This document shows, in pieces, positions 1-64,000 of a stretch of DNA of 64,000 bases. The position numbers and the translations under genes are program-made. Positions within the stretch are counted from its first letter, which is position 1, and each line of letters begins with the position of its first letter. The DNA lies in contig NZ_QTTQ01000009.1 in assembly GCF_003384935.1 (NCBI RefSeq), forward strand, positions 310,001-374,000, given 5' to 3'. Origin of the DNA: Lutibacter oceani. GTDB taxonomy: Bacteria > Bacteroidota > Bacteroidia > Flavobacteriales > Flavobacteriaceae. The notes beneath the pieces are model-generated. The model was not told the origin of the DNA. It made no database searches and saw only the letters and a program-made list of their open reading frames with translations.

Positions 1-401
1 AACTCCTGTGGAAGTACATGAATAATTTCTTCACCTGGAAGCATCACCAATTTATGAACTTGTTTTTCCAGCTTCTCAAGATCTTCATCACAAATAACCT
101 CTTCAGAATTTGGTCTTGTTATATAATCACTATGTTGTAAGCTTCTAATATGCTGCCCTGCAATACCAACAACAGCTTCATCAATTTTAATTCCTGAAAC
201 AGCAATAGCTTCATCAACAGCCATTTGAATAGACTGTATGGTTTGCGTAATATTATTAACAACTCCACGGTGTACACCCAAACTCTTTGCTTTTCCTGTA
301 CCAAGCAACTCTATTTTCCCATATTCATTTCTACGACCTATCATAGCAACAATTTTTGTTGTTCCTATATCTAATCCTACTGAAATATCATTATGTTCCA
401 T
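1..401 (-). CDS. ftsA: Cell division protein FtsA, N-terminal part (runs off window)
   Basis: This is the N-terminal ~133 residues of FtsA, the actin-like ATPase that tethers FtsZ to the inner membrane. The protein starts MEHNDISVGLDIGTTKIVAM, which holds the phosphate-1 motif DIGTTK of the actin/Hsp70 fold, and continues with the SHS2 (1C) region including GVHRGVVNNI. The ATG at 399-401 is the first start after the ftsQ stop, which lies three bases upstream. The rest of the gene, and presumably ftsZ, lies to the left of the window. It is the last gene seen in the minus-strand dcw operon. The family assignment is secure; only the truncation by the window edge limits the call. Confidence 0.95.
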   Translation of the reverse strand, partial: MEHNDISVGLDIGTTKIVAMIGRRNEYGKIELLGTGKAKSLGVHRGVVNNITQTIQSIQMAVDEAIAVSGIKIDEAVVGIAGQHIRSLQHSDYITRPNSEEVICDEDLEKLEKQVHKLVMLPGEEIIHVLPQE

Positions 402-404
402 ACC

Positions 405-1127
405 CTACTTTTTTGTGCAAACAACCTGGTTGTTATATTTTAAATTAATTGATGTATAATTATCTATTGAATTATCCGCCATTGTTTTATTGAAAAATGA
501 TTTTAGGTTTTTAAATTTTAAATTTAAATTTTCAATTTTACCTAATTCTATTTTTTGTTTCCCAATTCTTGTTTCTAAAATAAACTCATTTTGTTGCGTT
601 TTATACACGCCAATAATTTGTTTTTTTAAAAACTCATCATTCATTATTTGAGTTACTAAAAGGTAAATTTCATCCTTATCAGACTCCATAACATTACCTG
701 AAATCAGTAAAACTCTAGCCGAGTGATTTTCTGATATTGGCATTATTTTAGCCTGTTTATCAATATAATAACTTTTAGTATCAGATATAACTCTTGCAAT
801 AGGTGTTCGCTGTTTTATTTTAGTTTTCAGCAAACCATCAACTGTTAAAAAAACCGATGCATTTTCTACCATAGAATGTAATAAAACAGTCTTCTCTAGT
901 TTGTGTAAATCTATAACAGTTTTTGCTTGATTTTTAACCGTCTTTCCATTTTGTATTAACAATTTATTAACCATTTCATAATTCATAAAAAGGTTGTTTC
1001 CTTCTTCAAATTCTACAGCAACATCATGTACTTTTTTAGTACTGTGTTTATGGTGTGAAAACCCATATAAAAAGACTACTAACCCTAGTAAAAAGAGACC
1101 TTTTATGTAATTCCAATTAATTTTCAA
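405..1127 (-). CDS. ftsQ: Cell division protein FtsQ/DivIB-like
   Basis: A 240-residue bitopic protein with a short cytoplasmic N-terminus, one membrane helix at about residues 8-24 (GLFLLGLVVFLYGF) and a periplasmic domain of the POTRA-FtsQ type. FtsQ links early and late divisome proteins. Sequence conservation in this family is low in Bacteroidota, so the call rests on size, topology and its position between murC and ftsA, the canonical dcw place. It overlaps the end of murC by 11 bases, implying translational coupling. No signal peptidase site is evident, which fits a membrane anchor rather than a secreted protein. Confidence 0.88.
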   Translation of the reverse strand: MKINWNYIKGLFLLGLVVFLYGFSHHKHSTKKVHDVAVEFEEGNNLFMNYEMVNKLLIQNGKTVKNQAKTVIDLHKLEKTVLLHSMVENASVFLTVDGLLKTKIKQRTPIARVISDTKSYYIDKQAKIMPISENHSARVLLISGNVMESDKDEIYLLVTQIMNDEFLKKQIIGVYKTQQNEFILETRIGKQKIELGKIENLNLKFKNLKSFFNKTMADNSIDNYTSINLKYNNQVVCTKK

Positions 1128-2463
1128 CTGTCAAATTATTTTTTATATTTTCAACTAACTCACCTATATCACCCGCACCAATTACAACTATAATTTGTGC
1201 GTTAGATTTTAATATATTTTCAATCAAATTTTGTTTTGATGAAAGTCGTTTGTTTTTACAATTAATTTTATTTAATAACCACTCCGAATTTACTCCTTCA
1301 ATTGGTAATTCTCGAGCCGGATATATATCCAATAAAATTAATTCATCAAAACGCGATAAACTTTGTGCAAAATCATTTGCAAAATCTCTTGTTCTACTAT
1401 ATAAATGTGGCTGAAAAACTCCTAAAACTTGCTGTTTAGGATACATTTCTCTTACCGAATCAACAACTGCATTAATTTCGGTTGGATGATGTGCGTAATC
1501 ATCAATCAATACTAAATTTTCAGTTTTTATTTTATATGAAAAGCGTCTTTTTATTCCTTTAAATGAAAGTAAAGCTTTAGCAATGACTTGTAATGATATT
1601 CCAAAACTGTTTGCCATTGCCAAAGCCGCCACCGCATTTAGCACATTATGTTTTCCTGGTAGATTAATTTTTATGTTCTCAATGTTTTCTGTTGGTGTTT
1701 TAACATTAAAAATATAAGCTCCTTTTTCTATCCTAATATTATAAGCATTATAATCTGCATCTTCTTCTAATCCAAAAGTTTGCCCAGCAATTGGCAATCC
1801 TTTTTTTACTATTAATTTGTCAGTAACTTTATTTGCAAATTCCTGAAAAGACTTTTCCAATTCTGAATGTTTACCATAAATATCCAAATGATCTGCATCC
1901 ATTGAAGTTACACATGCAATATTTGGCGAAAGCTTTAAAAAAGATCGATCAAATTCATCGGCTTCAACTACAGAAACTTCATTTCCTCCAATAATTAAAT
2001 TTGAATTATAATTCTCAGAAATTCCACCTAAAAAAGAAGTAGCATTTATATTTGCCTCTTTTAAAATATGACCTAAAATAGTTGAAGTTGTTGTTTTTCC
2101 ATGCGTACCTGCAACAGCCAAACAAATAGTGTGTTTGGTAATTTCACCTAAAACCTCAGACCTCTTTAAAACATTGAAATTATTGTTTAAAAAGTAAGTT
2201 AATTCCGTATGATTTTTAGGAACAGCCGGAGTATAAATTACTGCAGTATTTTGAGCATTTTTAAATTCGTTAGGAATTAAATTTACAGCATCTTCAAAAT
2301 GAATATCAATTCCCATTTTATGAAGCGAATTAGTAATTTCAGTAGGTGTTTTGTCGTATCCAGCCACATTTTTACCATTGCTTCTAAAATAATTTGCAAT
2401 AGCACTCATACCGATTCCTCCAATACCTATAAAATAAACGTTATGTATTTGCTCTAAATTCAA
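1117..2463 (-). CDS. murC: UDP-N-acetylmuramate--L-alanine ligase MurC
   Basis: A 448-residue cytoplasmic Mur ligase that adds L-Ala to UDP-MurNAc with ATP, the first peptide-forming step of peptidoglycan synthesis. The N-terminal UDP-binding motif GIGGIGMSA is at residues 13-21 and the ATP-binding GTHGKTTT is at 119-126. The MurC-typical EADEFDRSF and DDYAHHPTEI stretches follow in the central and C-terminal domains. Its length is normal for the family. It abuts murG with no gap and overlaps ftsQ by 11 bases, so it is part of one tightly packed operon. Confidence 0.97.
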   Translation of the reverse strand: MNLEQIHNVYFIGIGGIGMSAIANYFRSNGKNVAGYDKTPTEITNSLHKMGIDIHFEDAVNLIPNEFKNAQNTAVIYTPAVPKNHTELTYFLNNNFNVLKRSEVLGEITKHTICLAVAGTHGKTTTSTILGHILKEANINATSFLGGISENYNSNLIIGGNEVSVVEADEFDRSFLKLSPNIACVTSMDADHLDIYGKHSELEKSFQEFANKVTDKLIVKKGLPIAGQTFGLEEDADYNAYNIRIEKGAYIFNVKTPTENIENIKINLPGKHNVLNAVAALAMANSFGISLQVIAKALLSFKGIKRRFSYKIKTENLVLIDDYAHHPTEINAVVDSVREMYPKQQVLGVFQPHLYSRTRDFANDFAQSLSRFDELILLDIYPARELPIEGVNSEWLLNKINCKNKRLSSKQNLIENILKSNAQIIVVIGAGDIGELVENIKNNLTVEN

Positions 2464-3558
2464 CTAACTATTTATTAATTTTTCAATTTCCTTTACTATA
2501 TCTTTTGTAGCATTTGGCAATGCCAATGCTTTAATATTTTTACTTAATTTCTGTTGTAATTCAACATCATTTATCAATCCCAGGAACATTGTTTTAAACA
2601 TCTTTAATTCTGATTCTTTTAACAGCAAGGCTGCATTTTTTGTAACAACAGATAACGCATTTTTTGTTTGATGATCTTCAGCAACATTAGGTGATGGAAT
2701 AAAAATTACAGGTTTACCAACAATACATAATTCTGAAATTGAACTTGCTCCTGCTCTGCTAATTAAAACATCTGCCGCTGCATAGGTTAAATCCATTCTA
2801 TTTAAAAATGCGTGTGTTTGCACTCCCTCTAAATCATCATATTTTTTAAATTCATCATAGTACAACTTACCTGTTTGCCATATTACCTGAATTTTATTTT
2901 CTACCAACCAATTGATATGCTTTTCAATTAAATTATTAATAGCTCTTGCACCTAAACTACCACCAATAATTACCAATGTTTTTTTATCTGATTTTAATTT
3001 AAAAAAAATGTTAGCTTCTTCTTTTTTACTAGCAACATCCAACAAATCTTGACGAACTGGATTTCCAGTTTTTATTATTTTTTCAGAAGGAAAAAAACGT
3101 TCTAATCCGTCATAAGCAACACAAATTTTATTTGCTTTTTTACTTAACAACTTATTTGTTATACCCGGATAAGAATTTTGCTCTTGAATTAATGTTTTAA
3201 CTCCCTTTAAACTCGCAGCATACAATGTTGGACCACTTGCAAAACCACCTGTACCAATAACAATTGTTGGTTTAAATCTTTTAATAATTCTAAATGCATT
3301 CCATAAGCTACTAATTAGTTTAAATGGAAATGCTAAATTTTTTAATGATAAACTTCTTTGCAATCCTGAAATCCATAACCCTTTTATTTCATAACCAGCT
3401 TGCGGAACTTTTTCCATTTCCATTCTATCCTTTGCACCAACAAACAAAAATTTTGCTTCAGGATATTTTCCTTTTAGCTCATTTGCTATTGATACAGCAG
3501 GGTAAATATGGCCTCCTGTTCCACCTCCACTTAATATGATATTAATCGATTGCTTCAT
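2464..3558 (-). CDS. murG: UDP-GlcNAc:lipid I GlcNAc transferase MurG
   Basis: A 364-residue GT28 glycosyltransferase that converts lipid I to lipid II on the inner face of the cytoplasmic membrane. The glycine-rich loop [11 protein letters not shown] lies at residues 11-21, the second G-loop GTGGFASGP near residue 100, and the donor-binding [10 protein letters not shown] and [11 protein letters not shown] motifs in the C-terminal half. The start overlaps ftsW by 17 bases. Downstream it abuts murC. It acts with MraY, encoded 2.5 kb upstream in the same operon. Confidence 0.97.
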
Positions 3559-4735
3559 GTAAAATATCTAAAGGGTTTTCTTCACTTTCTGAGTTAATTA
3601 TTTTTTCTTTATCAGCTGTTACACTTAATATTATTCCAATGGCAAAACATGTCATCCAAATAGAAGTTCCACCACTGCTAATTAATGGTAACGTTTGCCC
3701 CGTAACTGGAAATAAATTTACAGCTACAGCCATATTTATAATTGCTTGAAAAATTATTGGTAAACCAACACCAACAATTAATAATGTAGCAAAAACTGTT
3801 GTTGCTTTTTTTGCAGCTACTAATATTCTAAATAGCAATAAAAAATACATTAGAATTACGGTTAGGGCACCAAATATTAATCCATACTCTTCAACAATTA
3901 TGGCAAAAATAAAATCGGAAGAAGATTGTGGTAAAAAGTTTTTTTGAACACTTTTTCCAGGACCTCTTCCTTGCAAACCACCACTGGCAATTGCAATTTT
4001 TGCTTTTTCAACCTGATAACCTTCTTCAGCATTTTTATCCGAAAAATTTTCTATTCTACTAATCCAAGTATCAACTCTATTTGGCATCACATTTGGAAAT
4101 GCTTTTGCAGTCAGCACAAATAGAGCCAATCCTAAAACTCCCATCCCCACAATGGAAGCTAGATATTTAATAGGATAACCTCCTATAAAAGTTAATAACA
4201 ATATCATTGCAAAAATAATAGCTGTTGTTGATAAATTTGCTGGTAAAATAAATGCTAAAGTTACTGCAACAGGCAACCATAGCTGCCAAAGACTTTCTTT
4301 AAAAATGATAACTTTTTCCTTATTTCGAGCTAAATATCTAGCTACATAAACCATTAAAACCAACCCTGCTAAAGTTGATGTTTGAAAGCCTACTCCAATA
4401 AATGGTATTTGAATCCATCTACTTGCATTAGCACCTCCAATTACAGTTCCTTTTGCTAATGTAAATAGCAATAAAACAATTACTAAAGGAAGCATTAAAA
4501 CAGAACCACCGCTAAAATACCTGTAAGGTATTTTATGGACTCCATAAATAATTAAAAAACCGAAGAATAACAGTACTATGTGCTTTATTAAATGGTATGT
4601 AGTTGTACCAGAATTGGCAACATACACCAAGTTTGTACTTGCGCTATAAACTGGCATAAACGACAATAAAGCCATAAAGCCTACAATAGCCCAAATAGCA
4701 CGATCACCCTCAATATTTTTTAAAATATTTTTCAT
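3542..4735 (-). CDS. ftsW: Peptidoglycan glycosyltransferase FtsW
   Basis: A 397-residue SEDS-family polytopic membrane protein with about ten hydrophobic segments. The SEDS signature [15 protein letters not shown] sits near residues 340-355, and the hydrophobic N-terminus begins at about residue 14. FtsW polymerises lipid II at the septum together with the class B penicillin-binding protein FtsI, which is encoded in the same operon. FtsW rather than RodA is inferred from the dcw context, between murD and murG. The coding region overlaps murG by 17 bases and abuts murD exactly. Confidence 0.95.
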
Positions 4736-6067
4736 TTACAGTTCTCTCACTGCTTGTTTAAATTGATTCCCTCTATCTTCATAATTATCAAATAAATCAA
4801 AACTTGCACAAGCTGGAGACAATAACACAGTATCTCCTTTTTCTGCAATTTTATATGCAACTTTTACAGCTTCCTCCGCACCTGCAGTTTCAACTATTAA
4901 ATCAACTACATTACAAAAAGTTTGCACTATTTTTTGATTGTCTAATCCTAAACAAATAATAGCTTTCACTTTTTCCCGTACCAATGGCATTAAATCCAAA
5001 TAATCATTCCCTTTATCAACACCACCAACTATCCAAACAGTTGGAGTTTTCATACTGTCTAATGCGTAAAATGTTGCATTCACATTTGTTGCTTTAGAAT
5101 CGTTGATATATTGAACGCCATTAATTTTTAATACAGATTCTAATCTATGCTCAGCTCCTTCAAAATCTTCTAGACTTTCTCTGATGGCTTCTTTTCTAAC
5201 TTTTAATAATGAAGCCGCCATTGCAGCTGCCATTGCATTTTTTGTGTTGTGCTTTCCTTTTAATGCTAAAGTTGATTTATTCATTATTATATTTTCAGTT
5301 TTATATTTTATTACAATATTATTGTCTTTTAAAAACACTCCTTGCTTTAATTCCGTTTCTAGTGAAAATGGCAATAGTGTTGCTTTAACCTTATTATTTT
5401 TTAACCAATTTGAAATCACTTCATCATCATAATCATAAATCAAAAAATCGTTTTCTGTTTGATTTTCAGTAATCCTAAATTTTGAATTGATATAGTTTTC
5501 AAACATATAATCATATCGATCTAAATGATCTGGTGAAATATTTGTAATTATTGCAATATGTGGTGCAAAACACTCAATTCCATCCAGTTGAAAACTACTT
5601 AGTTCCAAAACGTGTATATCAAAGTTGTTTTCTGCAACCTGCTGTGCAAAACTTTCTCCAATATTTCCACCCATTCCAACATTTAAATCTCCTTTCTTCA
5701 AAATATGGTTAACCAACATTGTAGTTGTGGTTTTTCCGTTTGAACCAGTTATTCCCACAATAATACCTTTGGTATATTTTGAAGCAAATTCAATTTCAGA
5801 AATCACTTTTATTCCCTTATTTTTCAATGCTTTTACTATTGAAACTTTATCAGGTATTCCTGGGCTTTTCATTACAATATCAGCATCAAATATTTTTGAT
5901 TCTGTATGCTTTTTTTCTTCAAAAGAAATGTCATTATTTAAAAGAACTTTTTTATACTTCTCTGCAATTACCCCTTTATCTGAAACAAAAACATCGTATC
6001 CTTTTTGCTTTCCAAGAATAGCAGTGCCCACTCCACTTTCTCCTGCTCCAAGTACAACCAATTTCAT
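4736..6067 (-). CDS. murD: UDP-MurNAc-L-alanine--D-glutamate ligase MurD
   Basis: A 443-residue Mur ligase that adds D-Glu to UDP-MurNAc-L-Ala. The N-terminal GAGESGVG loop binds the UDP moiety, GSNGKTTTT (108-116) binds ATP, and YINDSKATNVNAT in the C-terminal half is the MurD-type signature. The length is normal. It is packed between mraY (zero gap) and ftsW (zero gap). Nothing unusual is seen. Confidence 0.97.
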   Translation of the reverse strand: MKLVVLGAGESGVGTAILGKQKGYDVFVSDKGVIAEKYKKVLLNNDISFEEKKHTESKIFDADIVMKSPGIPDKVSIVKALKNKGIKVISEIEFASKYTKGIIVGITGSNGKTTTTMLVNHILKKGDLNVGMGGNIGESFAQQVAENNFDIHVLELSSFQLDGIECFAPHIAIITNISPDHLDRYDYMFENYINSKFRITENQTENDFLIYDYDDEVISNWLKNNKVKATLLPFSLETELKQGVFLKDNNIVIKYKTENIIMNKSTLALKGKHNTKNAMAAAMAASLLKVRKEAIRESLEDFEGAEHRLESVLKINGVQYINDSKATNVNATFYALDSMKTPTVWIVGGVDKGNDYLDLMPLVREKVKAIICLGLDNQKIVQTFCNVVDLIVETAGAEEAVKVAYKIAEKGDTVLLSPACASFDLFDNYEDRGNQFKQAVREL

Positions 6068-7294
6068 TTATCGCAACTTTAATGTTACTATTGTTAGCAC
6101 CGCAAGCATAATCCCAACAATCCAAAATCGTGTAACAATTTTACTTTCGTGATAACCCGATTTTTGATAATGATGATGCAATGGTGACATTTTAAATATG
6201 CGCCTTCCTTCTCCATATTTTTTCTTTGTATATTTAAAAAAACCAACTTGTAAAACAACCGATAAATTTTCAACAACAAAGATTCCTGCTAAAATTGGAA
6301 TCAATAATTCCTTTCTAACCGAAATAGCTAAAACGGCTATAATTCCTCCTATAGTCAAACTTCCTGTATCTCCCATAAAAACTTGAGCTGGATAAGTATT
6401 GTACCATAAAAACCCAACCAAAGCCCCAACAAAAGCTGCAATAAAAACAGTCATTTCTCCAGAATTTGGAATGTACATAACATCTAAATAATCGGCAAAA
6501 ATGATATTACCAGAAACCCAGGCAAAAATCCCCAAAGTCAACACAATTATAGCTGAAGAACCTGCAGCCAATCCATCAATTCCATCAGTTAAATTAGCAC
6601 CATTTGAAACTGCTGTTATTATAAAAATAACAATTGGTATAAATAATATCCAAGCATAATCCCTAAGTCCTTCACCAAATAAGTCTAAAGCGGCTGCATA
6701 GTCTAATTCGTTATTCTTTAAAAATGGAATTGTAGTTCTTGTTGATTTTTTTGCATCAGCAAATAAAACCGGAACACCTTCTTCCGTTTCATATTGTAAT
6801 TTTTCTGGCAATTTTTCTTTCATAGTTACACTTGGATGAAAATAGAGCATTGCACCCACAAAAATTCCTAATGTTACCTGACCTAAAATTTTAAACCTTC
6901 CCTTTAAACCTTGCTTATTTTTTTTAAATATTTTAATGTAATCATCAATAAAACCAATTGTACCCATCCAAATGGTAGTAACTAATAAAATAACTATATA
7001 AACATTATCTATTATTGAAAATAATAGTACTGGGATTAAAGTGGCAAGTATTATAATAATTCCTCCCATTGTTGGTGTTCCAGCTTTTTCAACCTGACCT
7101 TCCAATCCTAAATCCCTAACCGATTCTCCAACTTGTTTGTGCTGTAAATAATTTATGATTCGTTTTCCATAAATTGTTGAAAACAATAATGAAACAATAA
7201 AAGCCATAGCAGAACGAAAGGATATGTATTGAAACAAACCTGCCCCTGCCAAATCATAATGTTTTTCTAAATATTCGAATAAATAATATAACAT
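6068..7294 (-). CDS. mraY: Phospho-N-acetylmuramoyl-pentapeptide transferase MraY
   Basis: A 408-residue polytopic membrane enzyme that transfers phospho-MurNAc-pentapeptide to undecaprenyl phosphate, giving lipid I. Diagnostic motifs are [24 protein letters not shown] and the C-terminal [11 protein letters not shown]. It is longer than the ~360 residues of the E. coli enzyme because of an extra soluble stretch at about residues 155-205, including [18 protein letters not shown] recall longer MraY proteins in Bacteroidota but cannot compare here. It sits four bases downstream of murE. Confidence 0.97.
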
Positions 7295-7298
7295 TGTT

Positions 7299-8762
7299 TT
7301 ATTTTTCTATAGCTTTTAATAATTGTGATATTTTTTCGTAATCATCAAAATGAGAACGCACTCCATTAACCTCTTGATATGTTTCATGTCCTTTTCCGGC
7401 AATTAAAATAATATCGCCTTTTTTTGCGAGTTTAGTTGCCGTTTTTATTGCCTGAGCTCTATCTAAAACCGATAATGTTTTTCTGAAATTTTGAGGATCA
7501 ACACCCGCCTCAATTTCATTTAAAATAGTTTGAGGATCTTCACTTCTAGGATTATCAGAAGTAAAAATTACCTGTGTACTTAATTGAGATGCTATACGCC
7601 CCATAACAGGGCGTTTAGCTTTATCTCGGTCTCCACCGCATCCCACAACGGTAATAACTTGCTCATTTCCAGTTCTTATATCATTTATTGTTTCAAGTAC
7701 ATTTTGTAATGCATCAGGAGTATGTGCATAATCAATTATTGCAGTAATTCCTTCATTTGAAATGAAATGTTGAAACCTTCCAGTTACATTCTCCAATTTG
7801 CTAATTAAGGCTAATGCTTCAGTAGGTTCTAAACCTAATAGCTGTGATACACCATAAACAGCCAATAAATTGTATGCATTAAAACTTCCTATTAACTTTG
7901 TACATACTTCATTAGAATTAATATTTAAAAACAATCCTGAAAATTGATTTTCTAAAATTTTAGCTTTAAAATCAGCCATTGTTTTTAATGCATATGAATA
8001 CTTTTTAGCTTCTGTGTTTTGTAACATTACAGCACCATTTTTATCGTCCATATTTACCAAAGCGAAAGCTGTTTTAGGTAAACCGTCAAAAAATGATTTC
8101 TTTACATCTCTATATTCTTTAAATGACTTGTGATAATCTAAATGATCGTGTGTTAAATTGGTAAATACACCGCCTTCAAAAAGTAACCCTTCAGTTCTTT
8201 TTTGATGAATTCCGTGTGAACTTACTTCCATAAAACAATAATCTACACCTACTTCAACCATTTCATTTAAATACTTGTTTATTGATAAAGAATTTGGTGT
8301 TGTATGTGTAGCCTCATACGCTTTATTATTTACTAATATTTTAACAGTTGATAACAACCCTGCTTTATAACCTGCATTTTGAAATAAGTTGTACAATAAA
8401 GTGGCAATTGTTGTTTTACCATTAGTACCTGTTACTCCAATTAATTTTAATTTTGAAGATGGATTATCATAATAATTTGATGCCATTATAGCCAAGGCTT
8501 CATTTGAATCTTGAACTTTAATGTAGGTAACTTTATCAATTAAATTAGTAGGGAACTCTTCACAAACAATTGTTGTTGCTCCAAGCTCTATAGCCTTGTT
8601 AATAAATTTATGACCATCAAAAACCAACCCTTTTTGTGCTACAAATAAATCATCGGATTGCACCTTTCTTGAGTCAAATTGTATTGCATTAATAAACACT
8701 TCAGTACTTCCCTGAACTGCATTAATGCTAACTTTATACAATATGTCTTTTACTAATTTCAA
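7299..8762 (-). CDS. murE: UDP-MurNAc-tripeptide synthetase MurE (meso-DAP type)
   Basis: A 487-residue Mur ligase adding the third peptide residue. GTNGKT (112-117) is the ATP loop. The DNPR motif at about 403-406 is the signature of enzymes that add meso-diaminopimelate rather than lysine, so the peptidoglycan is predicted to carry meso-DAP, as in other Gram-negatives. It abuts ftsI directly and lies four bases before mraY. Length and motif spacing are ordinary. Confidence 0.97.
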
Positions 8763-10751
8763 TTACGATAATTTTATATTTATTGTTGCTCCTTTTACTA
8801 ATTTTTCACCTTCATTAAGAGATTGTTCAACTACTTTTCCGTTTCCAGAAAAATTTACTTTTAGCCCTAAATTTTCAAGTAAAGAAATGGCGTCCATAGC
8901 CGCCATTCCTTTTACATTCGGGATTGAATTAAGTTCCTTGTTAGATATAGCATAATATTTCTCAAAATCGTTTTTAACACTTTCAAAATCCGGTGTCTTA
9001 TTTTCAATTTCGTTAATTGTATGATTTGTTGTGTAAATTTTTTGAGCAATATCTTTAAAAACAGGACCAGATACGTCAGCTCCATAAAAACCAGTTTTTG
9101 TATTTGGTTTATGAATTACAACAATACAAGAGTATTTTGGGTTTTCTGCTGGAAAATATCCTGTAAAAGAAGAAATATAACGTCTGTTAGTTTCCCAATC
9201 ATCCATCCAATATTCTGTACGCGCTGTACCCGTTTTACCTGCCATTGAAAAATCTTCGGAATACAACCTTGAACCCGTACCTCTTACAACAACATTCTTT
9301 AATATTTCTTGAACTTTATTTATTGTTTCTTTGGAACATATTGAAGGATTTATAACAACCTTATCAAAAGATTCTACATGTTTATTCCAAGATCTAATTT
9401 CTTTTATAAACTTAGGCTTCACCATTTCTCCATTATTGGCAATGGCATTATAAAAAGTTAATGTTTGAAGTGGTGTTAACGTTAAATTATAACCATAAGC
9501 TATTGATGGCAATGCATTTTTACTCCATTTATCATCGCCCGGTGCTGGAATTTCCGGACTACCTTCTCCTTTAATTGGCAACCCTAACTTATTACCCAAA
9601 TTCATATTTTTTAATGCATTAATGAATTTCTCAGGCTTCTCACCAAAATTTTCCTCAATTAATCTGGCAAAACCAATATTTGATGATACCTCCAAAGCAC
9701 GAGCTGCTGAAATTTTACCATAACCACCTCTATGAGAATCATTAATATATCTACCGTACATTCTATACCTTCCTGTTCCTGTATCAACAACTGTACTTGT
9801 ATCAATTTTACCAGACTCCAAAGCAACAACCATTGCCATTACTTTAAAAGCTGAACCTGGTTCATGAGATTCATACACTGCATAATTACGTTTCTCGTAG
9901 TATTTACCTGCTGAACTTCTACCTAAATTTGAAATGGCTTTAATTTCACCAGTTTTTGTTTCCATTACCACAACACAGCCATGTTCCGCATCATAAAACT
10001 CTAATTGCCTTAACAAAGAATGGTGTGCTATATCCTGAATATTAACATCTAATGTTGTTACAATATCTTTTCCGTTAATTGGTTCTTTTTCATTATTATC
10101 ATTAATTGGTTTCCATTGACCCTTGGCAATTTTTTGCTTCATTCTAAGACCATTTTTTCCAGTTAAATATTTTCTGTAAGCACCTTCAATTCCTGGCGCC
10201 CCTCTATAATCATCATAACCAATAGTTCTTTCTGCTACTTTACCTAAAGGATGTGCCCTAACGGTAGATTGTTCTGCTATAAAACCACCTTTATACATTC
10301 CTAGGTTAAAAATTGGAAAACTTTTTATTTTCATATAATCGGTATACCCCAACTTCCTTGCAATAAACAAATACCTGTTTTTAGTGTTCCGTGCCTTTCG
10401 AATTTTAGTTTCCCAATGAGAAGTAGAATTCCCTAACATTTTTGAAAGCTCAACAGATAAGTTTCTAATATTTTTTTCAAATACCTCACCATCAATTGTA
10501 AAAGCATCCATTCTAATTTCATATTGAGACATTGAAGTTGCTAACAGACTTCCATCATCAGAAAAAACACTTCCTCTATTTGCAAAAATGGTGTCATTTC
10601 TTAAAGTAAGCTGTTCAGATAAACTTCTATATTTTTCACCATTTGAAAATTGAATATTTGTTAGCTTAAAAATTATAGCCACCAAAAAAAGTGTGATAAA
10701 CACAAATACAACGTACAATTTATTTAGTATGCCTTTTTTTGTTACAGCCAA
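8763..10751 (-). CDS. ftsI: Class B penicillin-binding protein FtsI/PBP3 with PASTA domain
   Basis: A 662-residue bitopic transpeptidase for septal peptidoglycan. It has a membrane anchor at about residues 11-30, a PBP dimerisation domain, and the three active-site motifs S300-AFK, SSN (356-358) and KTG (506-508). A C-terminal PASTA domain occupies roughly residues 600-662 (IPNVKGMAAMDAISLLENLG). PASTA on a division PBP is best known from Gram-positives but is common in Bacteroidota. It is encoded between the ftsL-like gene and murE, and partners with FtsW. Confidence 0.95.
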   Translation of the reverse strand: MAVTKKGILNKLYVVFVFITLFLVAIIFKLTNIQFSNGEKYRSLSEQLTLRNDTIFANRGSVFSDDGSLLATSMSQYEIRMDAFTIDGEVFEKNIRNLSVELSKMLGNSTSHWETKIRKARNTKNRYLFIARKLGYTDYMKIKSFPIFNLGMYKGGFIAEQSTVRAHPLGKVAERTIGYDDYRGAPGIEGAYRKYLTGKNGLRMKQKIAKGQWKPINDNNEKEPINGKDIVTTLDVNIQDIAHHSLLRQLEFYDAEHGCVVVMETKTGEIKAISNLGRSSAGKYYEKRNYAVYESHEPGSAFKVMAMVVALESGKIDTSTVVDTGTGRYRMYGRYINDSHRGGYGKISAARALEVSSNIGFARLIEENFGEKPEKFINALKNMNLGNKLGLPIKGEGSPEIPAPGDDKWSKNALPSIAYGYNLTLTPLQTLTFYNAIANNGEMVKPKFIKEIRSWNKHVESFDKVVINPSICSKETINKVQEILKNVVVRGTGSRLYSEDFSMAGKTGTARTEYWMDDWETNRRYISSFTGYFPAENPKYSCIVVIHKPNTKTGFYGADVSGPVFKDIAQKIYTTNHTINEIENKTPDFESVKNDFEKYYAISNKELNSIPNVKGMAAMDAISLLENLGLKVNFSGNGKVVEQSLNEGEKLVKGATINIKLS

Positions 10752-10758
10752 TTTAAAT

Positions 10759-11085
10759 TTATTTTTTTGAGATTACTTTTATAACTTGTGGTGGTTGCTC
10801 ACTTGGTTTTATCCCTAAATCAACTACCTTTTTTCTAACAGTAGACTCCAATCTCATTTTCATAGAAATAGATCTGGTATCCACAAATTCAGCTCTTAGT
10901 TCTTTCAATTCATTATTAAGCCTTGCAATTTCCATTACTTTTTTATCTGAACTATGTGAACTTGCAATCATTAACAACAGTAAAGCCACTACAAACAATA
11001 TAAAACGCCAGTTTTTAAAAGAGTCTTTACTTACTAAAAACTCCCCTTTTAGAAGGTTATATATACTCGATTTTATAATTGACAT
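10759..11085 (-). CDS. ftsL: FtsL-like small division protein
   Basis: A 108-residue bitopic protein with one membrane helix at about residues 26-43 (WRFILFVVALLLLMI) and a short heptad-like coiled-coil segment after it (VMEIARLNNELKELRAEF). This is the topology of FtsL, which forms a complex with FtsB and FtsQ. It occupies the conserved FtsL slot between rsmH (zero gap) and ftsI (7 bases). Sequence similarity in this family is too weak to judge by eye, so the identity rests on topology and synteny. It ends in a basic stretch, IKVISKK. Confidence 0.85.
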   Translation of the reverse strand: MSIIKSSIYNLLKGEFLVSKDSFKNWRFILFVVALLLLMIASSHSSDKKVMEIARLNNELKELRAEFVDTRSISMKMRLESTVRKKVVDLGIKPSEQPPQVIKVISKK

Positions 11086-11991
11086 TTAAGCTAATGTTGC
11101 TATTCTTAATTTGGCACTTCTAGCCCTGTTGTTTTCTTTTATTTCAGAAAAACCTGGAACTATTAATTTCCCTACTTTTTTCATTGGTACGGTTATATTA
11201 CCATAAAAATCTTTTTCGGGTTCACCTTCAAACAATCCGCTTCTAATAAATCTTTTTACAAGTCGATCTTCTAAAGAATGATAAGAAATTACACTTAATC
11301 TTCCACCTTCATTTAAGATCTCAGGCACTTGCAACAAAAAATCTTTCAATACTTCAATTTCCTGATTTACTTCAATTCTAATACCTTGAAATATTTGAGC
11401 CAACACTTTATGCTCAACTGCTTTTGGCACAAATTCACTCAAAACTTGCTTTAACTCAAAACTTGTTTTTATCTTTTTTTCTGAACGTGCTTCTACTATT
11501 TTTTTTGCAATTGCTCGAGCATTTCTCATTTCACTATATTGAAATAAGATAGTACTCAACTTCTCCTCATCATAATTATTAACAACCTCATAAGCTGATA
11601 GCTCTCCCTCCTTGTTCATTCTCATATCCAATTCAGCATCAAAACGAGTTGAAAAACCTCTTTCAGCTTCATCAAATTGATGTGAAGAAACACCTAAATC
11701 AGCCAAAATTCCATCTACTTTTTTAATGCCATAAAACCTTAAATACCTTTTTATGAATCTGAAATTTTGGGGTATTAAAGTAAATCTATCATCTTCAATT
11801 ATATTTCTTTGCGCATCTTCATCTTGATCAAAAGCAAACAACTTTCCTTTTTCATTTAACCTACTCAAAATCTCTTTTGAATGACCACCTCCACCAAAAG
11901 TAACATCCACATAAATGCCATCAGGTTTAATATTTAAACCATCAACACTTTCTTTTAATAATACAGGTTTATGATACTCCATCGTCGTCAT
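11086..11991 (-). CDS. rsmH: 16S rRNA (cytosine1402-N4)-methyltransferase RsmH
   Basis: A 301-residue SAM-dependent methyltransferase (MraW) that modifies C1402 in the decoding centre of 16S rRNA. The SAM-binding motif DVTFGGGGHSKEIL is near residues 30-43, and YHSLEDRLVKRF and the C-terminal NNRARSAKLRIA are typical. The first ATG (11991) overlaps mraZ by 23 bases; a second ATG three codons later (MEYHKPVLL) is an equally plausible start. It is the second gene of the dcw operon. Confidence 0.96.
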   Translation of the reverse strand: MTTMEYHKPVLLKESVDGLNIKPDGIYVDVTFGGGGHSKEILSRLNEKGKLFAFDQDEDAQRNIIEDDRFTLIPQNFRFIKRYLRFYGIKKVDGILADLGVSSHQFDEAERGFSTRFDAELDMRMNKEGELSAYEVVNNYDEEKLSTILFQYSEMRNARAIAKKIVEARSEKKIKTSFELKQVLSEFVPKAVEHKVLAQIFQGIRIEVNQEIEVLKDFLLQVPEILNEGGRLSVISYHSLEDRLVKRFIRSGLFEGEPEKDFYGNITVPMKKVGKLIVPGFSEIKENNRARSAKLRIATLA

Positions 11992-12442
11992 TTGTTACAT
12001 TTCCCATAACTTCTTCCGCTAAATCAGCAAAATCAATAGTTGCATCATCAATAGCCTTTTCGTATTTATCTTTATCCCAAATCTCTATAATATTTAAAGC
12101 TGACGATAAAACCACATTTTTTGTTATTCCGGCAAAAGACTGTAAATCTTTCGGAATTAGCAACCTTCCAGAATTATCTAATTCAATAATTTTAACCCCC
12201 GCAGTAAAACGACGAATAAAATCATTATTCTTTTTATTAAATCTGTTTAGCTTATTCACTTTCTCCATTAAAACATTCCATTCAGACATTGGGTACAACT
12301 CCAAACATGACTGAAATACAGCGCGTTTCAAAACAAAACCATCTTCCACAATTGGATCAAGCTGTTTTTTTAATGCAGCAGAAAGCAGCAGCCTTCCTTT
12401 GGCATCAGCTTTTCCTTCATATGTTCCAATTAAATTTACCAT
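11969..12442 (-). CDS. mraZ: Transcriptional regulator MraZ
   Basis: A 157-residue protein of two SpoVT/AbrB-like half-domains. MraZ binds DNA as a ring-shaped oligomer and controls its own dcw operon. The start is set at the ATG at 12440-12442, giving MVNLIGTYEGKADAKGR, the normal family N-terminus. The open frame extends 17 codons further, but those codons cover the -7 element and the first operator box and are not protein-like. DAKGRLLLSAALKK and the second copy LDNSGRLLIPKDL are the paired DNA-binding segments. It is the first gene of the dcw operon. Confidence 0.95.
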   Translation of the reverse strand: MVNLIGTYEGKADAKGRLLLSAALKKQLDPIVEDGFVLKRAVFQSCLELYPMSEWNVLMEKVNKLNRFNKKNNDFIRRFTAGVKIIELDNSGRLLIPKDLQSFAGITKNVVLSSALNIIEIWDKDKYEKAIDDATIDFADLAEEVMGNVTNDDDGVS

Positions 12443-12460
12443 TATGACTTTGTATAAAAT

Positions 12461-12468
12461 CAAAAGTA
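12461..12468 (-). promoter_or_regulatory. dcw operon promoter, -7 element
   Basis: The minus strand reads TACTTTTG, an exact match to the Bacteroidota -7 consensus TAnnTTTG, 18 bases before the mraZ ATG. A -33 TTG at normal spacing is not obvious; that region is instead occupied by the MraZ boxes. Confidence 0.6.
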
Positions 12469-12478
12469 TAAATTTTTT

Positions 12479-12503
12479 CCCACATTTTTCCACTTTTACC
12501 CAC
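12479..12503 (-). promoter_or_regulatory. MraZ operator: three 10-bp-spaced boxes
   Basis: On the minus strand the sequence reads GTGGG, GTGGA, GTGGG at 12503-12499, 12493-12489 and 12483-12479, exactly 10 bases apart. MraZ operators in other bacteria are direct TGGGN/GTGGG repeats at this period just upstream of mraZ. The boxes lie immediately upstream of the -7 element, so bound MraZ would cover the -33 region and repress. A further GTGGT at 12524-12520 is 21 bases out and may be a degenerate box. Confidence 0.8.
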
Positions 12504-12593
12504 TTTGTTGATAACTTTTACCACAACTACTGTTTTTACAGTTACTTCAATGAAAAACAGTTAATTAATAATAAAAACGCTACCCTATAGAAA

Positions 12594-12626
12594 TTAACCG
12601 TATTTTCGAAAAAAAAACTACCTTTG
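12594..12626 (+). promoter_or_regulatory. Promoter of hydrolase-engB-rluA operon
   Basis: An exact -7 match TACCTTTG occurs at 12619-12626, about 25 bases before the hydrolase ATG. A weak -33 candidate, TTAAC, lies about 20 bases upstream. It is divergent from the dcw promoter. Confidence 0.55.
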
Positions 12627-12651
12627 CAGAAGGCTTAAAAATTGAAATTTA

Positions 12652-13416
12652 ATGAGCAAGAATCTTATCAACGAAGGAAAATACTCCTATGTGGAAGCTG
12701 GAGAAGGACAACCAATAATTGTTCTTCATGGGCTAATGGGTGGGTTAAGTAATTTTGATGCAGTACTAAACCATTTTTCTAAACAAGGATATAGAGTTAT
12801 AATTCCTGAATTACCAATATATAAACTTCCTTTATTAAAAACCAATGTTAAAAATTTATCGAAGTTTTTAAAGGAATTTATGAGCTATAAAAAAATTGAC
12901 AAGGCTATTTTACTTGGAAATTCTTTAGGAGGACATATTGCGTTGTATTTTACTAAATTAAATGCAAAAAATGTTGCTGGCTTGGTATTAACAGGAAGTT
13001 CTGGATTGTATGAAAAATCAATGGGTGATACCTATCCAAAAAGAGGAAATTACGAGTATATTAAATCCAAAACCGAAGAGGTTTTTTTCGATCCTAAAGT
13101 AGCAACAAAAGAAGTTGTTGATGAAATTTTTGACTCTGTAAATGACCGAAGTAAAGTAATAAAAACATTGGCAATTGCAAAAAGTGCAATTAGACATAAT
13201 ATGGCAAATGATTTACCAAATATGGCAACACCAACCTGTATTATTTGGGGAAAAAATGATACCGTTACACCACCAGAAGTAGCTGTTGATTTCCAAAAAC
13301 TAATGCCTGATGCTAATTTATACTGGGTTGATAAATGCGGACACGCACCTATGATGGAACATCCAGAAGAATTTAATAGAATTCTTGAAAATTGGTTAAA
13401 TGAGAGAAACCTATAA
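12652..13416 (+). CDS. Alpha/beta-fold hydrolase
   Basis: A 254-residue cytoplasmic protein of the alpha/beta hydrolase superfamily. The oxyanion-hole HG motif (VLHGLMGG) is near residue 25, the nucleophile elbow GNSLGG (Ser ~96) follows, and the catalytic acid and histidine are probably in WGKNDTVTPP and KCGHAPMMEHP at about 200 and 230. Together these give a complete Ser-Asp-His triad. The substrate is unknown; the fold covers esterases, C-C hydrolases and others. It is followed three bases later by engB, and this pairing is something I associate with Flavobacteria. Confidence 0.85.
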   Translation: MSKNLINEGKYSYVEAGEGQPIIVLHGLMGGLSNFDAVLNHFSKQGYRVIIPELPIYKLPLLKTNVKNLSKFLKEFMSYKKIDKAILLGNSLGGHIALYFTKLNAKNVAGLVLTGSSGLYEKSMGDTYPKRGNYEYIKSKTEEVFFDPKVATKEVVDEIFDSVNDRSKVIKTLAIAKSAIRHNMANDLPNMATPTCIIWGKNDTVTPPEVAVDFQKLMPDANLYWVDKCGHAPMMEHPEEFNRILENWLNERNL

Positions 13417-13419
13417 ACA

Positions 13420-14031
13420 ATGAAAATTAAAACCGCTGATTTTGTAATCAGCAATAGTGATGTTTCTAAATGTCCAAAAGAAAGACTTCCTGAGTACGCA
13501 TTTATAGGAAGATCTAATGTTGGAAAATCTTCCTTAATAAATATGTTAACTGGTCAAAATAAGTTAGCAAAAACATCTGGAAGACCCGGTAAAACACAAC
13601 TTATAAACCATTTTAAAATAAATAATAATTGGTTTTTGGTTGATTTACCTGGCTATGGCTATGCAAAAGTTTCAAAGAGTATAAAAAAAACATTTCAAAG
13701 TTTTATTAAAAACTACTTTTTACAACGTGAACAACTAATTTGCACCTTTGTTTTAGTAGATTGCAGACATGAACCTCAAAAGATTGATTTAGAGTTTATG
13801 GAGTTTTTAGGTGAAAATGAGATTCCTTTTTGTATTATTTTTACAAAATCTGATAAACTAAAACTTTCTGAATTGAATAGAAATATTAAAAACTATTCAA
13901 AAAAAATGACGAATACAATTTGGGAAGAAATGCCACAATATTTTATTACTTCAGCAACTTCATCTGACGGAAAAGAAGAATTACTTAATTTTATTGGTGA
14001 TATAAATCAAAGTTTAGAAGATAATTTATAA
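13420..14031 (+). CDS. engB: Ribosome biogenesis GTPase EngB/YsxC
   Basis: A 203-residue TrmE-Era-EngA-EngB-family GTPase needed for large-subunit ribosome assembly. All G motifs are present: G1 GRSNVGKSS (30-38), G2 region [11 protein letters not shown]3 [10 protein letters not shown]4 TKSDK and G5 [10 protein letters not shown]. The length is typical. It lies between the hydrolase (3 bases) and the pseudouridine synthase (1 base), so the three are surely co-transcribed. Confidence 0.96.
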
Positions 14032-14032
14032 A

Positions 14033-14722
14033 ATGGCTTCAACCAAAAACAATTTAGAAGTTTTATTCGAAGACAATCACCTAATTGTTGTAAACAAAAA
14101 ATCAGGAGACATTGTTCAAGGTGATAAAACAGGAGATACACCTTTAAGCGAAATTGTTAAGGAATATATTAAAGACAAATACAACAAACCTGGTAATGTA
14201 TTTTTAGGAGTTGTTCATAGACTGGATAGACCAACAACTGGAATTGTAGTATTTGCACGAACCTCAAAAGCGTTGGAACGTTTTAATAAAATGTTACGCA
14301 ATAAGGAGGTTAACAAAACCTATTGGGCAGTTGTAAAAAACAAACCTTTAAAAACTGAAGACACACTTATTGGGTATTTAAGAAAAAATCCGAAGAATAA
14401 TAAATCAACCTCTTATTCTTCTGAAATTGATGGAAGTAAAAAAGCAATACTTCATTACAAAACAATTAAATCTCTTGATAATTATTACCTGCTAGAAATT
14501 GATTTAGAAACCGGAAGACACCACCAAATCCGTTGCCAGCTAGCTTCAATTGGAAGCCCAATCAAAGGCGATTTAAAATACGGTTTTGATAGAAGTAATA
14601 AAGATGCCAGCATTCATTTGCATGCGCGAAAAATTGAATTTATTCACCCTGTTACTAAAGAACAGATTTTAATAATTGCCCCTACTCCAAATGAAGTTAT
14701 TTGGAATGCGTGTAACTTATAA
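14033..14722 (+). CDS. RluA-family RNA pseudouridine synthase
   Basis: A 229-residue pseudouridine synthase with the family signature HRLDRPTTG (62-70), in which Asp65 is the catalytic aspartate. No N-terminal S4 domain is present, as in the short RluA/RluC-like or TruC-like forms. The RNA substrate, rRNA or tRNA position, cannot be assigned from sequence by eye. It is the last gene of the three-gene plus-strand operon. It ends 28 bases from the convergent argH with no clear terminator between them. Confidence 0.92.
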   Translation: MASTKNNLEVLFEDNHLIVVNKKSGDIVQGDKTGDTPLSEIVKEYIKDKYNKPGNVFLGVVHRLDRPTTGIVVFARTSKALERFNKMLRNKEVNKTYWAVVKNKPLKTEDTLIGYLRKNPKNNKSTSYSSEIDGSKKAILHYKTIKSLDNYYLLEIDLETGRHHQIRCQLASIGSPIKGDLKYGFDRSNKDASIHLHARKIEFIHPVTKEQILIIAPTPNEVIWNACNL

Positions 14723-14750
14723 TTACGAATAAAAAAGTATTGCATTAATT

Positions 14751-16031
14751 TTATTTGACGCTATTTTTCTTAGCTACAATTTCATCTAAACATAAATTAC
14801 CTACACTTCCTTTATGCGTATGATTTACAGTTTTATCAGGATGAAAAGTACCTTCATTTATATTTTTACCTACAATTTTATAGGCATCTCTAAAAGGTGT
14901 TCCATTTTGAACCAATTTATTAACTTCCTCAACACTAAATAAATACAAGTATTTTTCTTCTTCAACAATATTTTTTCTTACACCTATATTTCTTAAAGAA
15001 TAGGTTAACATTTCCAAACAAGATTTTAGAGTTGAAAAAGATGGAATCAACCCTTCTTTCAACATTTGCAAATCTCTATGGTAACCGCTTGGCAAGTTAT
15101 TTGTAATTAATGTAAATTCATAAGGCAAAGCTTGTAATTTGTTGCACTTTCCTCTAATTAACTCAAAAACATCCGGATTTTTTTTATGGGGCATAATACT
15201 AGACCCTGTTGTTAATTCATCTGGAAAAGAGATAAAATTAAAGTTCTGACTCATATACAAACAAATATCCATACTCATTTTTGACAATGTACTTGCAACA
15301 GAACTTATAGCAAATGAAACAGCTTTTTCCAACTTCCCTCTTCCCATTTGAGCTGCAACTGAATTATATTTCAATGTTTCAAAACCTAACAATTTGGTAG
15401 TTTCATCTCTATCAATTGGAAAAGAACTTCCATAACCAGCTGCAGATCCTAATGGATTTTGATCTGCAACTTTATAAGCTGCTTTTAAAAAGTAAATATC
15501 ATCAATTAAGGTTTCAGCATATGCAGAAAACCACATTCCAAATGATGATGGCATTGCAACTTGTAAATGCGTATAACCTGGTAATAATACGTTTTTATAC
15601 TGCTCAGCCAGCGAAATTAATAAATCGAATAATTCATCAACTTCGGCATTAATTTCTTTTAAAGCATCTTTTAAATACAAATGCACATCTACTAAAACCT
15701 GGTCGTTTCTAGAGCGTGCAGTATGAATTTTTTTACCTGTATCGCCTAACTTTTCAGTTAATAAAAACTCAACTTTTGAGTGCACATCTTCAAAAGAATC
15801 TTCAATAGTGAATTTTCCTTCTTCAATAGTTTTTAAAATTACGTTTAATTCAATTTCTAAATTTTTAATTTCTTCAGAAGTTAACAAACCTATTTTATGT
15901 AACATTTTAGCATGTGCTAAATTTCCAATTACATCATATTTTGCTAAAATTAAATCTAACTCTCTGTCATTACCAACAGTAAATAAATCTATTTTTTTAT
16001 CGGTTGAAAATCCTTTATCCCAAAGTTTCAT
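14751..16031 (-). CDS. argH: Argininosuccinate lyase ArgH
   Basis: A 426-residue member of the fumarase/aspartase superfamily that splits argininosuccinate into arginine and fumarate, the last step of the pathway. The signature GSSIMPHKKNP is at 276-286, and HTARSRNDQ (about 103-111) and the TGYTHLQ-like PGYTHLQVAMP segments are conserved. It is about 30 residues shorter than the E. coli protein. It is the last gene of the arg-pro operon, 63 bases after argE. Confidence 0.96.
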   Translation of the reverse strand: MKLWDKGFSTDKKIDLFTVGNDRELDLILAKYDVIGNLAHAKMLHKIGLLTSEEIKNLEIELNVILKTIEEGKFTIEDSFEDVHSKVEFLLTEKLGDTGKKIHTARSRNDQVLVDVHLYLKDALKEINAEVDELFDLLISLAEQYKNVLLPGYTHLQVAMPSSFGMWFSAYAETLIDDIYFLKAAYKVADQNPLGSAAGYGSSFPIDRDETTKLLGFETLKYNSVAAQMGRGKLEKAVSFAISSVASTLSKMSMDICLYMSQNFNFISFPDELTTGSSIMPHKKNPDVFELIRGKCNKLQALPYEFTLITNNLPSGYHRDLQMLKEGLIPSFSTLKSCLEMLTYSLRNIGVRKNIVEEEKYLYLFSVEEVNKLVQNGTPFRDAYKIVGKNINEGTFHPDKTVNHTHKGSVGNLCLDEIVAKKNSVK

Positions 16032-16094
16032 AATTATTGTTTTTTTAGTCTTCTAATAAAAGTGATTTCGACCCCGCTCAATCACCAATATTTT

Positions 16095-17153
16095 TTATAC
16101 TATTTCATTTAATATTTTAATATATAATTCTATCCCTTCTTCAATTTCGTTCAAATAAATAAACTCATCAGCTGTATGCGAACGCAAACTTTGCCCCGGT
16201 CCTAGCTTTAATGAAGGGCATGTTAAAACTGCCTGATCTGAAAGTGTTGGAGAACCGTATGTTTCTCTTCCTAATTTAATTCCAGCTTTTACAATTGGAT
16301 GTTCTTTTGGTATTGAAGATGAATTCAATCTCAAAGACCTCGGACAAACTTCGGATTTTACGTTTGACTGAATAATTTCAAAAACTTCTTGGTTTGAATA
16401 CGCATCTGTTACACGTACATCCACCACATATTTACAACTTGCAGGAATTACATTATGCTGACTTCCTGCTTCAATTTGAGTAACTGTCATTTTTACTTTT
16501 CCCAATGTTTCAGATACTTTGGGAAATTCAAAAGTTTGAAACCAATTTATATCTTCCATTGCATTGTAAATTGCGTTATCTCCAACTCCATGAGCTGCGT
16601 GACCGGCGGTTCCTTTTGCCTCGCAATTTAAAACCATTAATCCTTTTTCTGCAATAGCTAAATTCATTAAAGTTGGTTCGCCAACAATGGCAAAATCAAT
16701 TTCAGGAATAATTTTCAACATTGAATTTAAACCATTTGGTCCTGAATTTTCTTCTTCAGCAGAAGCCACAATAACAAAGTTATATTTTAAATTTTCTCTG
16801 TTATAAAAATACGTAAACGTTGCCAACAAAGAAACTAAACAACCGCCGGCATCATTACTTCCTAAACCATATAATTTCCCATCTGTAATTTCTGGGTTTA
16901 AAGGGTTACGCGTGTACCCTTTATTTGGTTTTACTGTATCATGGTGCGAGTTCAACAAAATTGTTTTTTTAGAGCTATCAAAATGTTTATTTTTTGCCCA
17001 AACATTGTGTTTATCACTTTCAAAAGAAATTTCGTGATGCGAAAAATATTGCATAATTAACAAAGCTGTTTCATTCTCTTCTCCTGAAAACGATTGCTTT
17101 GAAATTAATTCTTTCAATAATTCTATAGCTTCAACTGTAAGTTGTTGTATCAT
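16095..17153 (-). CDS. argE: M20 family deacylase, N-acyl-citrulline/ornithine deacylase (ArgE-type)
   Basis: A 352-residue metallo-amidohydrolase of the M20 family. Metal-binding residues are visible in SHHDTV (His70, Asp72), SNDAGG (Asp101) and SAEEENSG (Glu133/134), with the dimerisation domain between. In bacteria that use an N-acyl-ornithine transcarbamylase, this enzyme removes the acyl group from N-acyl-citrulline rather than from acetylornithine. I infer that role because argF' and argG flank the pathway here and no argJ is seen. It lies between argB (1 base) and argH. Confidence 0.88.
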   Translation of the reverse strand: MIQQLTVEAIELLKELISKQSFSGEENETALLIMQYFSHHEISFESDKHNVWAKNKHFDSSKKTILLNSHHDTVKPNKGYTRNPLNPEITDGKLYGLGSNDAGGCLVSLLATFTYFYNRENLKYNFVIVASAEEENSGPNGLNSMLKIIPEIDFAIVGEPTLMNLAIAEKGLMVLNCEAKGTAGHAAHGVGDNAIYNAMEDINWFQTFEFPKVSETLGKVKMTVTQIEAGSQHNVIPASCKYVVDVRVTDAYSNQEVFEIIQSNVKSEVCPRSLRLNSSSIPKEHPIVKAGIKLGRETYGSPTLSDQAVLTCPSLKLGPGQSLRSHTADEFIYLNEIEEGIELYIKILNEIV

Positions 17154-17154
17154 T

Positions 17155-17937
17155 TTATAATGTTAATGTGGTATATAATTTTATTGATTCTTTTACTAAA
17201 GTAACATCACCTATTTTCACTTTATTAACACCTTTTTCTAAAGCATTAAAGCAATTATGCAATTTAGGTAACATTCCATCTGAAATAATTCCTTTATCCA
17301 CTAATTTTGGGTAAGTTTTAGAATTAATTTCTTTAATTACAGAATTTTTATCTTCAATATTTTCTAAAACACCTTTTAATTCAAATACAAAATTTAAATC
17401 TGTAAGGTACAATTCACTCATTCCAATAGCTACTTCTGAAGCAATAGTATCGGCATTTGTATTTAATAATTGTCCGTTTTTATCATGGGTAATTGCGCAA
17501 AAAACTGGAGTAACATTATTTTGAAGTAACAAATGAATAAATTGAGAATTTATAGCATCTACATCTCCGGCAAAACCATAATCAACATCTTTTACAATAC
17601 GCTTATGAGCCAAAATACAATTAGCATCCACACCAGACAAGCCTATAGCATTACAACTATACTTTTGAAGTTGAGCTGCAATGTTCTTATTCAATAAACC
17701 AGCATAAACCATAGTTACAACCTCAACTGTAGCTGCATCTGTTACACGTCTTCCATTAATCATTTTAGACTCTAAACCCATTGCAGAAGAAATCTCAGAA
17801 GCTCTTTTACCACCACCATGAACCAATATTTTTGGTCCTTTTAAAGCTGCAAAATCTTTAAGAAACGCATTTAATACTGTTTCATTATTAATAACATTTC
17901 CTCCTATTTTAACTATTTGTAAGGTTTGTTTACTCAT
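17155..17937 (-). CDS. argB: N-acetylglutamate (or N-acylglutamate) kinase ArgB
   Basis: A 260-residue amino-acid kinase phosphorylating N-acylglutamate. KIGGNVI near the N-terminus and VHGGGKR near residue 40 form the phosphate-binding loops, and NTNADTIASEVA binds the nucleotide. It lacks the N-terminal helix found in arginine-inhibited hexameric NAGKs, so simple allosteric inhibition by arginine is not obvious. That would fit control by the attenuator upstream of the operon. A 50-base gap containing a small dispersed repeat separates it from argF'. Confidence 0.94.
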   Translation of the reverse strand: MSKQTLQIVKIGGNVINNETVLNAFLKDFAALKGPKILVHGGGKRASEISSAMGLESKMINGRRVTDAATVEVVTMVYAGLLNKNIAAQLQKYSCNAIGLSGVDANCILAHKRIVKDVDYGFAGDVDAINSQFIHLLLQNNVTPVFCAITHDKNGQLLNTNADTIASEVAIGMSELYLTDLNFVFELKGVLENIEDKNSVIKEINSKTYPKLVDKGIISDGMLPKLHNCFNALEKGVNKVKIGDVTLVKESIKLYTTLTL

Positions 17938-17955
17938 TTTAAATATATGCTGAGA

Positions 17956-17979
17956 TTCTGAAACAAGTTCAGAATGACG
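17956..17979. repeat. Dispersed hairpin repeat between argF' and argB
   Basis: TTCTGAA-ACAAG-TTCAGAA followed by TGACG. A near-identical 24-mer (TTCTGAAATAAATTCAGAA then TGACG) is embedded in the large inverted repeat at 47842-47865, so this is a member of an intergenic repeat family. It lies inside the arg operon. Confidence 0.75.
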
Positions 17980-17987
17980 ATTTATGA

Positions 17988-18935
17988 TTATAAATTCTCC
18001 AATATTTTTTTCAATACAATTTGCGCTGAATAGGTTCTGTTGTTGGCTTGCTGAATCACAATTGAATTTTCTGAATCTATCACCTCATCAGTAACAATTA
18101 CGTTTCTGCGCACTGGTAAACAGTGCATAAATTTACCATTATTTGTCAGTTTCATTTTATCAGCTGTTAGCATCCAATCAGAATCGCTTTTCATAACTTC
18201 TCCATATTCTTTAAACGAACTCCAATTTTTAACATACACAAAATCAGCATTTTCAAATGCCTTTTTTTGATTGTATTCTATTTTACAATTTTTGGTAATA
18301 TCAGGATCCAATTCATACCCTTCAGGATGTGTAATTACAAAATCAGCATCTTGTAATTGCATCATTTCAACAAATGAATTTGCCACCGCATGTGGCAATG
18401 CTTTTGGATGTGGTGCCCAAGACAAAACAACTTTAGGTTTATGCGTTGTTTTGTATTCTTCCATAGTAATAGCATCTGCTAAGGCTTGCAGTGGATGCCC
18501 TGTTGCACTTTCCATATTAACTATGGGTATCCCAGCATATTTTTTGAAATTTTCAAGCACAATTTCTTCCTTATCTTTTTCTTTATCTGTTAATGAAGCA
18601 AATGCTCTAATTGCAACTAAATCGCAATATTGCGCTATAACTTTAGCTGCTTCTTTTACATGTTCAGACTTACTTTGATTCATTACAACTCCATCTTCAA
18701 ACTCTAATTCCCATCCTTCACTTCCAAAATTCATTACTATGCAATTTAAACCTAAGTTTTGAGCTGCTTTTTGAGTACTTAAACGCGTTCGTAAACTATT
18801 GTTAAAAAATAATAAACAAATAGTTTTTCCTTTACCCAGAAAACTAAATTCCAGTTCATTTTTCTTTAATTCAATACTTTCCTGAACTGTTTTTTTTAAG
18901 TCGTCTAAATCATTGATATTTAGGTAATGTCTCAT
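17988..18935 (-). CDS. argF': N-acyl-L-ornithine carbamoyltransferase (ArgF')
   Basis: A 315-residue transcarbamylase that carbamoylates N-acetyl- or N-succinyl-ornithine instead of free ornithine. The carbamoyl-phosphate loop is altered from the usual STRT to FFNNSLRTRLST (about 45-56), and the C-terminal HCLPVRRNVIV segment is characteristic of the AOTCase/SOTCase group of Xanthomonas and Bacteroides. From memory, a Pro (succinyl) or Glu (acetyl) in a KPEH-like segment separates these two enzymes. Here the segment reads SKSEHV, with serine, so the acyl group cannot be decided. Confidence 0.9.
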   Translation of the reverse strand: MRHYLNINDLDDLKKTVQESIELKKNELEFSFLGKGKTICLLFFNNSLRTRLSTQKAAQNLGLNCIVMNFGSEGWELEFEDGVVMNQSKSEHVKEAAKVIAQYCDLVAIRAFASLTDKEKDKEEIVLENFKKYAGIPIVNMESATGHPLQALADAITMEEYKTTHKPKVVLSWAPHPKALPHAVANSFVEMMQLQDADFVITHPEGYELDPDITKNCKIEYNQKKAFENADFVYVKNWSSFKEYGEVMKSDSDWMLTADKMKLTNNGKFMHCLPVRRNVIVTDEVIDSENSIVIQQANNRTYSAQIVLKKILENL

Positions 18936-18942
18936 TGTAATT

Positions 18943-19719
18943 CTATTTTGTAATTATTTTGGTAAACTCAGATGTTTTATTAATAGCATCTACTATAAAA
19001 TTATCTGCTAATCCATTTACAATCCAAGTTTCAATTTCAGCTTTTTGAGCAATTTCAGCAGCTTCAACTTTAGTTGTCATCCCTCCAGTGCCATGTAAAG
19101 ATATTGAACTTTTGATTTGATTTTTTAATGAATTTATATCAGATGTTTCTTTTATAGTTTTAGCACTTTCTGAATCCATAGATTCTTTTGTATAAATACC
19201 ATTAGTATTTGTTGCAATAATTAATAAATCAACATTTAACAAAGACGCTGTTAATGCCGATAATTTATCATTATCACCAAATTTTATTTCATCTGTTGCA
19301 ACCGTATCATTTTCATTTATAATTGGTATATAGCTATTTTTAACCAATACATTAATGGTGTTTTTTATATTAGTTCTTGATTCTTCTTTTTTAAAATCGG
19401 AATACGATAATAAACACTGTGATGTAAGCAAACCCAATTCTCTAAAACTTTCCTGATAAATACGCATTAAATGTGGTTGTCCAATAGATGCTAATGCTTG
19501 TTTTACATTAATTTCTTTTCCATTACTTTCTAATTGCACAAATTGTTTTGCCACTGCAATTGCTCCTGAAGTTACAATTACAAACTCATAGTTACCTTTT
19601 AAATCGGCAATCTGGCAAGCTATATCTTCAATTTTTCCCCTGGAAATATGGTTGGTTTCTTTTGTTAACACATTAGAACCAATTTTTAATAAAATTCTTT
19701 TTTTATCTGATTTGCCCAT
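18943..19719 (-). CDS. proB: Glutamate 5-kinase ProB, kinase domain only
   Basis: A 258-residue amino-acid kinase for the first step of proline synthesis. It shows LKIGSNVLT at the N-terminus, VTSGAIA (about 50), NENDTVA (about 135) and GTGGMTTKVEAA, the glutamate-5-kinase signature. It lacks the ~100-residue C-terminal PUA domain of the E. coli protein, which is dispensable for catalysis in known enzymes but affects regulation. It overlaps proA by 17 bases, consistent with coupling of the two proline enzymes that channel glutamyl phosphate. Confidence 0.94.
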   Translation of the reverse strand: MGKSDKKRILLKIGSNVLTKETNHISRGKIEDIACQIADLKGNYEFVIVTSGAIAVAKQFVQLESNGKEINVKQALASIGQPHLMRIYQESFRELGLLTSQCLLSYSDFKKEESRTNIKNTINVLVKNSYIPIINENDTVATDEIKFGDNDKLSALTASLLNVDLLIIATNTNGIYTKESMDSESAKTIKETSDINSLKNQIKSSISLHGTGGMTTKVEAAEIAQKAEIETWIVNGLADNFIVDAINKTSEFTKIITK

Positions 19720-20899
19720 TTCCGTAAACGTACCACTTGTTAGTAACTAAATGTTGTAATCCCATTGGACCTCTATGATGTAATTTATCAGTACTTATTG
19801 CTAATTCTCCTCCCAAACCAAACTGACCACCATCGGTAAAACGTGTAGAAGCATTTTGGTAAACCGCAGCAGAATCGACAGCTTCCATAAAATTTTGAGC
19901 AGAGTTATTATTATTTGTAATGATAACAGCCGAATGCCCACCACTATATTTATTTATTTTTGAAACAGCTTCCTCTAAATTTTGAACGAATCCTAATACA
20001 ATTTTATAATCTAAAAACTCTTCAAACCAAATTTTTTGAGAATTAATAGCAGCTACATTTTCAAATTTTGATAATGGTTCATCTCCAAGTATTTCAACAT
20101 TTGCTTCAACCAATTTTTGAATTATTTTTTTTATAAAAACCTCTTTATTAAGTAAATTATAATTAAACAAAATTTTATCTACAGCATTACAAGCTGATAT
20201 TTTTGTTGTTTTACCGTTTAAAATTACACTTAATGCAATATCTAAATCTGCTTCAGTATCAACATAAATAAAATTATTCCCCCTCCCACTAACTATAACA
20301 GGACAAGTAGCATACTGTTTAACAAATGCAATTAATTTTTCTCCACCACGTGGTACAATTAAATCAATTTTTTGGGTTGGATTTTGTAAAAATGCTTGAG
20401 TTTCCGTTCTGTTATAATTCAAATATTCCACCCAATTTGTTGAAATATTGTTTTCTTGCAAGGCTCTATGCCATAATTCAACAATTTTTATGTTTGAATT
20501 TAACGACTCTTTTCCTCCTTTTAAAACTATTTTATTTCCAGATTTAAAAGCAATTCCAGCAGCCTCAACTGTAACATCTGGTCTAGATTCATAAATAATT
20601 AAAACTGATCCAAATGGTGCAGTTTTATTGGTCATTTTTAATCCGTTTTCATGTGTAAAATTGTACAATTCTTTTCCAACAGGATCAACATCGGCAATTA
20701 ACTGCTCCAATGATAAAATCATCCCATCAATTTTAGTTTCATCAACTTTTAATCTATCATACATGGCTAAATCATTTCCGTTATAATTGGAAATATCTAG
20801 TTTGTTTACGTCAATAATTACTTCTTTTTCTGAAGCAATTAATTGTGCCATAGATTTTAAAACGTTGTTTTTTTCTATTAATGTTAATCCTTTCATCAA
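19703..20899 (-). CDS. proA: Gamma-glutamyl phosphate reductase ProA
   Basis: A 398-residue aldehyde-dehydrogenase-like reductase converting glutamyl-5-phosphate to the semialdehyde. The catalytic cysteine is in KISACNAVDKILF (near residue 240), and FGSVLIIYESRPDVT and the C-terminal RGPMGLQHLVT are typical of ProA. It overlaps argD by 4 bases (stop and start interlocked) and proB by 17 bases. Its place in the middle of an arginine operon joins proline and arginine synthesis, which share glutamate as precursor. Confidence 0.96.
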   Translation of the reverse strand: MMKGLTLIEKNNVLKSMAQLIASEKEVIIDVNKLDISNYNGNDLAMYDRLKVDETKIDGMILSLEQLIADVDPVGKELYNFTHENGLKMTNKTAPFGSVLIIYESRPDVTVEAAGIAFKSGNKIVLKGGKESLNSNIKIVELWHRALQENNISTNWVEYLNYNRTETQAFLQNPTQKIDLIVPRGGEKLIAFVKQYATCPVIVSGRGNNFIYVDTEADLDIALSVILNGKTTKISACNAVDKILFNYNLLNKEVFIKKIIQKLVEANVEILGDEPLSKFENVAAINSQKIWFEEFLDYKIVLGFVQNLEEAVSKINKYSGGHSAVIITNNNNSAQNFMEAVDSAAVYQNASTRFTDGGQFGLGGELAISTDKLHHRGPMGLQHLVTNKWYVYGNGQIR

Positions 20900-22023
20900 A
20901 CTAAAACTTCTTTTAAAGCCTTTATAAAAATATCAACTTCTTCTTTTGTTAAAGCTAAAGGAGGTAATATTCTTAATAAATTTTTATTGTTAGATCCACC
21001 AGTAAAAATATGCTTATCAAAAATTAATTTCTTTCTTAATTCACCTACTTCAAAATCAAATTCAACACCAAGCATTAATCCATTTCCTTTTACTTTTTTT
21101 ACTTTTGGAACAGACTTAATTTCTTCTAAAAAATAAGCTGAAACTTCATTTACATTATCAATCAATTTTTCTTTTTCGATAATATCTAATACTGATATTG
21201 CAGCTGCACAAGCCAAATGATTACCTCCAAAAGTAGTTCCTAGCATTCCATATTTAGCTTTAATTTTTTTTGAAATTAAAACGCCTCCAATAGGAAAACC
21301 ATTTCCCATTCCTTTTGCAGTTGTTATAATATCTGGTTTTATTTTATGATGTTGAAAAGCGAAAAACATTCCACTTCTACCATAACCAGATTGAATTTCA
21401 TCTAAAATTAATAGCGCTTTATTTTTCTTACAGACTTTTTTTACTTTTTTAAAGAATTTTTTTTCTCCTTCATCTAAACCTCCAACTCCCTGAATTCCTT
21501 CAATAATAACAGCAGCCACATCCCCTTTTCCAAGTTCATGAATTACCAATTCAATATTATTTAAGGGTAAAAAAGTAACTTTTTGCTGAAGATTTATTGG
21601 CGCATTGATATTTAAATTATCTGTAACAGCAACAGCAGCTGATGTTCTACCATGAAAAGCATTATTAAATGAAATAATTCTTTTTTTCCCAGTAATAAAT
21701 GAAGCCAATTTTAAAGCATTTTCATTAGCTTCAGCTCCTGAATTACATAAAAACAAGTTATATTTTTCACAATTTGAAATTTTTCCTAATTTTTCTGCTA
21801 ATTCATTTTGTAATGGATTTTGAACAGAATTAGAATAAAATCCAATTTTACTCAATTGATTAGATAAAGCCTGCACGTATTCCGAATGTGAATGTCCAAC
21901 AGAAATTACTCCATGACCACCATACAAATCCAAATATTTTACATTATTCTCATCCCAAACATAAGCTCCTTTAGCTTTTACCGGTGTAACATTATATAAC
22001 GGATAAACATCAAATAATTCCAT
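20896..22023 (-). CDS. argD: N-acylornithine aminotransferase ArgD
   Basis: A 375-residue class III PLP aminotransferase. LLILDEIQSGYGRSG and the PLP-lysine segment TTAKGMGNGFPIGG (around residue 235-250) are clear. In this pathway it makes N-acyl-ornithine from N-acyl-glutamate semialdehyde. An ornithine aminotransferase would look similar, but the surrounding argC, argB and argF' favour ArgD. It follows proC by 9 bases and overlaps proA by 4. Confidence 0.92.
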   Translation of the reverse strand: MELFDVYPLYNVTPVKAKGAYVWDENNVKYLDLYGGHGVISVGHSHSEYVQALSNQLSKIGFYSNSVQNPLQNELAEKLGKISNCEKYNLFLCNSGAEANENALKLASFITGKKRIISFNNAFHGRTSAAVAVTDNLNINAPINLQQKVTFLPLNNIELVIHELGKGDVAAVIIEGIQGVGGLDEGEKKFFKKVKKVCKKNKALLILDEIQSGYGRSGMFFAFQHHKIKPDIITTAKGMGNGFPIGGVLISKKIKAKYGMLGTTFGGNHLACAAAISVLDIIEKEKLIDNVNEVSAYFLEEIKSVPKVKKVKGNGLMLGVEFDFEVGELRKKLIFDKHIFTGGSNNKNLLRILPPLALTKEEVDIFIKALKEVLV

Positions 22024-22032
22024 AATTTTTAT

Positions 22033-22827
22033 TTAAATCTGATTAATTTTTTCGAATGAAGTTACCAAACCTTTTATTAAAGAAGAGCTTAACCCTTGAT
22101 GCTCCATTTCATTTAAACCTTCTATTGTACAACCACTTGGAGTTGTAACTTTATCAATTTCCTGTTCTGGATGATTCCCTGATTTCACCAATAAACTTGC
22201 AGCTCCCAAACAGGTTTGAACTGCTAATTCCTGTGCTTCTTCGGCATCAAAACCTAACTGTACAGCTCCTTGTGTTGTTGCGCGTATTAAACGCATCCAA
22301 AAAGCAATTCCACTTGCACATATTACCGTTGCAGATTGCATTAATTTTTCTTCAATACACATTGTTTTACCAACAGAATTAAATATTGTTTTTGCAGATT
22401 CCACATGCAGTTTTCCTTTTTGGTTTGAACTCAAACATGTCATAGATTGTCCAACAGAAATAGCAGTATTTGGCATACCTCTTATAATAGAAATATCTGT
22501 TCCCAAAACCCCTTCTATATCCTGTATTTTTCTACCTGTAACTACAGAAATTACTGTATGCCTTTTTGGGTTAACTACATCCTTTATTTCTTCTAAAACC
22601 TCTTGTAATTGTTTAGGTTGAACAGCAATAATAACAACATCTGAAAAACGAACTGCTTTCTTGTTATCTGTTGAAATTTTAACATTAGGTAATTTGTTCC
22701 AGGAATCTAACGATTCTATATTACGCTTTGTTAAATACAGGTTCTTAAATTTAAAATTGTCTTGTGTTAAAATCCCAATTGCAATTGAATATCCTAAATT
22801 TCCAGTTCCTAATATTGCTATTTTCAT
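22033..22827 (-). CDS. proC: Pyrroline-5-carboxylate reductase ProC
   Basis: A 264-residue NAD(P)-dependent reductase, the last step of proline synthesis. The Rossmann motif LGTGNLGYSIAIGI is at the N-terminus, and the C-terminal signature reads VTTPSGCTIEGLNEME. Length is as expected. With proB and proA it completes a full proline pathway nested between argC and argD. It lies 23 bases downstream of argC. Confidence 0.95.
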   Translation of the reverse strand: MKIAILGTGNLGYSIAIGILTQDNFKFKNLYLTKRNIESLDSWNKLPNVKISTDNKKAVRFSDVVIIAVQPKQLQEVLEEIKDVVNPKRHTVISVVTGRKIQDIEGVLGTDISIIRGMPNTAISVGQSMTCLSSNQKGKLHVESAKTIFNSVGKTMCIEEKLMQSATVICASGIAFWMRLIRATTQGAVQLGFDAEEAQELAVQTCLGAASLLVKSGNHPEQEIDKVTTPSGCTIEGLNEMEHQGLSSSLIKGLVTSFEKINQI

Positions 22828-22850
22828 GAGTTTGGTTTTATACTTTTTTG

Positions 22851-23828
22851 TTAAAAAGAATTAGCTTTTAATTTTAATCCTTCTGTTTGATTTAATCTTA
22901 ACATTAAATTCATATTTTGAATGGCTTGCCCGGATGCTCCTTTTAATAAATTATCAATAACAGAAGTTATTAATAATTGATTTCCGTGTTTTTCAAGATG
23001 TAAAAAACAGTTATTTGTATTTACAACTTGTTTTAAATGAATTGGTTTTTTTGAAATTTTAGTAAAAACTGCATCTTTATAAAAATCTTCAAATAATTCA
23101 AAAGCAGCTTCAAGGCTTTCGTCAAATTTTAAATAAATGGAGGCAAAAATTCCCCTACTAAAATTCCCTCTATTTGGAATAAAAAACAGTTCGTCTAAAA
23201 AATTAGGTTGCAACAATCCTAAACTTTCCGAAATTTCTCCTAAATGTTGATGTGTAAATGCCTTATATACTGAAAAATTATTATCTCTCCAGCTAAAATG
23301 TGTTGTTTCACTTGGTGAAACACCAGCCCCAGTTGAGCCTGTTGTAGCATTTATATGAACTGAATTGTTTAATAAATTTGCTTCTGCCAATGGTAATAAT
23401 GCTAATTGAATGGCTGTTGCAAAACAACCCGGATTTGCAATATAATTGGCTTTCTCAATTTTTGCTTGTTGCAATTCAGGCAATCCATAAACATACTCAT
23501 TTCCTTGAAAAGAAGCATCTTTTATCAACCTAAAATCGTTACTTAAATCTATAATTTTAGTACTATCAGAAAACTTATTAGCTTCTAAAAACTTTTTTGA
23601 ATTTCCGTGTCCCAAACACAAAAACAAAACATCAACATTAGAGTTTATGGTATTGGTAAACTTTAAATCTAACGCTCCTAATAAATCCTGATGTACATCG
23701 TAAATATAATTTCCAGCATTGGAAGTACTGTAAACAAAATCTATAGCTACAGATGGGTGATGAACTAACAATCTTATTAATTCTCCTGCTGTATAACCTG
23801 CACCACCAATTATTCCTGCTTTAATCAT
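22851..23828 (-). CDS. argC: N-acylglutamyl-phosphate reductase ArgC
   Basis: A 325-residue NADPH-dependent reductase forming N-acyl-glutamate semialdehyde. The Rossmann motif GGAGYTAGELIRLL is at 9-22, and the catalytic cysteine is in NPGCFATAIQLALLPL near residue 135. STGAGVSPSETTH is also typical of the family. It overlaps argG by 4 bases, so the two are translationally coupled. No oddities. Confidence 0.95.
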   Translation of the reverse strand: MIKAGIIGGAGYTAGELIRLLVHHPSVAIDFVYSTSNAGNYIYDVHQDLLGALDLKFTNTINSNVDVLFLCLGHGNSKKFLEANKFSDSTKIIDLSNDFRLIKDASFQGNEYVYGLPELQQAKIEKANYIANPGCFATAIQLALLPLAEANLLNNSVHINATTGSTGAGVSPSETTHFSWRDNNFSVYKAFTHQHLGEISESLGLLQPNFLDELFFIPNRGNFSRGIFASIYLKFDESLEAAFELFEDFYKDAVFTKISKKPIHLKQVVNTNNCFLHLEKHGNQLLITSVIDNLLKGASGQAIQNMNLMLRLNQTEGLKLKANSF

Positions 23829-25012
23829 AATTCTGAATTTACACTGTGAAATATTTTATTTGGCGTTCCCAAAATTTTAATAAACCCTTTTGCATCATCT
23901 GCAGACCAAGCTTTATTTGTTTCTCCATATTCACCAAATTTCGATTTCATTAAATCGTGTGGAGATTCAATTCCGTTTAAACTAAAATGATATGGTTTTA
24001 ACGTTACAAAAACTTCACCTGAAACTGTTTTTTGTGAATCCTCTAAAAACGCTTCAATATTACGCATTACCGGTTCAAAATATTGACCGTCATGAAATAA
24101 CATTCCATACCAGCTTGCCAATTGCTCTTTTAAGTTTTGTTGCCATTTAGATAACACATGTTTTTCTAATAAATGATGTGCTTTTATAGTTACAACTGCT
24201 GCCGCAGCTTCAAAACCAACTCTTCCTTTTATTCCAACAATGGTATCTCCAACGTGAATATCTCTTCCAATGGCATATTTCGATGCTATGTCCTCTAATT
24301 TTAAAATAGTGTTTACTGAAGAATCCATTTCATCATTCAATCCAACTAATTCCCCATTTTTAAAATGTAATTTAATTGTTGTTGGTTCGGTTTTTTCCAA
24401 TTGACTTGGATATGCAGATTCCGGTAAACCTTGATGTGATGTTAATGTTTCAACACCACCAACACTGGTTCCCCAAATACCTTTATTAATGGAATATTTT
24501 GCTTTAGACCAAGGATAATCAACACCATGTTTTTTTAAATATTCAATTTCCTCCTGACGTGATAATTTTAAATCTCTAATTGGAGTTATAATTTCAATAT
24601 TAGGTGCCAATGTTTGAAAAATCATATCAAATCGAACTTGGTCATTTCCGGCTCCAGTACTTCCGTGTGCTATATATTTAGCATCAATCTTTTTAGCATA
24701 TTCAACAACTTCAATAGCTTGAAACACTCTTTCAGCACTCACAGAAAGTGGATACGTATTATTTTTTAATACATTTCCATACACCATAAAACGGATTGCT
24801 TTTTGATAGTATGTTTCTAATATATTTTTATTTGTATGAGATTTAACTCCCATTTCATAAGCTTTAGCTTCTACAACTTTTAGTTCTTCTGCTGAAAAAC
24901 CACCGGTATTTACCAAAACACTATGAACTTCTAAATTTAATTCGTGTTGCAAATATTTTACACAATAAGATGTATCTAAACCTCCACTGTATGCTACTAC
25001 TACTTTTTCCAT
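23825..25012 (-). CDS. argG: Argininosuccinate synthase ArgG
   Basis: A 395-residue ATP-pyrophosphatase enzyme joining citrulline and aspartate. The nucleotide loop AYSGGLDTSYCVKYL is at 8-22, and GSTGAGNDQVRF binds citrulline/aspartate. It is slightly shorter than many homologues and belongs to the branch typical of Bacteroidota. It lies two bases downstream of the GNAT gene and overlaps argC by four. Confidence 0.96.
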   Translation of the reverse strand: MEKVVVAYSGGLDTSYCVKYLQHELNLEVHSVLVNTGGFSAEELKVVEAKAYEMGVKSHTNKNILETYYQKAIRFMVYGNVLKNNTYPLSVSAERVFQAIEVVEYAKKIDAKYIAHGSTGAGNDQVRFDMIFQTLAPNIEIITPIRDLKLSRQEEIEYLKKHGVDYPWSKAKYSINKGIWGTSVGGVETLTSHQGLPESAYPSQLEKTEPTTIKLHFKNGELVGLNDEMDSSVNTILKLEDIASKYAIGRDIHVGDTIVGIKGRVGFEAAAAVVTIKAHHLLEKHVLSKWQQNLKEQLASWYGMLFHDGQYFEPVMRNIEAFLEDSQKTVSGEVFVTLKPYHFSLNGIESPHDLMKSKFGEYGETNKAWSADDAKGFIKILGTPNKIFHSVNSEL

Positions 25013-25014
25013 AA

Positions 25015-25635
25015 TTATTGTTTTTTTTCCTTTTTAAGGAACAATGCCTGTTTTATTCTTTTTAACCTGCTTAATACTTTTGAATCGTATTTGTGGCTTT
25101 TAATATTTTTTTCGTGTTTTGGGTCATATAACATCCCGGTACACAAACACATTTTACGTTCGGTTCTTGTTAAAACATCAAAGTTTTTGCAAGTTCTACA
25201 ACCGTTCCAGAAAGCTTCATCTGTAGTTAATTCTGAAAAAGTAACCGGCTGATAGCCTAATTCATAATTGATTTTTAAGACTGCTAAACCTGTTGTAATT
25301 CCAAAAATTTTAGCCTCAGGATATTTCTCTTTAGAATATTCTAAAATTTTCGTTTTAATTTGTTTTGCCAATCCTTGATTTCTAAAATCAGGGTGTACAA
25401 TTAAACCCGAGTTTACTACAAAGGAATTATTATCCCAAGTTTCTATATAACAAAAACCGGCAAATTCGTCATCTTTAGTTGCAATTATTGCATCTCCTGA
25501 ACTAATCTTTTTAGTAATGTATTCTGGAGTCCTTTCAGCAATACCCGTTCCTCTTACTTTTGCAGATTCTTTAATGGTTTCACAAATTATTTCAGCATAT
25601 TTAATATGCGATAAATTAGCTATAACAATTTTCAT
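25015..25635 (-). CDS. GNAT N-acyltransferase, probable N-acylglutamate synthase (ArgA-like)
   Basis: A 206-residue GNAT-fold acyltransferase. The acyl-CoA-binding loop is in VHPDFRNQGLAKQIK (about 85-99). As first gene of the arg operon, and with no argA kinase-domain fusion or argJ seen, it is the likely enzyme that acylates glutamate with acetyl- or succinyl-CoA. Its C-terminus is unusual: NGCRTCKNFDVLTRTERKMC with a following LC gives four cysteines in C-x2-C and C-x-C pairs (residues ~147-171), a possible metal site. The tail beyond is lysine- and arginine-rich. Confidence 0.78.
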   Translation of the reverse strand: MKIVIANLSHIKYAEIICETIKESAKVRGTGIAERTPEYITKKISSGDAIIATKDDEFAGFCYIETWDNNSFVVNSGLIVHPDFRNQGLAKQIKTKILEYSKEKYPEAKIFGITTGLAVLKINYELGYQPVTFSELTTDEAFWNGCRTCKNFDVLTRTERKMCLCTGMLYDPKHEKNIKSHKYDSKVLSRLKRIKQALFLKKEKKQ

Positions 25636-25676
25636 TGTTTACTTTATGTTTTAAAATTAAATATTGATATTTTTTT

Positions 25677-25703
25677 AGAAAGGAAAACGGACGCACCGTT
25701 TTC
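25677..25703 (-). terminator. Putative attenuator terminator of the arg-pro operon
   Basis: The minus strand has GAAAACGG-TGCGT-CCGTTTTC (25703-25683), an 8-bp stem, followed by CTTTCT. The U-rich tract is partly in the stem, so the terminator is weaker-looking than those of ilv and phe. It lies between the Arg-rich leader ORF and the first structural gene. TTTTC directly after the leader stop (25712-25708) can pair with GAAAA of the 5' arm as an alternative. Confidence 0.6.
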
Positions 25704-25712
25704 AATAGAAAA

Positions 25713-25778
25713 TTAAGCCCGCAAGGGGCGACGTGCGAAGCGACGTATAATTGATATGAATATATTTTCAATTTTCAT
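25713..25778 (-). CDS. Arginine operon leader peptide (21 codons, RRFARRPLR)
   Basis: A short ORF starts at ATG 25778-25776 and ends in TAA at 25715-25713. It encodes 21 residues: MKIENIFISII, then RRFARRPLRA. Five of the last ten residues are arginine, all in CGN codons (CGT CGC, CGT CGC, CGG). It ends 77 bases before the arg-pro operon's first gene and is followed at once by a hairpin. This is the layout of a ribosome-mediated attenuator, in which ribosomes stall on Arg codons when charged tRNA-Arg is scarce. The alternative is a chance reading of a GC-rich intergenic repeat. I favour the leader because the same design heads two neighbouring operons. Confidence 0.65.
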   Translation of the reverse strand: MKIENIFISIIRRFARRPLRA

Positions 25779-25783
25779 TGGTA

Positions 25784-25810
25784 CAATATTACATAAAAAA
25801 ATTAATACAA
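25784..25810 (-). promoter_or_regulatory. Weak promoter candidate for arg leader
   Basis: The minus strand has TTG (25810-25808), a 16-base spacer and TAATATTG (25791-25784), one mismatch from TAnnTTTG. The -7 ends only five bases before the leader ATG, so the transcript would be nearly leaderless. Tentative. Confidence 0.3.
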
Positions 25811-25815
25811 TGTTT

Positions 25816-25839
25816 AAATTGTTTAATAATTAACAATTT
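25816..25839. promoter_or_regulatory. Palindrome upstream of arg leader (possible operator)
   Basis: AAATTGTT-8 nt-AACAATTT is a perfect 8-bp inverted repeat just upstream of the putative arg promoter and 57 bases before the ilvA end. It might be a repressor site or a weak hairpin after ilvA. No protein can be named. The rest of the 25636-25895 gap holds the leader system described separately. Confidence 0.35.
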
Positions 25840-25895
25840 AAAGCTTTGCACCTTTTATATTAACAATCTAATTTAAAATTCATTAAACATTTATT

Positions 25896-27164
25896 CTATA
25901 TTAAGAATTGAAACAACTCTGGCTTTTCATTTAGGTACTCACCTAAAAACCCTTTTTGTTTCATTCTAATTACTAAAGGTTCAAAATCTTCTTTTGAATC
26001 CAGTTCAATTCCAACAACCGCCGGACCTTTATCTCTGTTATGTTTTTTGGTGTATTCAAAATAAGCAATATCATCATTTGGACCTAAAACATCCACTACA
26101 AATTCTTTTAATGCACCTGCCCTTTGTGGAAATTTGATAATAAAATAATGCTTTAAACCTTCATAAAATAGTGCGCGTTCTTTCATTTCTTCCATTCGGG
26201 TAATATCGTTATTACCGCCACTTACCACACAAACTACTGTTTTTCCTTTTATGTGATCTTTATAATTTTCTAAAGCTGCAATTGATAATGCTCCTGCAGG
26301 TTCAGCAACCAAAGCATTTTCGTTGTACACTTTTAAAATAGTGGAACAAATTAAGCCTTCATCTATTAAAACAACACTGTGCAAAAGTTCTTTACAAAAC
26401 TGAAAAGTAATATCGCCCATTCTTTTTACAGCTGCACCATCAACAAATTTTTCTATATGATCTAAAGTTGTATTTTCTCCTTTCTCTAAAGAATTTGTTA
26501 ATGAAGGTGCTCCTTTTGGTTCAACTCCAATAATTTTAGTAGCAGGGCTTAATGTTTTAAAAACGCTTCCAACTCCTGAAGCTAAACCTCCACCTCCAAC
26601 TGGTAAAAACAAATAATCTATTGGATCTGAAATATCTTTCAAAATTTCTAAACCAACTGTTCCTTGTCCGGCAATAACATCTAAATCATCAAAAGGATGT
26701 ACAAAAGTACTTTTGTTTGCATTACAAAATTCGTTGGCAGCTTCCTGACTGTCATCAAAACTATCTCCATACAATTTAATTTCAATAAACTCCCCACCAA
26801 ACATTCTAACCTGATCAATTTTTTGATGTGGAGTAGTAACGGGCATAAAAATAGTTCCGTAAACTTTTAAACTTTTACAAGCAAAAGCTACTCCTTGTGC
26901 GTGATTTCCAGCACTGGCGCACACAATACCATTTTGTAATTGCGATTCAGTTAATCCTTGAATCTTATTGTAAGCACCTCTAATTTTATAAGAACGTACA
27001 ACCTGTAAATCTTCCCTTTTGAAATAAACATTCGCCTGGTACCGTTCAGAGAAATTTTTCATAAAAACCAAAGGAGTTGCCTGAACAACTCCTTTGATAT
27101 TTTGTTGCGCTTTGTAAATTTTCTCTAGTGGAATACTATTTTGAGAAGCTACATCCATTCGCAT
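25896..27164 (-). CDS. ilvA: Threonine deaminase IlvA
   Basis: A 422-residue PLP enzyme converting threonine to 2-oxobutanoate, the entry to isoleucine. The PLP lysine is K60 in VVRSYKIRGAYNK, and SAGNHAQG and VGGGGLASG bind the cofactor phosphate. It has a single C-terminal ACT-like regulatory domain (about 335-422), so it is the shorter biosynthetic form rather than the two-domain E. coli form; isoleucine inhibition is likely. It is the last gene of the ilv operon, 20 bases after ilvC. Confidence 0.95.
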   Translation of the reverse strand: MRMDVASQNSIPLEKIYKAQQNIKGVVQATPLVFMKNFSERYQANVYFKREDLQVVRSYKIRGAYNKIQGLTESQLQNGIVCASAGNHAQGVAFACKSLKVYGTIFMPVTTPHQKIDQVRMFGGEFIEIKLYGDSFDDSQEAANEFCNANKSTFVHPFDDLDVIAGQGTVGLEILKDISDPIDYLFLPVGGGGLASGVGSVFKTLSPATKIIGVEPKGAPSLTNSLEKGENTTLDHIEKFVDGAAVKRMGDITFQFCKELLHSVVLIDEGLICSTILKVYNENALVAEPAGALSIAALENYKDHIKGKTVVCVVSGGNNDITRMEEMKERALFYEGLKHYFIIKFPQRAGALKEFVVDVLGPNDDIAYFEYTKKHNRDKGPAVVGIELDSKEDFEPLVIRMKQKGFLGEYLNEKPELFQFLI

Positions 27165-27184
27165 TATTTAATAATTTCTATTTT

Positions 27185-28660
27185 TTATGATACAATTTTT
27201 GTCATTGCAGTCATCGATGCTCTTAAATACTCACCTATATCTTCTACTGGATGATTTCTAATTGAAGCGTTTACCTCAATTAATTCCTTATTATCTACAC
27301 CATTAGAACCATCGTTAAAAGGTCTTCCAACAAAATTACTTGGTGTTTTTTTAACATAGTCTGCAATTAATGGCTTACATGCATGGTCAAATAAATAACA
27401 ACCATATTCTGCAGTATCTGAAATTACACTGTTCATTTCGAATAATTTTTTACGTGCAATGGTATTAGCAATTAATGGCGTTTCGTGTAAAGATTCGTAA
27501 TAAGCAGATTCATCAATAATTCCAGATTCTGTCATCGCTTCAAAAGCTAATTCAACACCTGCTTTAACCATTGCTACCATTAAAACTCCATTATCAAAAT
27601 ATTCCTGTTCAGAAATTTTCACATCGGCAGCTGGTGTTTTTTCAAACGCAGTTTCTCCTGTTGCAGCTCTCCAAGTTAATAAGTTTACATCATCATTTGC
27701 CCAATCTTCCATCATTGTTTTTGAGAAATGACCACTCATAATATCATCCATATGTTTTTGGAATAATGGACGCATAATATCTTTTAATTCTTCTGAAGCA
27801 TTAAATGCTGCAATTTTTGCTGGATTAGATAAACGATCCATCATATTAGTTATACCACCGTGCTTTAAAGCTTCAGTAATTGTTTCCCAACCATATTGAA
27901 TTAATTTTGAGGCATATCCTTTATCAACTCCCTCATCAACCATTTTATCGAAACATAAAATAGAACCTGTTTGCAATAAACCACATAAAATAGTTTGTTC
28001 ACCCATTAAATCTGATTTTACCTCAGCAACAAAAGAAGATTCTAAAACTCCTGCCGTATGACCACCAGTACCAACTGCATATGCTTTTGCGTAATCCCAA
28101 CCTTTTCCTTCAGGATCATTTTCAGGGTGTACTGCTATTAAAGTTGGTACCCCAAATCCTCTCTTAAATTCTTCACGAACTTCAGATCCTGGTGATTTAG
28201 GTGCTACCATAATTACAGTAATATCTTTACGAATTTGCATTCCTTCTTCAACAATATTAAAACCGTGTGAATATGAAAGTGTTGCTCCTTTTTTCATTAA
28301 AGGCATTACAGCAGAAACTACTGCGGTATGCTGTTTATCTGGTGTTAAATTGATTAACAAATCTGCAGAAGGAATCATTTCTTCATAAGTTCCAACTTTA
28401 AATTTGTTTTCTGAAGCATTTAAAAACGATTGTCTTTTTTCTGCAATAGCTGCTGGTCTTAAAGTATAAGAAACGTCTAAACCAGAATCTCTCATATTTA
28501 AACCTTGATTTAAACCTTGAGCTCCACAACCAACAATTACTATTTTTTTTCCTTTTAAAGCTGCTACACCTTCACTGAATTCAGAAGAATCCATAAATCT
28601 ACATTTTCCTAATTGACTTAATTTATCTCTTAATGAAAGTGTATTAAAATAATTTGCCAT
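27185..28660 (-). CDS. ilvC: Ketol-acid reductoisomerase IlvC (class II)
   Basis: A 491-residue enzyme of the long, class II type (as in E. coli), with a duplicated C-terminal helical domain. [19 protein letters not shown] (about 36-54) is the NADPH-binding motif. It isomerises and reduces acetolactate or acetohydroxybutyrate in valine and isoleucine synthesis. It follows ilvN by 19 bases. Nothing odd. Confidence 0.97.
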
Positions 28661-28679
28661 TTTTTTATTCTTTTAATCT

Positions 28680-29201
28680 TTAGTTAATTTCTGCTAATAA
28701 TTCTGATATTGCCATTTTAGGTCGTGTAATTGCTATACGCCCTGAACGTACAAATTGCAATAATTTATACGGTTTTAATTTTTCGTACATATTATCTATA
28801 TCGCCTTTTAAACCAGAAGCTTCAATAACAAAATAACGCTCAGTTATTGAAATAATATGTGCTCTTCTAAATTTTAATTTTTCCTGAATGTGTTCATCGT
28901 ATAAATATTCAGTTGAAATTTTAAACAATGCTGTTTCATGATAAATTATTTCATCTTCAGTATGGTAAAAAGCACCTATCACTTCAATTTGCTTTTCTAA
29001 CTGACCAACAACTTTTCTGGCCTGTATTTCAGAAATATTTACAACAAATGTAAATCTATGAACGTTTTCAATTTCTGATTTTGAAACTGTCATACTTTCA
29101 ATATTGATATGACGTTTTAAAAATATTGCCGAAAGGCGATTTAATATTCCTACGTTATTTTCAGTATATACCGAAAATGTAAAATTTTTAATTTCTTCCA
29201 T
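28680..29201 (-). CDS. ilvN: Acetolactate synthase regulatory subunit IlvN
   Basis: A 173-residue protein with an N-terminal ACT domain (FSVYTENNVGILNRLSAIFL) followed by the C-terminal ALS-regulatory domain. It binds valine and activates and feedback-controls the catalytic subunit IlvB, which is encoded one base upstream. The length agrees with other small subunits. It sits between ilvB and ilvC. Confidence 0.95.
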   Translation of the reverse strand: MEEIKNFTFSVYTENNVGILNRLSAIFLKRHINIESMTVSKSEIENVHRFTFVVNISEIQARKVVGQLEKQIEVIGAFYHTEDEIIYHETALFKISTEYLYDEHIQEKLKFRRAHIISITERYFVIEASGLKGDIDNMYEKLKPYKLLQFVRSGRIAITRPKMAISELLAEIN

Positions 29202-29202
29202 C

Positions 29203-30936
29203 TTAACTTAATCTTATATCTGAAACACTTGCACCTGTTGGTATCATTGGGAAAACATTATCTTCTTGCTCAATTACAACTTCTAAAAAATAAGCATCTT
29301 TTGAGGCTATCATTGTTTTAATGGCATCCGCTAAATCTTCACGTTTTGAAACTCTTTGTGCCTCAATATCATATGCCTCAGCAAGTTTTACAAAATCTGG
29401 GCTTACCATTTCTGTAGAAGCGTATCGTTTATCAAAAAATAACTCTTGCCATTGGCGCACCATTCCTAAATAACTATTGTTTAAAACTATAATCTTTACA
29501 GCAGCCTTTGTTTGTAGAATGGTTCCCAATTCATTACAAGTCATTTGATAACCTCCATCTCCAATAATAGCAATTACCTCACGCTCAGGAGCTCCCATTT
29601 TTGCACCTATTGAAGCCGGTAATGCAAATCCCATAGTTCCTAAACCTCCTGAAGTTACACTACTTCTAGTTTTTATAAAATCGGCATATCTACACGCAAA
29701 CATTTGGTGTTGACCAACATCTGAAACAATTACAGCATCGCCATTTGTTTCTTTGTTAATGCCTCCCAAAACTTCACCCATAGTTAAACCAGGTTTTGTA
29801 GGATTTAATTGATTATAAATTACTTCATCTTTTTCAATTTGAAGTAATTTATCAAATTCTTTCATCCATACATTATGATCTGCTTTATTAACATATTGCA
29901 TAATTTCAGCTAAAGTTTCTTTAACAGTTCCTAAAATAGCAATATCTGTTTTCACATTTTTATCAACTTCTGCAGGATCAATTTCAAAATGAATTACTTT
30001 GGCTTGTTTTGCATACGTTTGCAGATTTCCTGTAACTCTATCATCAAAACGCATTCCTATTGCAATTAAAACATCACAAGAATTAGTCAATACGTTTGGC
30101 GCATAATTTCCGTGCATACCAACCATACCAACATTTAACGGATGGCTGGTTTCTAGCGCTGAAAGCCCTAAAACTGTTGATGCTGATGGGATATCTGTTT
30201 TTTCTATAAAGTTTTTAAATTCTTGTTCAGCTCCACCAATAATAACACCTTGTCCCCAAACAATAAATGGTTTTTTTGCTGAATTAATAAGTGTGGCTGC
30301 TTCTTTTATTTTTTCAATATCAAATTTAGGAGTAGCTTTATAACTTCTTATTTTTTCACATTTTTTATATGAAAAATCTACTTCTCCAAATTGAGCATCC
30401 TTAGTAATATCTATTAACACTGGTCCTGGACGACCCGATTTTGCAATGTAAAAAGCTTTGGCAAAAACCTCTGGTATTTCACTTGCTTTTGTAATTTGAT
30501 AATTCCATTTTGTTACTGGTGTTGAAATACCTATAATATCAGTTTCCTGAAAAGCATCAGAACCCAACAAATGAGAAGCTACCTGACCAGTAACACATAC
30601 TAAAGGTGTAGAATCTATTTGCGCATCTGCAATACCAGTTACTAAATTTGTTGCTCCAGGTCCTGAAGTTGCAAAAACAATTCCTGGTTTCCCGGTTACT
30701 CGTGCAAAACCTTGCGCCGCGTGTATTGCTCCTTGCTCGTGACGTGTTAAAACATGATGAAATTCCTCACGATATTTATAAATCTCATCATAAACTGGCA
30801 TAATGGCTCCACCAGGATATCCATAAGCCAAATCAGCACCTTCTTCTAATAAACACTTTATTACTGCCTCTGCACCAGTCATTTTAACTGTTGCTGATGT
30901 ATTTTGTTCTTTAACCTCTTTATTCAATGTCTCCAT
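29203..30936 (-). CDS. ilvB: Acetolactate synthase catalytic subunit IlvB
   Basis: A 577-residue thiamine-diphosphate enzyme. GYPGGAIMPVYDEIY and RHEQGAIHAAQGFARVTG carry the N-terminal catalytic glutamate region, and GDGGYQMTCNELGTI in the C-terminal domain is the ThDP/Mg motif GDG-x(24-27)-N, ending in NNSYLGMVRQWQ. It makes acetolactate and acetohydroxybutyrate. It follows ilvD by four bases and pairs with ilvN. Confidence 0.97.
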   Translation of the reverse strand: METLNKEVKEQNTSATVKMTGAEAVIKCLLEEGADLAYGYPGGAIMPVYDEIYKYREEFHHVLTRHEQGAIHAAQGFARVTGKPGIVFATSGPGATNLVTGIADAQIDSTPLVCVTGQVASHLLGSDAFQETDIIGISTPVTKWNYQITKASEIPEVFAKAFYIAKSGRPGPVLIDITKDAQFGEVDFSYKKCEKIRSYKATPKFDIEKIKEAATLINSAKKPFIVWGQGVIIGGAEQEFKNFIEKTDIPSASTVLGLSALETSHPLNVGMVGMHGNYAPNVLTNSCDVLIAIGMRFDDRVTGNLQTYAKQAKVIHFEIDPAEVDKNVKTDIAILGTVKETLAEIMQYVNKADHNVWMKEFDKLLQIEKDEVIYNQLNPTKPGLTMGEVLGGINKETNGDAVIVSDVGQHQMFACRYADFIKTRSSVTSGGLGTMGFALPASIGAKMGAPEREVIAIIGDGGYQMTCNELGTILQTKAAVKIIVLNNSYLGMVRQWQELFFDKRYASTEMVSPDFVKLAEAYDIEAQRVSKREDLADAIKTMIASKDAYFLEVVIEQEDNVFPMIPTGASVSDIRLS

Positions 30937-30940
30937 AGGT

Positions 30941-32623
30941 TTAAAATTTATCCGTTACACAACCTTCTGAAGCAGAAGAAACGGTTTTTGCATATTTATA
31001 TAATATTCCTTTTGTATGTTTTAAAGCTGGTGCTTTCCATTGTGTTTTTCTTGCTGCCAATTCAGCATCCGAAATTTTCATATTAATAGTTTTATTAACT
31101 GCATCAATTACAATAATATCACCATCTTTTACCAATCCAATTCCTCCTCCACTCTGAGCTTCAGGTGTAATATGACCCACCACAAATCCATGAGTTCCAC
31201 CAGAAAAACGACCATCAGTTATTAACGCTACAGATTTTCCTAAACCTGCCCCCATAATCATTGAAGTTGGCTTTAACATTTCTGGCATTCCCGGACCTCC
31301 TTTTGGCCCAACATACCTAATTACAACTACATCACCTCTTGAAACTTTCCCTGCACCAATTCCATCATTTGCTTCTTGTTCACTATTAAACACAACTGCT
31401 TTCCCTTCAAATAAGTTACCTTCTTTACCACTGATTTTGGCAACTGCACCTTCAGACGCTAAATTCCCGTATAAAATTTGAAGATTCCCAGAAGATTTTA
31501 ATGCTTTTTCTGTTGGATGAATTACCTGTTGGTCATCTTCAAAACTTAATGGTTTAACATCAGCTAAATTTTCAGCCAGTGTTTTCCCTGTAATTGTCAT
31601 ACAATCGCCATGTAAATATCCTTTTTCCAATAAATATTTCATAACTGCTGGTGTTCCACCAACACCATGAACATCTTCCATTAAATATTCACCACTTGGT
31701 TTTAAATCTGCAATTAACGGAGTTCTATCACTTACGCGTTGAAAATCTTCCAAAGTAAATTCGATACCAGCTGCATGTGCAATTGCTAAATAATGTAAAA
31801 CTGCATTCGTTGAACCTCCTAAAGCATTGACCAATGCTACAGCATTTTCTAGCGATTTTTTTGTAATAATATCTAATGGTTTTAAATCTAACTCTAACAA
31901 GTTTTTAATAGCGGCGGCAATGCGCTCACTCTCAGGTTCTTTATTAGGGTTTTCCGCTGGAATAGATGAATTATACGGCAACGCAAATCCTAATGCTTCA
32001 ATAGATGAGGCCATTGTATTTGCTGTATACATACCTCCACAAGCACCTGCGCCTGGAATGGCATTTTTAATAATTTCTTTGTATTCTTCTTCTGTAATAT
32101 CTCCAGCAATTTTTTGACCTAATGCTTCAAAAGCCGATACTATATTTAGTTTTCTTCCTTTGTATTTTCCTGAAGCAATAGTTCCTCCATATACCATTAA
32201 TGACGGACGATTTAAACGTAACATTGCCATTATTGCACCAGGCATATTTTTATCACAACCTACAACAGTTACTAAACCATCATAACTTTGCGCATTCATA
32301 ACTATTTCAATAGAATCAGCAATAACATCACGAGAAGGTAATGAATAATTCATTCCTAAAGTTCCCATTGAAATTCCATCACTTACTCCAATAGTATTAA
32401 ATTTTAAGCCAACAAGTTCATTTTTATTTACTTCTTCCTGAATTAAACCTGCCAAACCATTTAAGTGCATATTACAAGGATTACCATCGTATCCAGTACT
32501 TGCAATACCAATTTGTGGCTTTTTCATATCATCATCAGACAAACCGACTCCATACAACATTGCTTGAGCAGCTGGCTGCGTTGGATCTTGTGTTACTCTT
32601 TTACTATGTTTATTTAATTGCAT
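30941..32623 (-). CDS. ilvD: Dihydroxy-acid dehydratase IlvD
   Basis: A 560-residue iron-sulfur dehydratase acting on the dihydroxy acids from IlvC. Cluster cysteines are visible in [20 protein letters not shown] and [12 protein letters not shown]. It is the first structural gene of the ilvDBNCA operon. A leader of about 475 bases with a leader peptide and two terminators lies upstream. Length is standard. Confidence 0.97.
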
Positions 32624-32701
32624 TTATTTTAACGCTTTTTAAATTATTTTAAATTATTATTAAAACAACTTAATTTTTATTAATTATTTTTCAATGAAAA
32701 G

Positions 32702-32709
32702 CAAATTTA
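32702..32709 (-). promoter_or_regulatory. Possible internal promoter before ilvD (-7 only)
   Basis: The minus strand reads TAAATTTG, matching TAnnTTTG, about 79 bases before the ilvD ATG. No -33 TTG is seen at the expected distance. In this AT-rich gap a chance match is quite possible. If real, it would bypass both leader terminators. Confidence 0.25.
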
Positions 32710-32833
32710 AATCAGTCATTCTTTTTTAACATTTTTTAATTGGATTTTTTACAACATCCACGCTTATTTAAATTTACATATGTCGCTAATTTTAAGGTAT
32801 TTAACCTATTTTTTTTTACAATGATTATTCAAT

Positions 32834-32864
32834 AAAAAAACCTATATTATTTTTGTAATACAGG
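32834..32864 (-). terminator. Second terminator in ilv leader
   Basis: The minus strand has CCTGTATTA-CAAAAA-TAATATAGG (9-bp stem with one G-U) followed by seven Ts (32840-32834). It lies downstream of the first attenuator and 211 bases before ilvD. No amino-acid-rich ORF lies between the two terminators. A further inverted pair (ACAATCTT 32951-32958 and AAGATTGT 32884-32891) folds the segment between them. Confidence 0.65.
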
Positions 32865-32971
32865 CTATAAATTTTTCAATTACAAGATTGTATCAATTCA
32901 TGAAATTAACAATAATGACTTCAATTAAAATAACTAAATTTAAATTTTTCACAATCTTATATATTTATATT

Positions 32972-33001
32972 AAAAAAGCCTTCCTAATAATTTAGGAAGG
33001 C
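32972..33001 (-). terminator. ilv attenuator terminator
   Basis: The minus strand has GCCTTCCTAA-ATTA-TTAGGAAGGC, a perfect 10-bp stem, followed by six Ts. It starts 33 bases after the stop of the ilv leader peptide. TTAGGA overlapping that stop codon (33037-33032) can pair with TCCTAA of the 5' arm (32997-32992), a mutually exclusive antiterminator. Confidence 0.82.
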
Positions 33002-33033
33002 CATATAATTTTATATCAATTACAATAACTGTC

Positions 33034-33099
33034 CTAACGCTCTGATAAAATAATTACAGAGACATTTACAGAAATGATATTGACAATTAGGTTTTTCAT
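33034..33099 (-). CDS. ilv operon leader peptide (21 codons, Ile/Val/Leu-rich)
   Basis: A short ORF runs from ATG 33099-33097 to TAG 33036-33034. It reads MKNLIVNIISV, then NVSVIILSER. Eleven of 21 residues are Leu, Ile or Val (5 Ile, 4 Val, 2 Leu). It precedes ilvD by about 410 bases and is followed 33 bases later by a strong terminator. A CTCTG/CAGAG stem (33061-33057 with 33044-33040) lies in its last codons. This is the standard layout for attenuation by ribosome stalling at branched-chain codons. The reading frame and codons are seen directly; the mechanism is inferred from the classical ilv and leu leaders. Confidence 0.85.
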   Translation of the reverse strand: MKNLIVNIISVNVSVIILSER

Positions 33100-33109
33100 A
33101 CTTGAGGAA

Positions 33110-33117
33110 CAAATATG
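33110..33117 (-). promoter_or_regulatory. Weak -7 candidate for ilv leader
   Basis: The minus strand reads CATATTTG, one mismatch from TAnnTTTG, 10 bases before the leader ATG. No -33 at proper spacing. The promoter could instead lie further upstream in the gap or within the end of the 33156-34700 gene. Confidence 0.25.
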
Positions 33118-33155
33118 TTACTTTTTTTTTAATTAAAAAATAAAACCAATATTTT

Positions 33156-34700
33156 TTATTTTAAAAGTTTTTTTGCCTTTTCTTGAATAACTGATTCAAC
33201 AGTTACATTATTAATTTTACTTTCTAACCATGACAAAATATCCAAATACAAAAATGCTCTTCTTTCAAATGGGTGATTTTCATACTTCTTTAATTCACCA
33301 TGTAATTTAATAAATTCTTTACGAAGATCCTGTGGATAAATGTTACTTAAATTCTTCAGAAATGAAATCATTTTCCGTTGTACATCATGTAGGTCATTCA
33401 TTTTCAACAAAAATTTATATGTTGAAACTATTAGTTTATCAATATTATAATCTAAACCGGCATCATAATGAGCCACTAAATTTAAAACACGGGAAAAACA
33501 CAATAAATCTTCACGCATTTTTAATTCTTTATTGTTTATAATTTTTTCAAGATAAAAAATACATGCTTCATTTTTTCCGGCTCCAAAATACATGCAGGCA
33601 ATTTTGTAATAAAATACCATAATATGATGCGCATCTATATGTTCTTCATATTTGTTTATTTCATCTAATAATTTTTCCACAAAAATTAATCCCTTTGTAA
33701 ATTTACCTTCCAAAAAGTATAAATTTAATTTGTTTTGATTGTAGTATAAAAACGACAGTGTTTTAGTATTTTCATTTAAAACTATATTATCATTTTTAAT
33801 ATCAAAATCTAAATTTTCCAACACTTTATTAAACTTTTTTCGATACTTAATTAAATACAAAGATTCAGCTAAATAGTTAACACCTTTTAAATAAAATACA
33901 GGATTTTGTTTTTTCATTTCAGGGCGTTCTTCAAATAAATCTACCCACTTTCGAGCATATTTAAAACTCGATAAAAAATCCTGTTTTATTAAACTATGCC
34001 ACAAATAAGCCTTGAATAAAAAAAGTTTTTCTTTAAATCCCAACTCAGATAACTTATACTTTGGTAAACGTTTTTCAAAATATTCAGTTAATAATTTAGA
34101 ATCTTTGTCATCTTTTACATAACCTGCTTTTAACAACAAGCTATACAATTGCAATGATAAATTAGATAATTTACTAATTCTAATATTTCTTAAACTCAAC
34201 TCCTTTGCCTGTTCTGCAAGTTCATCTGCTCTATTACTCATACTTCGAGTAATATATTGAGACTCTATTACCTTTTCAAATTCAACAATTTCATAAGCCA
34301 AATTATTTTCACCACTATTTAATGCCAAATCTTTAGCTTTATCTAATATTTTCAAACTTTGCTTGTACAAACCTTTATTGTATAAAATAGCAGCAAAATC
34401 GAATTGCTCTCTTATTTGAGCTCTCACATTTTGATGTGCAGGATTAAACCGCAGACTAACCAAAATTTGTCGATACAAATGTGCTTTTGTATTAGATATT
34501 TGCTGTTTTTTAATGTTTGTTTTTTTTAAAATTAGCTCATCATCATAAGCACTAACTTTATCTAATAAATTGAATAAAGACATGAAATTTGCATCCACAT
34601 TTCCGCCCAATCTACCCACATACAATTTAAATTGTCGTTTTTCAGATTTTGAAAGTGACTTTACCAATGAAAAAAGTGCATCTTTTTGGTCAATAGCCAT
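33156..34700 (-). CDS. Conserved hypothetical protein, TPR-like helical repeats
   Basis: A 514-residue soluble protein that I recognise only as a type common in Bacteroidota genomes, without a known function. It starts MAIDQKDALFSLVKSLSKSE and is rich in paired helices with Leu/Tyr/Ala spacing (for example KQSLKILDKAKDLALNSGEN near residue 120), suggesting TPR-like repeats through most of its length. There is no signal peptide or membrane helix, so it is probably cytoplasmic. It is divergent from leuA and lies just upstream of the ilv leader in the same direction, with 56 bases between, and no terminator separates them. Confidence 0.7.
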   Translation of the reverse strand: MAIDQKDALFSLVKSLSKSEKRQFKLYVGRLGGNVDANFMSLFNLLDKVSAYDDELILKKTNIKKQQISNTKAHLYRQILVSLRFNPAHQNVRAQIREQFDFAAILYNKGLYKQSLKILDKAKDLALNSGENNLAYEIVEFEKVIESQYITRSMSNRADELAEQAKELSLRNIRISKLSNLSLQLYSLLLKAGYVKDDKDSKLLTEYFEKRLPKYKLSELGFKEKLFLFKAYLWHSLIKQDFLSSFKYARKWVDLFEERPEMKKQNPVFYLKGVNYLAESLYLIKYRKKFNKVLENLDFDIKNDNIVLNENTKTLSFLYYNQNKLNLYFLEGKFTKGLIFVEKLLDEINKYEEHIDAHHIMVFYYKIACMYFGAGKNEACIFYLEKIINNKELKMREDLLCFSRVLNLVAHYDAGLDYNIDKLIVSTYKFLLKMNDLHDVQRKMISFLKNLSNIYPQDLRKEFIKLHGELKKYENHPFERRAFLYLDILSWLESKINNVTVESVIQEKAKKLLK

Positions 34701-34811
34701 TGTAACTAATTTATTTTTATCTTGTTGATATTTAATTGCTTACAAAATATAATTTCCTTTTGAATATAGTAAACACCATCTTTTACTCTTTATATAGAAA
34801 ACGTATAAGTA

Positions 34812-34819
34812 TATTTTTG
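34812..34819 (+). promoter_or_regulatory. Possible leuA -7 element
   Basis: TATTTTTG matches TAnnTTTG 30 bases before the chosen leuA ATG. No -33 TTG is present at normal distance. It supports the downstream start, because the longer open frame would begin upstream of the promoter. Confidence 0.35.
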
Positions 34820-34849
34820 GTATTCAAAAGTGATAAAAAAAAATCAGAA

Positions 34850-36025
34850 ATGAGTAATAATAGAGTCCAAATTTTTGACACAACGTTAAGAGATGGAGAA
34901 CAAGTCCCGGGTTGCAAACTAAATACTGAACAAAAATTAGTGATTGCAGAGCGACTTGATATTTTAGGTGTGGATGTTATAGAAGCTGGATTTCCAATTT
35001 CTAGCCCTGGTGATTTTACATCAGTAGAAAAAATTTCAAAATTAGTAAAAACTGCAACGGTTTGTGGACTTACAAGAGCAAATGCAAAAGATATAGAAGT
35101 AGCTGCTCAAGCCTTAAAATATGCTAAAAGACCAAGAATTCATACCGGAATAGGAACTTCAGAATCTCACATAAAATTCAAATTTAATTCAACACAAGAA
35201 AAAATAATTGAACGCGCTAAAGATGCTGTAAAATATGCAAAATCTTTTGTTGAAGACGTGGAGTTTTATGCTGAAGATGCAGGTAGAACAGATAATGAAT
35301 ATTTAGCAAGAGTTTTGGAAGAAGTGATTAAGGCAGGAGCTACTGTTTTAAATATTCCAGATACAACAGGATATTGCTTACCCGATGAATATGGCGCAAA
35401 AATTAAATACCTTAAGGAAAACGTAAAAGGTATAGATAATGTAATTTTATCATGCCACTGCCATAACGATTTAGGATTGGCAACTGCAAATGCAATTGCT
35501 GGCGTTCAAAATGGTGCACGCCAAATTGAATGTACTATTAATGGTATTGGAGAACGCGCTGGAAATACCTCGCTTGAAGAAGTGGTTATGATTTTAAAAC
35601 AACACCCTTATTTAAATTTAGACACCCGAATTAACACCAAAATGTTATACAGTACTAGCCAATTAGTACAACAAAGTATGGGTATGCTAGTACAGCCAAA
35701 TAAGGCAATTGTAGGTGAAAATGCCTTTGCTCACAGTTCTGGAATTCACCAAGATGGTGTAATAAAAAATAGAGAAACTTACGAAATTATTGATCCTGCA
35801 GATGTTGGTGTAACTGAATCTTCAATTGTTTTAACAGCACGAAGTGGTAGAGCTGCATTAGCCTACCGAGCTAAAAATGTTGGTTATAACTTAACAAAAA
35901 TTGAGTTAGACGATTTGTATCCTCAATTTTTAAAATTTGCCGATTTTCACAAAGAAGTAAATAATGAAGATTTACATCATTTAATGGAATTAAATCATAT
36001 TCATAAAACAAATATTCATATTTAA
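34850..36025 (+). CDS. leuA: 2-isopropylmalate synthase LeuA, catalytic form without regulatory domain
   Basis: A 391-residue DRE-TIM enzyme that condenses acetyl-CoA with 2-oxoisovalerate. The start is taken at ATG 34850 ([21 protein letters not shown]); the frame is open for 38 more codons, but they do not resemble the family and overlap a -7 element. DTTLRDGEQ binds metal, and [17 protein letters not shown] is the HxH metal motif. It lacks the ~120-residue C-terminal leucine-binding domain of E. coli-type LeuA. Homocitrate or citramalate synthase is an alternative, but leuB follows 128 bases later. Confidence 0.85.
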
Positions 36026-36057
36026 TATAAAAATTATATTAATAGACCACAAATACT

Positions 36058-36065
36058 TAACTTTG
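36058..36065 (+). promoter_or_regulatory. Possible leuB -7 element
   Basis: TAACTTTG matches TAnnTTTG, 88 bases before the leuB ATG. No -33 seen. The leuA-leuB gap (36026-36153) otherwise shows no gene; leuC and leuD would be expected here in many relatives. Confidence 0.3.
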
Positions 36066-36153
36066 AGGACTCTATTAGCTTGTAATTTTTAAAAAATTAG
36101 CAAATGCTTTAGAAGACATATATTGAACAAAAAATCATTCAATTAAGAGAATT

Positions 36154-37269
36154 ATGAATTTAAATATCGCTCTACTTCCAGGCGATGGGATTGGTCCAGA
36201 AGTAATTCAACAAGCAGTAAAAGTTCTAAATGCAATTGCTGAAAAATACAATCATTCTTTTGAATTTAAAAAAGCAAGTGTTGGTGCTATTGCAATTGAT
36301 GAAACTGGTAATCCATTACCAGACGAAACTTTGCAAATTTGTGCTGATGCAGATGCCATTTTATTTGGCGCTATTGGTGATCCAAAATATGATAACAACC
36401 CAAACGCTAAAGTTAGACCAGAGCAAGGTTTGTTAAAATTGCGTAAAAGTTTAGGCTTATTTGCAAACATAAGACCACTAACAACATACGATGCTTTAAT
36501 TCACAAATCAAATTTAAAGGCCGAAGTTATTAAGGATACCAATTTTGTTATTTACAGAGAGCTTACAAGTGGTATTTATTTTGGTGAAAAACAAGCTAGT
36601 GAAGATGGAAATGAAGCTTCAGATATTTGTAAATACACTGTTGAAGAAATAGATAGAATTGCGCATTTAGCTTTTAAAGCTGCACAAGTAAGACGCAAAA
36701 AACTAACATTAGTCGATAAAGCTAATGTACTTGAAACTTCTAGATTATGGAGAAAACGGGTTGCTGAAATAGCTAAAACCTATCCAAAAGTTAATTTAGA
36801 ATATTTATTTGTTGACAATGCAGCAATGCAAATTATATTAAACCCAAAACAGTTTGATGTTATTTTAACCGAAAACATGTTCGGTGATATACTGTCTGAT
36901 GAAGCAAGTGTAATTTCAGGCTCAATTGGCTTATTAGCCTCTGCTTCTATTGGTTCTCATACAGCAATGTTCGAGCCTATTCACGGTTCTTACCCACAGG
37001 CTAAAGGTAAAAATATAGCAAATCCATTAGCAGCAATTTTATCTGCTGCAATGTTGCTAGATCATTTTGAATTGTATGAGGAAGCTGAAACAATTAGAAC
37101 CGCAGTGGAAAAATCTATAGAGTTAAATATAACTACACCCGATTTAAATAGTACAAATCATTTTTCAACAACCAATGTTGGAAATTTTTTAAGTGATTTT
37201 ATTTTAGATGATGAGAACACTTTTTACAACAAAAACAATATAGATTTAGGACAATCTACCATTATATAA
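36154..37269 (+). CDS. leuB: 3-isopropylmalate dehydrogenase LeuB
   Basis: A 371-residue NAD-dependent beta-decarboxylating dehydrogenase of leucine synthesis. LPGDGIGPEVIQQAVKVL is the N-terminal signature, and LTENMFGDILSDEASVISGS is the metal/substrate-binding signature. Its length is normal. A strong terminator follows. It works downstream of LeuA, but the isomerase LeuCD that links them is not in this window. Confidence 0.95.
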   Translation: MNLNIALLPGDGIGPEVIQQAVKVLNAIAEKYNHSFEFKKASVGAIAIDETGNPLPDETLQICADADAILFGAIGDPKYDNNPNAKVRPEQGLLKLRKSLGLFANIRPLTTYDALIHKSNLKAEVIKDTNFVIYRELTSGIYFGEKQASEDGNEASDICKYTVEEIDRIAHLAFKAAQVRRKKLTLVDKANVLETSRLWRKRVAEIAKTYPKVNLEYLFVDNAAMQIILNPKQFDVILTENMFGDILSDEASVISGSIGLLASASIGSHTAMFEPIHGSYPQAKGKNIANPLAAILSAAMLLDHFELYEEAETIRTAVEKSIELNITTPDLNSTNHFSTTNVGNFLSDFILDDENTFYNKNNIDLGQSTII

Positions 37270-37289
37270 CTTACTAAGCAGTTTAAAAT

Positions 37290-37326
37290 ACACCCAAATT
37301 TCTTAAAATTTTGGGTGTGTTTTTTT
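37290..37326 (+). terminator. Intrinsic terminator after leuB
   Basis: ACACCCAAA, an 11-nt loop, then TTTGGGTGT (37310-37318) followed by seven Ts. It ends the leu unit 15 bases before the nitroreductase ATG. Confidence 0.85.
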
Positions 37327-37340
37327 GTAGTTTTACACGT

Positions 37341-38075
37341 ATGAAAAATAATACCAGCCTTATTGAAGCAATTAAATATAGACGCTCAGTTAGAGTATAT
37401 GATGCTGAAAAAGAGATTGATACTGCTATTGTTAAAAAATGTCTTCAACAAGCTACTTTAGCACCAAATAGCAGTAATATGCAGTTATGGGAATTTCATC
37501 AAATAACTTCAAAAAATATCTTAAAAAAAATTGCGAAAGCTTGTTTAGGACAAAGTGCTGCAACAACTGCTAAACAATTGGTTGTTATTGTTGTAAGAAA
37601 AGATTTATGGAAACAAAGAGCCACTAGCAACCTTACCAATTTAAAAAATACTTTTGGAGAAAAACAAAAAAGTGAATACAGCTCCAGGGAAAAATTTGCT
37701 TTAAATTATTATGAAAAATTAATGCCTTTTGTGTATTGGGATTTTTTTGGAATTTTTGGTTGGTTAAAATATATAATATCTTGGTTTACAGGTTTATTTA
37801 AACCTACTTACCGCCAACTAAGAAATTCAGATATGAGAATTGTAGCACACAAAAGTGCCGGGTTAGCAGCACAAACTTTTATGTTAAGTATGGCTGCTGA
37901 AAAATATGACACTTGCCCAATGGAAGGAATAGATTCACTCAGAATTAAAAAAATACTAAATTTACCTCATAGAAGTGAAATTAATATGGTTATTTCATGT
38001 GGCATCAGAAAACCTGAAGGTATTTATGGAGAACGCTATAGAATTCCATTTGAAAACATACATAAAATTTGGTAA
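37341..38075 (+). CDS. Nitroreductase family protein
   Basis: A 244-residue FMN-dependent nitroreductase-like oxidoreductase. The start is at ATG 37341 (MKNNTSLIEAIKYRRSVRVYD) rather than 30 bases earlier, because the earlier codons lie in the leuB terminator. YRRSVRVYD and LAPNSSNMQLWEF are the FMN-binding N-terminal segments of the family. A stretch PFVYWDFFGIFGWLKYIISW near residue 130 is unusually hydrophobic and may contact the membrane. The substrate is unknown. Confidence 0.85.
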   Translation: MKNNTSLIEAIKYRRSVRVYDAEKEIDTAIVKKCLQQATLAPNSSNMQLWEFHQITSKNILKKIAKACLGQSAATTAKQLVVIVVRKDLWKQRATSNLTNLKNTFGEKQKSEYSSREKFALNYYEKLMPFVYWDFFGIFGWLKYIISWFTGLFKPTYRQLRNSDMRIVAHKSAGLAAQTFMLSMAAEKYDTCPMEGIDSLRIKKILNLPHRSEINMVISCGIRKPEGIYGERYRIPFENIHKIW

Positions 38076-38116
38076 TATTTTAAAGTTTTTACCGACCAAT
38101 CACGAAAGTTAAAATT

Positions 38117-38905
38117 ATGACAGCTAGAGAAAGTATTATTCATAAAATCACAGCTAGTAAAAATAAGCCGCATTTAGATTTTAATATAAAACATAAAACA
38201 GAAGTATTTACAAATAACTTGTTTTATACATTGTTTGACGCTAATGCTTGTGTTGAAAAAAATATTAAACAATTAGAAATTGATTTTAACGAAATTTATA
38301 AACTTGCTTGTAAAATTGATGGTAGCAATTGTGCTAAAATTTGGCAGATTTTTCTTTCAAAATTGCCTGAAATATTAGAAAATTTAAATTTAGATGCCAA
38401 AGAATTAGTGAATAATGATCCTGCTTCTAACAATATTGAGGAAGTATATTTGGCATATCCAGGTTTTTTTGCCATTGCAATTTATAGATTCAGTCACGAG
38501 TTATTTAAACTAAATACACCGCTAATCCCTAGGTTAATGAGTGAATATGCGCATAGTAAAACAGGTACCGATATTCACCCTGGTGCAACCATTGGAAAAT
38601 CATTTTTTATAGATCACGCTACTGGAACCGTTATTGGTGAAACGTGTTTAATAAAAGATCATGTTAAAATTTATCAGGGTGTTACGTTAGGTGCTTTACA
38701 AGTTTCAAAAGAATTAAAAAATGTAAAACGCCACCCAACAGTTGAAGATAATGTTACCATTTATGCAAATGCCACAATACTTGGTGGAGAAACTATAATT
38801 GGAAAAAATAGCATTATTGGAGGTAATGTTTGGATAACAGAATCAATACCTGAAAATTCTTTAGTTTATCACAAATCTGAGATTCGATTAAAACAAAAAA
38901 AATAA
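38117..38905 (+). CDS. cysE: Serine O-acetyltransferase CysE/EpsC
   Basis: A 262-residue hexapeptide-repeat acetyltransferase that activates serine for cysteine synthesis. The left-handed beta-helix part includes GTDIHPGATIGKSFFIDHAT and IYQGVTLGAL with the usual catalytic histidine region DHATG. The N-terminal half is helical, as in EpsC-type enzymes. cysM follows after two bases, so the two steps of cysteine synthesis are co-transcribed. Confidence 0.94.
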   Translation: MTARESIIHKITASKNKPHLDFNIKHKTEVFTNNLFYTLFDANACVEKNIKQLEIDFNEIYKLACKIDGSNCAKIWQIFLSKLPEILENLNLDAKELVNNDPASNNIEEVYLAYPGFFAIAIYRFSHELFKLNTPLIPRLMSEYAHSKTGTDIHPGATIGKSFFIDHATGTVIGETCLIKDHVKIYQGVTLGALQVSKELKNVKRHPTVEDNVTIYANATILGGETIIGKNSIIGGNVWITESIPENSLVYHKSEIRLKQKK

Positions 38906-38907
38906 CA

Positions 38908-39795
38908 ATGGAAAATAAAACATTATTAGATTTTATTGGAAATACACCTTTAATAAAAGTTCAAAATATTTTAAATAAACAAGGTGTATCATTGTATCTT
39001 AAATTAGAAGGAAACAATCCTGGAGGCAGTGTTAAAGATAGAGCTGCCTACAATATGATTCGTTCAGCTATTGAAAGAAATGAAATTAAAAAAGGTGATT
39101 ATTTAATTGAAGCTACCAGTGGAAATACCGGTATTGCACTTGCAATGATTGCACAACAATTTGAAATTAATATGGAATTGGTAATGCCCGAAAATTCCAC
39201 AAAAGAACGTGTGCAAACAATGCAAGCTTATGGTGCAAAAGTAACATTAACCCCTTCGGAAGAAGGAATTGAAGGTTCTAGAGCCTATGCAGAAAAAATG
39301 GTTGAAGAAAAAGACTATAAAATGCTTAATCAGTTTGCAAATGATGATAATTGGAAAGCGCATTACAAAACAACAGGCCCAGAAATTTGGAGAGATACTA
39401 ATGGTGAAATTACACATTTTGTATCTGCAATGGGCACAACTGGAACAATAATGGGAACTTCTACTTTTTTGAAAGAAAAAAATAAAACTATTCAAATTAT
39501 TGGCGCACAACCTACAGACAATTCAAAAATTCCAGGAATTAGAAAATGGTCTCCTGAATTTCTACCAAAAATTTTTAATCCTAAAAAAGTTGATCAGGTG
39601 ATTGAAGTAAGTGAAACTGAAGCACGTAAAATGACAAAAATACTTGCAAAAGAAGAAGGTGTATTTGCAGGTATGAGCAGTGGAGGTGCCGTTACAGTTG
39701 CTTTAAAATTAGCAAAAAACTTAAAAAGCGGGATAATTGTAGCTATTATTTGCGATCGCGGTGACCGCTATTTGTCATCAGATTTATTCGAATAA
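38908..39795 (+). CDS. cysM: Cysteine synthase CysM (O-acetylserine sulfhydrylase B type)
   Basis: A 295-residue PLP enzyme making cysteine from O-acetylserine and sulfide. The PLP lysine is K43 in GGSVKDRAAY, and TSGNTGIALAMIA holds the substrate loop. The short length and the EEGVFAGMSSGG segment resemble CysM more than CysK; thiosulfate use is possible but not shown. It is the partner gene of cysE. Confidence 0.92.
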   Translation: MENKTLLDFIGNTPLIKVQNILNKQGVSLYLKLEGNNPGGSVKDRAAYNMIRSAIERNEIKKGDYLIEATSGNTGIALAMIAQQFEINMELVMPENSTKERVQTMQAYGAKVTLTPSEEGIEGSRAYAEKMVEEKDYKMLNQFANDDNWKAHYKTTGPEIWRDTNGEITHFVSAMGTTGTIMGTSTFLKEKNKTIQIIGAQPTDNSKIPGIRKWSPEFLPKIFNPKKVDQVIEVSETEARKMTKILAKEEGVFAGMSSGGAVTVALKLAKNLKSGIIVAIICDRGDRYLSSDLFE

Positions 39796-39824
39796 AACGT
39801 TATCGCAACTATCCTAATTTTAGA

Positions 39825-39855
39825 TTGGATAGGAATTGCTTTTATTGTATTTTTG
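39825..39855 (+). promoter_or_regulatory. Promoter of DegT-galE operon
   Basis: TTGG (39825-39828), a 19-base spacer and TATTTTTG (39848-39855): a full Bacteroidota-type promoter 26 bases before the ATG. It overlaps a loose hairpin (GCAA-TATCC/GGATA-TTGC, then TTTT) that may end the cys unit. Confidence 0.7.
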
Positions 39856-39881
39856 TTAGTTAGAATACATATAAACTTACC

Positions 39882-41036
39882 ATGAAAAAAATTCAAATGG
39901 TTGACCTTCAAGGTCAATACGCTAAAATACAAGCACAAGTAGATTCAAGAATTTCAGAAGTTTTAAAATCTGCAGCATATATAAATGGACCAGAAGTTCA
40001 CGAGTTTCAAAAAAACTTAGAAGAATATTTAAACGTAAAACATGTAATTCCTTGTGCAAATGGAACAGATGCCCTTCAAATTGCTATGATGGGTTTAGGA
40101 TTACAACCAGGCGATGAAGTTATTACTGCCGATTTTACATTTGCCGCAACTGTTGAAGTTATTGCATTATTGCATTTAACACCTGTTTTAGTAGATGTTG
40201 AAAAAGACAGTTTTAATATGAGTATTGCTGCTTTAAAAAAGGCAATTACTCCAAAAACAAAAGCCATTGTTCCTGTTCATTTATTCGGTCAATGTGCTAA
40301 TATGGAAGCGGTTCTTGAAGTTGCAAAAGAATACAACTTATTTGTTATTGAAGATACTGCACAGGCAATTGGTGCTAATTACACCTTCAAAAATGGAACA
40401 AAAAAGAAAGCAGGAACTATTGGAAATATTGGAACAACTTCTTTCTTTCCATCTAAAAATTTAGGCTGTTACGGAGATGGTGGTGCAATTTTTACAGATG
40501 ACGATGCATTAGCACATACTTTAAGAGGTATGGTAAACCACGGAATGTACAAACGTTATTACCATGATGTTGTTGGAGTTAACTCCAGGTTAGATAGTAT
40601 ACAAGCGGCAGTTTTAAATGTAAAACTACCACTTTTAGACACCTATTGTGATGCCAGACGTGCTGCGGCTAGGTATTATAATAATGGCTTTAAAAATAAT
40701 CCAAATATTACAACTCCAAAAATGGGGAATGGCTGTGAGTTTATTTGTGAAAATTGTGATTGTCACGTTTTTCATCAATACACCTTACAAATTACAAATG
40801 GTAAACGAAATGAATTACATCAACATTTATTAGACAATGGAATTCCAAATGCAATTTATTATCCAGTTCCATTACACAGTCAAAAAGCATATACAGATCC
40901 TCGTTATAAAGAAGCACATTTTAAAGTTACCAATGAATTAATTGATACGGTAATTTCATTACCAATGCATACTGAGTTAGACAATGAACAACAAGATTTT
41001 ATCATTTCAACTATCTTAAATTTTATCAATAAATAA
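39882..41036 (+). CDS. DegT/DnrJ/EryC1/StrS-family sugar aminotransferase
   Basis: A 384-residue PLP aminotransferase of the nucleotide-sugar type. EDTAQAIGA and SFFPSKNLGCYGDGGA mark the cofactor site, with the PLP lysine in PSKNLG at about residue 190. An unusual insertion near residue 285-295, NGCEFICENCDCHVFHQ, carries four cysteines before the usual HVF-QYT segment and could bind a metal. Its stop overlaps the galE start by one base, so it probably supplies an amino sugar from a 4-keto or 3-keto sugar nucleotide. Confidence 0.88.
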   Translation: MKKIQMVDLQGQYAKIQAQVDSRISEVLKSAAYINGPEVHEFQKNLEEYLNVKHVIPCANGTDALQIAMMGLGLQPGDEVITADFTFAATVEVIALLHLTPVLVDVEKDSFNMSIAALKKAITPKTKAIVPVHLFGQCANMEAVLEVAKEYNLFVIEDTAQAIGANYTFKNGTKKKAGTIGNIGTTSFFPSKNLGCYGDGGAIFTDDDALAHTLRGMVNHGMYKRYYHDVVGVNSRLDSIQAAVLNVKLPLLDTYCDARRAAARYYNNGFKNNPNITTPKMGNGCEFICENCDCHVFHQYTLQITNGKRNELHQHLLDNGIPNAIYYPVPLHSQKAYTDPRYKEAHFKVTNELIDTVISLPMHTELDNEQQDFIISTILNFINK

Positions 41037-42043
41037 TGAAGCATATTTTAGTAACAGGAGGCTTAGGCTATATTGGATCTCATACGGTTGTTGAATTACA
41101 AAAAGAAGGTTTTGAAGTTATAATAATTGATAATTTATCAAATTCAAGTATTAAAGTATTAGATAATATTGCTTCAATAACTGGTATAAAACCTGCATAT
41201 TTTAATATTGATTTAAAAGATAAAGCTGCTGTTAAAAATTTCTTTACATCTAATAAAGTTGATGGTATCATTCATTTTGCTGCCTCAAAAGCAGTTGGAG
41301 AAAGTGTACAAATGCCTTTAGAATATTATGAAAATAATATCTGTAGTTTAATTTATATTTTACAAGAATTAAAAGCAAATCATTTAAACAACTTTATTTT
41401 CAGTTCATCTTGCACCGTTTATGGTCAAGCAGATGAGTTGCCAATTACTGAAAACGCACCGATTAAACCGGCAGAATCTCCTTATGGAAACACGAAGCAA
41501 ATTGGTGAAGAAATTATAAAAGATACTACTAAAGTTTCTGATTTAAAAGCAATTGCCTTGCGTTATTTTAATCCGATTGGAGCACATGAATCTGCTAAAA
41601 TTGGAGAATTACCAATTGGAGTTCCTCAAAATTTAATTCCTTTTGTAGTGCAAACTGCTGCTGGAATAAGAAAAGAATTGTCTGTTTTTGGTAGCGATTA
41701 TGATACCATTGACGGTACTGCAGTGAGAGATTATATTCATGTAGTTGATTTAGCAAAAGCTCATATTATTGCATTACAAAGATTGCTCGATAATAAAAAC
41801 AAATCTCAATACGAGGTATTTAATTTAGGAACAGGCAAAGGAAATTCTGTATTAGAAGTTATTAAATCTTTTGAAAAAGTGACCGGCAAAAAAGTAAACT
41901 ATAAATTAGTTGACAAAAGAGCAGGTGATATTACAGCCGCTTATGCAGACACTAAATATGCCAACGAGGAATTAGGCTGGAAGGCTGAATTATCTTTAGA
42001 TGATGCCTTGCTTTCTGCCTGGAAATGGCAAGAAACACTTTAG
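41036..42043 (+). CDS. galE: UDP-glucose 4-epimerase GalE
   Basis: A 335-residue short-chain dehydrogenase-type epimerase. VTGGLGYIGSHTV is the NAD motif, and SSSCTVYG with SPYGNTKQIGE supplies the catalytic Ser/Thr-Tyr-x3-Lys set. The C-terminal YKLVDKRAGDITAAYAD is typical of GalE. It is translationally coupled to the aminotransferase (TAATG). It may serve surface-sugar synthesis along with the locus at 52-64 kb. Confidence 0.94.
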   Translation: MKHILVTGGLGYIGSHTVVELQKEGFEVIIIDNLSNSSIKVLDNIASITGIKPAYFNIDLKDKAAVKNFFTSNKVDGIIHFAASKAVGESVQMPLEYYENNICSLIYILQELKANHLNNFIFSSSCTVYGQADELPITENAPIKPAESPYGNTKQIGEEIIKDTTKVSDLKAIALRYFNPIGAHESAKIGELPIGVPQNLIPFVVQTAAGIRKELSVFGSDYDTIDGTAVRDYIHVVDLAKAHIIALQRLLDNKNKSQYEVFNLGTGKGNSVLEVIKSFEKVTGKKVNYKLVDKRAGDITAAYADTKYANEELGWKAELSLDDALLSAWKWQETL

Positions 42044-42050
42044 TTTAATA

Positions 42051-42103
42051 AAAAAGAGGCTATTTAAAAAGTAATAAATTACTTTTTAAATAGCCTCTTT
42101 TTT
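42051..42103. terminator. Bidirectional terminator between galE and fabD
   Basis: GAGGCTATTTAAAAAGTAA (42056-42074) pairs perfectly over 19 bp with 42079-42097, flanked by five As and at least six Ts. It serves both convergent genes. Confidence 0.92.
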
Positions 42104-42115
42104 ATTTTATGACTT

Positions 42116-43003
42116 TTAAGCTTTGAATTCTGCTCCGCTAGTCGAAACATTCCTATCTATTTTACGCATTAAGCCTTGCAATACCTTACCCGGACCAACT
42201 TCAATAAATTCAGTACCTCCATCTGCAATCATCGCCTTAATACATTGTGTCCAACGCACTGGAGCTGTTAATTGAGCAATTAAATTCTCTTTAATTTCAT
42301 CTGGGTTTGTAACTGCTTTTGCCACCACGTTTTGGTACACGGGGCAAATTGGGTTACTGAACACTGTGTTTTTTATAGCTTCCGCTAATTCTTCTCTTGC
42401 CGGAGCCATTAACGGTGAATGAAAAGCACCACCAACAGGTAATTTTAAAGCGCGTCTTGCTCCTTTTTCAGTTAATAATTCACAAGCTTTATCAATTGCT
42501 TCAATATCTCCTGAAATAACTAATTGCCCTGGACAATTGTAATTTGCAGCAACTACTACACCATCAACACTTGCGCATGTTTCTTCAACAATAGCATCAT
42601 CCAACCCTAAAACTGCTGCCATAGTAGATTCTTGAGCTTCACAAGCTTTTTGCATTGCCAATGCTCTTTTAGACACTAATTTAAGTCCATCTTCAAAAGT
42701 TAAAACTCCGTTTGCAACCAATGCTGAAAGTTCTCCTAAAGAATGACCTGCTACCATTTCTGGTTTAAAGTCGTCTCCTAAAGTTTTAGCTAAAATTACT
42801 GAATGTAAAAAAATTGCTGGCTGCGTTACTTTAGTCTGTTGCAATTCTTCAGATGTCCCTTCAAACATAATGTCTGTTATAGAAAATCCTAAAATCTCAT
42901 TTGCCTGCTCAAAAAGTTCTTGGGCTAATGGTGAGTTTTGGTATAAATCTAATCCCATTCCTGTAAATTGTGCCCCTTGCCCTGGAAATATATATGCTTT
43001 CAT
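42116..43003 (-). CDS. fabD: Malonyl-CoA:ACP transacylase FabD
   Basis: A 295-residue acyltransferase loading malonate onto acyl carrier protein for fatty-acid synthesis. FPGQGAQFTGMG is at the N-terminus and the nucleophile Ser88 is in VAGHSLGELSAL; the catalytic histidine is in GAFHSPLMAPA. It is monocistronic here, between a bidirectional terminator and a promoter divergent from the queuosine transporter gene. Confidence 0.95.
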   Translation of the reverse strand: MKAYIFPGQGAQFTGMGLDLYQNSPLAQELFEQANEILGFSITDIMFEGTSEELQQTKVTQPAIFLHSVILAKTLGDDFKPEMVAGHSLGELSALVANGVLTFEDGLKLVSKRALAMQKACEAQESTMAAVLGLDDAIVEETCASVDGVVVAANYNCPGQLVISGDIEAIDKACELLTEKGARRALKLPVGGAFHSPLMAPAREELAEAIKNTVFSNPICPVYQNVVAKAVTNPDEIKENLIAQLTAPVRWTQCIKAMIADGGTEFIEVGPGKVLQGLMRKIDRNVSTSGAEFKA

Positions 43004-43034
43004 AATGTATTATTTCAATTTAAATTTCAAAGTG

Positions 43035-43068
43035 CAAAAATAGTAATATTTTACTATATTCGTGTCAA
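43035..43068 (-). promoter_or_regulatory. fabD promoter
   Basis: The minus strand has TTGAC (43068-43064) and TATTTTTG (43042-43035), separated by 21 bases from the end of TTGAC. The -7 is 31 bases before the fabD ATG. Confidence 0.6.
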
Positions 43069-43078
43069 TTAACTACTA

Positions 43079-43774
43079 ATGACTCAAAAACAAAAATCCG
43101 AAGCATTCACAATTTATTTAATTTTAGCTTCCATGTTTATTGCCGCATTGGTGGCATCAAATTTAATATTTCAAAAATTCTTTTACTGGAATCCGTTTGG
43201 CTGGTTTAGATTTGAGCTTTCCGTTGGAATTTTACCATATCCTATTACATTTTTAATTACTGATATTATTTCAGAAATTTATGGTAGAAAAAAAGCCAAT
43301 CAAGTTGTTATTGCCGGTATTTTTGCTTCATTTTTTTCAATGGGAATTATATTAATGGCCAATTATGCTCCAGCAATAGAAAATTCACCAATAAATAACA
43401 TACTATTTACAAAAGTATTTGGTCTTTCGCCAATTGCAGTTTTGGCCTCCATGTTGGCTTATTTATTTGCTCAATTTATTGATATTCGTATTTTTCATTT
43501 TTGGAAAAGAAAAACCAATGGGAAGCATTTATGGCTTCGAAATAATTTTTCAACTTTTTCATCTCAATTTATTGATACACTTACAGTTATCACTTTACTA
43601 TGTAGTTTTGGAGTATTGCCTTGGAACCTATTTAATACCTTACTTATTAGTGGGTTTTTATTTAAAGTATTCATTGCAATTTTAGATACACCAATCTTAT
43701 ATTTAATAGTGTATTTATTTAGAAGTCGCTTTCATTTAAAAGTTGGTGAAGAAATACAACTATTTGATTCATAA
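43079..43774 (+). CDS. Queuosine precursor transporter (YhhQ/VUT family)
   Basis: A 231-residue integral membrane protein with about six hydrophobic segments. The family is known as YhhQ/QPTR, which imports 7-cyano-7-deazaguanine for queuosine tRNA modification. FLITDIISEIYGRKKANQVV near residues 59-78 is the conserved family segment. Its -10-like region TATATTCG (43055-43062) is one mismatch from consensus. It is divergent from fabD; no partner gene is adjacent. Confidence 0.9.
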   Translation: MTQKQKSEAFTIYLILASMFIAALVASNLIFQKFFYWNPFGWFRFELSVGILPYPITFLITDIISEIYGRKKANQVVIAGIFASFFSMGIILMANYAPAIENSPINNILFTKVFGLSPIAVLASMLAYLFAQFIDIRIFHFWKRKTNGKHLWLRNNFSTFSSQFIDTLTVITLLCSFGVLPWNLFNTLLISGFLFKVFIAILDTPILYLIVYLFRSRFHLKVGEEIQLFDS

Positions 43775-43913
43775 AGAATTTGGCATATTTTTTGAATTAT
43801 ATTAATTAAGGTAACAATATGTGTATTTAGTTGATATATAAATGTAAGTGAAACATAAAGTAAATGGTTAAGCCATCACTAAAAAGAAACATTTACATAT
43901 TTAAAATTAGTTT

Positions 43914-44270
43914 ATGAGAAGTATTTTATTTGAAAGAATTTTATTTCTTGCGGCGGTGCTATTCTTACTAATAAGTTGTAACGATTCCGATTTAGAAATA
44001 GCTGTGCCATCTTGTATAAAAAATAAAATAGAAATTATAAAAAACAATGAAATTAGCAACCCTCCAACTCAAATTTGGAAATGGGAAACTGATGATGAAA
44101 CCTATTATTATATAACATCTGATTGTTGTGACCAATACAATTATTTATATGCTAATAATTGTGAAATTATTTGTGCTCCTGATGGAGGTTTTACTGGTAA
44201 TGGAGATGGAAATTGTCCAATATTTTCCAATGAAATTATAAAAACACTAATTTGGGAAGACAACCGTTAA
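43914..44270 (+). CDS. Small putative lipoprotein, DUF6970-like
   Basis: A 118-residue protein with a lipoprotein signal peptide: hydrophobic helix ILFLAAVLFLLIS and lipid-attachment Cys at about residue 23 (LLISC). The mature part has six more cysteines and a conserved-looking block, DCCDQYNYLYANNCEIICAP then DGGFTGNGDGNCP. I associate this pattern with the Bacteroidota family DUF6970, from memory. The function is unknown; it is likely anchored in the outer or inner membrane facing the periplasm. The 139 bases upstream show no clear promoter. Confidence 0.75.
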   Translation: MRSILFERILFLAAVLFLLISCNDSDLEIAVPSCIKNKIEIIKNNEISNPPTQIWKWETDDETYYYITSDCCDQYNYLYANNCEIICAPDGGFTGNGDGNCPIFSNEIIKTLIWEDNR

Positions 44271-44282
44271 ATAGATTTTTAT

Positions 44283-45080
44283 TTATTTTACCGTAATAAT
44301 TACCCTATATCCTTCGTTATTTCTTACATTAAAAACAGTATTATCTTCAAACAATAAATACTGCCCTTTTACACCTTTTAATTTACCAGAATATACATGT
44401 GCTTTTTCCAAATTAAGTGTTTTAATTTTTGTTGGATATTGCAAAACAGGGTAATTTATTTCAGTAATTTTACCATTATTTGCTAAAAAATATTCTTGAG
44501 CTTCTTCTGGAATATATGCTTTTAATTTTTCACGTTCTTCAATTAAATCAGCATCCGAAATTTCATTTTTCAACATTTTTTGCCAACTTGTTTTATCTGA
44601 AACATAATCTTTTAAAGCAACCTCTGTTATACCCGCCAAATACCTGTTAGGAACCTCCACAATTTCAATAGCTTTTGAAGCACCCTGATCAATCCATCGG
44701 GTTGGTATTTGACTTTTTCTGGTTACTCCAACTTTTACATTACTCGATAAGGCCAAATATACCACATGAGGTTGTAACTGCACTTTTTTTTCAAAATCTA
44801 AATCTCTATCTTCAATTTCTTCATGAGCAGTACTTAATTCAGGCTTCATAATCCAGTCGCCAACAGCAGCACTTTTATAAAAACACTCATAACAAAAACC
44901 CTGTCTAAAAATTTTCTTTTCCTCACCACAGTTCAAACATTGATAGCCTTCAAAACTAATTTCAAGCTCTTTATCCAGTAATTGGTTAAAAATTAAAAAA
45001 TCATTTTCAACATCCAGGTAATATTGAACTTCGTCATTTAACTCAGTCTTCATTTTTTTTAATACTGTTTGATATTGCAT
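44283..45080 (-). CDS. DUF2797 family protein
   Basis: A 265-residue protein with two CxxC pairs (CLNCGEEKKIF and GFCYECFY, about residues 47-72), suggesting a zinc ribbon. Then comes LALSSNVKVGVTRKSQIPTR and WIDQGA near residues 110-135, the conserved core I associate with DUF2797, which has been compared with nuclease folds. The function is unknown. It is divergent from the GH3 gene, with a good promoter in the gap. Confidence 0.82.
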   Translation of the reverse strand: MQYQTVLKKMKTELNDEVQYYLDVENDFLIFNQLLDKELEISFEGYQCLNCGEEKKIFRQGFCYECFYKSAAVGDWIMKPELSTAHEEIEDRDLDFEKKVQLQPHVVYLALSSNVKVGVTRKSQIPTRWIDQGASKAIEIVEVPNRYLAGITEVALKDYVSDKTSWQKMLKNEISDADLIEEREKLKAYIPEEAQEYFLANNGKITEINYPVLQYPTKIKTLNLEKAHVYSGKLKGVKGQYLLFEDNTVFNVRNNEGYRVIITVK

Positions 45081-45108
45081 TTAAAGTTTTTTATTAAATT
45101 TAACTTAC

Positions 45109-45140
45109 CAAATATACTCAATATAATATGCCATTTCAAA
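45109..45140 (-). promoter_or_regulatory. DUF2797 gene promoter
   Basis: The minus strand has TTTG (45140-45137), a 20-base spacer and TATATTTG (45116-45109), 28 bases before the ATG. The -33 lies inside the first codons of the divergent GH3 gene. Confidence 0.62.
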
Positions 45141-46660
45141 TAGTGAATTCAATAATTTCTTGGTTTTTAAAAAAACGAAAACACCAAATGGAACTATTTT
45201 TAAAATATCCCATTGATGTTCAGCAGGAATTATTATTTAAATTACTTAATAAGGCAAAATTTACTGAAATTGGAATACAATATAAATTTTCTGAAATTAG
45301 AACTTATGAAGATTTCAAAAAAAATGTTCCCATACAGCAGTATGAATCCATTGAACCTTTAATTGAACGCACCAGAAAAGGTGAACAAAATTTATTTTGG
45401 CCAACTCCTATTAAGTGGTTCGCAAAATCCAGCGGTACAACCAATGCAAAAAGCAAATTTATTCCTGTAAGTTATGAAGCACTGGAAAACTGTCATTTTA
45501 AAGCAGGAAAAGATATGCTTTGCCTGTATTTTAACAACAATGAAGAAGCGCAACTTTTTACTGGAAAAGGGTTACGCCTTGGTGGAAGCAGCGCAGTATA
45601 TGAAGATAATCATTCTTATTTTGGTGATTTATCTGCTATAATTATTGAAAACATGCCGTTTTGGGCGGATTTTAGTAGTGCTCCAAAACAAGAAACTGCT
45701 TTAATGGGTGAATGGGAAGCCAAAATGAAAGCAATAGTTGAAGAAACCATAAACGAAGATATAACAAGCTTGGTTGGAGTACCTTCATGGATGTTGGTAC
45801 TCTTAAATAAAGTATTAGAAAAAACTGGAAAAGATAATATTTTAGAAGTTTGGCCAAACCTTGAGGTCTATTTTCATGGAGGTGTAAATTTTAATCCGTA
45901 TCGCGAACAATTCAAAAAATTAATCCCTAAAAAGAGTTTTAAATATTACGAAACGTATAATGCTTCTGAAGGATTTTTTGCCATTCAAGATTTAAACAAT
46001 TCTTTTGATTTATTACTAATGTTAGACTATGGAATATTTTATGAATTTATACCAATGGAGCATTTTAAGGGGGAAAATTCTGAAGCAATTCCACTAGCTC
46101 AAGTAGTACTTGATAAAAATTATGCGCTGGTAATTACCACAAATGGAGGTTTATGGCGTTATTTAATTGGGGATACAATTAAATTTACTTCTTTAGATCC
46201 ATACAGGATTAGAATTACAGGCAGAACAAAACACTTTATAAATGTTTTTGGCGAAGAATTAATTATTGAAAATACCGAAGAAGCTTTAAAACAAGCCTGT
46301 TTAAAAACCAATGCTGAAATTTCTGAATACACAGTTGCACCTATTTTTATGAATGGAAATAAAAGTGGAGGACATGAATGGGTTATAGAATTTAAAATTC
46401 ATCCCGAAAACATTAACTACTTCACAGAATTGTTAGATAATTCTTTAAAAGCAATAAATTCTGATTATGAGGCAAAACGTTATAAAAACTTAACATTAAA
46501 AAGTCCTAAAATTAATGTAGTTAGAAAAGGTTTATTTTATGATTGGCTAAAACATAATGGTAAATTGGGTGGTCAGCATAAAATTCCTAGACTTTCCAAT
46601 TCCAGAAATCATTTAGAAGAAATATTAAAACTAAATGCTGTGCACTCCGATTTGGTTTAA
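45128..46660 (+). CDS. GH3 family adenylate-forming enzyme
   Basis: A 510-residue protein of the GH3 family, named for plant auxin-responsive acyl-acid amido synthetases of the ANL adenylating superfamily. KSSGTTNAKSKFIPVS (about 100-115) is the P-loop-like ATP motif, and YETYNASEGFFAIQ and YLIGDTIKFTSLDPYRI are further ANL motifs. Bacterial members have no firmly assigned substrate that I know of. It is monocistronic and ends in a terminator hairpin shared with the next gene. Confidence 0.9.
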   Translation: MPFQIVNSIISWFLKKRKHQMELFLKYPIDVQQELLFKLLNKAKFTEIGIQYKFSEIRTYEDFKKNVPIQQYESIEPLIERTRKGEQNLFWPTPIKWFAKSSGTTNAKSKFIPVSYEALENCHFKAGKDMLCLYFNNNEEAQLFTGKGLRLGGSSAVYEDNHSYFGDLSAIIIENMPFWADFSSAPKQETALMGEWEAKMKAIVEETINEDITSLVGVPSWMLVLLNKVLEKTGKDNILEVWPNLEVYFHGGVNFNPYREQFKKLIPKKSFKYYETYNASEGFFAIQDLNNSFDLLLMLDYGIFYEFIPMEHFKGENSEAIPLAQVVLDKNYALVITTNGGLWRYLIGDTIKFTSLDPYRIRITGRTKHFINVFGEELIIENTEEALKQACLKTNAEISEYTVAPIFMNGNKSGGHEWVIEFKIHPENINYFTELLDNSLKAINSDYEAKRYKNLTLKSPKINVVRKGLFYDWLKHNGKLGGQHKIPRLSNSRNHLEEILKLNAVHSDLV

Positions 46661-46689
46661 TATAAGAATTGAATAATTCTTATATTTTT
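46659..46689 (+). terminator. Hairpin between convergent GH3 and prenyl synthase genes
   Basis: AATATAAGAATT and AATTCTTATATT form a perfect 12-bp stem with a GAAT loop, followed by a short T run on the plus strand. The stem includes the ends of both genes' stop codons. Confidence 0.7.
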
Positions 46690-47657
46690 CGTTCAATAAC
46701 ATAATTTACCATAATAAGTAAAGAGTCTTTATAAGGAGAATCCGGATATGTATTTAATATAGCTAAAGCCTTTGTTTGGTATTCTTTCATTTTAGCAATA
46801 GTATATTCTATGCCTCCATGTTCTTTTACAAAAGCAATTACTTCCTTTACCCTTTTCTTATTTTTATTATGATTTTTAACAGAATTAATTAACCATTTTT
46901 TTTCTTTTTCCGAACAATTATTAATAGTATAAATAAGCGGTAAGGTCATTTTTTGTTCTTTAATATCTATACCTGTAGGCTTTCCAATTTTAGCATCGGT
47001 GTAATCAAATAAATCATCTTTAATTTGAAATGCAATACCAATTAACTCGCCAAAAAGTCTCATTTTTTCAATTTCTTCAGCATCACTTATTACAGATGCT
47101 GCGCCAATACCACAACAAGCAGCAATTAAAGTCGCTGTTTTCTGACGAATAATTTCAAAATAAACATCTTCTGTAATATCTAATTTACGCGCTTTTTCAA
47201 TTTGCAGTAATTCACCTTCGCTCATTTCACGCACTGCGACAGATATTAATTTTAGAATATCAAAATCATCATTATCAATGGATAATAGCAATCCTTTTGA
47301 AAGTAAAAAATCTCCAACTAAAACTGCAATTTTATTTTTCCATAAAGCATTTATCGAGAAAAAACCACGTCTTCTATTACTATCATCTACAACATCATCG
47401 TGTACTAAAGTTGCAGTATGAATTAATTCAATTATAGAAGCTCCTCGGTAGGTTCGTTCTTCAAACCTACCATTTGAAACCATTTTTGCCACCAAAAACA
47501 CAAACATTGGTCGCATTTGTTTCCCTTTCCTACGCACAATATAATGCGTAATTCTATTTAATAATGGAACTTTCGTGACCATGGCCTCTCTGAATTTACT
47601 TTCAAAGAGCTCCATTTCTTCAAGTATGGGTTGTTTTATTAGTTCAACTGGTTTCAT
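46680..47657 (-). CDS. Polyprenyl diphosphate synthase
   Basis: A 325-residue trans-prenyltransferase. The first aspartate-rich motif is DDVVD (87-91) in ATLVHDDVVDDSNRRRG, and the second is FQIKDDLFDYTD near residue 210. It builds long-chain isoprenoid diphosphates; in Bacteroidota this is most likely the menaquinone side chain. Product length cannot be read by eye. A -7 element lies just upstream and the gene stands alone. Confidence 0.9.
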   Translation of the reverse strand: MKPVELIKQPILEEMELFESKFREAMVTKVPLLNRITHYIVRRKGKQMRPMFVFLVAKMVSNGRFEERTYRGASIIELIHTATLVHDDVVDDSNRRRGFFSINALWKNKIAVLVGDFLLSKGLLLSIDNDDFDILKLISVAVREMSEGELLQIEKARKLDITEDVYFEIIRQKTATLIAACCGIGAASVISDAEEIEKMRLFGELIGIAFQIKDDLFDYTDAKIGKPTGIDIKEQKMTLPLIYTINNCSEKEKKWLINSVKNHNKNKKRVKEVIAFVKEHGGIEYTIAKMKEYQTKALAILNTYPDSPYKDSLLIMVNYVIERKI

Positions 47658-47664
47658 TAATAAA

Positions 47665-47672
47665 CAAAAATA
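47665..47672 (-). promoter_or_regulatory. -7 element of prenyl synthase gene
   Basis: The minus strand reads TATTTTTG, an exact consensus match eight bases before the ATG. The short distance suggests an almost leaderless mRNA; no -33 TTG is seen. Confidence 0.4.
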
Positions 47673-47762
47673 GTAGTTTATTTTAAATGGGATTACTTTT
47701 ATTTTAGATTTCTTATTCTAAAAAAAACCTGAAATTAACAATGATTAAATATACATATAAGA

Positions 47763-47888
47763 AAGCTGTCTAAAAAGTTAAACTTACATCAACCTGAACT
47801 TTATTCAGGTTCTCATCATTACTGGTAACAATATGGTGAGCTTCTGAAATAAATTCAGAATGACGACTTCTAACCTTTTAGACAGCCT
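47763..47888. repeat. Large cruciform repeat, likely terminator of the aromatic operon
   Basis: The outer arms AAGCTGTCTAAAAAGTTA (47763-47780) and 47871-47888 pair imperfectly around two smaller hairpins, AACCTGAA-5 nt-TTCAGGTT (47791-47811) and TTCTGAA-5 nt-TTCAGAA (47842-47860). It follows the DAHP synthase stop by about 20 bases. The second inner hairpin recurs at 17956-17979, and GAAAGCTGTC recurs upstream of the repeat array near 60.68 kb, so it belongs to a dispersed family. Confidence 0.8.
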
Positions 47889-47908
47889 CTTATTTTTTAA
47901 AACCTAAA

Positions 47909-48985
47909 TTACTTTACGTTATGTTGAATATTTATGGATTCTACGTGGATAGCTTTAAAAACCTCCTCTACAAACTCTCTACTTAATCCTTTGCTTTCTC
48001 CTACAGCAATCATTGAAGATAAAATATCAGACCATCTTCCACTTTGTAAAATAGCTACATTTTCCTGGTGTTTTAATTTGCCAATATTTTCAGCAACGGT
48101 CATTCTATCACTTAAAATATCAATAATATTACCATCAATTAAATCCAATTCTTTACGGTATAAATTTAATTTACTTTGGAAACTCTCCTTAGAACTACTT
48201 TTTTGGCGAATTTTTAAATCCTGTGTAATTTTATGTAATTGAGCTGGAGTAATTTGTTGTGCAGCATCACTCCAAGCATTGTCTGGGTCTATATGAGTTT
48301 CAATCATAAATCCATCAAAATTTAAATCCAATGCAGTTTGAGAAACATCTAAAATAGTATCTCTACGACCGCAAATATGAGATGGATCTAAAATTAAAGG
48401 TAAATCAGGAAATTCTTTTTTCAATTCAATAGCAATATGCCATTTTGGTTTGTTTCTGTAATGCCCTGTATTATATGCTGAAAAACCTCTATGAATAACT
48501 CCTAATTGTGAAATTCCATTCGCTTGAAAACGCTCAACACCACCTAACCATAAAGCTAAATCTGGGTTTACAGGGTTTTTAACTAATACTGGTTTATCTA
48601 CTCCTTTCAAAGCATCTGCAATTTCTTGCACAGCAAAAGGGTTTACAGTAGTTCTAGCACCAATCCATAATATATCTATATCTGCTTTTAATGCTAACTC
48701 AACGTGATTTGCATTACCAACTTCAGTAGTTATTTTCATTCCGGTTTCTTCACGAACTCTTTGTAACCAAGGTAGTCCAATTCCACCAACACCTTCAAAA
48801 CCTCCCGGTCTGGTTCTTGGCTTCCAAATACCAGCTCTAAATACATTTGTATCTGTATCTTTTAATAAATGCGCTGTTTTTAATACTTGCTCTTCTGTTT
48901 CAGCACTACAAGGTCCTGCAATTACAATAGGATGAGATAAACCCATACTATCTAACCATTTTCTGTTTTCTTTTGTAATTTCCAT
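47909..48985 (-). CDS. Bifunctional DAHP synthase-chorismate mutase
   Basis: A 358-residue fusion. Residues 1-260 are a DAHP synthase of the shorter (type I-beta/KDOPS-like) group, with IAGPCSAETEEQV, RAGIWKPRTRPGGFEG and LDPSHICGRRD. About residues 268-358 form an AroQ-type chorismate mutase (LNLYRKELDLIDGNIIDIL). Such C-terminal fusions are known in Bacteroidota such as Porphyromonas, where the mutase domain transmits feedback by prephenate. The enzyme therefore covers both the first shikimate step and the chorismate branch. It is the last gene of the pheA operon. Confidence 0.93.
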   Translation of the reverse strand: MEITKENRKWLDSMGLSHPIVIAGPCSAETEEQVLKTAHLLKDTDTNVFRAGIWKPRTRPGGFEGVGGIGLPWLQRVREETGMKITTEVGNANHVELALKADIDILWIGARTTVNPFAVQEIADALKGVDKPVLVKNPVNPDLALWLGGVERFQANGISQLGVIHRGFSAYNTGHYRNKPKWHIAIELKKEFPDLPLILDPSHICGRRDTILDVSQTALDLNFDGFMIETHIDPDNAWSDAAQQITPAQLHKITQDLKIRQKSSSKESFQSKLNLYRKELDLIDGNIIDILSDRMTVAENIGKLKHQENVAILQSGRWSDILSSMIAVGESKGLSREFVEEVFKAIHVESINIQHNVK

Positions 48986-49003
48986 CTTCGTTTAATTTCT
49001 TAT

Positions 49004-49861
49004 TTAGTTGCTCTGCTTAATTCCGTTTAATATATTTTTTATATAATTTGTACCATGCATCGTTTCATTTAAACCATTTGCATCGTTTTGCTCAATCATT
49101 TCTTTAAACTCATTTAAGTTTTTAATATATTCATTTAAAGATTTTATAATATTTTCTTTGTTTTCCAAAAATATTGGAGTCCAGGTATTTGCTGAACTTT
49201 TAGCCAAACGCACTGTTGAAGCAAAACCAGTACTTGCCATATCAAATATTGCTTGTTCATTTTTTTCAATCTCTAAAACTGTTTTCCCTAACATAAAAGA
49301 ACTTACGTGAGACAAATGAGATACATAAGCAATATGCCTGTCATGTTCTTCAGGATGCATCATTTTAATGCGCATGTTTAGTTTTTTAAATAAACTAATT
49401 GCTTTATCTAAAATTTTCCAATCTGTTTTATCCGCTTCACAAATAATATTTACTTTATCATCAAATAAATTTAAAATTGCTGCTTCCGGACCTGAAAATT
49501 CAGTTCCTGCCAATGGATGCGCGGCAACAAAATTTTTGCGTTTTGGATGATTTACTATTTCCTTACAAATTTCATTTTTTACTGAACCTACATCAAAAAC
49601 CAATGTATCTTCAGAAACACAATCTAAAATTTCCTTTGCTAATTTTGGTACTATATTTACAGGTACTGCAATAATAACAACTGAAGCATCTGTTATTTCA
49701 TTAAAATCAATTTCAGCATCGATTACACCTAGCGCTAAAGCTTTTTTAATATGCTCAGCGTTTTGATCGATACCAAATACTTTATAATTTCCTCTTTTCT
49801 TTAAATCCAATGCTAAAGAACCACCTATTAAACCTAAACCGATAACAACTAATTTTTCCAT
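49004..49861 (-). CDS. tyrA: Prephenate dehydrogenase TyrA
   Basis: A 285-residue NAD-dependent dehydrogenase for tyrosine synthesis. VIGLGLIGGSLALDLKKRG is the Rossmann motif, and HPLAGTEFSGPEAA binds prephenate. It has no chorismate mutase or ACT domain, so feedback by tyrosine through a fused domain is absent. It is encoded between the aminotransferase (1 base) and the DAHP synthase fusion (18 bases). Confidence 0.94.
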   Translation of the reverse strand: MEKLVVIGLGLIGGSLALDLKKRGNYKVFGIDQNAEHIKKALALGVIDAEIDFNEITDASVVIIAVPVNIVPKLAKEILDCVSEDTLVFDVGSVKNEICKEIVNHPKRKNFVAAHPLAGTEFSGPEAAILNLFDDKVNIICEADKTDWKILDKAISLFKKLNMRIKMMHPEEHDRHIAYVSHLSHVSSFMLGKTVLEIEKNEQAIFDMASTGFASTVRLAKSSANTWTPIFLENKENIIKSLNEYIKNLNEFKEMIEQNDANGLNETMHGTNYIKNILNGIKQSN

Positions 49862-49862
49862 G

Positions 49863-51020
49863 TTATATTTTTACGGTGGTTAATCTATTTAAAACTTCAT
49901 TTAGCACCTCTGCATCAACACATAAAGATGCTCTTATGTAGCCTTCTCCATTAGAACCAAAAATAGTTCCCGGAGTAATAAACACGTTTTTATTGTATAA
50001 TAATTCATCTGTAATAGCTTCAGATTTTATTCCTTTTGGTAGTTTTGCCCAAACAAATAAACCGCCAATAGCTTGATTATAAGTACAATTTAAAGCATCA
50101 AATATTTCCCAAACAATTGCTCTTCTTTTCGTGTAAATTTCATTTTGAGATTTAAACCACTCATTTGATAATTTAAAAGCTTCAACTGCCCCTTTTTGAA
50201 TTCCAAAAAACATTCCAGAATCCATATTGCTTTTTACCTGCAAAATTGTTTTAATAATTTCGGCATTTCCAACTACCATTCCTACACGCCAACCAGCCAT
50301 ATTAAAAGTTTTACTTAAAGAATTTAGCTCAATTGCTACTTCTTTTGCTCCTTCAACATCTAAAATACTTATTGGTTTTTCATTTAAAATAAAACTATAA
50401 GGATTGTCATTTACAATTAAAATATTGTGCTTTTTAGCAAATGCTATTAATTGTTTAAAATCTTCTTTTGAAGCCACAGCACCAGTTGGCATATGTGGAT
50501 AATTTACCCACATAATTTTCACTTTTGATAAATCCTCTTTTTCTAATTCTTCAAAATTAGGCAACCAGTTTGTTGTTTCATTTAAATTATAAAAAATAGC
50601 CTCTGCTTGTACTAAATTGGTTACAGATGCGTAGGTTGGATACCCTGGATTTGGAATGAGTACCTTATCTCCTTTATTTAAAAATGCCATTGAAATATGC
50701 ATAATACCTTCTTTTGACCCCATTAAAGGAAGAATTTCTGTAGTTGCATTTAAATTAACATTATACTTTTCTTTATAAAAAGTGGCAATACCTTCACGTA
50801 ATTCCGGAATTCCTTGGTAGCTTTGGTATTGATGTGCATTGGGCAATTCCACAGCATTTTGAATAGCTTCAATAACACTTGCCGGAGGGTTTAAATCAGG
50901 GCTTCCAATTGCAATATTTATAATTGGTTTGCCTTCATTTCTTAAAGCTGCTACTTCTCTTAGTTTTTTAGAAAAGTAGTATTCTTTTACATTATTTAAT
51001 CTGTCAGCTCTCTGTATCAT
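49863..51020 (-). CDS. Class I aminotransferase of aromatic amino acid synthesis
   Basis: A 385-residue fold-type I PLP aminotransferase. The PLP lysine is in LNSLSKTFNMAGWRVG (about residues 228-243), and NDNPYSFI holds the Asn-x-x-Tyr cofactor pair. From its location in the operon it probably converts phenylpyruvate and hydroxyphenylpyruvate to Phe and Tyr, or prephenate to arogenate. A general aspartate aminotransferase cannot be excluded. It shares one base with pheA. Confidence 0.9.
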   Translation of the reverse strand: MIQRADRLNNVKEYYFSKKLREVAALRNEGKPIINIAIGSPDLNPPASVIEAIQNAVELPNAHQYQSYQGIPELREGIATFYKEKYNVNLNATTEILPLMGSKEGIMHISMAFLNKGDKVLIPNPGYPTYASVTNLVQAEAIFYNLNETTNWLPNFEELEKEDLSKVKIMWVNYPHMPTGAVASKEDFKQLIAFAKKHNILIVNDNPYSFILNEKPISILDVEGAKEVAIELNSLSKTFNMAGWRVGMVVGNAEIIKTILQVKSNMDSGMFFGIQKGAVEAFKLSNEWFKSQNEIYTKRRAIVWEIFDALNCTYNQAIGGLFVWAKLPKGIKSEAITDELLYNKNVFITPGTIFGSNGEGYIRASLCVDAEVLNEVLNRLTTVKI

Positions 51021-51838
51021 TATCTTTTACCTTTGTTGTATTCTCCCAATACCTTTAATGTTTCAACTTTTGTTTTTATTTCATTTATAGCATTAAAATA
51101 ATCGGCATAGCTATTAAAAATAAAATCAGCAAAAAAAGCATATTTCCAAGGTGTATCAATTACTGGCATTGATTGAATTTTAGATAAATTTAAATCGTGT
51201 TTTGCCAAAATTGAAAGTACTTCTGCCAAACTTCCAGTATCATTACTGGTAATAAATTTTATGGATGCTTTATTGGATGAAACACTGCTTTTATCTTTAT
51301 TGTTATTTAAAATAAAAAACCGTGTTGCATTTTCCTTTATTGTTTGAATTTCAGGAGCAAGAATTTTTAACGTGTATGTTTTTGCTGCCAATTTACTGGC
51401 AATTGCTCCAACTCCTTTTAAATTGTTTTCCTGAATACGTTTAGCTACAGAAGCGGTATCTTTATCTTCAATTAATTTAATATGTGGATAATCTTTAAAA
51501 AATTTATGACATTGTAATAATGCCATCGGATGCGAATACACCTCTTTAATGTCTTCAATATTTTGTCCTTCCAACGCCATTAAATTATGATGAATTGGCA
51601 GGTGATACTCTCCACAAATTGTTAATTGAAAATCATCTATAAGTGCATAATTAGGTAAAATTGCTCCTGCTATGGAATTTTCAATTGCCATAATAAGAAC
51701 ATCTGCCTTTTTTTCTTGTAAAAGCACTGGCATTTCAGAAAAAGATAAACATTCTAATAACTCTATGTTTTTTCCAAAATATTGTTCAGCCACTATGTGG
51801 TGAAAAGATCCTTTTATACCTTGAATTGCTACTCTCAT
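51020..51838 (-). CDS. pheA: Prephenate dehydratase PheA (monofunctional)
   Basis: A 272-residue prephenate dehydratase with an N-terminal catalytic part (GIKGSFHHIVAEQYF, ENSIAGAI, ATRFFIL with the TRF motif at about 163-165) and a C-terminal ACT domain (about 190-268, TSNDTGSLAEVLSILAKHDL) for phenylalanine inhibition. It has no chorismate mutase domain; that activity is on the DAHP synthase. It is the first structural gene after the FYFYFYF leader peptide. Confidence 0.94.
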   Translation of the reverse strand: MRVAIQGIKGSFHHIVAEQYFGKNIELLECLSFSEMPVLLQEKKADVLIMAIENSIAGAILPNYALIDDFQLTICGEYHLPIHHNLMALEGQNIEDIKEVYSHPMALLQCHKFFKDYPHIKLIEDKDTASVAKRIQENNLKGVGAIASKLAAKTYTLKILAPEIQTIKENATRFFILNNNKDKSSVSSNKASIKFITSNDTGSLAEVLSILAKHDLNLSKIQSMPVIDTPWKYAFFADFIFNSYADYFNAINEIKTKVETLKVLGEYNKGKR

Positions 51839-51854
51839 TATTTAATATTAATTC

Positions 51855-51882
51855 AAAAAAAAATCTCGAAATAATTTCGAGA
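51855..51882 (-). terminator. Attenuator terminator before pheA
   Basis: The minus strand has TCTCGAAA-TTA-TTTCGAGA, an 8-bp stem, followed by nine Ts (51863-51855), ending 17 bases before the pheA ATG. GAGGCT overlapping the leader stop (51924-51919) can pair with AGTCTC (51884-51879) at the base of the 5' arm, with one G-U. Confidence 0.85.
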
Positions 51883-51922
51883 CTCCATAATTTATATTTT
51901 GTTAATTAACACATACAAAGCC

Positions 51923-51985
51923 TCACCCTTTATTATTAAAATAAAAGTAAAAATAGAAGCTGTTCCAAGTGTTATTTGATATCAT
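51923..51985 (-). CDS. Phe/Tyr operon leader peptide (20 codons, FYFYFYF)
   Basis: A short ORF runs from ATG 51985-51983 to TGA 51925-51923. It encodes MISNNTWNS, then FYFYFYF, then NNKG: seven aromatic residues in a row, four Phe and three Tyr. A well-matched promoter lies 20 bases upstream and a terminator with nine Ts follows. The operon downstream makes exactly Phe and Tyr (pheA, aminotransferase, tyrA, DAHPS/CM). It is the counterpart of the enterobacterial pheA and pheST leaders, but alternates both amino acids, so shortage of either would stall the ribosome. Confidence 0.9.
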   Translation of the reverse strand: MISNNTWNSFYFYFYFNNKG

Positions 51986-52004
51986 AATTTCCTAAATATG
52001 AGGA

Positions 52005-52034
52005 CAAATCTATGCATTAATTTTAAAAAACCAA
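52005..52034 (-). promoter_or_regulatory. Promoter of the aromatic amino acid operon
   Basis: The minus strand has TTGG (52034-52031), an 18-base spacer and TAGATTTG (52012-52005), a full consensus promoter. The predicted transcript start near 51998 gives a short 5' end before the leader ATG. The remaining gap, 52035-52209, shows no gene. Confidence 0.8.
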
Positions 52035-52209
52035 CTTTTTTCATAAAAAATATTTAACACTTAGTGAAAATTCAAAAAAACAATATATTAAATGAACTAT
52101 TTTAAATAGAAGTCCTTTATTTTTCAACTTTTTTTAAAATAAATAAAAGAACTCTTCATAATTTATTATAACACCAAGACCTTAAAAGCCTTTTTGTACA
52201 AAAAATAAT

Positions 52210-52217
52210 TAACTTTG
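52210..52217 (+). promoter_or_regulatory. -7 element of the wzi-cpsB unit
   Basis: TAACTTTG matches TAnnTTTG 25 bases before the chosen ATG. A TTTG upstream at 52193-52196 is only 13 bases away, closer than normal. The TTG inside this element is the spurious start of the longer open frame. Confidence 0.5.
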
Positions 52218-52241
52218 CTAATTAAAATATACAAGCTGTTT

Positions 52242-53612
52242 ATGAAGATAACAAGTATGAAACCACTACTTACCATATTATTAATTTTTACAATTGTTTT
52301 TCAGGCAACCTCACAAAATTATAGTATTGAATTAAATTCAAATATTTCAACCAAAGAAACCTTGCCTTTTTTTCTTACAGCAAACAAATATGGAAGTATT
52401 CCTAACAGTAATAATGCATTAGTATCCACTTCAATATTTTCTGATTTTAAAAATACCAATCGCACTTTTGATATTGCTTACAAAGTATCAATTTCAGGAA
52501 TTATAGCTGACGAAAATGAGTTATTAATTAACGAGTTATACACCAGTATTGCTACTGAAAATTGGCAATTAGACCTTGGTAGTAAAAACGATGAGCTTGC
52601 TTTTGAAGGCTTATCCGTATCAAATGGAAATATTATAAAATCTATAAACACAAGAGCTTTTCCTGGAGTTAATTTAAGAACCCGCTCTTATTTAGAGTTG
52701 CCTTTTGCAAAAAAATGGCTTAAAGTAAAAGCTAATTATGCAGAATATTTTTTAAATGATAAACGTGTTGTAGATAACGCACATTTACACAATAAAAGCT
52801 TGTATTTTAAATCTCGATTAAATAACAATTTAAGTTTAATTACAGGTTTAGACCATTATGTTGTTTGGGGAGGAACTTCTGAAGAATTTGGAAAACAACC
52901 TACAAATTTTAAAACTTATTTAAAATATATAACCGGAACAGGCGATGGAAATAAAACTGAAGATCAAATTAATTCCTCTAATGCATGGGGAAATCACGTA
53001 GGTAATTACCAAGTTCAATTGGATTATAAAGGAGAAAATTTTAACTGGAGTTTTTATTTGTCACACCCTTTTGAAGATAGATCTGGTAGAGAATTTGCAA
53101 ATTATCCAGATGGCTTATATGGTTTTTTTGTTGATCTTAAAAAACCTCAAAGTTTTATTACACATATTATAACTGAATTTCAGTATACAAAACATCAAGG
53201 TAAAAGCACTTCTCAAAACGGGTTAATAGACAACTATTTTAACAATACTGTTTATCAAAGTGGGTGGATTTATTTTGGACGTACTATTGGTTCACCTTTT
53301 TTTACAACTAAAGTTCCTGAAAATGGAATAACCAAAGGAATTGCAGAAAATAGATTTACTTCTTTTAATTTAGGTTTTAAAGGGAACTTAAGTTCCTCTA
53401 TTCAATATAAAACAAATTTAACCTATACCTATTATCAAGGGTGGTTTAACGCACCTGTTCAAGAATATCAACTTTCTCCGTATCTTGAACTACTTTTAAA
53501 AAACGAAACTATTCCTTTTAATATATCCTTGGGAGCAGCTGCAGATTTTGGTGATTTTTTACCAACAAACTTTGGTGGATTTCTAAAATTAACTAAAACT
53601 GGAATTTTTTAA
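52242..53612 (+). CDS. Capsule assembly Wzi family outer membrane protein
   Basis: A 456-residue exported protein with signal peptide LLTILLIFTIVFQATSQ (cleaved near residue 25) and a beta-strand-rich body ending in an aromatic residue (KTGIF), as expected of an outer-membrane barrel. The family Wzi is an 18-strand barrel that holds capsule on the cell surface. The start at ATG 52242 is preferred over a TTG nine codons upstream that lies in the promoter; ATG 52257 is also possible. It is co-transcribed with the CpsB-like phosphatase and adjoins the export genes. Confidence 0.82.
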   Translation: MKITSMKPLLTILLIFTIVFQATSQNYSIELNSNISTKETLPFFLTANKYGSIPNSNNALVSTSIFSDFKNTNRTFDIAYKVSISGIIADENELLINELYTSIATENWQLDLGSKNDELAFEGLSVSNGNIIKSINTRAFPGVNLRTRSYLELPFAKKWLKVKANYAEYFLNDKRVVDNAHLHNKSLYFKSRLNNNLSLITGLDHYVVWGGTSEEFGKQPTNFKTYLKYITGTGDGNKTEDQINSSNAWGNHVGNYQVQLDYKGENFNWSFYLSHPFEDRSGREFANYPDGLYGFFVDLKKPQSFITHIITEFQYTKHQGKSTSQNGLIDNYFNNTVYQSGWIYFGRTIGSPFFTTKVPENGITKGIAENRFTSFNLGFKGNLSSSIQYKTNLTYTYYQGWFNAPVQEYQLSPYLELLLKNETIPFNISLGAAADFGDFLPTNFGGFLKLTKTGIF

Positions 53613-53616
53613 AAAT

Positions 53617-54360
53617 ATGCTGTCTTTTTTTAGAAATAAAACCCCGTTGATTAAAGAGTTTCCTTCAAATTTTATTGATATACATTCTCATTTATTACCA
53701 AATATTGATGATGGATCTAAAAGTTTTGAAGAAGCTGCCAACTTAATAAAAAGACTTTATAGTTATGGGATTAAAAATTTTGTTACCACACCACATATCA
53801 TGGATGGTATTTGGAACAATACCCCAACTATAATAAATAACAAACTATTTGAGCTAACTGATTATTTAAAAAAACAAGGAATTACAGACATTAATATGAG
53901 TGCTGCAGCTGAATATATGTTAGACTCTAATTTTGAAAAACTATTAAAATCAGAAAAACTGCTTACAATTAAAGATGCTTATATTTTAGTTGAATTGTCT
54001 TATTTAAATCCTCCTATTAACTTAAAAGAAATTTTATTTGATATTCAAATTGCTGGTTATACACCTATTTTAGCACATCCTGAGCGCTATTCTTTTTACC
54101 ATAAAAATTATAATGAATATCTAAAATTGAAAGAAGCGGGATGTTTGTTCCAACTTAATTTACTGTCTTTATCTAATTATTACGGAGCTGATGTAAACAA
54201 CATTGCTAAAAAATTACTTCAAGATAACCTTATTGATTTTGCAGGAACAGACACGCACAACAATAGGCATTTAAATACTTTAGAAACTATTAACAACTCC
54301 CAAATAATTAAACTTATTAAACCTGTTTTAGAGAACAATGCTAAGTTACTAAAGCCATAG
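53617..54360 (+). CDS. CpsB/YwqE-type tyrosine-protein phosphatase (PHP family)
   Basis: A 247-residue manganese-dependent PHP-fold phosphatase. FIDIHSHLLPNIDDGS (about 20-35), VTTPHIM, ILAHPERY and GTDTHN carry the metal-binding His/Asp/Glu set. Family members dephosphorylate the tyrosine-rich tail of the Wzc-type kinase; that kinase lies immediately convergent at 54467. It starts four bases after the wzi stop. Confidence 0.92.
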   Translation: MLSFFRNKTPLIKEFPSNFIDIHSHLLPNIDDGSKSFEEAANLIKRLYSYGIKNFVTTPHIMDGIWNNTPTIINNKLFELTDYLKKQGITDINMSAAAEYMLDSNFEKLLKSEKLLTIKDAYILVELSYLNPPINLKEILFDIQIAGYTPILAHPERYSFYHKNYNEYLKLKEAGCLFQLNLLSLSNYYGADVNNIAKKLLQDNLIDFAGTDTHNNRHLNTLETINNSQIIKLIKPVLENNAKLLKP

Positions 54361-54381
54361 TACTTTTCAATTAATACATTT

Positions 54382-54405
54382 GTCAGTCTGAGCCTGTCGA
54401 AGACC
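54382..54405. repeat. Short intergenic repeat-like element
   Basis: GTCAGTCTGAGCCTGTCGAA with following GACC is a motif I recognise as frequent in Bacteroidota intergenic regions. Only one copy is in the window. It lies in the 106-base gap between the convergent phosphatase and kinase genes. Confidence 0.4.
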
Positions 54406-54466
54406 CTATAAAACTGCAATAAGATTCTAAGTTTATAAACTTCAACAAGTTTAGTGCGACTTTTAT

Positions 54467-56818
54467 TTACCCTAAAAAAGAAAACAACTTACTCCACCAT
54501 TTTTTAGATTTAGCCTCATCAGCATAACCATAACCGTAGCCGTAACCATAGCCATAACCTCTTTCTAAATCCGTATCATTAATTAAAATTGCCATATTGG
54601 GCAGTCTTTTTTCTTGATACAATTTATTAGGAATATCTAACAAACGCTTATCTAAAAAGTTTGCTCTTATTACATAAATAAATAAATCGGCTTGTTGACT
54701 AAAAAGTAAGGTATCTGTTACAATATTTATTGGTGCAGTATCCACAATTACATAATCGTAATTTTGCTTTCCATAGTTTAAAACTTCTTCAAAACGGCCA
54801 TTCATTAATAATTCTGATGGATTTGGAGCTACTATTCCAGATTCTAAAATATCAAAATTAGTTTCTTTAAACTGCTCAATTACATCAGGAACCTTTAATG
54901 TTTGATCCATTAAAAAATGAGAAAGTCCCTTTTTTGTAGATTTAATATTTAAATAGGCTGCAATTTTTGGTTTTCTGATATCTCCACCTATTAACAACAC
55001 TTTTTTATTTGTTAAAGCCAGTACAGAAGCCAAGTTTATTGCTATAAATGTTTTTCCTTCTCCTCCCAAAGTAGAAGTAATAAAAATTGTTTTTGCATTT
55101 TCCTTCACACCCGAAAGCATAAAATTAACATTGGTTCTTAACAACCTAAAAGATTCAGCAGTACTATCCCTATCATTATCTGATATTACAACCTTCCTTT
55201 CAGATTTTGATTTAGGAATATCACCCAATATTGGTGCTTTTACAACGGACTCTACATCTTTACGCGTATGTACTTTATTATCTAATAAAAATAGTATATA
55301 TAAAACTGCAAAAGGAATGATAAATCCCAATGCCAATGCAGCCATTAAATACATTCTCCTATTTGGTGCAACTGGAGCATCACTACCATAAGCTTTATCT
55401 ATTATTTTAGCATTTGGAACAGTTACAGCCATTGAAATGGAATTTTCTTCACGCTTTTGCAACAAGTACAAATACAACGCTTCAATAATTTGTTGTTGAC
55501 GCTCAATATCTCTAAATTCCCTTTCAATTTTAGGTACGGCTGCTATTTTTGAAGCCATTTTAAATTCTTGGTCTTTTAATTCACTCAAAGACATATTTAT
55601 AGCTGATTTAAGGCTTCCTATATTTTGCTTAATATTTTCCTTAAATGTTACTATCTGTTGCTCTAAATTTATTACTACAGGATTTAAACTACTCGAATTT
55701 TTTAAAATACGATTGCGTTCCTGAACCAATTCATTATATTTTTGAGTACTCTCATCTATTGATTTTTCAGATAATCCTAAATTTACAGGAATAAATTCTT
55801 TCTCTGTTGAATTAATATAATCCTCTACATAATCCACCAGTTTTAGCTGGGCATTCAATTCAATAATTTTATTTTCAAGTGCTGTTTTAGTTTGTAAAGC
55901 AATGCCAGCTTCAGAACTAATATCTGTTAACCTGTGTGTAGTTTTATACGTTTCGGCACCAGCTTCAACAATTGCCAAATCTTTATTAATTACATCAATT
56001 CTTTCATTTATAAATTCATTGGTGTTTTTAGAAATTAAATTTTTATCCTCTACAACATCTTTATTGTATTGAAAAACCAAGTAATCTAAAATCGCCTGTG
56101 CTTTGGATTTAACCCGATCGTTCAATGATAATTTTAATACACTTGAATTATTAACTACTTGTATTTGAACCTTATTTTTATAATTATTAGCAACCGTTAA
56201 AACGGGTGTTAGTTTTACAATAATTTCTTCTCCAGGTTTTAACCTGTCAATATGTAATGGCGTTACTGTTAAATCCCCAAAACTAGCACTTATTTTTTCT
56301 CCATAAGCATATTCTTTGCTTTGTAAACCATCAACTAAAATAAAACTTGTTTCTGATGCTGTTATAATAGAAAATGTTGCCCAAAGTTTATACAATTTTT
56401 CATTTTCAAATAAAAAATTTATTTTAATTGGAGCACTTTGATTGAACATTTCAGAATCATAAACTCTTCCTTTTTTAAAAAATTGAAGATTTAAATCTAA
56501 ATCTTTAACAACCCGTTCAAATAAACTTCTAGATTTTAATAATTCAATTTCATTTTCTAATGACTTATTTGAATTTCCAACCAAGCCCAATTCTTTGAAT
56601 GCTGAAAGTTCATTATTATCTTTATCACCAATTAAAATTGTAGTTGCTGCTGCATATTGGTTTGGCGTATATCGTAAATAGGTATGTACTGCTATATAGG
56701 CAACAACAATACTTAATAAAAACCATTTCCAATGATATAAATATTTTTCTATTTCTTCACGGATATTAATAGTTCCTTCGTTAAAATTTACAGGATTCAT
56801 TTGCTGGTTTTCTTGCAT
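54467..56818 (-). CDS. Wzc-type polysaccharide co-polymerase/tyrosine kinase
   Basis: A 783-residue inner-membrane protein. A first helix is at about 33-50, then a Wzz chain-length domain, a long periplasmic coiled-coil/GNVR region, a second helix at about 505-525, and a cytoplasmic BY-kinase. Walker A is LGGEGKT (584-590), A' is GGDIRKPK (611-618) and B is VIVDTAP (about 690-696). The C-terminal tail has six consecutive Gly-Tyr pairs (754-765), the autophosphorylation cluster. It controls polysaccharide length and export with Wza, encoded three bases upstream, and is the likely target of the adjacent phosphatase. Confidence 0.95.
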   Translation of the reverse strand: MQENQQMNPVNFNEGTINIREEIEKYLYHWKWFLLSIVVAYIAVHTYLRYTPNQYAAATTILIGDKDNNELSAFKELGLVGNSNKSLENEIELLKSRSLFERVVKDLDLNLQFFKKGRVYDSEMFNQSAPIKINFLFENEKLYKLWATFSIITASETSFILVDGLQSKEYAYGEKISASFGDLTVTPLHIDRLKPGEEIIVKLTPVLTVANNYKNKVQIQVVNNSSVLKLSLNDRVKSKAQAILDYLVFQYNKDVVEDKNLISKNTNEFINERIDVINKDLAIVEAGAETYKTTHRLTDISSEAGIALQTKTALENKIIELNAQLKLVDYVEDYINSTEKEFIPVNLGLSEKSIDESTQKYNELVQERNRILKNSSSLNPVVINLEQQIVTFKENIKQNIGSLKSAINMSLSELKDQEFKMASKIAAVPKIEREFRDIERQQQIIEALYLYLLQKREENSISMAVTVPNAKIIDKAYGSDAPVAPNRRMYLMAALALGFIIPFAVLYILFLLDNKVHTRKDVESVVKAPILGDIPKSKSERKVVISDNDRDSTAESFRLLRTNVNFMLSGVKENAKTIFITSTLGGEGKTFIAINLASVLALTNKKVLLIGGDIRKPKIAAYLNIKSTKKGLSHFLMDQTLKVPDVIEQFKETNFDILESGIVAPNPSELLMNGRFEEVLNYGKQNYDYVIVDTAPINIVTDTLLFSQQADLFIYVIRANFLDKRLLDIPNKLYQEKRLPNMAILINDTDLERGYGYGYGYGYGYADEAKSKKWWSKLFSFLG

Positions 56819-56821
56819 AGC

Positions 56822-57583
56822 TTAACGTGTTAAAATAAGCACTAATGACAATAATGCCGATGCTATAGAAATTAAAGAAGAAGTAGTCCCAATTGCTGAG
56901 GAATTTACCTTTGCCTTATTTGGTTCAACATATACAATATCGTTTTGAGCTAAATAATAATAGGGCGATTTAAAAATAGATTTATCTGTAAGATCTAAAC
57001 GAATACTTTCAATGTTTTCACCATTTTTTCTAATTAATAAAATATTTTTTCTTTTCCCCTGAATTGATAAATCACCCGCCATTGCAATAGCTTCAGGTAT
57101 TGAAACTTTTTCATTTTCCAAATTAAATGAACCCGGAGATTTTACTTCCCCTAATATTGAAACCCTAAAATTTTCTAATCTAATATTTACAATTGGCTGC
57201 TTTATATATGCCTCTAATGCTACAATTAACTTATCTTTTAATTCATTAGTGGTTAAACCTGCAACCGTTATTTTCCCTAAAACAGGAAATGTAATAGTTC
57301 CATGAATATCTACTAAATAGGTAATGGGTTTTGTAGAATTGTTATTTTGACCGCCTCCTTGATATAAATTAAATGGCATTGCTGTTTCAGCATCAAGTGC
57401 ATTAACCGTAATGTTAAGAATATCATCGGTCTGAATTTTAGGAGCATAATTTTTAAGTAGTTCGTTACTTATGGCTTCATCATTCTGAAAATAAATCATT
57501 TTCTTTTTAGACACACAGGAAGTTGCAGTGACCAGTAATAAAATTAATATGCTAAAATTTAAAACGTAGTTTTTTTTCATCAC
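56822..57583 (-). CDS. Wza-type polysaccharide export lipoprotein
   Basis: A 253-residue lipoprotein: signal helix LNFSILILLLVTATSC with lipid Cys near residue 23, a Poly_export domain (YAPKIQTDDILNITVNALDA), then SLBB domains (GKITVAGLTTNELK; ILGEVKSPGSFNLENE). It ends in a hydrophobic helix, SSLISIASALLSLVLIL, which may cross the outer membrane as in Wza. It forms the outer-membrane channel for the polysaccharide. Wzc is encoded downstream and the PglF-like dehydratase upstream. Confidence 0.93.
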   Translation of the reverse strand: MMKKNYVLNFSILILLLVTATSCVSKKKMIYFQNDEAISNELLKNYAPKIQTDDILNITVNALDAETAMPFNLYQGGGQNNNSTKPITYLVDIHGTITFPVLGKITVAGLTTNELKDKLIVALEAYIKQPIVNIRLENFRVSILGEVKSPGSFNLENEKVSIPEAIAMAGDLSIQGKRKNILLIRKNGENIESIRLDLTDKSIFKSPYYYLAQNDIVYVEPNKAKVNSSAIGTTSSLISIASALLSLVLILTR

Positions 57584-57613
57584 CTCTTTTTTGCAAATAT
57601 ATTTAATAAATAA

Positions 57614-59500
57614 TTATTTATCCAGCACTTCATATGTTGAATTATTTGAAATATATTCTGGCACAATTTGCTTCATCTTAAAAACTGTTTGCTCAAAATT
57701 AATTTCATTATTAAAAACACACAAATCTTCAATTTGTTGTTTTACCTTAATTAAGTCTATTGATGCTGTTTTGGCTATCATAATTTTATCATGATACGTA
57801 GGCATTGTATTTTCAGAATCTCCAATTAATTCTTCATAAATTTTTTCACCAGGTCTTAAGCCTGTTATTTTAATATCAATTTCTTCAGGAAATTTTAATC
57901 CAGATAAACGAATCATATTTAAGGCTAAATCATATATTTTAATTGATTTTCCCATATCAAAAACAAATATTTCGCCTCCTTTCCCCATACAACCTGCTTC
58001 TAGTACTAGTTGACAAGCTTCTGGTATGGTCATAAAATACCTTGTAATATTTTTATGTGTAACCGTTATTGGGCCTCCATTTTTTATTTGTGATTGAAAC
58101 AATGGAATAACCGATCCATTTGAGCCCAACACGTTTCCAAAACGGGTAGTAATAAATTTTGTTGAACTATTTTTATTTAAACAATTAATATACATTTCGG
58201 CTATTCGCTTTGTTGCTCCCATAACATTTGTAGGGTTAACAGCTTTATCTGTAGAAATCATCACAAATTTTTCAACTTTATTTTGAATTGAAATATCTGC
58301 AATATTTTTACTTCCAATAACATTTGTTTTAACAGCCTCGTAAGGATTTTCCTCCATAAAAGGAACATGCTTATATGCTGCAGCATGAAAAACTAAATTT
58401 GGTTTATATTTTTCAAAAATAGTATTCATTCGTTCTTTATCTTGAACATCAGCTACAATTGATATAACATTTTCAATATTTTTATTAATAAAAAATTGCT
58501 GTAGGTTATAAAGATCTGATTCTGCCTGATCAATTAAAATTAATTGAGTAAAATTAAAATTAGTTATTTGCCTAGCAATTTCACTTCCAATGGAACCTGC
58601 CGAACCCGTTACCAGAATCACTTTATTGTTAAATTCATTATACAACACAGGGTTGTTTAATTCAATAGGAGTTCTTCCCAATAAATCTTCAATTTTTACC
58701 GATTTTATTTGTTTGGCTTGTAAATCCCCTTCAATCCATGATTTAACTGGTGGTACAATTTTAACTTCAATTTGTAATTTTGATATGTTATCTACAATTT
58801 CTAACAGTCTTGATGGTTTAATATTTTGAATTGCTAAAATAATTTCATTAATGTGCTTTTCTTGAATAAAGGATTTATTTATTTTATCAGAATTATACAC
58901 TTTAACTCCATTCAATTTACTTCCAGATTTTCTTTTATCATCATCAATAAATCCAATTATTTGAATTTTACTTCGTTTATCATCCTTTAAAATCGAGTAA
59001 ACCAACATACCTGCTTCACCTGCGCCATAAATAAGTGCTCTCTTTTCAATTTCTGAACCTGCCAATAAAAGTGTATACAATTCTTTATATAAAAACCTGC
59101 TAACTACTAAAACAACTACATTTAATAAAAAATGTATTGCTATAATTGACCTGGGAATTGTAAATTGAGACACTAATTTAAACTGGTGATTTATCATAAC
59201 AACACCAATTAAAAAAGCGAAAATTAACAAACTAGATAATAATACGTTTATAGAATCCTTAATACCTGTATGTCTTATAATTCCCTTATAAGAACCTATA
59301 ATTAAAAAACTTATTAAGGTTATAACTATTACAACAGGTAGTTGTATTATAAACTTTGACGTATCAAAGTTAAAACTAAAATTAAAACGTATTAAATACG
59401 AAAGTATAAATGTATTTATAACAATATATATATCAATTATTAATACTAACCAACGTGGTGTATTTCTTTTTAACAGTTCTCTAAAGACACTACTTATCAT
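57614..59500 (-). CDS. Membrane-bound UDP-sugar 4,6-dehydratase (PglF/CapD-like)
   Basis: A 628-residue protein with four N-terminal membrane helices (about 15-115), a CoA-binding-like Rossmann domain (ALIYGAGEAGMLVYSIL near 165) and a C-terminal SDR domain with VTGSAGSIGSE near 296. The catalytic triplet is TDK (417-419), as in PglF, rather than a usual YxxxK. It converts UDP-GlcNAc to the 4-keto-6-deoxy sugar. The next gene upstream is the matching aminotransferase, supporting bacillosamine-type synthesis. Confidence 0.92.
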   Translation of the reverse strand: MISSVFRELLKRNTPRWLVLIIDIYIVINTFILSYLIRFNFSFNFDTSKFIIQLPVVIVITLISFLIIGSYKGIIRHTGIKDSINVLLSSLLIFAFLIGVVMINHQFKLVSQFTIPRSIIAIHFLLNVVVLVVSRFLYKELYTLLLAGSEIEKRALIYGAGEAGMLVYSILKDDKRSKIQIIGFIDDDKRKSGSKLNGVKVYNSDKINKSFIQEKHINEIILAIQNIKPSRLLEIVDNISKLQIEVKIVPPVKSWIEGDLQAKQIKSVKIEDLLGRTPIELNNPVLYNEFNNKVILVTGSAGSIGSEIARQITNFNFTQLILIDQAESDLYNLQQFFINKNIENVISIVADVQDKERMNTIFEKYKPNLVFHAAAYKHVPFMEENPYEAVKTNVIGSKNIADISIQNKVEKFVMISTDKAVNPTNVMGATKRIAEMYINCLNKNSSTKFITTRFGNVLGSNGSVIPLFQSQIKNGGPITVTHKNITRYFMTIPEACQLVLEAGCMGKGGEIFVFDMGKSIKIYDLALNMIRLSGLKFPEEIDIKITGLRPGEKIYEELIGDSENTMPTYHDKIMIAKTASIDLIKVKQQIEDLCVFNNEINFEQTVFKMKQIVPEYISNNSTYEVLDK

Positions 59501-59501
59501 A

Positions 59502-60614
59502 CTAAAAACAGTTTAGAACCCCAACAATTCTATGTAATTCATTTTCAGTAATACTAGACCCGCTTGGCAAACACAACCCAGTATTAAATAATTTTTCTGA
59601 AATTCCATTGCTGAAATTTAAACATTTTTTGAATATTGGCTGCAAGTGCATTGGTTTCCAAAGAGGTCTGGATTCAATATTTTCTTGTTCTAAAGATAGT
59701 CTAATTTTTTCTCTTATTTTAAATGAAGGCATTAGAACACATGTTAACCACCTGTTTGAGTAATAACCATCTGGTTCTTCCAGAAAAGTAAAATCCGAAT
59801 TTTTTATATGTTTTTTATAAAAATTAAAATTATTTCTTCTTGTCATTACTCTATTTTCTAGTACTTCTAATTGACCTCTTCCAATTCCGGCAACTATATT
59901 AGACATTCTGTAATTATAACCAATATTACTATGCTCATAATGCGGCGCATTATCCCTGGCTTGTGTTGCTAAAAAAATAGCTTTTTCTTTTTCAACTTCA
60001 TTTTTAGTTATTAATGCACCTCCACCTGAAGTTGTAATAATTTTATTACCATTAAAAGATAAAACAGAAAAATCTCCAAAAGTCCCACACTTTCTTTCAT
60101 TTACCATACTTCCTAATGCTTCAGCACTATCCTCAATAATTGGTATTTCATATTTTTTACCCAATGCATGAATTTTAGTCACATTATAAGGCATTCCATA
60201 TAAATGCACTGCAATAATTGCCTTTGGTTTTTTCCCATTTTTCAACCTGTTTAAAATGGCAATTTCCAATTGCTCAGGACACATATTCCAAGTTTCCAAT
60301 TCACTATCAATAAAAATGGGTGTTGCTCCTTGGTATATAATCGGGTTTGCAGAAGCAGAGAACGTAAAGCTTTGACATAATACTTCATCTCCTTTTGTAA
60401 CTCCTAATAAAATTAATGAAAGATGAATGGCAGCAGTTCCTGAACTTAAAGCAGCAACATGTTTTTTTTGACCTTGGTAATTTTCTAAACTTTTTTCAAA
60501 TTCATTTACATTTGGCCCTAAAGGTGCTACCCAATTAGTATCAAATGCCTCCTGTACATATTTTTGTTCGCTTCCACCCATATGTGGAGGAGATAGCCAT
60601 ATTTTTCTACTCAT
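59502..60614 (-). CDS. DegT-family aminotransferase (PglE-like)
   Basis: A 370-residue PLP aminotransferase of nucleotide sugars. KIWLSPPHMGGSEQKYVQEA is the N-terminus common to PglE-like enzymes, EDSAEALGS binds PLP, and FNGNKIITTSGGGAL holds the PLP lysine near 190. It probably transaminates UDP-4-keto-6-deoxy-GlcNAc to the 4-amino sugar. It precedes pglF by one base. A block of repeats, 60.7-61.5 kb, separates it from the acetyltransferase that would act next. Confidence 0.9.
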   Translation of the reverse strand: MSRKIWLSPPHMGGSEQKYVQEAFDTNWVAPLGPNVNEFEKSLENYQGQKKHVAALSSGTAAIHLSLILLGVTKGDEVLCQSFTFSASANPIIYQGATPIFIDSELETWNMCPEQLEIAILNRLKNGKKPKAIIAVHLYGMPYNVTKIHALGKKYEIPIIEDSAEALGSMVNERKCGTFGDFSVLSFNGNKIITTSGGGALITKNEVEKEKAIFLATQARDNAPHYEHSNIGYNYRMSNIVAGIGRGQLEVLENRVMTRRNNFNFYKKHIKNSDFTFLEEPDGYYSNRWLTCVLMPSFKIREKIRLSLEQENIESRPLWKPMHLQPIFKKCLNFSNGISEKLFNTGLCLPSGSSITENELHRIVGVLNCF

Positions 60615-60725
60615 TATAATTCTATTCCAATCAAAACGTAAAAATACAGTTTTTTATTATGATTCGCCGTTTGTTTTTGAAATGAAAGCTGTCAAACTTT
60701 AAACCTGAGACGTAAGCGCTAAACC

Positions 60726-61477
60726 GTCATTGCGAACGGAACGCAGTGGAGTGAAGTAATCTGTTGGTATATTACATAAAACAAACTTTTAGATCCATTC
60801 ATAAGATTGCCGCAGTCGTTTTGTCATTGCGAACGTAACTTAGTGGAGTGAAGCAATCTGTTGGTATATTACATAAAACTAACTTTTTAAATCCATTCAT
60901 AAGATTGCCGCAGTCGTGTTTTTATTTACATTCAAACACTCCCTCGCAATGACGTAATACTCCGTCATTACGAACGGAACGCAGTGGAGTGAAGTAATCT
61001 GTTGGTATATTACATAAAACAAAATCCAAAACACTTTCAGAAGATTACTTCGTTGCTTTCGCGCCTCGTAATGACGTAATGCTTTGTCATTGCGAACGGA
61101 ACGCAGTGGAGTGAAGTAATCTGTTGGTATATTACATAAAACTAACTTTTTAAATCTATTCATAAGATTGCCGCAGTCGTATTTTCATTACTTTCAAATA
61201 CTCCCTCGCAATGACGTAATGCTTTGTCATTACGAACGGAACGCAGTCGAGTGAAGTAATCTGTTGGTATATTACATAAAACAAAATCCAAAACACTTTC
61301 AGAAGATTACTTCGTTGCTTTCGCGCCTCGTAATGACGTAATGCTTTGTCATTGCGAACGGAACGCAGTGGAGTGAAGTAATCTGTTGGTATATTACATA
61401 AAACTAACTTTTTAAATCTATTCATAAGATTGCCGCAGTCGTATTTTCATTACTTTCAAATACTCCCTCGCAATGAC
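60726..61477. repeat. Six-copy composite palindromic repeat array
   Basis: Six units begin with GTCATT(G/A)CGAACG at 60726, 60823, 60964, 61086, 61226 and 61348. Each has a left part ending in AAGTAATCTGTTGGTATATT and a right part that mirrors it (AAGATTGCC or AGATTACTTCG, ending CGCAATGAC or CGTAATGAC), so every unit is an imperfect palindrome. Two unit types alternate; 60964-61225 and 61226-61477 are copies of one 262-base composite. The array fills the gap between pglD and pglE. The 110 bases before it (60615-60725) hold only a fragment resembling the 47763 repeat. Confidence 0.92.
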
Positions 61478-62074
61478 TTACTTTTTAATCTCTCTTGCAG
61501 GATTTCCAACAAACAAAGTACTATCTGGCACATCTCTAATAACAACCGTACCAGCACCTATAGTTACCCATTTACCAATAGTAATTCCTTGTATTATCTG
61601 AGCGCCAATTCCTATATGTGAACCCTCGCCAATTTTAACATTTCCGGCCAAAGAAGCATTCGGTGAAATATGTACAAAGTCATCTAATACACAGTCGTGT
61701 TCAACAACAGCACCTGTATTAATTATGCAATGTTTTCCAATTTTGGCTGAGGCATTTACTACTGCGCTTGCCATTATGGACGTTCCTTTATCTATAAATG
61801 CGTATTTAGAAACCACTGCATTTGAATGAATTACTGAAACATAATTAGCTGTAACAGATTCAGCAATTTGCTTTCTTACTTTATTATCACCAACACTGAT
61901 AATTAATTCTTTAATGTTCTTTTTATCAAATTGCTTAAAATTATAAATTGGGATATTTAAAATTGACTTTAATTCATTATTATCATCAAATACCCCTTCA
62001 ATTATTTTATTGGTAGAAGATTCTATACTATCTATTATCACTTTACAGTGGCCACTTGCTCCATATAAATACAT
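61478..62074 (-). CDS. Sugar O/N-acetyltransferase (PglD/NeuD-like)
   Basis: A 198-residue NeuD-family acyltransferase. The N-terminus MYLYGASGHCKVIIDSIESS is the UDP-binding part, and the C-terminal half is a hexapeptide-repeat beta-helix (ASAKIGKHCIINTGAVVEHD; His is the likely base). PglD acetylates the C4 amine of UDP-4-amino-bacillosamine precursor. It follows pglC by two bases. Its stop lies at the very edge of the repeat array. Confidence 0.9.
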   Translation of the reverse strand: MYLYGASGHCKVIIDSIESSTNKIIEGVFDDNNELKSILNIPIYNFKQFDKKNIKELIISVGDNKVRKQIAESVTANYVSVIHSNAVVSKYAFIDKGTSIMASAVVNASAKIGKHCIINTGAVVEHDCVLDDFVHISPNASLAGNVKIGEGSHIGIGAQIIQGITIGKWVTIGAGTVVIRDVPDSTLFVGNPAREIKK

Positions 62075-62076
62075 AC

Positions 62077-62682
62077 CTAATTATTTCCTTTAAATCTATT
62101 CATTACAATAGTTGAGCCTGCATAAATCCCATCAGAATTTAATACTTTTTTTATTGTTTTAATAATAATTTGAACATCTAATTTAAAACTTAAATTTTCA
62201 ACATACCAAACATCGTATTCAAATTTTTGTTGCCAACTTATAGCATTTCGCCCATTTACTTGCGCCCAACCTGTAATTCCAGGGCGTACTAAATGCCTTT
62301 TTTTCTGCTCACTATTATACAAAGGTAAATACTCCGGCAACAATGGTCTTGGACCTATTAAACTCATATTACCAATCAATACGTTTATCAATTGTGGAAT
62401 TTCATCTAAAGAAGTTTTTCTAACAAAATTCCCAACTTTGGTAAGTCGTACTGCATCATTTAATAAATTGCCATTTACATCCTTCTTATCATTCATTGTT
62501 TTAAACTTAATAATTGTAAACAATTTCCCATTTTTACCTGGGCGTTTTTGAAAAAAGAAAGGTTTTCCACTATTAGCAATTGTTAATAGTAATATAAAAA
62601 CCAGTAAAACAGGTGATAGCACTATCAATCCAATTAAGGAAAGTAAAAAGTCAATGGCTCTTTTGAATATTTTTTTGTACAA
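62077..62682 (-). CDS. Undecaprenyl-phosphate sugar phosphotransferase (PglC-like)
   Basis: A 201-residue monotopic phosphoglycosyltransferase with one N-terminal re-entrant helix (about 12-34) and the motifs PFFFQKRPGKNGKLFTIIKF (about 44-63), TSLDEIPQLINVL and GPRPLLPEY. It attaches the first sugar phosphate to undecaprenyl phosphate. The start is a TTG at 62682; the following YKKIFKRAIDFLLS is the usual family N-terminus and no ATG precedes it before an in-frame stop. It heads the visible pgl set. Confidence 0.92.
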   Translation of the reverse strand: MYKKIFKRAIDFLLSLIGLIVLSPVLLVFILLLTIANSGKPFFFQKRPGKNGKLFTIIKFKTMNDKKDVNGNLLNDAVRLTKVGNFVRKTSLDEIPQLINVLIGNMSLIGPRPLLPEYLPLYNSEQKKRHLVRPGITGWAQVNGRNAISWQQKFEYDVWYVENLSFKLDVQIIIKTIKKVLNSDGIYAGSTIVMNRFKGNN

Positions 62683-62796
62683 TTTTTTCGTGGTTTATTA
62701 ATGCTAAAGTGAAGACAAATATAATATAAATTGAATGATGATTTGGCTTTAAAATCATTTTACATAATGCTATCTGGCATACCTGTTGAAATGTTT

Positions 62797-63013
62797 ACAC
62801 ACCCTATTCACTCTCAAGAGGGGAATTTTTAACCGTACTTTCAACTCTTTTCTTAAAAGACATCAAGATTTATTTTTAGCTTTTAATCTATAATAAATTC
62901 ATTTTAATTTTCAGTTCCCATCTTGAGTGAGATTGGGAGTGTGTTTCACCTTTTACTTCAGAATAAATTCATACAAATTTTTAGCTCCCCTCTTGAGAGG
63001 GGTTAGGGGTGTG
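62797..63013. repeat. Inverted-end intergenic element, copy 1
   Basis: A 217-base non-coding unit that starts ACACACCCTATTCACTCTCA and ends TTGAGAGGGGTTAGGGGTGT, so its ends are inverted relatives. It contains a degenerate inner copy (TTCCCATCTTGAGTGAGATT, 62915-62934). Its last ~145 bases match 63581-63730 almost exactly, 712 bases away. The remaining part of the 62683-62980 gap shows no gene. Confidence 0.75.
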
Positions 63014-63385
63014 TTTTTCAAACTCACTGATATAAAACTCAATAGCACGTAAAACATTTTCCATATCTTTTAAAACTTGTTCGTCACTAAAACGCAAAAC
63101 AGTTATCCCAAATTTATTTAATTGTTTTTCTTTCTTTACATCTTTTTGATGTACCTCTAAAAACTCGTGTGAATAACCATCTAACTCAATTCCTAATAAT
63201 AGCTCAACACAAAAAAAATCTAGAATATAATTATCAATTGGCTTTTGCCTGTGAAAATCATACCCATAAAATTGTTTTCCTTTTAACTTTCCCCAAAGTA
63301 TAATTTCTGACTTTGTTGAATTGTTTCGAAGTTCTCGTGCCAGTAATTTTAATTTTGGGTTGTATGGAATTATTTTTCTTTTCAT
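62981..63385 (-). CDS. DUF559 endonuclease-like protein embedded in repeats
   Basis: A 134-residue protein of the DUF559 family, related to Vsr-type PD-(D/E)xK endonucleases. NSTKSEIILWGKLKGKQF, DFHRQKPIDNYILDFFC and GIELDGYSHEF hold the probable acidic active site (D in ILDFFC, E-x-D in IELDGYSH). The end KHTPNPSQEGS is encoded by the 29-base repeat at 62986-63014, and an exact inverted copy of this repeat lies 11 bases upstream of the ATG. Function is unknown; it appears unrelated to the polysaccharide genes around it and is probably an insertion. Confidence 0.85.
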   Translation of the reverse strand: MKRKIIPYNPKLKLLARELRNNSTKSEIILWGKLKGKQFYGYDFHRQKPIDNYILDFFCVELLLGIELDGYSHEFLEVHQKDVKKEKQLNKFGITVLRFSDEQVLKDMENVLRAIEFYISEFEKHTPNPSQEGS

Positions 63386-63425
63386 AACATTAATTTACAC
63401 ACCCCTAACCCCTCTCAAGAGGGGA
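62986..63425. mobile_element. Putative small mobile unit: DUF559 gene with 29-bp inverted repeats
   Basis: TCCCCTCTTGAGAGGGGTTA (first 20 of 29 bases, 62986-63014) is repeated exactly and inverted at 63397-63425. The two copies bracket the DUF559 gene, giving a 440-base unit. Each repeat contains the palindrome CCCCTCTTGAGAGGGG. A third, slightly longer copy is at 63698-63728. No target-site duplication was recognised. That the unit moves is inference. Confidence 0.45.
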
Positions 63426-63728
63426 ATTTTTAACCGTACTTTTAACTTCCCAATAAAAGGGATTTAGAATCTATTTTTAACTTTTAATCTATAATAAATT
63501 CATTACAATTTTTCAGTTCCCCCTCTCAAGAAGGGAATTTTTAACCGTACTTTTAACTTCCCAATAAAAGGGATCTAGAATCTATTTTTAGCTATTACTC
63601 TATAATAAATTCATTTTAATTTTCAGTTCCCATCTTGAGTGAGATTGGGAGTGTGTTTCACCTTTTACTTCAGAATAAATTCATACAAATTTTTAGCTCC
63701 CCTCTTGAGAGGGGGTTAGGGGGTGTGT
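63397..63728. repeat. Inverted-end intergenic element, copy 2
   Basis: A 332-base non-coding unit with the same ends as copy 1: ACACACCCCTAACCCCTCTC at the left and a related inverted copy at the right (63698-63728). The segment GGGAATTTTTAACCGTACTT occurs twice inside (about 63422 and 63533), showing internal duplication. Its right end supplies the last three codons and stop of the glycosyltransferase. It fills the whole 63386-63715 gap. Confidence 0.75.
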
Positions 63729-64000
63729 TTTTCTAATTCTTTATACTCCTCTAATATCGCTTCCCAAACCAACTTTTGTTCATACCTATTCTCAATCATC
63801 TTTCTTGCATTGGATTTTGCTAAATTAAAATTATCTTTTTCAACTAAACAATTCCTCATTTCTTTTTCTAGGGCTGTTGTATTTTTTACAGGAACAATCC
63901 AACCATTTTTACCTTCAATTATAATTTCATTACAACCATTTATATCGGTAACAATACTTGGCAATTCCATTGCTCCTGCCTGCAGAACCACGTTTGGAAA
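63716..64000 (-). CDS. Glycosyltransferase family 4 (GT-B), C-terminal part
   Basis: The last ~94 residues of a GT-B glycosyltransferase; the start lies beyond the right edge. FPNVVLQAGAMELPSIVTDI then NGCNEIIIEGKNGWIVP is the donor-binding E-x7-E-like region of family 4 (here Q and E positions within VVLQAGAMELP and CNEII). The coding frame continues to the window's last base. The final residues ELEKHTP and the stop are encoded by the intergenic repeat, as for the DUF559 gene. It probably extends the lipid-linked sugar begun by the PglC-like enzyme. Confidence 0.88.
   Translation of the reverse strand, partial: FPNVVLQAGAMELPSIVTDINGCNEIIIEGKNGWIVPVKNTTALEKEMRNCLVEKDNFNLAKSNARKMIENRYEQKLVWEAILEEYKELEKHTP

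Follow-up and report, generated by a model that had tools for sequence, protein, structure and literature searches.

Comparison of leader sequences in Lutibacter oceani indicates that the ilv and phe/tyr operons are very probably under ribosome-mediated transcription attenuation, with two attenuators in series ahead of ilv, and that the neighboring arginine operon carries an Arg-codon leader of another type, as does thr. The case is built on features legible in the DNA, namely leader ORFs and their codon content, terminators, complementarity between regions 2 and 3, conservation, the tandem layout at ilv and a missing antiterminator signal at arg; conservation is the decisive evidence for the leaders. 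A sequence-only reading had assigned a single attenuator design to arg, ilv and phe/tyr. That holds for ilv and phe/tyr and is wrong for arg, because arg lacks the terminator signature in relatives (U-tract in 5/46 sequences) and lacks an antiterminator arm (signal in 1/46); the proposed leader length of 20 to 21 codons, with codons matched to the operon product, is correct throughout (arg 21, ilv 21, phe/tyr 20).

The window, by which we mean the whole stretch of DNA analyzed, comprises 64,000 nt (assembly GCF_003384935.1, contig NZ_QTTQ01000009.1, positions 310,001-374,000) from L. oceani (Flavobacteriaceae), a marine flavobacterium. The ORF table places three operons in it, with the 11, 5 and 4 genes claimed for them:

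14751-25635, minus strand: arg-pro operon, 11 genes (GNAT gene first, argH last)
25896-32623, minus strand: ilv operon, five genes (ilvD, ilvB, ilvN, ilvC, ilvA)
47909-51838, minus strand: aromatic operon, four genes (prephenate dehydratase, aminotransferase, tyrA-like, DAHP synthase/chorismate mutase)

Ten of the 20 operon proteins were scanned against NCBIfam with the curated cut-off applied. Five scored above it (argC, proA, argH, ilvD and ilvA), and the remaining scanned proteins match the expected families below it, including argG, argD and the first and last genes of the aromatic operon, with the GNAT gene matched weakly. The names of the aminotransferase and tyrA-like genes, of ilvB, ilvN and ilvC, and of the other arg-pro genes are those we assume for them. 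At gathering scores the window has no match to any Rfam family, T-box included, and when E values up to 0.5 were allowed (16 loci) none matched at arg, ilv, phe, his or thr.

The phe/tyr leader is conserved and is predicted to be a canonical ribosome-mediated attenuator, with these elements:

51923-51985, minus strand: leader ORF, 20 codons, MISNNTWNSFYFYFYFNNKG (FYFYFYF), read as an ORF and as a conserved F/Y-rich leader
51956-51964, minus strand: region 1, containing AGCUUC, the partner of region 2 when the full-length RNA is folded (RNAfold)
51916-51925, minus strand: region 2, the antiterminator arm, GAGGCUUU, overlapping the UGA stop (complementarity test and RNAfold)
51861-51885, minus strand: intrinsic terminator (regions 3:4) with a T-run behind it, dG -10.4 (terminator scan and RNAfold)

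The terminator is strong and begins 37 nt past the leader stop; the region 2 arm (GAGGCTTT) spans the TGA stop, and the 2:3 antiterminator forms in RNAfold once the RNA is ended at the 5' arm of the terminator. When charged cognate tRNA is plentiful, the ribosome would reach the leader stop and sit on region 2; with region 2 covered, region 3 would pair with region 4 and transcription would end. Under shortage of the amino acid, it would instead stall on the codon cluster, regions 2 and 3 would pair, the terminator would be blocked and the operon would be transcribed. We infer translation of the leader ORFs, stalling and read-through, as well as the whole of the arg/thr mechanism discussed below. 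Another 20-codon ORF, at 52044-51982 (MKKVGFLKLMHRFVLIFRKL), was considered as the phe leader and set aside in favor of the FYFYFYF ORF, being weakly F-rich and far from the terminator. The phe leader begins 49 nt downstream of 52034, the end coordinate given in the earlier reading.

An F/Y-rich leader with a terminator precedes phe in 47 of 49 regions (the misses are L132, which has a leader-like ORF farther upstream, and L137). The leader was found at 61/63 Bacteroidota loci versus 0/11 loci of other phyla (genomes partly shared with the 49-region set). In targeted stretches it was present in 9/11 genomes from other orders of the class, in 4/5 from the family and in 1/4 elsewhere; phylum-wide, it was seen at 1 of the 30 loci listed, from 102 genomes with a match.

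The first ilv leader is likewise conserved and predicted to be a canonical ribosome-mediated attenuator, and a second attenuator follows it in series:

33034-33099, minus strand: leader ORF 1, 21 codons, MKNLIVNIISVNVSVIILSER, type-1 attenuator in 28/30 regions of the genus
33029-33038, minus strand: ilv-1 region 2, UUAGGA spanning the UAG stop, a near copy of the terminator 3' arm (RNAfold)
32977-33002, minus strand: ilv-1 intrinsic terminator, dG -16.0 (terminator scan and RNAfold)
32893-32952, minus strand: leader ORF 2, GTG start, MKNLNLVILIEVIIVNFMN, second attenuator in series, present in some relatives (ORF and fold)
32886-32896, minus strand: ilv-2 region 2, UUGAUACAA, across the UGA stop (RNAfold)
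32839-32866, minus strand: ilv-2 intrinsic terminator with a T-run behind it, dG -9.7 (RNAfold)
32701-32713, minus strand: -7-like element GATTTAAATTTGC ahead of ilvD, a possible promoter downstream of both attenuators

The ilv-1 terminator is strong and begins 31 nt past the leader stop; its region 2 arm is TTAGGA across TAG, and RNAfold gives a 2:3 antiterminator when the RNA stops at the 5' arm. Polymerase would meet two gates, the first governed by a leader rich in Ile/Val codons and the second by one rich in Ile/Val/Leu codons. The second ORF and terminator, together at 32952-32839, are absent from the sequence-only reading. An I/L/V-rich leader with a terminator was found in 26/30 regions (misses L071, L079, L086 and L087; some misses across phe, ilv, his and trp were recovered by a second pass or by eye), and a leader was present in 10/20 ilvD stretches from other genera. 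Both attenuators occur in 11 of the 28 genus genomes that have the first, the second being an Ile/Leu/Val leader with a terminator, against 0.00 expected by shuffling. It is improbable that the second leader is a functionless, decaying duplicate, as might be supposed from its GTG start in the window and from its not being found in the other 17 of those 28 genomes: besides the shuffling result, a further genus (L375) has the second gate too, and L370, L372 and L378 show no terminator type other than that of the second gate. Downstream of the two predicted gates, TAnn(n)TTTG lies within 150 nt ahead of ilvD in 27/30 regions (a count without shuffle control).

Leaders of the same design precede his and trp in this genome and occur beyond the genus; the suggestion that codon-sensing leaders form a lineage-wide system is therefore correct. 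An H-bearing leader with a terminator was found in 26 of 31 his regions (misses L094, L096, L098, L099 and L100) and a W-bearing one in 26 of 31 trp regions (misses L143, L147, L155, L157 and L159). Among the 30 his loci listed of 128 matching genomes, the leader was present in families f1 (4/4), f18 (3/3), f19 (2/2) and f28 (7/7), and was not found in f22 (0/2), f31 (0/1), f33 (0/4) and f35 (0/7). The same genome has a thr leader, so the search proposed for further operons gave examples at his, trp and thr. A SAM riboswitch goes with a metX-like gene, and no leader was found ahead of leuA. Codon-sensing leaders are general, yet not universal.

At phe, ilv, his and trp the codon class of the ORF-terminator pair fits its own operon, and any other of 15 residue classes reaches at most five regions per operon. 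In 45/47 phe, 42/45 his and 46/49 ilv units region 2 is no more than about 12-15 nt away from the stop, and region 2:3 complementarity exceeds that of shuffled sequence (mean z -2.78 for phe, with 45/47 below -1.64; -3.13 for his, 40/45; -2.27 for ilv, 31/49). For trp the 5' arm alone gives z -0.13 (2/26), and with the loop included, an addition made after the first result, z -1.95 (18/26). When arms were swapped, the fraction in which a leader's own arm did better than a foreign one was 0.84 for his and 0.81 for ilv; the outcome was weak for phe (0.59), and trp, represented by its 5' arm alone, failed the test (0.35). In the 40 nt ahead of the leader ATG, a -7-like motif was found in 34/46 phe (4.6 expected), 21/26 his (1.3 expected), 20/26 trp (2.3 expected) and 7/27 ilv regions (3.3 expected).

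The chance scan covered 417.5 kb of this genome: the window, a sample of 340 kb, and further stretches picked for their his, thr, met and trp genes. Codon enrichment at p<1e-3 was found for 11 ORF-terminator pairs (10 distinct ORFs) versus 0, 1 and 0 in three shuffles. The enriched pairs include arg and phe; his and trp entered through the picked stretches, and several others look by eye like ordinary gene ends. Within one genome codon enrichment is modest, and ilv falls outside the best 25. Irrespective of codons there are 109 ORF-terminator pairs (54, 47 and 59 in the shuffles), a number that might invite the view that the leaders are chance short ORFs ahead of ordinary terminators. That view is almost certainly mistaken, given that the codon class fits the pathway across genera, that the leaders are conserved in relatives and that the region 2:3 signal rises above shuffles.

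At arg the Arg-rich ORF is conserved, and judged by sequence the shared design is missing, both in its antiterminator and in its intrinsic-terminator signature. The elements are as follows:

25713-25778, minus strand: leader ORF, 21 codons, MKIENIFISIIRRFARRPLRA, Arg-rich, conserved
25780-25791, minus strand: -7-like element TAATATTGTACC, immediately upstream of the leader ATG, with a similar element in 29/30 regions (loose pattern, count without shuffle control)
25717-25729, minus strand: hairpin 1 (GCCCC-UUG-CGGGC), next to the stop codon, with a U-rich stretch poor in G behind it (fold)
25683-25703, minus strand: hairpin 2, GAAAACGG-TGCGT-CCGTTTTC, with a conserved UGNGU loop, a non-standard terminator (fold)

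Hairpin 1 has at least 4 bp in 44/46 sequences. Hairpin 2, which starts 9 nt past the leader stop and is followed by CTTTCTAA in the window, folds with a closed five-base loop in 43/46 cases. The automatic consensus fold of the element holds two pairs because the genera differ in register owing to a bulge near hairpin 2; folds were therefore counted per sequence, and model R1, built on the arg element, is mostly a sequence model. In the window's own genome the sole R1 match is the arg leader (E<=0.05). At that threshold R1 matches 35/60 genomes with 38 matches in all, of which 30 have E<=2.7e-6 and lie in the window's genus, and the other eight have E 0.01-0.05. The element occurs in 16/20 arg stretches of other genera, the four without it all belonging to family f5.

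It is very improbable that arg, ilv and phe/tyr all carry the same 1:2/2:3/3:4 attenuator, with arg hairpin 2 a working terminator with a low-quality U-tract. The window itself lends this some color, hairpin 2 being followed there by CTTTCT and scoring as weakly terminator-like (-5.1 to -6.0 in the terminator scan), as it does in 6/30 regions of the genus, the window included. Against it, at least five Ts in the 8 nt after the stem (RNAfold stem ends) are found in 5/46 sequences (the window has four), and complementarity between the ORF end and the hairpin 2 5' arm equals that of shuffled sequence (mean z -0.15, 1/46 below -1.64). In addition, the loop is UGNGU or UGCGC in 40/46 folds, a conservation that a terminator does not need, and the ORF-terminator test is passed by 3/30 arg regions. 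An antiterminator arm on the stop and a terminator within about 45 nt, as once described for all three operons, are thus seen at phe and ilv and not at arg.

What arg and thr have in common is a G+C hairpin at or adjoining the leader stop, followed by a U-rich, G-poor stretch, to which arg adds the UGNGU-loop hairpin. Three of 21 thr stretches from other genera have no leader (the stretch may not reach the gene start). Terminator-like elements ahead of the gene are rarer here (arg 11/30 and 4/16, thr 4/18) than elsewhere (phe 47/49, his 28/31, trp 29/31, ilv 29/30). It is possible, at somewhat less than an even chance, that arg and thr represent a second, undescribed kind of flavobacterial leader without antiterminator or standard terminator, in which the cognate codons extend as far as the stop-codon hairpin; the arg element would then be the main arginine regulator in an order in which ArgR was not found (0/60 relatives).

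Our lead guess for this type, a tentative one whose chances we put clearly below even, is direct occlusion: the stop-codon hairpin and its U-rich tail would form a weak terminator or pause hairpin that needs no antiterminator. A ribosome stalled on Arg or Thr codons would cover the 5' arm of the hairpin and polymerase would pass, and once the ribosome had finished and departed the hairpin would form; a stalled or finishing ribosome would most likely act on this hairpin directly. The geometry is consistent with this, since the stop overlaps arg hairpin 1 or starts at most 4 nt after it in 37/46 elements, and every one of the 18 thr leaders found has the hairpin at or just ahead of its stop. The next 12 nt average 6.8 T at arg (n=44) and 7.5 at thr (n=17) versus about 4.2 expected, with 0.5 G, and all four terminator-like calls among the 18 thr leaders are the stop-codon hairpin. 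Nevertheless a 4-5 bp stem whose U-tract is imperfect makes a weak terminator, those 12 nt contain one T in thr L355, the stop is farther from the hairpin in 7/44 arg elements, and arg hairpin 2 is left without a role. Rho-dependent attenuation, in which release at the stop would expose the G-poor, pyrimidine-rich stretch to Rho and a stalled ribosome or the hairpins would prevent this, strikes us as rather unlikely. The scarcity of G and of terminator-like elements suits it, whereas a ribosome stalled upstream of the stretch would leave it exposed, the reverse of what this logic needs, and the conserved UGNGU loop goes unexplained. Direct occlusion has a parallel in E. coli pyrBI, where the leader ribosome acts directly on a downstream hairpin without an antiterminator, and the arg leader resembles the Arg-rich leader speFL of Salmonella and E. 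coli; neither is known to control arginine synthesis.

The trp, his, phe and ilv operons of E. coli and Salmonella have ribosome-mediated attenuators. Those share with the leaders here a short ORF with cognate codons, a region 2 close to the stop, an antiterminator and a terminator that exclude each other, and a biosynthetic operon downstream; the present leaders differ in belonging to another phylum, in a -7-type promoter motif shortly before the leader start and in the tandem gates at ilv. Nor are attenuator leaders new in kind, because Rfam RF01692 and work on Flavobacterium psychrophilum report such leaders. RF01692 (Bacteroid-trp, 2010) is given as a Trp leader peptide RNA of Bacteroidetes in Table 1 of its source (PMC2864571); it covers trp only and resembles the trp leader of this genome (43.5 bits, E 0.048), but below the gathering score of 49. 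In F. psychrophilum (2021), strong clues for leader-peptide attenuation ahead of amino-acid operons were described, and the 5' elements ahead of pheA and hisG occur in other Flavobacteriaceae; unlike here, arg, thr, ilv and tandem cases do not appear in section 19 of that paper (PMC9723704). Short ORFs in long 5' UTRs of Bacteroides thetaiotaomicron are described as reminiscent of leader peptides, the example given preceding a hypothetical protein rather than an amino-acid operon (PMC7366714). The Salmonella mgtCBR transport operon has tandem attenuators reading ATP and proline and resembles ilv in placing two leader ORFs in one 5' leader that act on transcription, whereas the two ilv leaders are for one amino-acid family and have a terminator apiece (as mgtCBR is described in PMC3641672). 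A comparative attenuation survey (Lopatovskaya et al. 2010, as cited in PMC4833913) may cover Bacteroidetes. We found no paper on arg/thr-type leaders or same-family tandem attenuators in a full-text search of chiefly open-access literature.

The common switch is thus a classic one already known from relatives, but ilv carries two of them in a row, and the arg and thr switches seem to be differently built. A 2010 account gave leader-peptide systems as known from Proteobacteria and Actinobacteria only and added Firmicutes (PMC2965389); codon-reading attenuation would now appear to be a frequent control of amino-acid synthesis in this class of Bacteroidota. The tandem ilv gates offer a natural test of whether serial attenuators make the response steeper or instead detect different amino acids, and the arg/thr type, if confirmed, would be a leader mechanism without an antiterminator that may replace a repressor not found in the order.

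The window (G000:C1, 310001-374000, of a 3.38 Mb genome whose named close relatives are mostly Lutibacter) has three amino-acid operons, all on the - strand: an arg-pro operon of 11 genes, an ilv operon of 5 and an aromatic operon of 4. Profile scans of 10 of the 20 operon proteins placed 5 above the curated cut-off; the remaining gene names in the three operons are presumptive. The sequence-only reading proposed a single attenuator design for all three leaders, and this held for phe/tyr and ilv but not for arg, where a U-tract was found in 5 of 46 elements and no antiterminator signal emerged. The leaders of the first two attenuators are as follows:

51985-51923, - strand: phe/tyr leader ORF, encoding MISNNTWNSFYFYFYFNNKG and then a stop
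33099-33034, - strand: ilv leader ORF 1, encoding MKNLIVNIISVNVSVIILSER and then a stop

The terminators begin 37 nt (phe; hairpin energy -10.4) and 31 nt (first ilv; -16.0) past the leader stop. In the phe leader GAGGCUUU, which begins within the UGA stop, is predicted to pair with GGAGUCUC in the 5' arm of the terminator, and in the first ilv leader UUAGGA, across the UAG stop, would pair in the same manner with UCCUAA; RNAfold predicts both antiterminators for RNA terminating at the 5' arm. The predicted fold of the complete phe leader RNA has GAGGCUUU bound to a different partner, AGCUUC, where the F/Y codons begin. Among the Lutibacter loci listed, the phe codon cluster TTCTATTTTTACTTTTATTTT (window 51958-51938) is near-identical in nucleotides even at synonymous sites, suggesting a constraint on the RNA in addition to that on the peptide.

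We searched the regions upstream of five operons for short ORFs (8-32 codons) with a terminator after them, counting a hit when cognate residues reached a set minimum and comparing 15 residue classes. A cognate leader with terminator was found in 47 of 49 phe regions (F/Y), 26 of 30 ilv regions (I/L/V), 26 of 31 his regions (H) and 26 of 31 trp regions (W), but in only 3 of 30 arg regions; the highest off-target count for any of the 15 classes was 5 regions. The proposal of a general system of codon-sensing leaders is borne out and largely known already. A second collection, whose genomes partly overlap those of the first, gave a phe leader in 61 of 63 loci of Bacteroidota, with Polaribacter irgensii, Arenibacter aquaticus and six named species of Lutibacter among them; for other phyla the count was 0 of 11 loci. 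The phe leader also occurs in 9 of 11 genomes from other orders of the class. The his leader extends beyond the class: in family f28, which belongs to a different class of the phylum, 7 of 7 loci examined have it. Complementarity between region 2, at the leader stop, and region 3, its antiterminator partner, exceeds that of shuffled sequence for phe, his and ilv, and for trp when the loop is counted. Far more often than expected, phe, his and trp have a flavobacterial -7-like motif in the 40 nt before the leader start; for ilv there is no clear excess (7/27, with 3.3 expected).

Downstream of the first ilv terminator lies a second attenuator, whose terminator 5' arm is predicted to pair with UGAUACA at the stop of leader 2:

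32952-32893, - strand: ilv leader ORF 2, encoding M (GTG start) KNLNLVILIEVIIVNFMN and then a stop
32866-32839, - strand: second ilv terminator

Among 30 ilv regions of the genus, 17 have the first attenuator alone, 11 have both and 2 have neither (L071, with divergent upstream sequence, and L087, truncated by a contig end); with the downstream part shuffled, 0.00 second units are expected by chance. In other genera an ilv leader was found in 10 of 20 stretches, with both attenuator types in L375 and the second terminator type alone in L370, L372 and L378. In two genomes of family f2 (L154 and L156), trpE is preceded by two serial WWW leaders; a hairpin and a T-run come after each, the second terminators being identified by eye. 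On the - strand, the interval from the second ilv terminator to ilvD contains a repeated [ACG]TTGTA[AG]A (window 32822-32747; 2 copies in 17 of the genus's 30 regions) and a -7-like element (32713-32701). Transcription might start here as well, from a second promoter equipped with an operator, and so escape both attenuators. Salmonella mgtCBR has tandem leader attenuators too, termed a singular example and sensing different signals (PMC3641672).

At arg the Arg-rich leader ORF is conserved, in two forms. A single ORF, as in the window, occurs in 10 of 30 regions of the genus; in the other 20 the first ORF stands apart and spans 24 codons (for example, MKIYNSNITARIPSRLSGLRRRTR and then a stop), and about 100 nt downstream most of them have a frame with C-terminal RRPLRA or similar (L040, L042 and L049 have no clear second ORF). 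The single ORF resembles a fusion of the first ORF's start with the end of the second. Across L031-L060 the two forms differ by about 200 nt, and an A+T-rich stretch between is conserved. Two hairpins follow the ORF. Hairpin 1 is usually GCCC/GGGC, with a stem of 4 bp or more in 44 of 46; hairpin 2 closes a five-base loop in 43 of 46 folds (UGCGU, UGAGU, UGUGU or UGCGC in 40 of 46), and both strands of its outer stem vary, by eye, from genus to genus. In 37 of 46 elements the stop codon either overlaps hairpin 1 or starts at most 4 nt past it; the 10 that overlap are all outside the genus. A terminator-type U-tract (at least 5 T in 8 nt) follows hairpin 2 in 5 of 46 elements and in 1 of 30 within the genus; an antiterminator signal was sought, and none was found. 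Under laxer scan settings, a weak terminator-like element appeared in 11 of the genus's 30 regions; hairpin 2 (as in the window) and hairpin 1 each account for about half. The search model of the element, R1, matches only the arg leader within this genome, and the element is missing from all 4 family-f5 stretches examined.

The thr leader resembles the arg leader. Of 21 sequences from upstream of thrA, taken from this genome and 20 relatives, 18 contain a Thr-rich leader, all 18 with a hairpin at or shortly before the stop, typically ACCC-UUUA-GGGGU; a terminator-like element between stop and thrA occurs in 4 of the 18, always the stop-codon hairpin with a U-rich tail. The 12 nt past hairpin 1 contain on average 6.8 T for arg (n = 44) and 7.5 for thr (n = 17); G averages 0.5 in either case. 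In thrA leaders of the genus (L201, L361 and others) a second stem, of the ATATTCGTTTTCA...TGAAACAAGGAATAT type, lies downstream of the stop-codon hairpin; by eye, both of its strands appear to vary, as in L349. Because ArgR (PF01316) was matched in 0 of 60 relatives versus 9 of 14 control genomes, a Bacteroides among them, arginine control in this order is probably independent of ArgR.

The other amino-acid genes covered in this genome were his, trp, thr, leuA and a metX-like gene. Further leaders, as the sequence-only reading anticipated, precede his (MNFIQLHHHHLHTCNQAS and then a stop), trp (MKNNTLNMNWWWNSLIQ and then a stop) and thr (C-terminal ATTTTITITL, then a stop); none was found upstream of leuA. 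Upstream of the metX-like gene is a SAM riboswitch, preceding a 1131-aa frame that carries a homoserine dehydrogenase domain and whose N-terminal part we take to resemble homoserine acetyltransferase:

L202 (a locus on G000:C1, the contig of the window) 3191-3293, - strand: SAM riboswitch RF00162, 82.1 bits

Leader-peptide control in this phylum is already known: Bacteroid-trp (Rfam RF01692), a leader-peptide element, has been on record there since 2010, and for F. psychrophilum strong clues for such control are reported before amino-acid operons, with the elements before pheA and hisG also found in other genera (PMC9723704). The open-access literature searched contained no arg, thr or same-family tandem case. 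Worth following are the additional gate at ilv and the leader type that arg and thr share.
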